A stretch of 33,157 bases of DNA. Source: Prevotella sp. GTDB taxonomy: Bacteria > Bacteroidota > Bacteroidia > Bacteroidales > Bacteroidaceae. Each line of letters starts with the position of its first letter. The first letter of the stretch is position 1. The DNA lies in NCBI GenBank assembly GCA_017443345.1, contig JAFSNR010000009.1, positions 1 through 33,157 of the forward strand, written 5' to 3'. Below the pieces are notes generated by a model. The model saw nothing but the letters and a program-made list of their open reading frames with translations, ran no database searches and had not been told where the DNA came from. Positions 1-33,157 of the stretch are shown piece by piece. The position numbers were made by a program, and so were the translations under genes.

Positions 1-1038
1 TTTATTCATCACAACAAGAAGAAAGAGGGAGCCGTCCGCTCTATCACTGCCTACAAGAACTATTTGCCCGCCCAGATTCCTTGGAAAGACGATGAATACA
101 TAAGGTTTACGCAGCAAGCAAAGGCATTCCTGGATGCTTTCACGTTATGCTCTGTTACCAGTCTCTCAACAAAGAACGCATTCCCGTTGACATCCGAGCT
201 TTTCGATATGGTCATCATTGATGAAGCCTCACAGTGCGACATCGCATCTGCATTGCCGCTCATCATGCGCACAAAACAGCTTGTAGTCATCGGCGACCCG
301 ATGCAGCTCAGACATATCTCTGCCGTTAAAATTGAGGAAGAGCAGGCTATAAAACAAAAACTTGGGTTGGCGAACAGGCAATATGTCAAGTATGCGGAAT
401 GCTCCTTGTACGATTACTGCAAAGACTATATCAGCAATGTAACCGCTGGTCTTTCCACACCGTATATGCTGAATTACCATTATCGTTGTTTCCCGTCCAT
501 CATTGGCTACTCCAACGATATGTTCTATGGAGGAGTTATGGGTCAGCGTCTTGAAGTCAAGACTGATGTCAGCCGTTTGAAGGGAAATCCACAAGGCATT
601 GTCCTGGTCAATGTTGTTGGACGGCAGGTGAATGACAACGTGAATATCAATGAGGCTGAAGCCAAGAAAGCCATTGAGTTGGCCGTTCAAGCTGCGCAAT
701 CATATCCAGACGTAAGCATTGGCATTGTCACTCCGTTCAGGCATCAGGCAGAGAAGATCAATTCCATGATACCAGCCAACTATGCCGACCGTATAGAGGC
801 CAATACTGTTCACAAGTACCAAGGTGATGAGAAAGACATCATGATTTACAGCCTTGTGGTTACATCAAACTCTCCAGATAGGAAGATATATTGGATTGAC
901 AACAGTGTGCCGAATCTTGTGAACGTCGCTGTCACCAGAGCAAAAAGCACTTTGTATGTAGTAGGCAATCTTGATTACATCAAGGCACACTCGAATGCAA
1001 ACAAGCCATTAGGCTATTTGGTTAGGTATAACAATTAA
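1..1038 (+). CDS. SF1 DNA/RNA helicase, UPF1/DNA2-type (5' truncated)
   Basis: The reading frame is open from base 1, so the N-terminus with the Walker A motif lies outside the window. What remains is the C-terminal part of a superfamily 1 helicase. Motif II reads VIIDEASQCDIASALPLI, with the DEAS form typical of UPF1/DNA2/SETX-like enzymes. Motif III is VVIGDPMQLRHI, motif V is VHKYQGDEKDI, and motif VI is NVAVTRAKSTLYVVGN. The protein should couple ATP hydrolysis to nucleic-acid unwinding in the cytoplasm; its biological role is unknown. A WYL-domain gene follows after 14 bases, so the two are probably co-transcribed. Such helicases are frequent in accessory and defence loci, but without the N-terminus no system can be assigned. 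Family call is firm; role is not. Confidence 0.88.
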   Translation, partial: FIHHNKKKEGAVRSITAYKNYLPAQIPWKDDEYIRFTQQAKAFLDAFTLCSVTSLSTKNAFPLTSELFDMVIIDEASQCDIASALPLIMRTKQLVVIGDPMQLRHISAVKIEEEQAIKQKLGLANRQYVKYAECSLYDYCKDYISNVTAGLSTPYMLNYHYRCFPSIIGYSNDMFYGGVMGQRLEVKTDVSRLKGNPQGIVLVNVVGRQVNDNVNINEAEAKKAIELAVQAAQSYPDVSIGIVTPFRHQAEKINSMIPANYADRIEANTVHKYQGDEKDIMIYSLVVTSNSPDRKIYWIDNSVPNLVNVAVTRAKSTLYVVGNLDYIKAHSNANKPLGYLVRYNN

Positions 1039-1052
1039 ACCATTTACGAATT

Positions 1053-1385
1053 ATGATTTACGACGATATACAAAGAGCTATTGACACAGGTGCTATCATA
1101 GAAATAGCTTACACGAAATATGACGGTACAGCATCTGTCCGTCGTCTTAGTGAAGTCCAGTATTCCGATGAATTTGGCAGAACGCATATACAGGCATATT
1201 GCCATAAACGAAATGAGCAAAGGACGTTCAAAATAAGCAGAATCAGTCGAGTTACATTCATCAATTCCACCGAAGCTGCTGATGAACAGGCAGTGCTTAT
1301 CAATCCCGCCAACGTCAAGATGCCATATCGGTTTAACAGGAATAAGAGAGTATTTGAACTATATGGTATTGATTACAATAATTAA
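1053..1385 (+). CDS. WYL-domain protein (single domain)
   Basis: A 110-residue protein that is almost entirely a WYL-like fold: IEIAYTKYDGTASVRRL at about residues 16-32, then the FGRTHIQAYCHKRNEQRTFK strand pair, and a final ISRISRVTF segment. In the family this SH3-like beta fold binds nucleic acid or small ligands and usually sits behind a winged helix in about 300-residue regulators. Here there is no DNA-binding domain, so it is a short form or a partner subunit. It starts 14 bases after the helicase gene and probably shares its transcript. A ligand-sensing or nucleic-acid-sensing role with the helicase is an inference. Family call is good, function unknown. Confidence 0.75.
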   Translation: MIYDDIQRAIDTGAIIEIAYTKYDGTASVRRLSEVQYSDEFGRTHIQAYCHKRNEQRTFKISRISRVTFINSTEAADEQAVLINPANVKMPYRFNRNKRVFELYGIDYNN

Positions 1386-1444
1386 ACGATACCATCCCAT
1401 TCATCAAGTTTCGTCATTGCAGAATGTTATATTGAGTAAAGACT

Positions 1445-2368
1445 ATGAATAGACTACTGATAGTAATCCTTACAGCCTTGTTAATGGTGGCTTGTGCCGA
1501 TACAGACGAGAAATTGCGTGAACGCGCAACAGAGCTCTGTGCTTATATTCCCGACCATGAGTTGTTGGAGAAATCCAAGGACTATATGACCGCAGACTTC
1601 TATGCCGTTCTTGATACAATGTTCAACCACTTGCCTGAGTTTGAAGCGATGGATCATGAGTGGTTGTACTATTTCGTAACGGGCAACGGTGGAACGATAG
1701 CGGACTATGAGGTCAAGGGCGTGGAACTGACAGACAAGACCCATGCCGTGGCTACCATCAGCGTGAGGCAGAAATGGGAGGACGGCACGTTTGATGAATC
1801 GACGGACGTAGAGGAGCATCAACTCTCGATGGAGAAGGTGGACGGCGAATGGATGATAGCCGACTTCGACGGTCATAAAGAGGACTGCATCCGACATATC
1901 GCCCTTAATCGTAAGGAACAAACTGTCCGTCAAGCCATCAGCAACTATCTGGCAAAAGAGATAGGTGAGCATTATGCACATGACGAGGGGGACATCTGCG
2001 TACCGACGTTGACGATGGTGCATGAGGAGGATGAAATGTTCATGGGTGACTTCTGGGTGTATTGGTACAGACAGGTGGGTGATACGTTGAAATGTGTCTC
2101 AGGCGGCAACCATGCTGGCATGATGACGTTGAAAAAAGATGATAGCCATTGGGCAGTCACCTCGTTTGAGCAGACTGCTGACGGTGCAGGAAACTTAGCC
2201 AGCAGCCGCAGAATATTCGGTGACTATCATGACGTGTATGAAGGCATCCACTCCAATGAGCGCATTCGCGAGGAGGTGCGCAAGAGTCAGCTCCGTTACT
2301 ATGTCAAGGAACATGGTCTGAACGTAAAGTTTTACCAGGACTACGGTTGGCCAGCGGTAGAATTATAA
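1445..2368 (+). CDS. Predicted lipoprotein, unknown function
   Basis: A 307-residue protein starting with a short lipoprotein signal: MNRLLIVILTALLMVAC, where LMVAC is a good lipobox with Cys17 as the lipidation site. The mature part is acidic and soluble-looking. It contains a repeated pattern of a short beta-rich unit (around residues 75-140, KVDGEWMIADFDG; and around 200-245, KKDDSHWAVTSFEQ) that resembles two copies of an NTF2-like or nuclear-transport-like small-lipoprotein fold; this resemblance is by eye only. It probably sits in the inner or outer membrane facing the periplasm. It is followed six bases later by the sirtuin gene. I do not recognise a family with confidence. Confidence 0.7.
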   Translation: MNRLLIVILTALLMVACADTDEKLRERATELCAYIPDHELLEKSKDYMTADFYAVLDTMFNHLPEFEAMDHEWLYYFVTGNGGTIADYEVKGVELTDKTHAVATISVRQKWEDGTFDESTDVEEHQLSMEKVDGEWMIADFDGHKEDCIRHIALNRKEQTVRQAISNYLAKEIGEHYAHDEGDICVPTLTMVHEEDEMFMGDFWVYWYRQVGDTLKCVSGGNHAGMMTLKKDDSHWAVTSFEQTADGAGNLASSRRIFGDYHDVYEGIHSNERIREEVRKSQLRYYVKEHGLNVKFYQDYGWPAVEL

Positions 2369-2374
2369 GGAATT

Positions 2375-3073
2375 ATGACGAGGCAACATATAGTATTTCT
2401 GACAGGTGCAGGGGTCAGCGTAGAGAGCGGACTTAGCACCTTCCGTGGGAAGGATGGGTTGTGGACGAATGAGAAGTGGGCTTATCTGGCCAGCACGGAT
2501 GCCCTCTATAATGACACACAACGATGTCTGGACTTCTATAACTTCAGGCGCAAGAAGTTGGCAGAAGTGGAACCTAACGATGCACACATAATGATAGCTG
2601 AGTTGGAAAGGGAGCATGAGGTGACGGTCATCACCCAAAACGTGGATAACCTGCATGAGCGAGCCGGTTCTTCCCGTGTCATTCATCTTCATGGAGAGTT
2701 AGGTAAGGTTTGCTCTATGGACAACCGCACTACCTGCGTGAAGGAATATCCTCTGACCATACCTATCATGCTTGGCGACAAGGCAGAAGATGGTGCACAG
2801 CTTCGACCATACATTGTCATGTTCGGCGAATACATCGACAGTATGAACGTGGCTGTTGACATCGTAAGTAAAGCCGACATCTTTGTGGTGATTGGCACAT
2901 CACTCAAAGTATATCCAGCGGCGGGATTCATCCGCTATGCTCACCATGAAGTTCCTAAGTTTGTCATAGATTCAGGCGACATGGAACAATGCACAGAACT
3001 TGGCTTCACCCATTTCAAGACTACAGCCTCAGAAGGAATGAGGCTACTGTTAGAGGCGTTTAAGAAACTGTAA
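2375..3073 (+). CDS. cobB: NAD-dependent protein deacylase, Sir2 class III (CobB-like)
   Basis: A 232-residue sirtuin. The NAD-binding loop GAGVSVESG lies at residues 11-19, TQNVDNLH at 87-94, the catalytic His at 106 in HLHGELG, and IGTSLKVYPAAGF near the C-terminus. Tyr55 and Arg58 in FYNFRRKK form the YxxR pair that in E. coli CobB and human SIRT5 selects acidic acyl-lysines, so desuccinylase/demalonylase activity is likely in addition to deacetylation. Only two cysteines (113 and 121) of the usual four zinc ligands are present; the second CxxC pair is missing, so the zinc site may be lost or altered. A Nudix hydrolase starts one base after its stop codon, suggesting linked NAD/ADP-ribose chemistry. 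Confidence 0.9.
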   Translation: MTRQHIVFLTGAGVSVESGLSTFRGKDGLWTNEKWAYLASTDALYNDTQRCLDFYNFRRKKLAEVEPNDAHIMIAELEREHEVTVITQNVDNLHERAGSSRVIHLHGELGKVCSMDNRTTCVKEYPLTIPIMLGDKAEDGAQLRPYIVMFGEYIDSMNVAVDIVSKADIFVVIGTSLKVYPAAGFIRYAHHEVPKFVIDSGDMEQCTELGFTHFKTTASEGMRLLLEAFKKL

Positions 3074-3074
3074 T

Positions 3075-3506
3075 ATGTCATACACATACAAATATCCAAG
3101 ACCGGCAGTCACTGCCGACTGCGTGGTCATCACGAAGGAGGCAGAGCCAAAGGTTCTGCTGATTCAGCGCGGCGGTGAACCATTCAAGGGATGCTGGGCA
3201 TTCCCCGGTGGTTTCATGAATATGGATGAAACCACGGAACAGTGTGCCATCCGCGAACTGGAAGAAGAGACGAGGCTACAGGTCAGTAATGTGATTCTAA
3301 TCGGAGCATACTCCAAGGTTGACCGTGACCCACGAGGAAGGACTATATCTGTGGCTTATCTTGCCATCGTGGACAACTCGTTAGAAGTGACAGGTCAGGA
3401 TGATGCTGCTAAGGCAGAATGGTGGCCGTTGTCTGCACTGCCCCAACTGGCTTTCGACCATGAGGAAATCATGCAGGATGCCATAGCTGTTTTCAAAAAA
3501 ATTTAG
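3075..3506 (+). CDS. Nudix hydrolase (ADP-ribose pyrophosphatase-like)
   Basis: A 143-residue single-domain Nudix enzyme. The Nudix box is visible as GFMNMDE, seven residues, then RELEEETRL, matching GX5EX7REUXEEXGU except that the late glycine is Arg. Upstream strands (DCVVITKEAEPKVLLIQRGG) and the FKGCWAFPGG turn fit the COG1051 group, whose members hydrolyse ADP-ribose, NADH or oxidised nucleotides. The gene begins one base after the sirtuin stop codon, so co-translation is likely. Sirtuins release O-acyl-ADP-ribose, a plausible substrate here, but this is inference from position. Other nucleoside diphosphate-linked substrates remain possible. Confidence 0.88.
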   Translation: MSYTYKYPRPAVTADCVVITKEAEPKVLLIQRGGEPFKGCWAFPGGFMNMDETTEQCAIRELEEETRLQVSNVILIGAYSKVDRDPRGRTISVAYLAIVDNSLEVTGQDDAAKAEWWPLSALPQLAFDHEEIMQDAIAVFKKI

Positions 3507-3522
3507 AAAGGGGTGTTTGCGT

Positions 3523-4239
3523 ATGCCTTCGATTGTAACCGATTCATTTGACTACAACGACATCATTCGGGTGATTGACCAGGATGAAGCCTTCGTGCAT
3601 CATCAGATTGATGCCCTTCAGCCGAAGTACTGGCGAACGGCACTCAAAACGAAGCCAAAGGGCTTGAAGGTTTATGCTCCTGTGATGGTAAAAGGCAACC
3701 GAGGCATAGACTATATGATATTCATGCTGAGTCGTGACTGGCAGATAACGAAGAGGCAGCGGCTGCTTGACTATATGCACTTCGGGGTTTATCGTCAGTC
3801 AGACGGCTTTCACCTCGTAGGATTCCTGTATCTTGACTCCAATCCTTTGGCCAAAGCCGAGAAAGCGTTTTTCACACCTCACTTCTTTGACCGATACAGA
3901 GAGCGCACAGGCTTACCTATGGACATGCCGAAGATGGATGTGATAAAAGACTGGATTATGAAGAACCTGCACCTCAATTCGGATGTTCAGGGAAACGAGA
4001 AGTACCCCGACGGTATATTCTGTGCCTATCCAAGTGGTGTGGCCTTAGGGCGTGAGCTGCCAGACGGCAACAGCGAGATGAAAACGTTCATCACATACGA
4101 GATGCTGCGTGGCGAACAGGTGGAGAAAGGTGAGAACCAGATTCGCGCTGCCAAGACACAGGAAGAGGAAGGATTCAAGAATTGTGCAGCTATCGTAGAA
4201 AGACTGACAAAATATAGGAAGGCAGGATTAATCAGATGA
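3523..4239 (+). CDS. Conserved-looking protein of unknown function
   Basis: A 238-residue soluble protein. I start it at the ATG at 3523, which has a purine-rich GAAAGGGG stretch about eight bases upstream, rather than a TTG two codons earlier. The central segment FFTPHFFDRYRERTGL (about residues 119-134) is its most distinctive part, a His followed by an Arg-rich helix, and the C-terminal third is a charged helix. It has no signal peptide or membrane segment. Its stop codon overlaps the start of the radical SAM gene (ATGA), so the two are translationally coupled and may act together, for instance as a substrate or partner of that enzyme. No family recognised. Confidence 0.65.
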   Translation: MPSIVTDSFDYNDIIRVIDQDEAFVHHQIDALQPKYWRTALKTKPKGLKVYAPVMVKGNRGIDYMIFMLSRDWQITKRQRLLDYMHFGVYRQSDGFHLVGFLYLDSNPLAKAEKAFFTPHFFDRYRERTGLPMDMPKMDVIKDWIMKNLHLNSDVQGNEKYPDGIFCAYPSGVALGRELPDGNSEMKTFITYEMLRGEQVEKGENQIRAAKTQEEEGFKNCAAIVERLTKYRKAGLIR

Positions 4240-5264
4240 CCATTACACCCATCAAACCGTCAGGTATTGTTTTGCTCACTACGCTGCGTTGTACAGCCGC
4301 GTGTGATAATTGTTGCTTTGGATGCAGTCCGAAGCAGGGGTGTACCATGACATTAGATGAAATGAAGGGCTATGTGGACATGAGCCTTGAAGCCTATCCA
4401 GATACCATATCCACTTTAGACCTCACAGGCGGTGAATGTATGCTCCTTGGGAAAGATGTAGAAAGAATCATGTCGTATGCAAAGAGCAAAGGCTTGAAAA
4501 GCATGATGGTCAGCAATGCTTTCTGGGCTACCGACTATGACAAGGCTTACACCACCTTAAAGCGGTTGAAGCGGTGTGGACTGACCAAGGCCAGCTTCAG
4601 CACAGGCGAAGACCATAACCGTTTCGTCCCATGGACGAATGTACGCAATGCCTCTGTAGCTGCTGCGCATTTGGGAATAGAGACAGAACTTCGCATTGAA
4701 CACCAGTACGGACGCATGAACATTGCTCATGAACTTGAACAAGACGAGGTCATCATTGAACTAAAGAATCAAGGCAAACTGAATTTCTCCATCAGTCCTT
4801 GGATGAACTACAGCAAGAACATGGGGGTAAGAAACAGAAAGATGAAGTACATAGATTCGGGTAAGAAAGACTCCTGCCAGAATTTATTTCAGAACATCAT
4901 CATTAACCCATACGGTGAAGTCTATGCTTGTTGCGGTATAGGAGTGTGCCACATTCCACAGATGCGTCTGGGGAATGTGTACCAAGAACCCATCAAAGTG
5001 ATTTACGAAAGAGCCTTTGAGGATTTCATGAAAGTGTGGCTTTTTGTAGATGGCCCGGAAGCCGTGCTCAGATATGTACATGAAAAGACGGGGCAGAAGT
5101 TTCCCTGCCACACGTCACATCAATGCGACATCTGCCGAACCATCTTCAGAGACAAGACCATCCTTCCCCTTATAGCCGAGAACTTCTACTATGCAGCCTA
5201 CATACCTTTAATCTCATATAATGCAATAGCAAAGAGCAGGAATGAGTCACGAGTCAAACGATAG
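4236..5264 (+). CDS. Radical SAM protein with SPASM-like C-terminus
   Basis: A 342-residue radical SAM enzyme. Cys19, Cys23 and Cys26 form the CX3CX2C motif that holds the [4Fe-4S] cluster cleaving S-adenosylmethionine, and DLTGGECMLL carries the GGE motif that binds SAM. Extra cysteines follow immediately (27 and 30). The C-terminal region has Cys-rich stretches (INPYGEVYACCGIGVCH and CHTSHQCDIC) resembling a SPASM/twitch domain that binds auxiliary Fe-S clusters, as in peptide-modifying enzymes. The start overlaps the stop of the upstream unknown gene and its end overlaps the next gene by 23 bases. Peptide or protein modification is the natural guess; the substrate is not visible. Confidence 0.85.
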   Translation: MTITPIKPSGIVLLTTLRCTAACDNCCFGCSPKQGCTMTLDEMKGYVDMSLEAYPDTISTLDLTGGECMLLGKDVERIMSYAKSKGLKSMMVSNAFWATDYDKAYTTLKRLKRCGLTKASFSTGEDHNRFVPWTNVRNASVAAAHLGIETELRIEHQYGRMNIAHELEQDEVIIELKNQGKLNFSISPWMNYSKNMGVRNRKMKYIDSGKKDSCQNLFQNIIINPYGEVYACCGIGVCHIPQMRLGNVYQEPIKVIYERAFEDFMKVWLFVDGPEAVLRYVHEKTGQKFPCHTSHQCDICRTIFRDKTILPLIAENFYYAAYIPLISYNAIAKSRNESRVKR

Positions 5265-5754
5265 ACACCTTACTCCACGGCAGATTATCAACAGATACCG
5301 TAAGGGAGAGTATGTTGACGAAAGCATTGATGCGATTTCGTCAGCCATATCGTCATGCCGTCAACCTTTCAACAGCAATGCCGTTCCCTTTCCGACTAAC
5401 ATTATAGAGAATGTGTATGAAAACATCCCTCTTTCAAAAACGATGTACGAAAGACAGAAGGAAGGGAAAAGCACAGAAGACATCGACGTTCCCGACTATC
5501 CCCAGCTGAAGGAAATCCTGACGGACTTGTCATATCCTCCCTTGTGGGAATCCATGCAGGAGGGAGTGACTGATGTTTCCTTTGTGGAAATCATAAGAGA
5601 CAGGGGGCTAAACGGCAAGTACCACCTCGATGGCGGTCAAACCAGCTGCACCAGAGTTACGAGTGTCGTGTCACTTTTAATCGGTGAGACAGTAAAACAG
5701 GCTGGGCTGTCTCCTATCACTTTTTCGTTATGCCTAAACATGATGATAAAGTAG
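5242..5754 (+). CDS. Hypothetical protein downstream of radical SAM gene
   Basis: A 170-residue soluble protein starting inside the end of the radical SAM gene (23-base overlap). It begins with a charged helix (TPRQIINRYRKGEYVDESID) and has Asp/Pro-rich middle parts. The last 25 or so residues (after SVVSLLIGE) are encoded across an inverted repeat followed by five Ts, so the natural C-terminus may have been lost or the gene may have been cut at a junction here. No family recognised. The tight overlap makes it a candidate partner or substrate of the radical SAM enzyme, but it has few cysteines and no obvious core-peptide tail. Confidence 0.55.
   Translation: MSHESNDRHLTPRQIINRYRKGEYVDESIDAISSAISSCRQPFNSNAVPFPTNIIENVYENIPLSKTMYERQKEGKSTEDIDVPDYPQLKEILTDLSYPPLWESMQEGVTDVSFVEIIRDRGLNGKYHLDGGQTSCTRVTSVVSLLIGETVKQAGLSPITFSLCLNMMIK
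5686..5725 (+). terminator. Possible rho-independent terminator or element end
   Basis: A perfect 7-base inverted repeat, GAGACAG at 5686-5692 and CTGTCTC at 5707-5713, is followed within eight bases by TTTTT (5721-5725). It lies inside the predicted 3' end of the preceding gene and before the convergent M23 gene. It could end the plus-strand accessory operon; GAGACAG/CTGTCTC arms also resemble ends of some insertion sequences, so a remnant is possible. Confidence 0.35.
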
Positions 5755-5762
5755 GAGTCGCA

Positions 5763-6383
5763 CTATATCATGTCTTTAATGACATTCAGAAGGATGACAG
5801 GGTTGAACGCCTTGCCATCCTTTTTTGTTGTCAGGTGGAGATGCTCGCCAGTGGCAGCTCCTGTTCTGCCTGTCAGTCCAAGGGGTTGCCCAGCATAGAC
5901 GAAATCGTTCTGCCTGACATACTGCTGTGACAGATGGCAATAGCTGACGGTATAGTTGGCCGACTGCACCGTCACGAACTTCCCTGAACGGCTGTCATAA
6001 CCTATCCTGATGACCTTGCCTGGCAGCATCGAGAGAACATCCTCGTGCCGTGCGTGGAGGTCAACGCCGTTGTGCATGATGTATCTGTGATATATGGGGT
6101 GCATCCGCATTCCGAACTTCGAGTTGATTTGTATCTTCTTCAGCGGCAATGACACACTCATGTAGTTGCTGACCACATCTTCTTTCCCTTTCGTTTCTAT
6201 TGAGGGAGTAGTTTGAATAGTATCAACTTCCTGAACGCTGTCATTCTGAGCATCCACTTGTTCTGAAGGACTATCCTGTCTTGTCACTTTTCTGTTCATC
6301 ACATCACCGATGGTGTTGAACTGTGCGTGGATGGCATTGGCAGTCATCCATGAAACGAGTATTACGAGTATTGTTCTTTTCAT
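5763..6383 (-). CDS. Secreted M23 family metallopeptidase (LytM-like)
   Basis: A 206-residue protein with a clear signal peptide (MKRTILVILVSWMTANAIHA, cleavage before Gln21). A Ser/Glu/Asp-rich linker is followed by a C-terminal LytM/M23 domain from about residue 90. Zinc ligands are His104 and Asp108 in HNGVD and His183 in HLH; the catalytic histidines are His150 (CHLS) and His181. All are present, so it should be an active endopeptidase cutting peptidoglycan cross-links in the periplasm. It is transcribed divergently from the long conjugation operon and shares its regulatory gap. A remodelling role during transfer is likely but inferred. A well-spaced promoter lies so close to the ATG that the mRNA may be nearly leaderless. 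Confidence 0.9.
   Translation of the reverse strand: MKRTILVILVSWMTANAIHAQFNTIGDVMNRKVTRQDSPSEQVDAQNDSVQEVDTIQTTPSIETKGKEDVVSNYMSVSLPLKKIQINSKFGMRMHPIYHRYIMHNGVDLHARHEDVLSMLPGKVIRIGYDSRSGKFVTVQSANYTVSYCHLSQQYVRQNDFVYAGQPLGLTGRTGAATGEHLHLTTKKDGKAFNPVILLNVIKDMI
6356..6372. repeat. Two direct CGAGTATT copies in the start of the M23 gene
   Basis: CGAGTATT occurs at 6356-6363 and again at 6365-6372, nine bases apart, within the signal-peptide codons of the M23 gene (they encode an Ile-Leu-Val repeat). They match the motif found in the adjacent and distant regulatory gaps, so they may be extra binding sites, but the coding repeat alone could explain them. Confidence 0.35.
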
Positions 6384-6387
6384 GTCG

Positions 6388-6419
6388 CAAAATTAAGTGC
6401 AATCATTCGGTCTGTCAAA
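6388..6419 (-). promoter_or_regulatory. Bacteroidales promoter of the M23 gene
   Basis: On the minus strand TTTG (6416-6419) is separated by 20 bases from TAATTTTG (6388-6395), an exact match to the Bacteroidota -33/-7 consensus (TTTG, about 19-21 bases, TAnnTTTG). The expected transcription start falls within a few bases of the ATG at 6383, leaving almost no 5' leader. Confidence 0.7.
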
Positions 6420-6462
6420 TCATTCAACAATAAACAATCGGAATATAACATTTAGTAAGCAT

Positions 6463-6494
6463 CGAGTATGATATTCTTGAATATTTTATACTCA
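6463..6494. promoter_or_regulatory. Inverted CGAGTAT operator-like site upstream of the long operon
   Basis: CGAGTATGAT (6463-6472) faces ATACTCA (6488-6494), with 18 bases between the 7-base half-sites. The space is itself partly palindromic (ATATTC at 6471-6476 and GAATAT just after). The same 10-mer recurs exactly at 30242-30251, upstream of the recombinase-like regulator, where another half-site pair also has an 18-base gap. The site lies 70-100 bases before the proposed -7 element, a usual position for an activator. Confidence 0.5.
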
Positions 6495-6561
6495 AATGTT
6501 AGCAATTATCAAAATCAGCCTGTTTTCTTCAATCAGCCCACCCTACAGAATAAATATGGTG

Positions 6562-6569
6562 TACCTTCG
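6562..6569 (+). promoter_or_regulatory. Candidate -7 element of the long plus-strand operon
   Basis: TACCTTCG differs by one base from the Bacteroidota -7 consensus TAnnTTTG and lies 34 bases before the preferred ATG at 6603. No TTTG is seen at the -33 position, which would fit a promoter that needs an activator bound at the CGAGTAT sites upstream. Confidence 0.4.
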
Positions 6570-6602
6570 CAGCCAAAATTATTCATCAACGCATCAAGAA
6601 CA

Positions 6603-7361
6603 ATGAACAAAATGCACTTTGAAGAGAATGAAATTCCATTCGAGACCCTCGAACAGTTCGGTCTCACCCATGAGATGATTGAAGACCTGCCCGTGCGAGT
6701 CATCAACGACATCGTGGAAGGCAGACGTACCCCCGTCCTGCCCATCCAAGTAGCGGATGAGCAAGGCAACATCATCAAGAGCCGCACCCGCTTTGCCCTT
6801 GTCCGTAAGGATGACGGCAACGTCGATGTACTCTTCTATCCAGAGTTGGAGGAAGCCGACCTCAGCCGTTTCAACGAGCAGGAACGCACCCTCTTGGAGA
6901 GCGGAAAGAGTATCATCGCCACCGTGGAGGACAAGAACGGCAACATGGTTCGTTCCTACGTACAGTTGGACTCCGAGACGAAGCAGGTGCTTTCTGCCCC
7001 TACGCAGGTCATCGGTCGCAACCTACAGCTGATTGCCGACGAGATCTACCTGAGCGAGACGGAAGCCAACAGCTTGGGCAACGGCGAGCCTGTCACCTTT
7101 GTCCGTTACGATGTGGACGATGCCATCACCGTAGGCATTGACCTCCATGAGCGCACAGGAGTACGCATTGCCCCGGGCGATGCCAGGATGTGGAGCGAGC
7201 AGCGCAGCCGTGAGTGGGACAAATACACCTTCGGCATCTACGGCTGTTGGACGATGGACGAGGACGGCAACCTCGATTACGTCAAGGAGGAGGACTATAC
7301 CGACGAACTCTGGAACGAGCAGAAGAAAGCTGGCATGAGAGCCTTCGGGCACGGGCGATAA
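6603..7361 (+). CDS. DUF4099-type conjugative element protein
   Basis: A 252-residue protein. An in-frame extension upstream to 6468 exists, but it would cross the operator-like sites and the probable promoter, so the ATG at 6603 is preferred. The N-terminal region (PFETLEQFGLTHEMIEDLP, VVEGRRTPVL-like, around residues 9-45) is the DUF4099 signature seen in proteins of Bacteroidota conjugative elements, where it often accompanies DUF3945, Toprim or topoisomerase domains. The middle and C-terminus repeat short beta units (LVRKDDGNVDVLFYPEL; FVRYDVDDAITVG). It is the first gene of the long operon and ends in FGHGR, a tail shared with several operon partners. Biochemical function is unknown; DNA handling or transfer is the likely setting. 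Confidence 0.8.
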   Translation: MNKMHFEENEIPFETLEQFGLTHEMIEDLPVRVINDIVEGRRTPVLPIQVADEQGNIIKSRTRFALVRKDDGNVDVLFYPELEEADLSRFNEQERTLLESGKSIIATVEDKNGNMVRSYVQLDSETKQVLSAPTQVIGRNLQLIADEIYLSETEANSLGNGEPVTFVRYDVDDAITVGIDLHERTGVRIAPGDARMWSEQRSREWDKYTFGIYGCWTMDEDGNLDYVKEEDYTDELWNEQKKAGMRAFGHGR

Positions 7362-7394
7362 TTCAGGAAATGTGTAACGTAAAACCAATGTATC

Positions 7395-7619
7395 ATGGCA
7401 GAAAAACAGTATTACCCAGAGAGTGAACTGGTACAAAAGCTCCAGACAGGAGAATACGGCTGGCTTCAGTTCGTGAACCACCACTCCAAGGAATGGAAAG
7501 ACGAGTATCTGGCCTATTGCAAGGCGAACAAGCTGGTTATGAACGATGAGTCGGCAGAGCGTTTCGTCAACCACAAGGGCGAGATGCTCGAAAAAGCTTT
7601 GGCAGAGGGAGACGTTTAA
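7395..7619 (+). CDS. Small protein of unknown function (74 aa)
   Basis: A 74-residue acidic, helical protein, 33 bases after the DUF4099 gene and 21 bases before the next gene, in the same direction. The N-terminus (YYPESELVQKLQTGEYGWLQ) and the central FVNHHSKEWKDEYLAYCKAN helix are its recognisable parts. No signal peptide or transmembrane segment. Small proteins of this kind are common between the larger genes of Bacteroidota conjugative elements. Function not assigned. Confidence 0.65.
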   Translation: MAEKQYYPESELVQKLQTGEYGWLQFVNHHSKEWKDEYLAYCKANKLVMNDESAERFVNHKGEMLEKALAEGDV

Positions 7620-7640
7620 CCATCAAAAGAAAGGAAAGGT

Positions 7641-9293
7641 ATGTCAATACGATCCAACGCACTACCCATGAGAGGCGACCTCTCGCCAGAGTTGCAGGAC
7701 ATCCTCCGCAGGAACGGTATGCAAGCGCATATCATCCGTGAGGGCGATGCCTACAAGCTGGCCGTACAAGGTCACGACTCCCCACTGCTCACCTACCCCG
7801 TCAACGCCCAGCAGATGCGGGCGATGACCGACTGGGGTACCAACTATGCCAACAAGAATGCCTACAACACCTTTGCGCAGCTTATCGGCAATGATTTTTA
7901 TGTTCCTCGTAACTTCGTCCATGCCCGCAATGCCAACGGACGTGTCGCCATGGGGCTTCACGGCTACCGCATCGGTGTCGGTGAGTATGGCCGTCTGCCA
8001 TGGGACAGACGGGGACTTCATCCCATGATGGACCCCTATCATGGCAGGTTTCTTGGCTGGATCCCTCGTCAACAGGAAGGCTTTCACATGCGTCGTGTGG
8101 GAGGCCGCCTATTTATGCAGGGTGCGCCGATGGTGGCCGACCGTCCCGACGGACGCATGAAGCCGGGTGAGTTGCAGAACGGTGGCTATGGCTTTTATTA
8201 CAAAGGACAGCAGACCACCTACCAGCCACCCAAGCAGGACGTGCTGGCTGACCTCCAGGCTGCCATCACGCCTGTAGAGGTTGCACCGAGAAAGACCGAC
8301 CCTGCCAAGCCTTACAAGGAACTTATCACCTCGAATGTCTATTTCACCGACGAGAAGTTCCGCGAATGCCTTGACAGCCACGGTATCGTGATAGACCCAG
8401 AGAAGAAGACCCTCACCATCCAATCGACGGCCACCAAGCAGGACTTCGTGTATGACCTGACGGATGAGGAACTGAAGAAGCTCACCAGCAACTCCACCAA
8501 GGAGGTGTCAGTACAGGCACGTCTCGACCTGCTGAACGAGGTCATCAAAGGCGACTTCAAGGACAAGATTACGATGGACATGCTCAATTCCAAGGAGCAG
8601 ATTGGCATCACGCTCAAACCCGAAGTGGAGGCAGAACTGACCAACCGACAGGCGCAGTTGCAGGAGCTGGTCAACCAGCTGCAACCCTTGGAGAGTGGAC
8701 AAGGATTAGTCAATGCCGAGCCTGAAGACCGCAGCGTAGCCCATGTCGATGGCAGCTATCTCTATGAACTCAACGAGGAAAAGGCATGGTATCGTGAGGG
8801 CAAGCATGGCCGTGAGGTGATGGTCGATGACATCAAGGTGGAACCCGTGCGCAATGCACAGGGCGAAATCGAAAAGGATGCCAAGGGCGAGGCGAAGTAC
8901 CGCATGACCGCTGTCATCAACGGTGAGAGCATCAGCCACGAGATTACGCAGAAGCAGTACAACAAGTTCATGGCCATCGACGACTACCACCGCATGAAAC
9001 TGTTCTCGCACATCTTCCATGAGGTCGATATGAAGAACGTCCCCGGTATGCACGGCAACCTCGGAGCCAAGATTGGCGGTGCGCTGTTGGCAGGTCTTGC
9101 CGTCACCCGTGAGTTCGGGCGTGGTTTCCACGACCACAGCGGCCCCGCCATCTTCATGGAGCATCACGGGCCTGACAGACCCCATGTTTATTTCAAGCCG
9201 GGAGTCGATTCGCCGCAGGAACTGGCGGCAAGGGCTTTCGATGCAGGACTAAACGCAGGGGAACACGGCGTGGGCATGGGTCACGGGAGGTAA
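7641..9293 (+). CDS. Large element protein of unknown function
   Basis: A 550-residue soluble protein preceded by a good ribosome binding region (AAGAAAGGAAAGG about four bases before the ATG). The first 170 residues are rich in Gly, Tyr, Arg and His (PRNFVHARNANGRVAMGLHG; DRRGLHPMMDPYHGRFLGW). A middle charged region has a predicted coiled coil around residues 290-350. The C-terminal half includes a repeated DDIKVEPVRN-like beta unit and a Gly/His-rich end (HDHSGPAIFMEHHGPDRPHV) finishing in GMGHGR. That ending closely matches the DUF4099 protein of the same operon. No family recognised with confidence; the position between DUF4099 and primase genes suggests a role in DNA processing or establishment. 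Confidence 0.7.
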   Translation: MSIRSNALPMRGDLSPELQDILRRNGMQAHIIREGDAYKLAVQGHDSPLLTYPVNAQQMRAMTDWGTNYANKNAYNTFAQLIGNDFYVPRNFVHARNANGRVAMGLHGYRIGVGEYGRLPWDRRGLHPMMDPYHGRFLGWIPRQQEGFHMRRVGGRLFMQGAPMVADRPDGRMKPGELQNGGYGFYYKGQQTTYQPPKQDVLADLQAAITPVEVAPRKTDPAKPYKELITSNVYFTDEKFRECLDSHGIVIDPEKKTLTIQSTATKQDFVYDLTDEELKKLTSNSTKEVSVQARLDLLNEVIKGDFKDKITMDMLNSKEQIGITLKPEVEAELTNRQAQLQELVNQLQPLESGQGLVNAEPEDRSVAHVDGSYLYELNEEKAWYREGKHGREVMVDDIKVEPVRNAQGEIEKDAKGEAKYRMTAVINGESISHEITQKQYNKFMAIDDYHRMKLFSHIFHEVDMKNVPGMHGNLGAKIGGALLAGLAVTREFGRGFHDHSGPAIFMEHHGPDRPHVYFKPGVDSPQELAARAFDAGLNAGEHGVGMGHGR

Positions 9294-9319
9294 AAGAGAA
9301 CAGCAATCAGGATAACACA

Positions 9320-10846
9320 ATGGCAAAGCTCACCTACGACGATTTCAAGAACCGACTCAGCATCCAGGACGTACTGCTCGATGCCGGTTACACACTGAAC
9401 CGACGTGACGGTCTGCGTTATCCGTCGTTTGTGCGCTTGGACAGCGAAGGCCGTCGCATACGTGGTGACAAGTTCATCGTCACGGGCAACGGTCTTTGCT
9501 GTTTCCAGCCTCCCGTCCAGAAGAACTACAATGTCATCAGCTTCATCAAGGAACATCCTGCGTTTTTCTCCGACTACACCCCCGGCATGGACAAGGACAG
9601 GCTCGTGAACCTTGTCTGCAACCGACTTCTCAACAATCCCATCGAGGACAGGGAAGCGAAAATCTTCCGTCCAGAGCGTGACCTGCCACCCTTCCGCATC
9701 GGCGACTACAGGATGCACCACTTCGAGGGCAGCGACCGAGAAACGCAGAAACCCTTCTATCCCTATTTCAAGCCGAGGGGCATCAACCTCAGTACCCAAT
9801 ATGCCTTCCACCACGATTTTGTGTTGGCAGAGCGCACCGCTTCCAATGGTCAGGTATATAGGAACCTCTCCTTTCCCATGACCATACCCGGCGGCGACGG
9901 GAAGATTGTCGGCTTGGAAGAAAGGGGAAGAAGGAAGCTCGACGGAACATCCTACAAGGGTATGGCCAGAGGCTCCAATGCAAGCGAGGGGCTGTGGCTT
10001 TCCAGTCCTGCGGACACGAAACTCGAAGATGCCAAGCGTGTCTTTGTCTTCGAGAGTGCCTACGATGCGATGGCGTTCTACCAGCTTCTGGCAGGAAAGG
10101 ATTCTGTTTTGGACTACAAGGAGCGGAAGGAACTGTCAGCAGGGGTGTTTGCCTCGACTGGCGGCAACCCGTCAGTCAAGCAGTTTGAGGGACTGGTCAA
10201 AACAGCCAAGCAAGCCACCTTCCACCTCGGTTTCGACATGGACGAGGCAGGACAGCAGTTCGCCGAGCAGTTCAAGTCTGTGGCTACTGCCCACGGCGTG
10301 GATGAGAAACGTGTCATCCGTGAAGAGATCTCACCGGGCTACAAAGACTTCAACGAGGAACTGCTTGGCAGCATTGCCATGAAGAACCATCCGTTGGCCA
10401 AGGACAACGTGCCGGATGCCTATCAGGATTACGTCGATTCATTCCGCAAGACAAGCAAGGACATTCCCACGGTCAAGGCCTTACTTCATCCCACAGACGA
10501 ACAGGTTGACCTCTTGCCGCAGGACACACGAAAGCTGTATGCCCGATACGATTCGCTCTATGAGGATGCGTATGAGATGCGCTCCTCACGGCTCGTTGCT
10601 CCCGACGACAAGGAATCAGCCATACAAGGTGCGATGGAGGCTCACAAGGACTTCAGGGAAAGCCTGTGCAAGGCACTCGCCATCAAGGAGGACATGGCGG
10701 CAATGGACATCGAGCCGGAGGACGATGGCAACGACAAGAAGATACAGCACGACGTGGACTACACCACCGGCATTGACGAACAGGGCAATGTGGAGATGGA
10801 AGTCGAGACATCGAACATGGAAGAACGGAGGCATTATCACCGATAG
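9320..10846 (+). CDS. Toprim-domain DNA primase-like protein (DUF3991/Toprim)
   Basis: A 508-residue protein of the DUF3991/Toprim group found in conjugative elements. The N-terminal region (LSIQDVLLDAGYTLNRRDGL, then CCFQPPVQKNYNVISFIKEH) resembles the primase zinc-finger region but lacks a full set of metal-binding cysteines. The Toprim core is clear: Glu245 in FVFESAYDA, the FASTGGNPS glycine turn, and Asp306-x-Asp308 in FDMDEAG, which bind catalytic metal. The C-terminus is helical and acidic and ends in RRHYHR. It probably makes primers on transferred single-stranded DNA, like the TraC-type primase of RP4 that is carried into recipients. It follows the 550-residue protein by 26 bases and is followed by the PH-domain gene two bases later. 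Confidence 0.85.
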   Translation: MAKLTYDDFKNRLSIQDVLLDAGYTLNRRDGLRYPSFVRLDSEGRRIRGDKFIVTGNGLCCFQPPVQKNYNVISFIKEHPAFFSDYTPGMDKDRLVNLVCNRLLNNPIEDREAKIFRPERDLPPFRIGDYRMHHFEGSDRETQKPFYPYFKPRGINLSTQYAFHHDFVLAERTASNGQVYRNLSFPMTIPGGDGKIVGLEERGRRKLDGTSYKGMARGSNASEGLWLSSPADTKLEDAKRVFVFESAYDAMAFYQLLAGKDSVLDYKERKELSAGVFASTGGNPSVKQFEGLVKTAKQATFHLGFDMDEAGQQFAEQFKSVATAHGVDEKRVIREEISPGYKDFNEELLGSIAMKNHPLAKDNVPDAYQDYVDSFRKTSKDIPTVKALLHPTDEQVDLLPQDTRKLYARYDSLYEDAYEMRSSRLVAPDDKESAIQGAMEAHKDFRESLCKALAIKEDMAAMDIEPEDDGNDKKIQHDVDYTTGIDEQGNVEMEVETSNMEERRHYHR

Positions 10847-10848
10847 AC

Positions 10849-11334
10849 ATGGAACAGACCATACACAGAATCATCACCTTGCGTCCCCACTGGGCACAGT
10901 ACATCATCAGTCAGGGATTTCTTTTCCTTGTCAGTCTGCTGCTGTTCCTTGTCGCCGGTCACGAGAGCATCACCTTCAAGGCACCGTTCCTGATTCTCGG
11001 CTCTGCCACCACACTGATGATGCTCTACGGCTGCTTGTATCTCAGTAAACTGCGCTTCATCATCTCAGCAGAGCAGCTCATCGTACAGCACGGCATCTTC
11101 CATAGAACCAGTGACTACATCGAACTGTACCGCATCGTCGATTTCAGCGAGAGCCGCGACCTCCTGGAGCAGTTCTTCGGCCTGAAGACCATCTGCATCT
11201 ACAGCGGCGACCGCACCAATCCCAAGCTCGACATCTACGGCGTTAGGGAGAAACTGGACGTTGTAGGCATTGTCAGAGAAAGAGTGGAATACAACAAACG
11301 AAGAAAAGGCATCTATGAAATCACCAACCGATAG
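10849..11334 (+). CDS. Membrane protein with bacterial PH-like domain (DUF304/bPH2)
   Basis: A 161-residue inner-membrane protein. Two hydrophobic helices span about residues 18-37 (IISQGFLFLVSLLLFLV) and 45-64 (APFLILGSATTLMMLYGCLY). A cytoplasmic bPH2 (DUF304) domain follows, with the usual pattern RFIISAEQLIVQHGIFHRTS, IELYRIVDFSESRDLLEQFF and GLKTICIYSGD. Members of this family sit at the membrane and are thought to bind lipids or proteins; in conjugative operons a place in the envelope complex is likely but inferred. It starts two bases after the primase stop codon and overlaps the next gene by 20 bases. Confidence 0.8.
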   Translation: MEQTIHRIITLRPHWAQYIISQGFLFLVSLLLFLVAGHESITFKAPFLILGSATTLMMLYGCLYLSKLRFIISAEQLIVQHGIFHRTSDYIELYRIVDFSESRDLLEQFFGLKTICIYSGDRTNPKLDIYGVREKLDVVGIVRERVEYNKRRKGIYEITNR

Positions 11335-12064
11335 CCCCATACCAGGCATGAATGACCGTTGGAACTTCGACCGCCGATGGCTGGCAGTTGCATTGTTAGC
11401 CTTCGCCATTCTGTGGATAGGCTTCGGAAGGTCGAACGCGCAGATTGTGTCGAGCAACCCCTTGGAATATGTCGCCCTTGCCGAGGGCAACGAACTCATC
11501 AACGGTCAAATAAAAAGCCAGATAGAAGACCAGCAGAAGACAGCCTTGCTACAGAACACCATCGCTGCCGAGTTCACCCAGATACACAAGTGGGAGAAGA
11601 AATACAACTCCTACCTGAAGACCGTCGATGGCTATGCCAGCACTTTGAAGGCCTGCACCTCACTCTATGATGACGGTGTGCGCATCTTCATCAACCTCTG
11701 CAACCTGCGCAAATCCATTGCCGACAATCCCCAGGGTGTGGTGGCCACCATGTCGATGAACAACCTGTATATCGAGACGGCCACGGAACTGGTAACCGTC
11801 TATACGACACTCAGGGATGCCATCGCCAAGGGCGGTTCGGAAAACATGCTCACGGGTGCCGAGCGCAGCAAGACCCTCTGGGCACTCAACGACCGCCTGG
11901 ATGCCTTCAACAAGAAACTTAACAGACTCTGCCTGTCCATCCGCTACTACACCATGACCGACGTGTGGAACAGCGTGACCGCCGGAATGCTCGACCGCAC
12001 CAACGGCGAGGTGGCGCATGAAGCGCACCGAAGATGGATCAGGTGTGCCAGGGCCGCTCATTGA
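11315..12064 (+). CDS. Exported/membrane-anchored helical protein, paralogue of next gene
   Basis: A 249-residue protein. I start it at the ATG at 11315, with GAAAAGG just upstream, inside the end of the PH-domain gene; an upstream TTG has no such support. A hydrophobic segment (WLAVALLAFAILWIGFG) near residue 25 is followed by SNAQ, consistent with a signal peptide or anchor placing the rest in the periplasm. The mature part is helical. Its C-terminal half aligns by eye with the following gene: KKLNRLCLSIRYYTMTDVWN against RKLRHLTKAVKYTSLADVWA. The pair resembles in size and layout the exported TraI/TrbJ-type helical proteins of type IV secretion systems, but this is weak structural analogy, not recognised homology. 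Confidence 0.7.
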   Translation: MKSPTDSPIPGMNDRWNFDRRWLAVALLAFAILWIGFGRSNAQIVSSNPLEYVALAEGNELINGQIKSQIEDQQKTALLQNTIAAEFTQIHKWEKKYNSYLKTVDGYASTLKACTSLYDDGVRIFINLCNLRKSIADNPQGVVATMSMNNLYIETATELVTVYTTLRDAIAKGGSENMLTGAERSKTLWALNDRLDAFNKKLNRLCLSIRYYTMTDVWNSVTAGMLDRTNGEVAHEAHRRWIRCARAAH

Positions 12065-12081
12065 AAAGAAAGGAATTGCTT

Positions 12082-12774
12082 ATGTGCCATAGACTACTGC
12101 TTATCATCACCATAACGCTTCTCCTCCCCTTCTTCGGAGGCGGCAACATACTTTTTGCGCAGGGCAACGACCCTGTGCTGGCCGGCATGATAGCCCTCTA
12201 TACCGACAAGGCGAAGAAGGAGCTGAAACAACAGGAGCAGATGATGCTGCTCGAAAGCACCGGCCATGTCTGGATTACGGAAGAGGTAAACGCCACCACC
12301 GACCTGCAACGGGAGTTCAACAAGTACCTTGATGACTTTCACGGCATCATCACCTATGCGGCGCAGATATACGGCTTCTACCATGAGATAGACCGCATGA
12401 TAGACAACCTCGGCAGTTTCAGCCACCAGCTCAGTGAGCATCCCACCAACGCCCTTGCCGTGGCACTGTCCTCCAATAGAAACAAGATATATCGTGAGAT
12501 TATCATGGGCAGCGTGGACATCGTGAACGACATCCGTCAGGTATGCCTCTCCGACACGAAGATGACGGAGAAGGAGCGCATGGAGGTGGTCTTTGGCATC
12601 CGTCCCAAGCTGAAGCTGATGAACAGGAAGCTCAGGCATCTGACAAAAGCTGTCAAATACACCTCGCTCGCCGACGTGTGGGCAGAGATAGACTATAACG
12701 CCAGGAGCGAAGCCGATAAGGCCAGCATCACCCGACAGTGCATGGAACGCTGGCGACGAAACGGCAGACGATAA
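12082..12774 (+). CDS. Exported helical protein, paralogue of previous gene
   Basis: A 230-residue protein started at the ATG at 12082, which gives a proper signal peptide (MCHRLLLIITITLLLPFF, cleavage probably after LFAQ around residue 27) and has AAAGGAA upstream. The mature protein is helical with a coiled-coil-like N-terminal part (KAKKELKQQEQMMLLES). The last 60 residues match the previous gene in order and spacing, indicating tandem duplication and divergence. It ends in RWRRNGRR, a strongly basic tail. It is probably a periplasmic or envelope component of the transfer apparatus; no named family is claimed. Confidence 0.7.
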   Translation: MCHRLLLIITITLLLPFFGGGNILFAQGNDPVLAGMIALYTDKAKKELKQQEQMMLLESTGHVWITEEVNATTDLQREFNKYLDDFHGIITYAAQIYGFYHEIDRMIDNLGSFSHQLSEHPTNALAVALSSNRNKIYREIIMGSVDIVNDIRQVCLSDTKMTEKERMEVVFGIRPKLKLMNRKLRHLTKAVKYTSLADVWAEIDYNARSEADKASITRQCMERWRRNGRR

Positions 12775-12797
12775 CGAATAACGAAAACGAAAAGAAT

Positions 12798-13526
12798 ATG
12801 GGTTGGGGATCATTACTCAAAGCAACATTCAGATACGGAGGACGCGCAGCCAAGGCTACCGCCACCTCCGTCGGCGGTGCCGTCATCCATCCGCAGCGCA
12901 CACTCAAAGGTCTCGGAACGGCAGCCAAGACAGCCACCGTGGGCGGTGCAGCCGCCTACGTGGGATGGGAAAAGCTGACCACGGACAAGAGCGTCGCCCG
13001 TATCGTCGGCGATGCCGTCGTAGGGTCGGACACCATTGACAGCGTGAGCGAGAAGGTCGATGGCGTGGCAAATACCGTCAGCGAACTGAAGGACTCCGTG
13101 GGCGGTGCGGTGGATAGCGTGAACAATGCGATGACCAGTGTCGATAGCAAATGGAGCGGCATGTCGAACTTCCTGCGGGGCATGTTCTCCGGCAACGGCG
13201 GCAACATGTTCGGCAACTTCTTCAGCAACCTCGGCCAGGGCAATGTGTCGGGTCTCAGTCTCGCCGGACTGGTGCTCTCTGCCTTTCTCATCTTCGGACG
13301 CTTCGGCTGGATGGGCAAGATTGCAGGTGCGGTATTGGGTATGATGATGATTGGCAACAATGCCAATATGAGTCAGGTACTGGGCGGCGGACAAAGAACG
13401 CCAAAAGCCAGCTCTGATGTATCAGGACAGAGACAGAATAAGGCACAGTCCGACCAGCCATCCGTGCAGGTGTCGCCTGTCCCTGTGGTTGAAGAACCGA
13501 GGGAACAGATACACCGAGGACGATAA
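12798..13526 (+). CDS. Glycine-rich membrane-associated protein
   Basis: A 242-residue protein started at the ATG at 12798 after AACGAAAACGAAAAG; an upstream start would overlap the previous gene. The first part is rich in Ala, Gly and Thr (KATATSVGGAVIHPQRTLKG), followed by an amphipathic, low-complexity helix region (VDSVSEKVDGVANTVSELK). Two or more hydrophobic segments lie at about residues 155-205 (LSLAGLVLSAFLIFGRFG; WMGKIAGAVLGMMMIG). The tail is Gln/Ser/Pro-rich and ends in IHRGR. The layout resembles the later 501-residue gene of the operon, whose C-terminal half also has Gly-rich hydrophobic segments. Membrane component of the transfer machinery is the likely role; no family recognised. 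Confidence 0.7.
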   Translation: MGWGSLLKATFRYGGRAAKATATSVGGAVIHPQRTLKGLGTAAKTATVGGAAAYVGWEKLTTDKSVARIVGDAVVGSDTIDSVSEKVDGVANTVSELKDSVGGAVDSVNNAMTSVDSKWSGMSNFLRGMFSGNGGNMFGNFFSNLGQGNVSGLSLAGLVLSAFLIFGRFGWMGKIAGAVLGMMMIGNNANMSQVLGGGQRTPKASSDVSGQRQNKAQSDQPSVQVSPVPVVEEPREQIHRGR

Positions 13527-13578
13527 ATAAAAACAATAAGCGATGAATATAAGTAACTGAACAACAAGTACAAAGATA

Positions 13579-14433
13579 ATGTCAATGAAATTCTCACATG
13601 AAATGATGCTCCAGTCCGACAGCGGCTACTGTATGCCGTTTGAGGAAAAGGACAAGGACGTGGAGATGTCACTCGGCTACGGCAAGCAACGGCATCCCAA
13701 GACAGGTGAGCCGTTCTTCCATCACGGAGTCGATTTCGCCGTCAGGCACTACCTCCTTGCTGCCGTCGCCACGGGCAAGGTTTCGGGCTTGGGCAACGAT
13801 GCCGTCCATGGTATCTATCAGGTCATCCGCTACGGCGACTACGAAGTGACCTATGCCCATCTGAGCAATGTTTTCGCCAACTACGGACAGGTGGTCAAGG
13901 CTGGTCAGGTGGTGGCGGTCAGTGCCGACATGCTCCATATCGGGGTGAAGTTCAAGGGAGAGGAATTGAATCCCTTGGAGTTCCTGACGATGATTTACGG
14001 CAACATCAAGGCACTGGAGCAGCAGGGGCAGGTCGGCGGCGTGCCGCACTTCGTCACCATCGACATGGACGTACACACCCGTTACGACAAGGACCAGAAG
14101 GAGATTGAGGAACTGATGATGCGCTTCTTCCCCGACTACATGAGCGACATGAGCAGCGGCATCTATACGCTGCCGGAGCACACGGAGTTGGCACTCCGCA
14201 ACATCTTCGCCATGTCGTCGATGAAGAACTATTTCTATGAAACCCTGCCGAGCATGGCCAACCCCTTGGGCATGGGCATGAGAAGCATCCCCATCGCCGA
14301 GAAGGTGCAGAACCTGCTCATTGCCGACTTCCTCAACTACTTAGCTTTGCGTCATCACGTGTTCCTGAGCACCATGTCGGCCCTCGAAAAAAAAAAGCTG
14401 AAGAACAAGCCGTCGCTACCAGCGGACTCATAG
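13579..14433 (+). CDS. M23-like protein, N-terminal frame of a split gene
   Basis: A 284-residue product in the zero frame. An M23/LytM-like fold occupies about residues 30-130: HHGVDF with His48 and Asp52, YAHLS with His94, and MLHIG with His120. The first His of the usual HxH is Met118, so metal ligands remain but one catalytic His is gone and the domain may bind peptidoglycan without cutting it. No signal peptide is present. The last 14 residues after an A10 run at 14387-14396 look unnatural (Lys/Pro/Ser and a stop). A -1 shift in the run opens a frame that continues to 14720, giving a product of about 380 residues. This is a true frameshift, programmed slippage or a sequencing error. Confidence 0.72.
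   Translation: MSMKFSHEMMLQSDSGYCMPFEEKDKDVEMSLGYGKQRHPKTGEPFFHHGVDFAVRHYLLAAVATGKVSGLGNDAVHGIYQVIRYGDYEVTYAHLSNVFANYGQVVKAGQVVAVSADMLHIGVKFKGEELNPLEFLTMIYGNIKALEQQGQVGGVPHFVTIDMDVHTRYDKDQKEIEELMMRFFPDYMSDMSSGIYTLPEHTELALRNIFAMSSMKNYFYETLPSMANPLGMGMRSIPIAEKVQNLLIADFLNYLALRHHVFLSTMSALEKKKLKNKPSLPADS
14387..14396 (+). other. A10 slippery run joining two frames
   Basis: Ten consecutive As at 14387-14396, preceded by CTCG and followed by GCTGAAG. Reading moves from the frame of 13579 to the frame of 14460-14720 by a -1 shift here. Runs of this length are known to promote transcriptional or ribosomal slippage and are also common sites of sequencing error. Confidence 0.6.
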
Positions 14434-14459
14434 ACCCGCTGGCCGAACTGGAGATTGAC

Positions 14460-14720
14460 GTGCAGAGCTTCGACATACCACGGCTCGTCAGCGTCTATCC
14501 CGACAAGAGCGGCATACGATGGTGGACAAAGGCGTGGTTCAACAACAGCGAGTCAGGGGAAGCAGCCATCGAGATTGACCGACAACTCGCCATTAAGTTC
14601 ATCAACGACAACATCGAGAAAGACGAATGGCTCGAAGAATACTTCCCGAAGCAGATGGAGGTCTATCACAACGCCATCGAGCAGACCAGAGAACAGATAC
14701 TTAACCAATTGAACATATAA
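14460..14720 (+). CDS. C-terminal frame of the split M23-like gene
   Basis: The frame is open from the A10 run (about 14388) to the stop at 14718-14720; the listed start is a GTG at 14460 with no convincing ribosome binding site. Read from the run, the peptide begins KKKAEEQAVATSGLIDPLAE and continues through IPRLVSVYPDKSGIRWWTKA to EQILNQLNI. It has the codon use of the operon and no stop, so it is very probably the natural C-terminal domain of the preceding gene rather than a separate protein. The domain is acidic and helical and not recognised. The next gene starts three bases after its stop. Confidence 0.6.
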   Translation: MQSFDIPRLVSVYPDKSGIRWWTKAWFNNSESGEAAIEIDRQLAIKFINDNIEKDEWLEEYFPKQMEVYHNAIEQTREQILNQLNI

Positions 14721-14723
14721 GCA

Positions 14724-16229
14724 ATGGCAGATACACCGAGCGACAGACTTTTCAAGACCAAGGTCTTGCCCATCATGGACAAGGTGATGAAAGACCTGCG
14801 CCACAAGCAATTGGAGGAGATAGGACGGCACACCACCAGCCTGCCCTATATCATGGCAGGTGCTGCCGGCCCCGACGGTGGCATGTCGGCACAGGCTGCC
14901 AGCCTGTTCTCCCTGCGTTATACGGGAGAATGGAACTCCAAGCACACAGAGGACTATATCCAGATGGTGAAGGACGAACTGAAGAAGCAGAAGATTACTG
15001 TCACGCCTGAGATAGAGAAGATGATGATTGATAAGATGGTCAAGGATGAGATTCCCAAGTCATCCATCGAGTATATCATGCGCAAGGCAGCGACCAACAC
15101 CATCTTCTATCTCCCCCATGCCATGAGCAAGTCGCCGTTGGAGAACCATATCTCCGAACAGGCAGAGAAACGCTATAATCCCTCTACGTTGGAGAAAGGC
15201 TCCGGCTATGTGTTGGGCGCGACTACAGACTTCCTGTCCATGGGTGGTGTTGGAGGCGGTTGGGCAAAAGGCATGAAGTTCGTGGGCGTAGACCTCGGAC
15301 TGAACGTGGCACTCGACAAGCTGACACCTACCTCCGACGGTCTTCCTGATTCCCAACTGGCAGCAGGACAGAAAGGAAAGAAGAACGACGATGAATATGT
15401 GCCGCTTATCATTGCGCCAGAGTACGTGGAGCAATACAAAGCCGACCAAGCCCGACTGAAAGCGGCAAAGGCTGAAGCTGACCAACAGGTACAGAGTACC
15501 CAAGGAACACCGTATCCTGCATCACAGCAGACGGAAGCACCTGTGGAAGAACCCAAGAACGATGTAGCATCTTCTGAAATGCCAGCTCCTACAGAGGTGA
15601 CACAGGCAGAAGTGGCCACACAGCCACAGCAGACGAATGAGAGCGGTTGGAACGGACTTCTCAGTTCCTTCGGTCTGAACGGCATCTCCGACATCGGCCA
15701 CAACCTCGGCTATGTGCTGGCCATGCTGCCCGACATGCTCGTAGGTATCTTTACGGGAAAGACAAAATCATTGGGCTTGAAAGACAACCTCATGCCGCTT
15801 GCCAGTATTGTTGCCGGCATGTTCGTCAAGAATCCTATTCTGAAGATGGTGCTCATCGGCATGGGCGGTCTCAACCTGCTGAACAAGGCAGGACACGAAG
15901 CCATCGACAGGCAAAGGGGAACTGCCGACCAGCAAGGCGTGAGGGGTACGGTACGCGGCAACTATGTCGTCTATCCCGATGAACAACTCAATGCCCGTAT
16001 CTCACAGCCACAGATAAAAGGCAACTGTTTGGTGGCCACCATCGACAGGGTACCCTGTACGATAGCCCTGCCCGACAAAGTGGTGGATGCCTACAACCAG
16101 GGCGCACTGCCCCTGAACACCCTCGCCAATGCCGTCCTTGCCAAGAACGACCAGATGCGGCAGATAGCGTCCGAACACTATGCCGCAGGAGAAAGACAGA
16201 CTCAGGAGCGTCCGCTCGCACAACGATAA
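14724..16229 (+). CDS. Large element protein with hydrophobic C-terminal region
   Basis: A 501-residue protein. The first 200 residues are soluble and helical ([40 protein letters not shown]), followed by a Gly-rich turn region ([20 protein letters not shown]). A Gln/Glu/Pro/Thr-rich linker spans about residues 240-305. The C-terminal third has hydrophobic segments ([40 protein letters not shown]) and then a small beta-rich domain ([20 protein letters not shown]). It ends in RPLAQR. The same order of Gly-rich then hydrophobic parts is seen in the gene at 12798. A membrane-linked component of transfer is likely. No named family recognised. Confidence 0.7.
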
Positions 16230-16251
16230 CCATTATCAAATCGAAGATATT

Positions 16252-18795
16252 ATGCAAGAAAAGAATCCACAAGAGAAAGCAGCAGCCGCAAGACAGGCTG
16301 AGTTAATCATCAATGCTCTGGAGCGTGCCAAAACAAACAACGGCGTATGGCTGAACCCGCAGGAGAAGACTGCACCCCGTTTCTATCCGAGGGGTGTCAC
16401 CGTTTCTGCCTTCAATGCTCTGACGATGGCCCTGCACAGCGACGAGAACGGTTACAAGACCAACGAGTACACGCTGTTCACCGAGGCCAAGAAACGTGGT
16501 GAGGCCGTGCAGTCCAATGAACATGGCGTACCCTTCTACTGGTACAACTGGAAGGAGTACGCGGGCAAGCAGAACCCCGATGACAGAATCAGCAGGGAGG
16601 CTTACCAAGCCCTCGACCCGAAGCAGCAGGAAGGCTACAAGGGCGTGCGCACCCGTGAGGTGCGTACCCTTTTCAACATCGACCAGACCACGATGCAGTT
16701 CGTGGATAAGGCGCAGTATGACAAGGAGGTGAATACGCATGGTACAGCTGGGGAGCGTGAGCATTCCAAGTCGGAAGACAACCATCTGACGATAGCCGTC
16801 AACGATTTCCTCCTGAAGATGCGCGACAACCTCGTCCCCATCCGCAAGGACGGCAGTGGCGTGGCCCACTACGACGAGAAGAAAGACACCGTCTATATGC
16901 CGAGCGAAAAAACCTTTGCTTCCTACAAGGACTTCGCCAATGAGCTGATGCGTCAGGTGGCAGGTGCCACGGGCAGCGTACAGTTGCTGGCGCGTAGCAG
17001 CTCCGGCAATGTGACCTCTCCCGATGATGCGAAAAAGCAGGAACGGCTCATCACCGAACTGGCGGCTGGCAGCAAGATGCTGGAACTGGGTCTTCCTGCA
17101 AGGCTGTCACCCGAAAGCATGAGGATGGTCGATTACTGGCAGAGGGAGCTGAAGGAGAACCCACGTCTCATCGATGTCATCGAGGCAGACGTGAACAATG
17201 CCGTGGATATGATGCACAAGGCTGAGCGCGGCGAGAAGGTGGAGCGTTCCTCCACTGTCAACCGTCAGCAGACCGCTGACCTGCAAGCCGGACTGCCCAA
17301 ACACTTCTTCATCGCAGACGAAATCAAGGAACTGCCCAACAAGGCCAGCAAGGAGTTTGTCCTGGTACGTGACGCGGAATCCAAGAGCGTTGATGTGGTG
17401 TTGCCAGCCGGTGCATCGTTGGAAGTGAACAACGAGGTACCGGGCATGAGCAAGGCGCGTATCGAAAAGGCTCTCCGCAAGGAAGGCTTTGAGCAGGTAC
17501 ACTTCTTCAACATGGACGGTGCCCTGGGCTACCGCCATGATGACAGCTATTTCGCAGGAAAGGAGGTGTCGGTGGACAAACTCAACAACTGGAACCTGAA
17601 CGAAACCGCGAAACTTGATGTCAGCGATGCCGTGCGGCGTGCCAATGCCGTGACCTTCGACAAGGTGCTGATGATGAAGGATGACTGCGGCAAGTGGGCG
17701 ATGTTCCTGAAGCCGGAAAACGAAAAGTCCTTTGCCGTCTATCCCGACAAGGCCGATGTCAACCGTTTCTTCGTGACCATGAAGCAGGGCGACGAGGAAG
17801 CCAGCGACCTGATGCGGCAGGAGATGGCCTCCAAGTACTATGCGATGGCAACCCATGACCCGTCGGTGAAGTTCGACCTCTTCAAGAGTCAGGCCACCGC
17901 AGAGGAGCTGGCACGCATCGAGCGTGTCAACATCTTCAAGACCAAGGGTACGGAGAACAAGCCGGGCATCATCATCTGCTCTCCCACCATCGACGGCAAG
18001 CGGCTACAGGGCAAGGAGGTCAGTCCCTTGCAGTGGCAGTGCATGTGGCTGGCCGATGACAAGCAGGACTACAAGACCCATCTTGCCGCCTCCCTCTTTG
18101 CCGACGTGCTGCGCAAGGAACAGAGCAACTCCGTAGCCGTAGGCACTGACAAGACCGAGCAGGAGGCACAGACGGAGACCAAGGAGCAGACCAAGCAGGT
18201 GGAGTTCCATGAGGAGAACGACAAGCAGGAACGGAAGGAAGAGGAGAAAGCGGAGGAACAAGTCCATTCCGAGAAGAAGGAGGAAGAGAAGCGTCGCAAC
18301 TCACCCGAACAAAAAGAAAAGGAACGACAGGAGGAGAAAGCCAAGGAGGAAGCCACCAAGGCAGCGACCAAGGCCGTCACCGCCGTTGTCCTCTCACCCA
18401 TCATGAAACAGTTCCTGGACTTGAAGAGCAAGCATCCCGACGCGCTGATGCTGTTCCGCACAGGCGACTTCTACGAGACCTATCAGGATGACGCACGGAA
18501 AGCCTCGAAGATTCTGGGCATCACCCTGACCAAGAGCAGCAAGCAAAACGGACCTGATGGTAAACCCGTACAGATGGCGGGATTCCCTTACCATGCCCTC
18601 GACACCTATCTGCCCAAGCTCATCCGTGCCGGAGAGCGTGTCGCCATCTGTGACCAGTTGGAAGCGCCCAAGCAGACTGCCAAGCGCAGTGGCGTGGAGA
18701 CTGCCATGGAAGGCAAACAGGAGGTGAAGGAAGTGGTTACTCCTGCACAGAAGCAGGAAGAAGAACAAACGCAGCATCGCAGTATGCACAGATAA
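16252..18795 (+). CDS. ArdC-like domain fused to MutS mismatch-recognition domain I
   Basis: An 847-residue protein, started at the ATG at 16252. Residues about 40-250 resemble the ArdC antirestriction fold: [25 protein letters not shown] and [12 protein letters not shown] mirror segments of the ArdC gene at 21122. Its HExxH zinc motif is degenerate (NELMR at residues 230-234), so the metalloprotease-like centre is dead. Beyond a charged Glu/Lys-rich coiled linker (about 625-710), residues 716-820 are a near-complete MutS domain [21 protein letters not shown], then [37 protein letters not shown] and RVAICDQLE. Phe740 and Glu742 are the Phe-x-Glu pair that reads mismatches in MutS. There is no MutS ATPase. 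The protein ends in RSMHR. Protection or sensing of incoming single-stranded DNA is my inference. Confidence 0.85.
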
Positions 18796-18804
18796 CGAGA
18801 GACG

Positions 18805-20409
18805 ATGGCAAACAATTCCAGACAACAGTATATCGACCAGTATGCGGAGTGCGCCATGGAGCAGATGCGCAGGTACGGCATACCTGCCTCCGTGACCCTC
18901 GCACAGGGCATCATCGAGTCGGCCAACGGCAAGAGCACCCTTGCACGAACCGCCAACAACCACTTCGGCGTGAAGGGCGAGTTCAATGGAGCCTACGTCC
19001 TTGCCAACGACGACAAACCCAACGAAAGGTTCAAGAAGTACGACAACGTGGGACAGAGCTATGAGGACCACAGTAAAGTCCTCATGGCTTCGCGTTACCA
19101 GAAGTATGTCGGCAACCTCTCTCCTGATGACTACAAGGGCTGGGCGGCTGGCATCAAGGCTGGCGGCTATGCTACCGCCAAGAACTATGTCTCCACCATC
19201 GTCGGTGTCATCGAGGGCAGCAACCTCTACAAGTATGACCAGATGGTCATCGAGCAAGCCAAGAGAGAGGGTAAGAAGATTGGCTCTGGCGACTACCGCA
19301 AGGGCGAGGTGTCTGCGTCCACCGCTCAGGCAGCGGCAGCAGCCACCCCCAACGGTCTTTATTCCCTACCTTTGAAAAGGGATGAGTTCATGCTGGTGAC
19401 ATCACCTTTCGGCAACCGACGTGACCCGATGAACCACAGCAGGACGCAGTTCCACAAGGGCATCGACATAGGTTGCAGGAACGAGACACTGCTTGCCACG
19501 GAGAACAATGGTAAGGTGGTCGGCGTGAACCATAATGCCAACACGGGCGGCGGCAAGTCCGTCACCATCGAGTACAACCGTGCGGATGGCAGTAAGTACC
19601 AGACCACCTACATGCACATGTCGAGCATCGACGTGAAGATAGGCGATGCAGTCAATGCTGGACAGAAGATTGGTGTGTCGGGCAACAGCGGCACTCGCAC
19701 GACGGGGCCGCACCTGCATTTCGAGGTGAAGACGATTGCGGCTGACGGCACGAAGCGGAATATCGACCCAGCGGCGTATATTGCGGAAATCAGCCAGAAG
19801 GGAGGACTGTCACAAAAGTTGCTTTACAACGGGAAAGACCTGCTTGCGTCTTACAAGGCAGCCAACCCGCTTTCTACTGAGACACCATCAGTCGCTGCGG
19901 AACAAGAGATAGACACCAATCTTTCTCCCGATGAGTGGATGAAGAAAATCCTCTCTTCGGAAGACAGCGGCCTGGGCATGACTCCCGGCGGCGACCCCGT
20001 GATAGAGATGGCGATGACACTCTTCACTTCCCTCATGGCCTTGGCGGTGCAGATAGACAACAAGAGTGAGGAAGAGAAGATGCAAGCGGCAACCGACGCT
20101 GCCGTAAACAGGCAGATAGACCTCACGTCCCTTTTGCCAAACATGAAGGAATGCAGTCTGTCACTCTCTACGGGAAGTCCCTTGCTGACGGTTGACAACG
20201 GTAGCGTTAGGTTCACTCATGAGCTGACCAATGCGGAAATGACCCGCATCCAACAGACGTTGGGCAACAATGACCTGTCAGATGACGAGAAGCGTCGCTC
20301 CGTAGCCAGCATGGTCAATGGCATCGTGGTCTCGCAGCAGATGTCGCAGAACTACCAGCAGGGCGTGGAAGCACAGCAAAGCCAGCAGGAGGCCGTACAA
20401 CGGAAATAG
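18805..20409 (+). CDS. Bifunctional peptidoglycan hydrolase: GH73 glucosaminidase + M23 peptidase
   Basis: A 534-residue protein with two wall-cutting domains. The N-terminal glucosaminidase (GH73/FlgJ-like) spans about residues 5-155, with catalytic Glu38 in QGIIESANGKS and NNHFGVKGEF following. The M23 domain spans about 190-330: SPFGNRRDP, His217 and Asp221 in HKGID, His271 in YMHMS, and His303 and His305 in PHLHF, all intact. So it should cut both the sugar backbone and the peptides, opening a hole for the transfer channel. It has no signal peptide, so it must be exported by the secretion system itself or by another route. The C-terminal 170 residues are helical and unknown. It begins nine bases after the ArdC-MutS gene. 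Confidence 0.9.
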   Translation: MANNSRQQYIDQYAECAMEQMRRYGIPASVTLAQGIIESANGKSTLARTANNHFGVKGEFNGAYVLANDDKPNERFKKYDNVGQSYEDHSKVLMASRYQKYVGNLSPDDYKGWAAGIKAGGYATAKNYVSTIVGVIEGSNLYKYDQMVIEQAKREGKKIGSGDYRKGEVSASTAQAAAAATPNGLYSLPLKRDEFMLVTSPFGNRRDPMNHSRTQFHKGIDIGCRNETLLATENNGKVVGVNHNANTGGGKSVTIEYNRADGSKYQTTYMHMSSIDVKIGDAVNAGQKIGVSGNSGTRTTGPHLHFEVKTIAADGTKRNIDPAAYIAEISQKGGLSQKLLYNGKDLLASYKAANPLSTETPSVAAEQEIDTNLSPDEWMKKILSSEDSGLGMTPGGDPVIEMAMTLFTSLMALAVQIDNKSEEEKMQAATDAAVNRQIDLTSLLPNMKECSLSLSTGSPLLTVDNGSVRFTHELTNAEMTRIQQTLGNNDLSDDEKRRSVASMVNGIVVSQQMSQNYQQGVEAQQSQQEAVQRK

Positions 20410-20414
20410 TTTTC

Positions 20415-20446
20415 TAACTTCATATTTAACTTCATTATTAACTTCA
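20415..20446 (+). repeat. Three TAACTTCA copies with exact 12-base period
   Basis: TAACTTCA occurs at 20415-20422, 20427-20434 and 20439-20446, each 12 bases after the last, in the 50-base AT-rich gap before the SSB-like gene. It is non-coding. It may be a small protein-binding array, a translation-tuning leader or a simple slippage expansion. Confidence 0.6.
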
Positions 20447-20459
20447 AAATTTCAGTATT

Positions 20460-21122
20460 ATGATTAAGTGTAACGTAACAGTTTGTGGTACCATCAGTCG
20501 CGCAGCGCAGATGCGTACAGGAAAGGAAGGCAAGGCCTTCATGTCTATGAGTGTGAACGTGGTGATTCCCGCCAAGTCGGGCATTAACAAGACGGTGGAG
20601 GTCAGCGTGTCCAAGGACGGCGGTTCACAGGATGAGTGCGCCAGCTATCCCGTCGGCACCCGTGTAGAGGTCGCAGGAACGCTCACCTTCCACAAGAAGG
20701 GCGACGCTTTCTATCTCAACCTCTCGGCCACCGGCATCAACACCTTTGACGCAGGGAACGAGGACGGCATCAAGGGCGACATGGAGTTCCGTGGAACCCT
20801 CGGCAAGAAGATCGAGGTGAAGACGGACAAGAAGGGCAACCCGTTCTGCGTATTCTCTGCCTACAGCAGTGAGAAGAATGGCGAGAACTATGAGTTCACA
20901 TGGGTACGCTTCCTCCAGTTCGGCGAGGACAAAAAGGACTGGATGCAGCCCAAGGTTGGCATCGATGCCAATGGCGAGCTTCAGATGAGCGTCTATAACG
21001 ACCGTCTCGACATCAGCTGCCGTGTCAGCGAACTCTCGAAGTGGGAGAAGAACAGCGGCAACAGCCAATCTCCTAACGTGCAGTCTGGCGATGGCGAAAC
21101 GACCTTATCCGTTGATGCGTAA
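20460..21122 (+). CDS. Single-stranded DNA-binding protein-like, two OB-fold units
   Basis: A 220-residue protein with two SSB-like OB-fold units. The first (residues about 1-95) reads IKCNVTVCGTISRAAQMRTG, AFMSMSVNVVIP and VGTRVEVAGTLTFHKKGDAF; the second (about 105-195) reads MEFRGTLGKKIEVKTDKKGN and NGEDYEF-like strands with VRFLQF. The tail is short and polar and lacks the acidic DDDIPF-type tip of housekeeping SSB. It would coat single-stranded DNA during transfer or entry. It lies just before ArdC, with its TAA stop sharing one base with the ArdC ATG, so the two are translationally coupled. A three-copy 12-base repeat precedes it. Confidence 0.72.
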   Translation: MIKCNVTVCGTISRAAQMRTGKEGKAFMSMSVNVVIPAKSGINKTVEVSVSKDGGSQDECASYPVGTRVEVAGTLTFHKKGDAFYLNLSATGINTFDAGNEDGIKGDMEFRGTLGKKIEVKTDKKGNPFCVFSAYSSEKNGENYEFTWVRFLQFGEDKKDWMQPKVGIDANGELQMSVYNDRLDISCRVSELSKWEKNSGNSQSPNVQSGDGETTLSVDA

Positions 21123-22687
21123 TGGCAAAGGAGAAGAATTACCACAGAGACGGGCCGTCGGCTGAGGACAGGGCGTTGGAGAAGTTTGCCGAGATGATGA
21201 TCGAGAAAATCTCGACGCTCCAGAGCGACTGGAAGAAGCCGTGGTTCACGGAGGGTGCGCTCACGTGGCCGAAGAACCTCTCAGGCAGGGAGTATAACGG
21301 AATGAATGCCATGATGCTGATGATGCACTGCGAGAAGGAGGGCTTCAAGTTGCCCGTGTTCTGCACCTTCGACCGCGTGGTGGGTCTCAACTACGGCAAG
21401 GACAAGGAAGGTGGCAGGAAACCGCTGACCGACGGCGAGGGCACCCCGCTCCCCAAGGTGTCTGTCAACAAGGGCAGCAAGTCCATCCCCGTGTTCATCA
21501 CCACGTTCACCTGCATCGACAAGGAGACGAAGGAGAAAATCAAGTACGAGGACTACAAGCGGATGACCGAGGAGCAGCGTGCGAAATACAACGTCTATCC
21601 CAAGTTGTCCGTCTATAACGTCTTCAACGTGGACCAGACGAACCTGAAAGAGGCCAGACCGGAGCTGTACCGAAAGTTAGAGGAGCAGAACCGACAGGTA
21701 CGTCCGCAGACAGAGGCTGGCGAAGCCTTTTCTTTCAAACCTGTTGACCACATGATTGAGCACGACGAATGGATTTGTCCCATCAAACCGACCTACGGCG
21801 ACAACGCCTACTACAGTATCTCGAAGAAGGAAATCGTCATCCCTGAGAAGGGACAGTTCAAGGACGGAGAGTCGTTCTACAGCAACCTCTTCCACGAGAT
21901 GGCGCACTCCACGGGTGCCGAGGAGCATCTGAACCGCCTGAAGCCCGGACAGAGCTTCGGTAGCAAGGAGTACAGTGCCGAGGAGTTGAAAGCCGAGATG
22001 ACCGCTGCACTCGTCTCACAGCGATACGGCATGACGAAGCACCTGAAGGAGGATTCGGCGGCTTACCTGAAGAGCTGGCTCGACAACCTGCGTGAGGAAC
22101 CTGCTTTCATCAAGACCATCCTGACGGACGTGAAGAAAGCCTCTCACATGATTACTCAGAGGGTGGATGCCATCCAGCTACAGTTGGACAACGGTAACGA
22201 GCAACAACAGGCTACCGAACAGTCACAAGGCAACCTGAAGAACCTTGGCAAGATGGACATTCCCGAATGGAGCCTGAACTATCTGGCCAACGGCGATGCA
22301 ACGAACCTGTCTGACGAGGAAGTGGCCATGGTGGACGCTTTCGTCAAGGAGCATTTCCCAAACGGCTTCATCATGGACATCGACTTCGACGACAGCACGG
22401 AACTGAACCGTTATCCTGCGTTCGGGCCGAGAAACGAAAGCGCGCTGACCGACCGAGGTGAGTTGCCTTATCTGGCCACCAAGACTTTTGCTGTGACTTT
22501 CTACGATGCAACTCAACGTGAAGATGTGTCGCTGAGCGAAAGCAAAACAAGCGAAGAGACAAAGTCAGAGGCTGTAAACACGGAGGCTGCGGAACAAGTC
22601 AATGCGCCCAAGGAAGAAGCCGTGGCTGCCAAAGAACCTCCCAAGGAGGAGCAGGAGGAAGTCGTGGCGTATCGCTTCCACAGATAG
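21122..22687 (+). CDS. ardC: ArdC-family antirestriction protein
   Basis: A 521-residue protein. The N-terminal ssDNA-binding domain of ArdC (about residues 15-190) includes NLSGREYNGMNAMMLMM, a vITTF-type strand and YNVFNVDQTNL. The metallopeptidase-like domain follows, with an intact zinc motif HEMAH at 258-262, STG after it, and the downstream Glu cluster EELKAE at 287-292. Members protect incoming plasmid DNA from restriction, and ArdC of plasmid pSa is known to travel with the transferred strand. The C-terminal 150 residues are acidic and of unknown fold and end in YRFHR. It is the last gene of the plus operon, before a hairpin terminator. It contrasts with the degenerate ArdC-like domain in the MutS fusion. 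Confidence 0.88.
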   Translation: MAKEKNYHRDGPSAEDRALEKFAEMMIEKISTLQSDWKKPWFTEGALTWPKNLSGREYNGMNAMMLMMHCEKEGFKLPVFCTFDRVVGLNYGKDKEGGRKPLTDGEGTPLPKVSVNKGSKSIPVFITTFTCIDKETKEKIKYEDYKRMTEEQRAKYNVYPKLSVYNVFNVDQTNLKEARPELYRKLEEQNRQVRPQTEAGEAFSFKPVDHMIEHDEWICPIKPTYGDNAYYSISKKEIVIPEKGQFKDGESFYSNLFHEMAHSTGAEEHLNRLKPGQSFGSKEYSAEELKAEMTAALVSQRYGMTKHLKEDSAAYLKSWLDNLREEPAFIKTILTDVKKASHMITQRVDAIQLQLDNGNEQQQATEQSQGNLKNLGKMDIPEWSLNYLANGDATNLSDEEVAMVDAFVKEHFPNGFIMDIDFDDSTELNRYPAFGPRNESALTDRGELPYLATKTFAVTFYDATQREDVSLSESKTSEETKSEAVNTEAAEQVNAPKEEAVAAKEPPKEEQEEVVAYRFHR

Positions 22688-22709
22688 GCAACTGCCGCCA
22701 AATCAGTTT

Positions 22710-22741
22710 GAAGGGCACTACTCTCACGAGCGGTGCCCTTC
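22710..22741. terminator. Hairpin terminator between the convergent operons
   Basis: A perfect 9-base inverted repeat, GAAGGGCAC at 22710-22718 and GTGCCCTTC at 22733-22741, with a 14-base loop. It lies 23 bases after the ArdC stop and 46 bases from the end of the minus-strand operon. The following TTCAT tract is weak in T, so termination on the plus strand is likely but not certain. Confidence 0.6.
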
Positions 22742-22786
22742 TTCATAAAACATGCAAGGTATTTTCGCAATGCTGCGATGTTGTTA

Positions 22787-23281
22787 TCAGACCCTTGTGA
22801 CCAGTACATAGCAGTCGAATCCAGGTATGATGGCTTTCTTGCGGTCGAAGATGCGTGAGAAGTCACGTTTCTTTTCCTTGATGCACTGCTGGCATACCCC
22901 TTCGAGTGCGGTGCGCAGCTTGGCTATATTGACATCGAAGGTCTCGATGTACTGCTCTATGCAGCTGTCGCCCATGCACAGGCGCAGTTCGTTACGCTCC
23001 AGTGCATCGGAAATGAATCGGATGCTTTCCTTACCGATACGTTCATGGCGCAGGTGGATGTACGGCACGCGCACGAGGTCGTGAATGACTAACGGCTCAC
23101 CAATCAAAGACGCGGGCTTGCCGCCAATCAGGTTGGCTCTCAGCTTGTCGGCGTTCTTGTTGAGACGGGTACACAGGATGGTCTTCTGGCGTTCTGTGTA
23201 TTCATCGCTGCCATACTTCTTCAGGTACTCTTCTGCCGTCATCTGCAGCAGCTTCTGTGGAGAAACATAATCTATATTCAT
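22787..23281 (-). CDS. Hypothetical protein, last gene of the minus operon
   Basis: A 164-residue soluble protein with helical, charged sequence: SPQKLLQMTAEEYLKKYGSD near the start, and NIAKLRTALEGVCQQCIKEK and RDFSRIFDRKKAIIPGFDCY near the end. It has five cysteines, with CMGDSC and CQQC possibly metal-binding but not in a pattern I recognise. It starts 12 bases after the OmpA-family stop and is the most distal gene of the minus-strand operon. Function unknown. Confidence 0.68.
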   Translation of the reverse strand: MNIDYVSPQKLLQMTAEEYLKKYGSDEYTERQKTILCTRLNKNADKLRANLIGGKPASLIGEPLVIHDLVRVPYIHLRHERIGKESIRFISDALERNELRLCMGDSCIEQYIETFDVNIAKLRTALEGVCQQCIKEKKRDFSRIFDRKKAIIPGFDCYVLVTRV

Positions 23282-23293
23282 AGGGATAGACGG

Positions 23294-24760
23294 TTAAAAC
23301 GACAATACGATACAAGTGTTTCTGTTGGCTTCGAAAGGAGAAAGCACATCCGTTCCTCCCTCGCAGACCATCGTGATACGGTCGGTATCGACCCCTCTGT
23401 CAAGCAACAGACGACGGATGTATTCCGCACGCTGCCGGCTGACGGCATCATTGATGGTCTCTGTACCAGTAGCACTGTCGGCGGCTCCGATGACTTTTAT
23501 ACGCAGCTGATGCTTCTTGGCAACATTGGCTATCTCATCGATGTTGATGACCTGGTTCTTCTCTGTAAGATTGGCCGTGCCGATATGGAAGAAGAAATAA
23601 ATGGGCGAGCCGATGGCTGCGTTGCCGTTCTTCAGCATGTTCCAATAGTCGTTGTCGGAGGCGTTTGAGCCAGCATTTAGGTTATCAGAATTTTCCTCTG
23701 ATTCTGTATGATTGCCGTTGCGTTTCTTCCAGGCATGTGGCAGAGTTGCCGGATTGCCGTCCCAGTCCTTGTTCGCCAGACGCGCTTTCAGACTGTTCAA
23801 GCCAGAATAGTCGTTCTTCGGATAGAGGCTCTTTGTCGTGGTGTTGTCCACATCGGATAGTGAACCCTTGTACAGGTCGAGCAGTCCTTCTATCTCCAGA
23901 ATCTTGCGGTATTCTGCCAGACAACGCTCATCATGCTTCAGACGTTTGGACAAACGGTGGTTGCCCTCGGACAGACTGTTGTACTGCTTCATCAGCCAGT
24001 CATTCTGGGTGATGTAAGGCCGTGCATCGACGACACGTTTGAAGCCTACCTTACCCAAAGTAACGGACAGACCAGCACCCAGCGTGAGCATATTGTCACC
24101 AAAGCGGCTGGCAGTGCCTATGGCATCGAAGTTCTTCATCGTGGTCATTCCACTGAGTTCGGCTGTGAGGTGGAGGCGGTCGGTAAGGTGGTAGCGGGCT
24201 TCCAGTCCGTAGGCAAAAGCGAAGGGATGGCTGCCACTTACATGACCAGTTACACCGTTGGCGTTCCAGTCAGAGTTGTGCGCCATACCGATACCCAAGA
24301 ACGGTATTACGTCCCACCGTGACAATCCCTGCTCGTTCTGGCGAACGAATGCGGTCAGGTTGTACATGAAGTCTGCGTGGACGAACTGGTAGTCCATCCT
24401 GGCAAACTCCGTATTCTTGAACTGGAAGCCTTGGAATGCCAAACGTCCACCGACGGCTGGCGTGAACCACTTGCCGATGCCCACCTGGAAGGCGGGTGTC
24501 ACACGGTCGAACACGTCACCGCATCCGAGGGGTGAACCCATAAAAGCAGAGGCACCGCCTTTCACCTCGACGAACCAGTTGCTGCCCCAGCCGGATGCCA
24601 CATTCGCATTTCTGAGATAGGTGGGCTTCAGGGACTGCAATAGATACTCCGTCGGGATGTCTGCCTTGACATCGAGCGTGTCTGCGCCCGTCTGCTGTCC
24701 ATGAGCCACTGTTGTCAGTGCCAGGCAGAACATGGACATAACAAATAACTTTTTCTTCAT
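23294..24760 (-). CDS. OmpA-family outer membrane protein
   Basis: A 488-residue protein with a signal peptide (MKKKLFVMSMFCLALTTVAH, cleavage near GQQ). Residues about 60-255 alternate polar and hydrophobic strands (GSNWFVEVKGGASAFMG; MYNLTAFVRQNEQGLSRWDV; HLTAELSGMTTMKNF), consistent with an eight-stranded beta-barrel. A helical linker follows, and the C-terminal OmpA/peptidoglycan-binding domain (about 375-488) has IYFFFHIGTANLTEKNQVIN, AVSRQRAEYIRRLLLDRGVD and a final NRNTCIVLSF. It should anchor the outer membrane to the wall. Sitting just downstream of the relaxase gene, it may serve mating contact or envelope stability in the element; that is inference. Confidence 0.87.
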   Translation of the reverse strand: MKKKLFVMSMFCLALTTVAHGQQTGADTLDVKADIPTEYLLQSLKPTYLRNANVASGWGSNWFVEVKGGASAFMGSPLGCGDVFDRVTPAFQVGIGKWFTPAVGGRLAFQGFQFKNTEFARMDYQFVHADFMYNLTAFVRQNEQGLSRWDVIPFLGIGMAHNSDWNANGVTGHVSGSHPFAFAYGLEARYHLTDRLHLTAELSGMTTMKNFDAIGTASRFGDNMLTLGAGLSVTLGKVGFKRVVDARPYITQNDWLMKQYNSLSEGNHRLSKRLKHDERCLAEYRKILEIEGLLDLYKGSLSDVDNTTTKSLYPKNDYSGLNSLKARLANKDWDGNPATLPHAWKKRNGNHTESEENSDNLNAGSNASDNDYWNMLKNGNAAIGSPIYFFFHIGTANLTEKNQVINIDEIANVAKKHQLRIKVIGAADSATGTETINDAVSRQRAEYIRRLLLDRGVDTDRITMVCEGGTDVLSPFEANRNTCIVLSF

Positions 24761-24821
24761 TCTTGTTTGGTTTTTGATTTTACATTTTATGAGTAGTATA
24801 CTGATTTTGGCACAGTGTAAT

Positions 24822-24860
24822 CTGGCATTTATACATTCAGGCTTTTGCCTTTAATGCCAG
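24822..24860. repeat. Nested inverted repeat between relaxase and OmpA genes
   Basis: Outer arms CTGGCATT (24822-24829) and AATGCCAG (24853-24860) enclose AGGC-TTTT-GCCT (24839-24850). The 160-base gap between these genes holds no ORF I can support. It may terminate or attenuate relaxase transcription, protect mRNA ends, or be a protein-binding site; there is no T-tract on the minus strand to make it a clear terminator. Confidence 0.45.
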
Positions 24861-24921
24861 TTTGATGTGGCTATTCGATATGAAACTCTACTGTATGGAA
24901 GTGGCAACCTATTTTTGCGGT

Positions 24922-26379
24922 TCATCGCTTCATCTTCCGTCCTAAGCCAGAACGCATCATGCGTGTTGCCATCATCGCACAGCGTCGCGCCCACTCACGG
25001 TCATCGTCTTTCGGGTCACGTCCCCACCCAGAGGAGGGTGTGTTGCCACCGCCACCATGTCCCTTGGCAAACTCGGTGGCTTGATCGACATATCCGGCAA
25101 ACAGCAGCATGGCGCATCTGACGATATTGTTGCCCTTCTCGGCTACGTCCATCAATACGGAGTCGTCCAGTTGCAGGTGCATCTCATCGGTGAACTGCGG
25201 CAACCGCAACCTGAAATCACTGACCACATTCTCATAGAGTGCCCTGGTCACTTCGTCGCGCACCTTGGACTGCACCTCCGTTGCCGCTTGCACGGCTTCG
25301 CTGCGAAGTTCCTCTGTGCGCTGCCTGATGGACGTTTCCTCTTCCTTCAGCTGGGCAAGTTTGTCCTCGGCTTCTGACAGTTTCTCGCGCTTGTCTGCCA
25401 GTTTGGTGTTGATGTCTTCGAGCTTGGCCCGCAAGGCTTCCGCTTTCTCTTCATTGGAGAGGTTGCCACCTCTGTCATCCAGCAAGGCCGTAGCGAGACT
25501 GTCCAGTTCACGCTCCACGTCAGCTTTTTCTCTTTCGAGGTTGGCAATCATCGACGTAAGCCCCTTCACGCGGCGTTCTGCCAGTGCGATGTCCTTCTGG
25601 AGACCTGACAGCACCCTGCGGTGCTTCTCAATGTCGTCTGCCAGTGAGGAACATTCCTCGTCGAGCATACGGCGGTACTCCTCCGTGCTGCGGTGCCGGG
25701 CACCCGTTTCCGTGATGCTCGTGCCACGATCAAGCCCCCATTTGGCGTTGACCTTGGCAAAGGCATCGTGCATGGCCAGAGTGCGGGTCTTGAACTCGAA
25801 CTTGTCCTTTCCAGCGAATATTTTCTTGTAGGCGAACTTGCCGTTCCTGTCTATTGGCAGGAGGGTGAGGTGTACGTGGGGGTTGGTCTCGTCCATGTGT
25901 ACAACGAAGGCGGCGATGTTCCCCTCACCGTATCTGTCACTTACGAAGTAGTACATGTCCTTGGCCCACTGTTCAATATCACGACTGCGCTTCAGGTGGG
26001 AGTTATCGGCATCCTTGCCCACCTCCACCTTCTGGTCACCGAATGCCAGTTCCAGCATCCTGTCGCGGCTGCCTCCAAGGATGAAGTTGACCACCGTCCG
26101 GAAGCGTGGCTCAGCCAACCCCTCGTTGGGGTCATTGATGCCACGAGACGCAAGGTTCTCGGCGATGCGCTGCGGTATGCTCCTGGTCTTATCGACCGGC
26201 TGTATCTTGCCACCCTTGACAACCTCGAAGTTCAGGTGTTCGCGTGTCAAGTCGTAGTTACCTATCGATAGCGCATGTTTCAATGTCTTGTCGGAATACA
26301 CGCGCAGATGCTCGTTGCTCTGGGCAACGGTGAAGCCTTTGGAGGCTCTGAAGTCTATTACCTGTTTGCCATTTTTCAT
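24922..26379 (-). CDS. MobV-family relaxase (Mob/Pre)
   Basis: A 485-residue relaxase, started at the ATG at 26379; a TTG two codons upstream is less likely. The MobV histidine triad is HMDETNPHVHL, with His161, His168 and His170. The N-terminal region includes REHLNFE (His48), the equivalent of the HNxR motif that contributes the nicking centre in MobV enzymes. From about residue 225 to 400 the protein is a long coiled coil (EKHRRVLSGLQKDIALAERR; KLAQLKEEETSIRQRTEELR), and the C-terminus is Gly-rich then basic, GLGRKMKR. It nicks the origin and leads the strand into the recipient. The 247-base gap just upstream is a good candidate oriT. Confidence 0.9.
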   Translation of the reverse strand: MKNGKQVIDFRASKGFTVAQSNEHLRVYSDKTLKHALSIGNYDLTREHLNFEVVKGGKIQPVDKTRSIPQRIAENLASRGINDPNEGLAEPRFRTVVNFILGGSRDRMLELAFGDQKVEVGKDADNSHLKRSRDIEQWAKDMYYFVSDRYGEGNIAAFVVHMDETNPHVHLTLLPIDRNGKFAYKKIFAGKDKFEFKTRTLAMHDAFAKVNAKWGLDRGTSITETGARHRSTEEYRRMLDEECSSLADDIEKHRRVLSGLQKDIALAERRVKGLTSMIANLEREKADVERELDSLATALLDDRGGNLSNEEKAEALRAKLEDINTKLADKREKLSEAEDKLAQLKEEETSIRQRTEELRSEAVQAATEVQSKVRDEVTRALYENVVSDFRLRLPQFTDEMHLQLDDSVLMDVAEKGNNIVRCAMLLFAGYVDQATEFAKGHGGGGNTPSSGWGRDPKDDDREWARRCAMMATRMMRSGLGRKMKR

Positions 26380-26444
26380 ACGCAAATAAGTTTGTTCATA
26401 TAATAATGTTTGTCCTTAGCTTGCTAATCCTTCTGGACACCTCT

Positions 26445-26582
26445 CCCTCGTGTGTTTTGCACGAGGGGTATTAGGCTACCCCTCCCTTCCGTTGAGTGGA
26501 CAATCAGGCAAGCCTGGTGTCCCGATTAGGGCAAGCCCTTCGTGCTGGTTGGTATCAACAGCCTACAGGCTTGCCACTAATC
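26445..26582. other. Candidate origin of transfer (oriT), hairpin-rich
   Basis: The gap of 247 bases before the relaxase gene holds no supported gene but several inverted repeats. Arms CCCTCGTG (26445-26452) and CACGAGGG (26460-26467) can pair. The second arm overlaps GAGGGGTA (26463-26470), which can pair instead with TACCCCTC (26477-26484). Farther out, GATTAGGGCAAGCC (26524-26537) mirrors GGCTTGCCACTAATC (26568-26582) with one gap, enclosing GCTGGTTG and CAACAGC around GTAT. Another GGCAAGCC is at 26508-26515. Such an array beside a relaxase gene is typical of oriT; the nick site is not identified. Confidence 0.5.
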
Positions 26583-26626
26583 GCCATGAAAAAGAAAACA
26601 TCGTTTACAGACTAAAAACTTCATGC

Positions 26627-27505
26627 TTACTCGTCAGAATTAAGTTTGGACGAAGCATCCGAACTGCTTGTATCGGATGGGTACAACAGCTGATGAAGTT
26701 GCTTCAGCGTCGCCATGTCCTGCTTAGTAAAGTCGGCTGGCAAGTCGTTCCCTTGCAGCAAGGAAACCTTTGATGCGTTGTCGGATTTGTCAAGCAGCGC
26801 AAGGTCAAGCCACTGCAAGGCTTGCATCCATTTGAGCCACGACCAAGGCTTTGGGCTGTTGAAGGTCTCACCAACCAACTGGACAATACCGTCAGTAATA
26901 CGCTCCGTTTTCAAGGCGGCAAATTTTTCGCTATCGCTCAACAACACGTCCAGATGGCAGAATGCCTCCGTGATGACGCGGGTCTTCATCTCTGCCAGTT
27001 CACGGGCAAGGTCGTTGCCTTGGTAGCTGTCCACAGAGAGGGTCTCGTATTCCTCGAAGTACTTAGCCAGGACATCGGCAGACAGGTTGAACTCATCCCA
27101 GTGGTGCAGCAGGAAGTAGCCGATGGCCAGCAATGTCTCGCTGTTGTCAACCGGCACAGTGACACCCGTACTTGTCCGCAACCTGAAGATGTAGTTGCGA
27201 CCGTCCAACTGACGGGTAAGGAAGCCCTGGCTTTCCAGTCCGTCAAGGAACGTACGTACCGTGGCACGGTGCCAGTGCCAGTCTTTCGCCAGCTCGGAGA
27301 TGGAGCCTGTGAACTGTCTATATTGAAGTGGCGAGGGGGTAGTTTCGTTGATGCCCTTGCGGCCTTTGGATTGTTCAGTCATCCTGTCAATCAGGTCGCA
27401 GAAGGCATCAATCTTTGTGAAGCGGTCGCCGTTCTTCGACCGCAGGTAATGGAGAAGCCTTGTGTCACTTCCCATACCGTAGAGTTTGTCATTCTTGTTA
27501 TCCAT
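26627..27505 (-). CDS. Winged-helix protein upstream of relaxase
   Basis: A 292-residue protein. A winged helix-turn-helix is visible at about residues 68-108: GSISELAKDWHWHRATVRTF, then LDGLESQGFLTRQLDGRNYI. The rest is helical, Leu-rich and acidic, and the C-terminal Ser/Asp tail (SDTSSSDASSKLNSDE) is low complexity. The gene lies just upstream of the candidate oriT and relaxase and in the same direction. A role as a mobilization accessory protein binding oriT, or as a regulator or replication protein, is plausible from position. Architecture resembles plasmid replication initiators loosely, but no match is claimed. Confidence 0.7.
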   Translation of the reverse strand: MDNKNDKLYGMGSDTRLLHYLRSKNGDRFTKIDAFCDLIDRMTEQSKGRKGINETTPSPLQYRQFTGSISELAKDWHWHRATVRTFLDGLESQGFLTRQLDGRNYIFRLRTSTGVTVPVDNSETLLAIGYFLLHHWDEFNLSADVLAKYFEEYETLSVDSYQGNDLARELAEMKTRVITEAFCHLDVLLSDSEKFAALKTERITDGIVQLVGETFNSPKPWSWLKWMQALQWLDLALLDKSDNASKVSLLQGNDLPADFTKQDMATLKQLHQLLYPSDTSSSDASSKLNSDE

Positions 27506-27534
27506 GTTGAATCTTTTTACGTTGGTGTTTCTTT

Positions 27535-27548
27535 GCCCGTCATCGGGC
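27535..27548. other. Short GC hairpin before the winged-helix gene
   Basis: GCCCG (27535-27539) and CGGGC (27544-27548) form a 5-base stem with a TCAT loop in the 80-base gap before the winged-helix gene start. It could affect leader RNA folding or mark the end of the upstream gene's message. Evidence is thin. Confidence 0.25.
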
Positions 27549-27585
27549 GACGTTTAAAAGCATCGAGTGTGCAGAGCGGGTAGCT

Positions 27586-28089
27586 TCATGAGTAGTAGTT
27601 GTCTATCAAGTCATCCTGGAAATCCTTGTAGTTGGGAAAGTCCTTGCGTTCGTGCTTGCCCTCCTCCAGTTTGCGCGATGGATAGAACACGGCTGCCAGA
27701 AGGATGTACCCCAACGTGACACCGAAGCTGTACATGTGGGGAGTGAACAGCAGTGCCAGTGCCAGCGTGAACACGAACACCATCACGCCACGGCTGTTGC
27801 GGATGCCCCTGACCAGTGACAGGGTACGTTTCGTGGAGAACAGGTAGAACACGAGGATGGTGGAAGCCATCACGCCGTACTGGCCGGGCTTCATCCAGTA
27901 GTAGGCGAAGTGGAACAGGATGACCGTCAGGAACAGGATGCGGGCATAGAACATGCGGCAGTACTCCTGGTAGCTCATGCGCTGGTAGAAATGTATCATC
28001 CTGCGCGAGCGGTTCTTGTACAGGAAGGTTGGTGCGAGCAGTATCACGGAGACAAGCACCAGGTGGACAATGGAAAGTATCATGATCAT
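27586..28089 (-). CDS. Polytopic membrane protein of unknown function
   Basis: A 167-residue inner-membrane protein with about four to five hydrophobic segments: ILSIVHLVLVSVILLAPTFL at the start, ARILFLTVILFHFAYYWM, GVMASTILVFYLFS, and VMVFVFTLALALLFTPHMYS followed by VTLGYILLAAVFY. A basic loop (KNRSRRMIHFYQRMSYQEYC) after the first helix should face the cytoplasm, and the C-terminus is charged and soluble. The ATG at 28089 overlaps the stop of the upstream gene by four bases, so translation is coupled. Function unknown; probably part of the envelope section of the element. Confidence 0.7.
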   Translation of the reverse strand: MIMILSIVHLVLVSVILLAPTFLYKNRSRRMIHFYQRMSYQEYCRMFYARILFLTVILFHFAYYWMKPGQYGVMASTILVFYLFSTKRTLSLVRGIRNSRGVMVFVFTLALALLFTPHMYSFGVTLGYILLAAVFYPSRKLEEGKHERKDFPNYKDFQDDLIDNYYS

Positions 28090-28478
28090 AATTGGTTTGG
28101 ATTATACGTATTGTCTTCAAGTTCGAGGTTGACCACTCCGTAAGTGGCATCGAGGATGACGCGCTCTATGTCGGATGTGGTCATGGCATTTTCTTTCACC
28201 CTGCGGGCAAAAGCCCTGTCGTCAGCGGACAGCTTGCGGACAGACATCTCTAATCTGAAAAGCGGTATTGTCCACATCTGTCGCTTGGAGTAGCCACATT
28301 GTGCTACCGTGACCTTCAGTTCAAGCGACGGGCTGTAGGCGGCGGTGATGTTCCCGTCAATCAGTCGCAGATAGGGTATCTGTTTCGGATTGAAGCGGGC
28401 CATTATCCACGTCCGCTGTTCGTTGATGACATCTATCATGCGCTGCAGGGTGTCGGCTGTCATGTGGTTCTTGGGCAT
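28086..28478 (-). CDS. Small soluble protein of unknown function
   Basis: A 130-residue protein, beginning MPKNHMTADTLQRMIDVINE, with a mid-part of strands (YLRLIDGNITAAYSPSLELK) and a C-terminal helix (ADDRAFARRVKENAMTTSDI). It has no signal peptide. Both ends overlap neighbours by the four-base ATGA pattern, so three genes in a row are translationally coupled. No recognised family; co-expression with a membrane protein and a lipoprotein suggests a joint function. Confidence 0.68.
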   Translation of the reverse strand: MPKNHMTADTLQRMIDVINEQRTWIMARFNPKQIPYLRLIDGNITAAYSPSLELKVTVAQCGYSKRQMWTIPLFRLEMSVRKLSADDRAFARRVKENAMTTSDIERVILDATYGVVNLELEDNTYNPNQL

Positions 28479-28924
28479 CAGCAGAACTCTACCAGTATGG
28501 ACTCCTTGGGTTGCTTGTGCCTGAACGTGCCGCGTCCCTCATGGCGGCCAAGGTCTTCGAGCAGGTCTGTACACATGGCTTCCATGGAACTGTACAGCGT
28601 GACTGTCAGGGAGTCCACCTCTCCGTCGGAGTCCGTGGTGGCATGAATCTTGAACATGCTGCCAAAGAGGATGTTGGAATACGCGCAGCACTGGTGGCCG
28701 AAGTCGGTGTGCTGTGACGGGATGAAATGGTAGAGCATCGTCAGCTCCATCTGGTCTTCGAGCATGTCCATCACGTCTTCCATGTCGTGCTTCCTCGGAA
28801 GCTGGTAGGAGATGGTGGCCATGTCTTCTTCGATTTCGGCTTCGCTTGCCTTGGCACCGCCGAAGAGTTCCGGCAGGATGGACGGTGCCTGTTTCCTGAA
28901 AAGTTCAATTGCTTCTTGTAACAT
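28478..28924 (-). CDS. Acidic soluble protein of unknown function
   Basis: A 148-residue acidic protein. The N-terminal helix (EAIELFRKQAPSILPELF) is followed by an acidic stretch and DMEDVMDMLEDQMELTMLYH, then a two-stranded region (GSMFKIHATTDSDGEVDSLT). It has four cysteines (CC near the middle, one in MCTDLL and one at the C-terminus). It is the second gene of the minus-strand operon, 30 bases after the lipoprotein gene, and overlaps the next gene by ATGA. No family recognised. Confidence 0.66.
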   Translation of the reverse strand: MLQEAIELFRKQAPSILPELFGGAKASEAEIEEDMATISYQLPRKHDMEDVMDMLEDQMELTMLYHFIPSQHTDFGHQCCAYSNILFGSMFKIHATTDSDGEVDSLTVTLYSSMEAMCTDLLEDLGRHEGRGTFRHKQPKESILVEFC

Positions 28925-28954
28925 TATATGGATATTTTGAGTTGGTTGATTGTC

Positions 28955-30067
28955 TTACAAGGTGGAGATATACAGCTTCAACAACAGGTGGCTCGTCTCA
29001 GAGATGTTCATGTTCCTTTCGCCCAGCTTGTGGGTTTTCTCCATGCGCTGCAGTTCGTCGGCGTAGCCCATCAGCAGTTGCTCCTGTCCACTTGTGAGTA
29101 CCGCCATGCCGAAGTCGTCGATGCCAATATACGGCTGGAGCATCATCCAGAAGTAGGCATGACGCTGTGCGTCAGTCAGGCGGTCGCGCCGGTTGATGCT
29201 CTCCACACAGGCTGTGGCATTGAGTGCCAGGCGGCGGTTGGTGCGCATGGACATATAGACCATGACCTCCCTTGCGTCGAGGTCGCCGTTCGCGGCGTTT
29301 CCGTAGATGTTCCTGCACAGGCGTTCCGTGCCCTTGGTGATGTCGGTGAGCGACACGTCGGCATACTCGTTGATGTGCGTGAGGAAGGTGCGGAAGATGC
29401 GGTCTTCGGCACTAATGATGCCCTTCAGGTCATCAAGTGTCCTCACCTCACCGTCACCCATCTGGTCGAGGAACTTTCTGTAGATGGCCAATGTCTGCGT
29501 CTTGTCTGCCTTGTAAACGGCAAGGCTGTCAAGATGCGCGAAGAATGGCTGGGCAGATACACAAGCTGTTCGGATCTCTTCCTCCTTATTATACATGGAA
29601 CCTGCCTTCTTGACGCGCAGGACATCTTTGAGTGAGCGGTCTTGCTCCACGGCAAGTCGGTTCATCTCAGTCCTGATGGAGTCATGGACGAAGAAGAAAG
29701 CCGTCGGCAGGTTAGTATGCGCACGGAAGGTGGTGTCCTTGCTGATGAAGTTATACACGATGTCACGCAACTCCATCCATGCGGACACGGTGCTTACCAG
29801 TTCGTCGCCTGTGAGGCCTTTCTTACCTCGGAGGTCGGAGAGGAATGTATGATAGACGGATAGTGCATTATCGCTGTCGTTGAATTGATAGGTCGGCTTA
29901 TCACTGGCACATGATGCCAGTATGAGGATTGCAACAAAAGTGGCAAACAGCAACCATATATAGCGAGTATGATTTCCGTTGTTTTCCTTTTGCTTCTTTT
30001 GGTTGCATTTAATCTTTGAGTACAGCTTCAGCGTGCTCATGTAATTTGTTGTATAGTAACTGTTCAT
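28955..30067 (-). CDS. Predicted lipoprotein, first gene of the minus operon
   Basis: A 370-residue protein taken from the ATG at 30067; an alternative ATG is at 30040, and the longer TTG start lies in the promoter element and is rejected. After a long basic stretch (KKQKENNGNHTRYI) comes the hydrophobic WLLFATFVAILILASCAS, with LASC as a plausible lipobox and the Cys as lipidation site, although the N-region is unusually long for a lipoprotein signal, so a membrane anchor is the alternative. The mature part is helical (SDNALSVYHTFLSDLRG; FLTHINEYADVSLTDITKGT). It is the first gene of the minus operon, read from a promoter divergent from the recombinase-like regulator. No family recognised. 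Confidence 0.72.
   Translation of the reverse strand: MNSYYTTNYMSTLKLYSKIKCNQKKQKENNGNHTRYIWLLFATFVAILILASCASDKPTYQFNDSDNALSVYHTFLSDLRGKKGLTGDELVSTVSAWMELRDIVYNFISKDTTFRAHTNLPTAFFFVHDSIRTEMNRLAVEQDRSLKDVLRVKKAGSMYNKEEEIRTACVSAQPFFAHLDSLAVYKADKTQTLAIYRKFLDQMGDGEVRTLDDLKGIISAEDRIFRTFLTHINEYADVSLTDITKGTERLCRNIYGNAANGDLDAREVMVYMSMRTNRRLALNATACVESINRRDRLTDAQRHAYFWMMLQPYIGIDDFGMAVLTSGQEQLLMGYADELQRMEKTHKLGERNMNISETSHLLLKLYISTL
29964..29973 (+). promoter_or_regulatory. CGAGTATGAT copy in the start of the lipoprotein gene
   Basis: An exact copy of the 10-mer seen at 6463-6472 and 30242-30251, located about 120 bases inside the transcript of the lipoprotein gene. It is coding (His-Thr-Arg on the minus strand), so it could be chance, but its place beside the regulatory gap mirrors the coding copies in the M23 gene. 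Confidence 0.35.
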
Positions 30068-30094
30068 ATAGATTTGAATTTGAGTTTTCGGGTG

Positions 30095-30102
30095 CAAAGG
30101 TA
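30095..30102 (-). promoter_or_regulatory. -7 element of the minus-strand operon
   Basis: TACCTTTG on the minus strand is an exact match to the Bacteroidota -7 consensus. It lies 28 bases before the ATG at 30067. No TTTG stands at the right distance for a -33 element, so an activator may be needed. Confidence 0.55.
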
Positions 30103-30142
30103 AGGAATAAATCTCTATCAGGATAGAACTTACGCAAAGTTT

Positions 30143-30165
30143 AAGTATTATTATGTTTGATACTT
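30143..30165. repeat. AAGTAT/ATACTT inverted pair in the regulator gap
   Basis: AAGTAT (30143-30148) and ATACTT (30160-30165) are inverted around 11 bases in an AT-rich region. They resemble degenerate versions of the CGAGTAT half-site that follows and could be weaker sites of the same protein. Confidence 0.35.
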
Positions 30166-30181
30166 TATGATTATAAATTTC

Positions 30182-30213
30182 ATACTCGCAAACTGTTTAC
30201 TTGTTCCGAGTAT
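30182..30213. promoter_or_regulatory. Inverted ATACTCG/CGAGTAT operator-like site
   Basis: ATACTCG (30182-30188) and CGAGTAT (30207-30213) face each other across 18 bases, the same spacing as the pair at 6463-6494 but with half-sites in the opposite order. It lies between the divergent promoters of the minus operon and the recombinase-like regulator. Confidence 0.5.
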
Positions 30214-30241
30214 CAAATATTAAATTATCTCAAATTCAATT

Positions 30242-30279
30242 CGAGTATGATTATATTTCAATTAAATTCGCTATCTTTG
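30242..30279 (+). promoter_or_regulatory. Regulator promoter with overlapping CGAGTATGAT operator
   Basis: The -7 element TATCTTTG (30272-30279) matches the Bacteroidota consensus exactly. Instead of a TTTG at -33, the region about 20-30 bases upstream is occupied by CGAGTATGAT (30242-30251). This is where a regulator would either replace or block the -33 contact, so self-control of the gene at 30334 is likely. Confidence 0.55.
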
Positions 30280-30289
30280 CAAAGCGAAC

Positions 30290-30308
30290 AGGCTGTTTCA
30301 GCCTATTT
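30290..30308 (+). other. Leader hairpin before the regulator gene
   Basis: AGGCTG (30290-30295) and CAGCCT (30299-30304) form a 6-base stem with a TTT loop, then ATTTT. It begins only a few bases after the expected transcription start. It could be a small attenuator or a stabilising 5' hairpin. Confidence 0.4.
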
Positions 30309-30333
30309 TACCCATCTCAAACTGTATAATCAT

Positions 30334-30987
30334 ATGGCTAAAGTTGGTTACATCTTTCTGGCAGAGGCATACGATACCGTCCAGGCTGACAGGGCGTGGA
30401 TGGAACAGTATGGCTGCGTGAGGATAGTAGAAGAGAAAACAGAGGATGAGAAGCTGCGCCCGGAATGGAAGACGTTGCTGATGAGTCTTGAACGGGGCGA
30501 CGAACTGGTGATAAGCAAACTGAGCAACGCCCTACGCGGTTCAAGGGAGTTGTCGTTCTTCCTGGAGCTGTGCCGTATCAAGGTCATCCGCGTCATTTCC
30601 ATCAATGATAGGCTCGATTCCAAAGATCTGGTGTTCCCAGCGCTGAAGACATCCGACATCCTTGACATCATCGGGTCGCTACCTGCCGAGGTGGCTGCGC
30701 TGCGCAAGGCATCAGCTCATGTCATGCGGCTGCGCACGGTTAAGACGAAGACCAAGGCCACGAAGTCGCGTCAGGAGCGTGAGACCACCATCGTCAATAT
30801 GTACAACGGCGGTCATGCCATCGACGACATCTGGGCCGTGAGCGGCTTCAAGAGCCGAAGTTCCATATTCAGGGTACTGCGCAAGTATGGCATCGCCCTG
30901 AACCGTGGCCCGCACTCCGGCCCCATCAAGAAGTGGAGTGAACGAAAGAACCCAATCATCAGAGAAGAAAAGGAGGACGATCAATGA
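30334..30987 (+). CDS. Serine-recombinase-like protein lacking catalytic residues; likely regulator
   Basis: A 217-residue protein, started at the ATG at 30334 because the promoter lies upstream of it and inside a longer open frame from 30157. The N-terminal resolvase fold is recognisable (VGYIFLAEAYDTVQADRAWM; RPEWKTLLMSLERGDELVIS; KLSNALRGSREL), but Arg8 is Phe, the nucleophile Ser10 is Ala, and the Asp-Arg of the LDRLxR motif are Ser-Asn; only the last Arg remains. It cannot cut DNA by the known mechanism. The C-terminal Hin-like helix-turn-helix is intact (ETTIVNMYNGGHAIDDIWAV; SGFKSRSSIFRVLRKYGI). A DNA-binding regulator is the best reading. Its stop overlaps the nitroreductase start by four bases. 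Confidence 0.8.
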   Translation: MAKVGYIFLAEAYDTVQADRAWMEQYGCVRIVEEKTEDEKLRPEWKTLLMSLERGDELVISKLSNALRGSRELSFFLELCRIKVIRVISINDRLDSKDLVFPALKTSDILDIIGSLPAEVAALRKASAHVMRLRTVKTKTKATKSRQERETTIVNMYNGGHAIDDIWAVSGFKSRSSIFRVLRKYGIALNRGPHSGPIKKWSERKNPIIREEKEDDQ

Positions 30988-31670
30988 CACTGTTAGAAGC
31001 TATTGAAGCCCGGCACAGCGTGAGGGCATACAAGGAAAAGCCATTGGCTGAGGAAACAGCCAAGTTGCTGGAGGAAAAGATTGCTGAACTGAACCAAGTA
31101 GGCAATCTGCATATTCATCTCATCAAGGACGAGCCGAAGGCATTTCAAGGGACATTGGCCAAATACGGCAAGTTCCGTGGCGTGACCAACTACTTTGTAA
31201 TGGCAGGGGAAAAGGAGGAAGGACTTAACGAGCGTATCGGCTATTACGGTGAGCAGTTGGTGCTCTATGCCCAGATACTTGGCCTGAACACCTGCTGGGT
31301 AGGACTCAGTTATAAGAAGATTGCCGACACCTTCGTTCTTGACGAAGGCGAGAAGGTGGCTTGCTACATTGCCGTCGGCTATGGTGAGACACAAGGTGTG
31401 GGCCATAAGATCAAGACCGTCGAGCAAGTCAGCAATGCCAGTGATATTACTCCATCATGGTTCAAGAAAGGCATTGAGGCAGTCTTGCTTGCCCCGACAG
31501 CCGTCAACCAGCAGAAGTTTACGTTTGAACATGTCGGTGTCAAGAATGGCAAGCATCAGGTGCGAGCCAAGAAAGGCTTCTCCATGATTGGCTATACTCA
31601 GATTGATTTGGGCATCGCCAAATGTCACTTTGAGATTGGGGCTGGTAAGGAAAACTTTGAGTGGGTATGA
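30984..31670 (+). CDS. Nitroreductase-family flavoprotein (TM1586-like)
   Basis: A 228-residue FMN-dependent nitroreductase-like protein. RHSVRAYKEKPL at residues 10-21 is the usual FMN-phosphate contact, GYYGEQLVLYAQILGLNTCW (about 86-105) is the typical central helix, and VLLAPTAVNQQKFTF (about 167-181) carries the APSxxNxQPW-like motif. The motif order and length fit the TM1586-type nitroreductase family (Pfam TM1586_NiRdase). It should reduce nitro compounds, quinones or a related substrate with NAD(P)H. Its ATG overlaps the stop of the regulator gene and its own stop overlaps the next start, so the three genes are read as a translationally coupled set. Confidence 0.82.
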   Translation: MTLLEAIEARHSVRAYKEKPLAEETAKLLEEKIAELNQVGNLHIHLIKDEPKAFQGTLAKYGKFRGVTNYFVMAGEKEEGLNERIGYYGEQLVLYAQILGLNTCWVGLSYKKIADTFVLDEGEKVACYIAVGYGETQGVGHKIKTVEQVSNASDITPSWFKKGIEAVLLAPTAVNQQKFTFEHVGVKNGKHQVRAKKGFSMIGYTQIDLGIAKCHFEIGAGKENFEWV

Positions 31671-32254
31671 ACACTAACCAACATAAATGTGCATGGTGTC
31701 AGGATGGTGGTTTATTAGAACACTACCACGATACGGAATGGGGAATTCCCTGCCATCAGGAAAAGCTGTTGTTCGAGTATCTGATGCTCGAAGCAATGTC
31801 ATGCGGACTCAGTTGGAATCTTATGCTCCAGAAGCGTGAGATATTTCATGCTTGCTTTGCGGACTTTGACTACAAGAAAGTAGCAGAGTTTACGGAGGCT
31901 GACATAAACAGGGCAATGGAATACCCAGGCATGATACGCTCTCGCAGGAAGATAGAGGCCATCATATCCAATGCGAAGTGCTTTTTGCAGATTCAGCAGG
32001 AGTTTGGCAGCTTCGACAAGTATCTTTGGGACTACTCTGAAGGAAAGACTTTCATCTATCAGCGTCACCTCGATGGGGAGTGGCTCACCAAGAACGACCT
32101 TTCCGACAAGATAGCAGCCGACCTAAAGAAACGAGGCTTCAAGTTTCTTGGCTCTACGCTCATATACTCCTATCTCCAGAGTGTCGGCATCATCAACGAC
32201 CATGAGCCTAAATGCCGGATGTTTGAAAAGATTGGTGGAACAATAAAAAAATAG
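31667..32254 (+). CDS. tag: DNA-3-methyladenine glycosylase I
   Basis: A 195-residue Tag protein, taken from the ATG at 31667, which overlaps the nitroreductase stop (ATGA). Cys8 in KCAWC and His21 in HYHDTEWG match zinc ligands of E. coli Tag (Cys4, His17), and the later NDHEPKC supplies the other His and Cys. LSWNLMLQKREIFHACFADF and GMIRSRRKIEAIISNAKCFL are strongly Tag-like, as is KKRGFKFLGSTLIYSYLQSV. It removes 3-methyladenine from alkylated DNA to start base-excision repair. Linkage to a nitroreductase and a recombinase-like regulator is unusual. Confidence 0.92.
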   Translation: MNTNQHKCAWCQDGGLLEHYHDTEWGIPCHQEKLLFEYLMLEAMSCGLSWNLMLQKREIFHACFADFDYKKVAEFTEADINRAMEYPGMIRSRRKIEAIISNAKCFLQIQQEFGSFDKYLWDYSEGKTFIYQRHLDGEWLTKNDLSDKIAADLKKRGFKFLGSTLIYSYLQSVGIINDHEPKCRMFEKIGGTIKK

Positions 32255-32330
32255 AATAAAACAGGTCTTGGCAGAGACCAGAGCCGCGACTCGAAACACT
32301 CCATATTGTTAAACATTAAAAGTATCAGTA

Positions 32331-33157
32331 ATGATGAAGAAGATTTTAATGATGGCGGTGGCACTGGTATGTCTTACCGCCTGTGCCCAGAAGCAAAAGG
32401 GCGAACAGAGAGACCCACGACAGGGTGTCGGTATGGAGATTAACAAGGACAGCGACAGCACGTATGTTGCCTTGAAGAATGAGGCGCTGGCCAAGTTCAA
32501 GCAGTTCACTTTCGAGGATGCTGAGACGGGCAAGACGATGGCGTATAACCTGATGGTTCCTGCGGGTTATGATGGTACGAAGAGCTATCCGTTGGTGTTG
32601 TTCATGGCTGATGCCAGTACCGTCGGCAAGGAAGTGACGGCTCCACTGACGCAGGGCTATGGAGCTTTGGAGTTCGCATCGGACAGAGACCAACAGAAAC
32701 ATCCCTCGTTCGTGCTGGTTCCACAATATACAGAGTGGGCCGTGCAGGATGACTGGAGCACGACGGATGAAGTGGAGATGACCATCCGACTGTTGCAGGC
32801 CGTCTGCAAGGAATATAAAGTTGACACAAACCGGCTCTACACTACAGGCCAGTCGATGGGAGGTATGATGTCGTTCTACTTCAACATCACCCATCCCGAC
32901 CTCTTCACGGCCTCGCTATTCGTCAGCAGCCAGTGGGACACATCGAAGATGAAGGACTTTGGCAAGAAGCATTTCTTCTACATCGTAGCCGGTGGCGACC
33001 AGAAAGCATCTGGCGGCATGAGTGACTTGGCTGAAGTGCTGAAAGAACAGAACGCCAAAGTGGATTCTGCCTCATGGAGTGCCAAACTGCCCCAGGCAGA
33101 ACAGGAACGACTGGCAGAGGAACTAATTGCCAAAGGCGGCAACATCAACTTCATCAA
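32331..33157 (+). CDS. Lipoprotein esterase/peptidase of alpha/beta-hydrolase fold (3' truncated)
   Basis: The frame is open to the window end, so only the first 275 residues are seen. A lipoprotein signal (MMKKILMMAVALVCLTAC) has lipobox LTAC with Cys18. A strand-rich start (GKTMAYNLMVPAGYDGTKSY, then PLVLFMADAS) leads to the nucleophile elbow GQSMGG around residue 177, and an Asp/His region follows beyond VAGGD. This matches secreted alpha/beta hydrolases of the esterase/PHB-depolymerase-like or prolyl oligopeptidase-like group. It begins 76 bases after tag with no clear promoter in between. It would act in the periplasm or on the cell surface on ester or peptide substrates; the exact substrate is not visible. 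Confidence 0.82.
   Translation, partial: MMKKILMMAVALVCLTACAQKQKGEQRDPRQGVGMEINKDSDSTYVALKNEALAKFKQFTFEDAETGKTMAYNLMVPAGYDGTKSYPLVLFMADASTVGKEVTAPLTQGYGALEFASDRDQQKHPSFVLVPQYTEWAVQDDWSTTDEVEMTIRLLQAVCKEYKVDTNRLYTTGQSMGGMMSFYFNITHPDLFTASLFVSSQWDTSKMKDFGKKHFFYIVAGGDQKASGGMSDLAEVLKEQNAKVDSASWSAKLPQAEQERLAEELIAKGGNINFI

What the first reader, a model, noticed from the sequence alone, without database searches (positions are those of the whole stretch)
6603..22687. Recurrent C-terminal tail ending His-x-Arg or x-His-Arg on unrelated operon proteins
Proteins of the plus operon end in FGHGR, MGHGR, HYHR, IHRGR, SMHR and RFHR; others end in RNGRR, PLAQR and TNR. The six closest come from different families (DUF4099, unknown, Toprim, membrane protein, ArdC-MutS, ArdC). 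The final Arg is written CGA, AGG, CGA, CGA, AGA and AGA, so it is kept at the protein level. Basic C-terminal tails mark type IV secretion substrates in Agrobacterium, and RP4 TraC primase and pSa ArdC are known to travel to recipients. A shared tag for co-transfer or for docking to the apparatus is a reasonable idea.
Basis: partly seen in the sequence, partly recalled or inferred. Interest (0 to 1): 0.7.

Follow-up and report, generated by a model that had tools for sequence, protein, structure and literature searches.

The report
Shared C-terminal tag on conjugation-element proteins
Unrelated proteins carried by a gut-bacterial conjugative element, and by many of its relatives across the phylum, end in similar short sequences, which look like an address label that would send them into the recipient cell together with the DNA.

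Summary
The tails are real and far above chance: 5 of 15 operon genes end H-x-R or HR, against 7 of 865 background ORFs. Orthologues keep the tail although the linker before it varies in sequence and length. The conserved thing is wider than His-x-Arg: roughly Gly/Ser, hydrophobic (or His/Arg), Lys/Arg/His, then Arg/Lys/Met/Leu/Ile at the end. It is enriched on DUF4099(/DUF3945), Toprim, ArdC, ArdC-MutS_I and a hydrophobic protein and, more weakly, topoisomerase III and MobV, in Bacteroidota conjugative elements; Tra, VirB4, T4CP, OmpA, PH and SSB clusters are at background. Loci fetched later confirm it for DUF4099. Seven Pseudomonadota ArdC proteins lack it.

Best explanation: a C-terminal type IV secretion address on proteins delivered with the DNA. 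Resemblance between unrelated proteins of one element is significant overall, not within supergroups nor at the strictest dereplication. Some relatives are untailed, including ArdC of pBFY46-type plasmids. My searches found no description.

The parts
6603..7361 (+). DUF4099 protein (ORF opens at 6468); tail FGHGR (codons 7344-7358)
   Evidence: PF13351 E=3.5e-14; tail; orthologue tails include GHMR, SMHK, ALHK, GIHK, GMKR, AMKL, THKM, NPKL, but also VARK, GGR, MQR, HQR, HRL
7641..9293 (+). Conserved protein of unknown family (f7641); tail MGHGR (9276-9290)
   Evidence: orthologue ends GHTR, GLGR, RRGR, MGR, RRGY, RRGM, KGL; this family is NOT enriched for patterns A or B
9320..10846 (+). Toprim_2/DUF3991 primase-like protein; tail HYHR (10832-10843)
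   Evidence: PF13155 E=1.7e-9; 17 of 18 aligned sequences (window included) end [H/R]R after a hypervariable linker; a common variant ends YHRSV or YRRSV
10849..11334 (+). bPH_2 membrane protein; its end ITNR is part of the conserved domain, not a linker-borne tag
12738..13526 (+). Protein with internal hydrophobic segments; tail IHRGR (13509-13523)
   Evidence: orthologue tails IHRSR, GGMRR, GGMKR, RGLKR, GGIRR; 20 of 21 family members have a hydrophobic segment, none N-terminal
14724..16229 (+). Conserved protein; family-specific end PLAQR (16212-16226)
   Evidence: orthologue ends TLAQR, THAQR, RGIQ, FGIK; not enriched for patterns A or B
16180..18795 (+). ArdC-N + MPTase-PolyVal + MutS_I polyvalent protein (ORF opens at 16180); tail SMHR (18781-18792)
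   Evidence: PF08401, PF18818, PF01624; orthologue tails AFHR, GLHR, GFHR, GYHR, GMKR, SLRR, GLRR, EVRR, GRGR
18805..20409 (+). Glucosaminidase + M23 peptidoglycan hydrolase without N-terminal hydrophobic segment; end VQRK (20395-20406)
   Evidence: PF01832, PF01551; LQRK, NLKR, NRQIR, but also VRLA, LRQA, TRS in relatives; 0 of 14 with an N-terminal hydrophobic segment; its cluster, mixed with the M23 proteins, is not enriched
20460..21122 (+). SSB-like protein, no tail (SVDA): internal negative
   Evidence: PF00436
21122..22687 (+). ArdC-N + MPTase-PolyVal protein; tail RFHR (22673-22684)
   Evidence: PF08401, PF18818; close relatives RFHR, AFRR, GMRR
24922..26385 (-). MobV relaxase; basic end GRKMKR (tail codons 24925-24942)
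   Evidence: PF01076 E=6e-15; relatives KRKKR, KKSKR, RKLKR, RKLKRS, RKIKRGR, GISR; pattern A 4 of 7, p=0.004, pattern B 0 of 7

Best explanation
The tail is a short linear C-terminal address tag, displayed at the end of an E/Q/K-rich linker, on proteins that a Bacteroidota conjugative element sends into the recipient together with its DNA through its type IV secretion system. The most likely reader is the coupling protein (T4CP) or the relaxosome docked on it. SHOWN: the tag exists, is anchored at the C-terminus, is conserved at protein level in several unrelated families, is at background in Tra structural families, sits on proteins without N-terminal hydrophobic segments, and differs between element lineages. 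INFERRED: that it directs translocation; that the cargo (ssDNA-binding ArdC and MutS_I, Toprim primase, topoisomerase, methylase-helicase, peptidoglycan hydrolase, hydrophobic protein) acts in the recipient to protect, prime and establish the incoming strand; that the coupling protein reads it.
For: Enrichment against 865 background ORFs, patterns A/B: Toprim 16 and 15 of 19 (B p=3.5e-20), ArdC 17 and 14 of 30, DUF4099 24 and 12 of 37, g12738 8 and 6 of 11, topoisomerase A 9 of 16, MobV A 4 of 7. TraJ, TraK, TraM, TraN, VirB4, T4CP, OmpA, PH and SSB clusters are at background (labels mine, from annotated members). Pooled information at -1 to -4 over five unrelated families is 1.47, 1.14, 0.82 and 1.08 bits against control means of 0.15-0.23, maximum 0.40. 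Loci fetched later from other families of the class: DUF4099 A 12 and B 9 of 23 against 27 and 2 of 319 other ORFs; 8 and 5 of 19 after the stricter dereplication used, p 2e-4 and 6e-6. Nine families treated as tailed: 1 of 265 proteins with an N-terminal hydrophobic segment, plus glucosaminidase 0 of 14. A full ICE has Tra-like genes and T4CP upstream of the same operon. Relatives ArdC and TraC1 are transferred whole (PMC5512222 passages); C-terminal positively charged or hydrophobic signals are known for T4SS (PMC11288057 passages). Lineage flavour shared by unrelated proteins of one element: p=0.002 with 53 elements, 0.02 with 34; control positions 0.81 and 0.42. Pseudomonadota ArdC: 0 of 7 tailed.
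Against: No transfer assay. The co-variation is not seen within the two supergroups (p=0.30 and 0.46) nor at the strictest dereplication (21 elements, p=0.13). Methylase is not significant and topoisomerase matches pattern B in 2 of 16 and 0 of 12. f7641, g14724, SSB and the M23/glucosaminidase cluster are not enriched for patterns A or B. ArdC is untailed in three pBFY46-type plasmids whose DUF4099, DUF3945 and Toprim are tailed (L040, L196, L199), and in pMMCAT and p5482. Two elements with a closely related T4CP have untailed DUF4099 and Toprim (L037 pE2-28, L039). Two later-fetched DUF4099 genes (L241, L248, one genome) end FDRDL and sat in the 'other' set. A Persicobacter plasmid showed no such ends by eye (L198). 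Relaxases of pBFY46-type plasmids end QQQN or SQQQ. Information at -7 to -15 is also raised (0.5-0.78 bits), from shared E/Q/K-rich linkers, so only -1, -2 and -4 stand clearly above it. SSB also lacks an N-terminal hydrophobic segment (0 of 12), and the simple test finds one in only 3 of 13 OmpA. No PF02534 T4CP was found on the window contig, nor in three window-type records and one genome (4 of 13 searched).
Confidence: 0.58

Rival explanations
1. Docking tag for an intracellular complex: the tail holds primase, ArdC, topoisomerase and relaxase on a hub (relaxosome or element replication complex) in the donor, with no role in translocation.
For: Most carriers bind or process DNA; a C-terminal short motif on several partners is also how hubs work (recalled from SSB and clamp biology); lineage-specific flavour fits any co-evolving partner.
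Against: A hydrophobic protein (enriched) and a peptidoglycan hydrolase (by inspection only) carry similar ends, which a donor replication hub does not explain.
Confidence: 0.24
2. Stability or protease tag: the C-terminus is a degron, an anti-degron or a processing site read by a host or element protease.
For: Strict C-terminal anchoring and short length; MPTase domains in some carriers.
Against: A host-wide degron should not be concentrated in these element families nor vary with element lineage; carriers without MPTase have the tail too.
Confidence: 0.09
3. Non-specific nucleic-acid binding by a basic C-terminus.
For: One or more basic residues in most tails; many carriers are DNA proteins.
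Against: Gly at -4 and, in related elements, hydrophobic M/L/I at -1 are conserved as well as charge; the linker before the tail is rich in Glu.
Confidence: 0.05
4. Chance, nucleotide-level stop-codon context, or simple common descent of one C-terminal domain.
For: AGA and CGA are preferred as last Arg codon in control genes too.
Against: Frequencies against background ORFs; six Arg codons and other residues in relatives; linkers unalignable and of different length while the end stays; the carriers' domains are unrelated.
Confidence: 0.02

Closest known systems
C-terminal translocation signals of VirB/D4-type T4SS substrates (VirF, VirE2, MobA) and of F-plasmid conjutome proteins
   Same: C-terminal, positively charged and/or hydrophobic; on several unrelated proteins (PMC10025392 and PMC11288057 passages)
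   Different: The signals in those passages were mapped as 19-50 residues and are loose in composition; this one is 3-5 residues, fixed at or within two residues of the end, of the type Gly/Ser-hydrophobic-basic-R/K/M/L/I, and is found in Bacteroidota elements; translocation untested
Polyvalent proteins of conjugative elements and phages (Iyer et al. 2017, PMC5512222)
   Same: ArdC-N, MPTase-PolyVal and MutS_I domains are among theirs; delivery with DNA was proposed there
   Different: In the passages shown by two keyword look-ups (12 of 33 and 12 of 21 places) no shared C-terminal tail is described; I did not read the whole paper
T9SS C-terminal domain (CTD)
   Same: C-terminal secretion signal typical of Bacteroidota
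   Different: CTD is a folded beta-sandwich on proteins with a Sec signal peptide (abstract starts); carriers here lack N-terminal hydrophobic segments
PTS1 and encapsulin cargo-loading peptides (recalled, no call)
   Same: Short C-terminal address shared by unrelated proteins
   Different: Other cells or compartments and other receptors; analogy only

Membership tests
T4SS C-terminal translocation signal | Located at the extreme C-terminus of several unrelated proteins of one system | tested here: met
T4SS C-terminal translocation signal | Positively charged or hydrophobic residues | tested here: met
   -1 mainly R, then M/L/I/V; -2 K/R/H; -3 M/F/H/L/R
T4SS C-terminal translocation signal | Substrates cytoplasmic, no Sec signal | tested here: met
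   0-1 per family with an N-terminal hydrophobic segment (simple hydropathy that misses many true signals)
T4SS C-terminal translocation signal | Carriers encoded with a T4SS and coupling protein | tested here: met
   X. brevis ICE; T4CP about 17-25 kb upstream of f7641 on the same contig in G330-G333; pBFY46-type plasmids. Not found on the window contig, nor in 4 of 13 records searched
T4SS C-terminal translocation signal | Necessary and sufficient for delivery to recipients | not testable with these tools
   needs a translocation assay
T4SS C-terminal translocation signal | Present on the relaxase | tested here: inconclusive
   MobV pattern A 4 of 7, p=0.004, pattern B 0 of 7; other relaxase cluster A 1 of 10; pBFY46-type relaxases end QQQN or SQQQ
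Polyvalent proteins | Several of their diagnostic domains (ArdC-N, MPTase-PolyVal, MutS_I) in one polypeptide of a mobile element | tested here: met
   16180-18795 and 21122-22687
T9SS substrates | Sec signal peptide plus folded CTD | tested here: not met
   no N-terminal hydrophobic segment in tailed families (1 of 265 exception); no T9SS CTD family among the Pfam hits

The most novel reading that the evidence does not exclude
Bacteroidota conjugative elements carry a lineage-specific postal code: a four-residue C-terminal tag read by the cognate coupling protein, which loads a whole delivery set (ssDNA protection, primase, topoisomerase, methylase-helicase, plus a signal-less peptidoglycan hydrolase and hydrophobic proteins that breach the recipient envelope, like phage ejection proteins). 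Element classes with another coupling protein use another tag: in pBFO17_1 three otherwise different proteins (ArdC-zincin, DUF4116, annotated DNA methylase) share a C-terminal domain of up to 95 residues instead.
Probability: 0.25. Interest if true: 0.9.

Novelty: new variant of a known kind. Interest (0 to 1): 0.66.

Why it matters
Which proteins travel with the DNA in Bacteroidota conjugation has, as far as my searches went, not been studied at the level of signals, although these elements are major vehicles of gene exchange in the gut (recalled). A four-residue tag would make the delivered set predictable from sequence, gives a direct test of the polyvalent-protein delivery hypothesis, and would offer a small handle for studying or interrupting transfer.

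Tried and rejected
Rejected: His-x-Arg as the motif (too narrow; -1 and -3 vary by lineage). PH-domain ITNR and g12034 NGRR as tags (domain-conserved ends). f7641 as a DUF3945 homologue (hhalign probability 3%). Frameshift explanation for the untailed Toprim of L039: the three frames showed no obvious tail. Stop-codon or codon-context artefact. A T4CP-class contingency (18 tailed and 2 untailed elements with the PF02534-type T4CP; 0 and 4 with the TraM-recognition type; Fisher p=0.0014) was tallied by hand after seeing the data; its elements share ancestry, the two T4CP types are themselves homologous (24-30% identity), and my recount differs by one or two elements. I do not lean on it. A viral-contig scan gave one locus. 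Patterns A and B were written after seeing many of the tails, so one search is partly in-sample; searches are the later test, and there only DUF4099 is clearly significant for both patterns.

Dropped rows: one search dereplicated by 4-mer overlap and named 30 clusters (one cluster of unknown function, c17, reached A 4 of 11, p=0.03); searches left out small duplicate loci L106-L143; searches left out proteins under 150 aa and elements with fewer than two families; one search left out g12738; one search dereplicated by identical last 60 residues only (repeats it more strictly) and missed two DUF4099 genes of G528, and the DUF4099 match at the start of L245 was not resolved; Comamonas L250 was not scored because its end was not fetched; 8 of the non-Bacteroidota rows listed were fetched.
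Full report
What is there. The window is a whole contig (33,157 bp) of a draft genome of 204 contigs. From about 5.8 to 30 kb it carries a block shared with an element in records of Parabacteroides distasonis and Bacteroides finegoldii, and with a related element of Phocaeicola massiliensis, all of strain series TSDC17.2: M23 peptidase, DUF4099, a 74-aa protein, an unknown 550-aa protein (f7641), Toprim/DUF3991, PH-domain protein, two membrane or exported proteins, a hydrophobic protein, M23, an 86-aa protein, a 501-aa protein, ArdC-MPTase-MutS_I, glucosaminidase-M23, SSB, ArdC-MPTase, then OmpA-like protein and MobV relaxase on the other strand.

The observation. Five of 15 plus-operon genes end H.R or HR, against 7 of 865 background ORFs (p about 1e-7).

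Conservation. A scan of one genome for each of 84,980 species with f7641 returned 47 loci. In them the tails persist on the same genes while the preceding linker cannot be aligned. For Toprim, I aligned 18 of the 26 window-type sequences printed (window included): 17 of 18 end [H/R]R, with lengths from 380 to 552 aa and E/Q/K-rich linkers of different length; one ends YRRSV. That variant, YHRSV or YRRSV with two residues after the basic pair, is common among the loci. The hydrophobic protein g12738 ends IHRGR, IHRSR, GGMRR, GGMKR, RGLKR or GGIRR, with one exception ending GWVR. ArdC-MutS_I ends SMHR, AFHR, GLHR, GFHR, GYHR, GMKR, SLRR, GLRR, EVRR or GRGR in close relatives. So the conserved feature is not His-x-Arg but a short end of the type Gly/Ser/His/Arg, hydrophobic or His/Arg, basic, then Arg, Lys or Met/Leu/Ile.

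Breadth. DUF4099 was found in 17 of 295 genomes of the order and 24 of 395 genomes of the phylum sample, own genome included in both. In CTnDOT-like elements (name recalled) the DUF4099-DUF3945 protein ends GMKM, GRKM or GPKL, topoisomerase III ends SGRKK or KK, and a 1,938-aa methylase-helicase-like protein ends GLKI; in one element five neighbouring genes end HKL or HKV, among them a DUF7222 protein and one with a weak, below-cut-off match to LPD3. In four pBFY46-type conjugative plasmids (L040, L196, L197, L199) DUF4099, DUF3945 and Toprim end FKL/LKF/IKL, MKL/MKM/LKI and IKL/FRL/LKI, and in one a zeta-toxin gene ends GYKI; but ArdC, read in three of them, is untailed. In three Cytophagales plasmids DUF4099 ends SIKR or GVKR and DUF3991 ends VKL or IRY; a Persicobacter plasmid showed no such ends by eye. 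In another group of elements DUF4099 and ArdC end xSR or xGR, which my patterns do not count.

Statistics. ORFs were clustered and dereplicated and two patterns counted (A: [HKR][RKMLIV] at the end; B: A preceded by [GSRH][FMLIYVHR]). Background is 94 (A) and 18 (B) of 865; several of the B hits outside the named families are themselves proteins of tailed elements, such as a MutS_I protein, so the background is if anything too high. Toprim 16 and 15 of 19; ArdC 17 and 14 of 30; DUF4099 24 and 12 of 37; g12738 8 and 6 of 11; topoisomerase 9 and 2 of 16; MobV 4 and 0 of 7; methylase 2 and 1 of 7 (not significant). T4CP 2 and 0 of 11, TraM 2 and 0 of 12, TraN 0 of 9, TraK 1 and 0 of 6, TraJ 1 and 0 of 6, VirB4 1 and 0 of 9, OmpA 1 and 0 of 9, PH 0 of 15, SSB 1 and 0 of 9, f7641 1 and 0 of 13, g14724 0 of 13, M23 plus glucosaminidase 7 and 0 of 43 (cluster labels are mine). 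These patterns were chosen after seeing much of the data. On loci fetched afterwards from other families of the class, DUF4099 gave 12 (A) and 9 (B) of 23, against 27 and 2 of 319 other ORFs (p 5e-7 and 3e-10); topoisomerase 5 and 0 of 12, ArdC 2 and 1 of 5, methylase 3 and 1 of 10. With the stricter dereplication DUF4099 gives 8 and 5 of 19 (p 2e-4 and 6e-6); two further DUF4099 genes of one genome, counted among the 'other' ORFs, end FDRDL. Without any pattern, the pooled last four positions of five unrelated families carry 1.47, 1.14, 0.82 and 1.08 bits against 0.15-0.23 in equal-sized controls; positions -7 to -15 carry 0.51-0.78 because the linkers share an E/Q/K-rich composition.

Element flavour. 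Unrelated proteins of one element resemble each other in the last four residues more than after shuffling among elements: p=0.004 with 39 elements and 0.005 with 29; in the enlarged set p=0.002 with 53, 0.02 with 34 and 0.13 with 21 at stricter dereplication, control positions -24 to -21 giving p=0.81, 0.42 and 0.90. Inside the two supergroups the effect is not seen (p=0.30 and 0.46). So co-variation exists between element lineages, not demonstrably below that.

Context. The nine families treated as tailed (f7641 and g14724 among them) lack N-terminal hydrophobic segments (0 of 58, 0 of 45, 0 of 33, 1 of 24, 0 of 15, 0 of 21, 0 of 33, 0 of 26, 0 of 10; glucosaminidase 0 of 14), whereas PH (27 of 30), TraK (8 of 9) and TraM (8 of 13) have them; untailed SSB lacks them too (0 of 12), and the simple test detects only 3 of 13 OmpA and 4 of 11 TraN. 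In Xylanibacter brevis the operon lies in an ICE with TraJ-, TraK-, TraM- and TraN-like genes and a 729-aa T4CP upstream and MobV downstream (Tra names by similarity of ends and position). PF02534 was found in 9 of 13 genomes or records searched, about 17-25 kb upstream of f7641 on the same contig in four; not in three window-type records (W01, W02, W05) nor in G006, and not on the window contig, whose genome has five matches elsewhere. Seven ArdC proteins from Pseudomonadota plasmids, shorter than the tailed ones, have no such tail, nor do ArdC of pMMCAT, p5482, Hymenobacter and a Spirosoma plasmid with phage genes. In pBFO17_1 three otherwise different proteins share a C-terminal domain of up to 95 residues with no Pfam family over it, found in no other locus I held.

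How it most likely works. ArdC of pSa and TraC1 primase of RP4 are transferred whole during conjugation, and delivery with DNA was proposed for polyvalent proteins (PMC5512222 passages). T4SS signals can be C-terminal and rich in positive or hydrophobic residues (PMC11288057 passages), and transfer of F-plasmid maintenance proteins needs the relaxosome engaged with the coupling protein (PMC8406263 passages). The tailed set is close to what a recipient-side establishment kit would contain. I therefore infer a C-terminal address tag for the T4SS, read by T4CP or the relaxosome, at about 0.58 (lowered slightly from 0.6 on re-checking, because ArdC is untailed in pBFY46-type plasmids). The main rival is an intracellular docking tag without translocation (about 0.24). 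Elements with a related T4CP but untailed DUF4099 and Toprim (L037, L039) show that the tag is not universal.

Literature. Searches for polyvalent proteins with Bacteroidetes, DUF3945/DUF4099, C-terminal signals with Bacteroides conjugation, CTnDOT coupling protein, and polyvalent protein with translocation signal found no description of this tail. Only open-licence PubMed Central papers are covered; of four papers I saw passages (PMC5512222, PMC11288057, PMC10025392, PMC8406263), of the rest only listings.

Noticed in passing
L259:11980-13602, 13621-15264, 22160-23659 (pBFO17_1, NZ_CP036540.1): ArdC-zincin, DUF4116 and annotated DNA methylase proteins share a C-terminal domain of up to 95 residues (..KTPLGWxLTIGKQI..) with no Pfam family; possibly the counterpart tag of another element class.
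   Followed up: partly
18805-20409 and 13579-14433: Two peptidoglycan hydrolases of the operon show no signal-like N-terminus, which asks how they leave the cytoplasm.
   Followed up: partly
L144-L146 (X. brevis), about 22 kb between T4CP and M23: A run of large minus-strand genes, including two proteins of about 650 aa with very similar ends, sits between the transfer genes and the tailed operon; looks like a cargo or defence island.
   Followed up: no
L036, L043 (and unfetched hit H3): The same element, with shared protein accessions, occurs in Parabacteroides distasonis and Bacteroides finegoldii records of one strain series (TSDC17.2), suggesting recent transfer.
   Followed up: no
L199:12479-13339: A zeta-toxin gene of plasmid pBACSA01 ends RGYKI, matching that plasmid's tail flavour; its relative in L196 ends KKGFF.
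   Followed up: no
G000:C187:10655-11788: A 100% identical copy of residues 144-521 of the window ArdC on another contig: second copy or assembly duplicate.
   Followed up: no
L244-L245, L239-L242: Elements outside the window's order have several neighbouring genes ending xGR, SR or NGR, another apparent tail flavour.
   Followed up: partly
11270-12064 and 12034-12774: Two neighbouring membrane or exported proteins fall in one homology cluster and are well conserved (up to 84-87% identity in relatives), with no Pfam family over its cut-off; probable transfer components.
   Followed up: no
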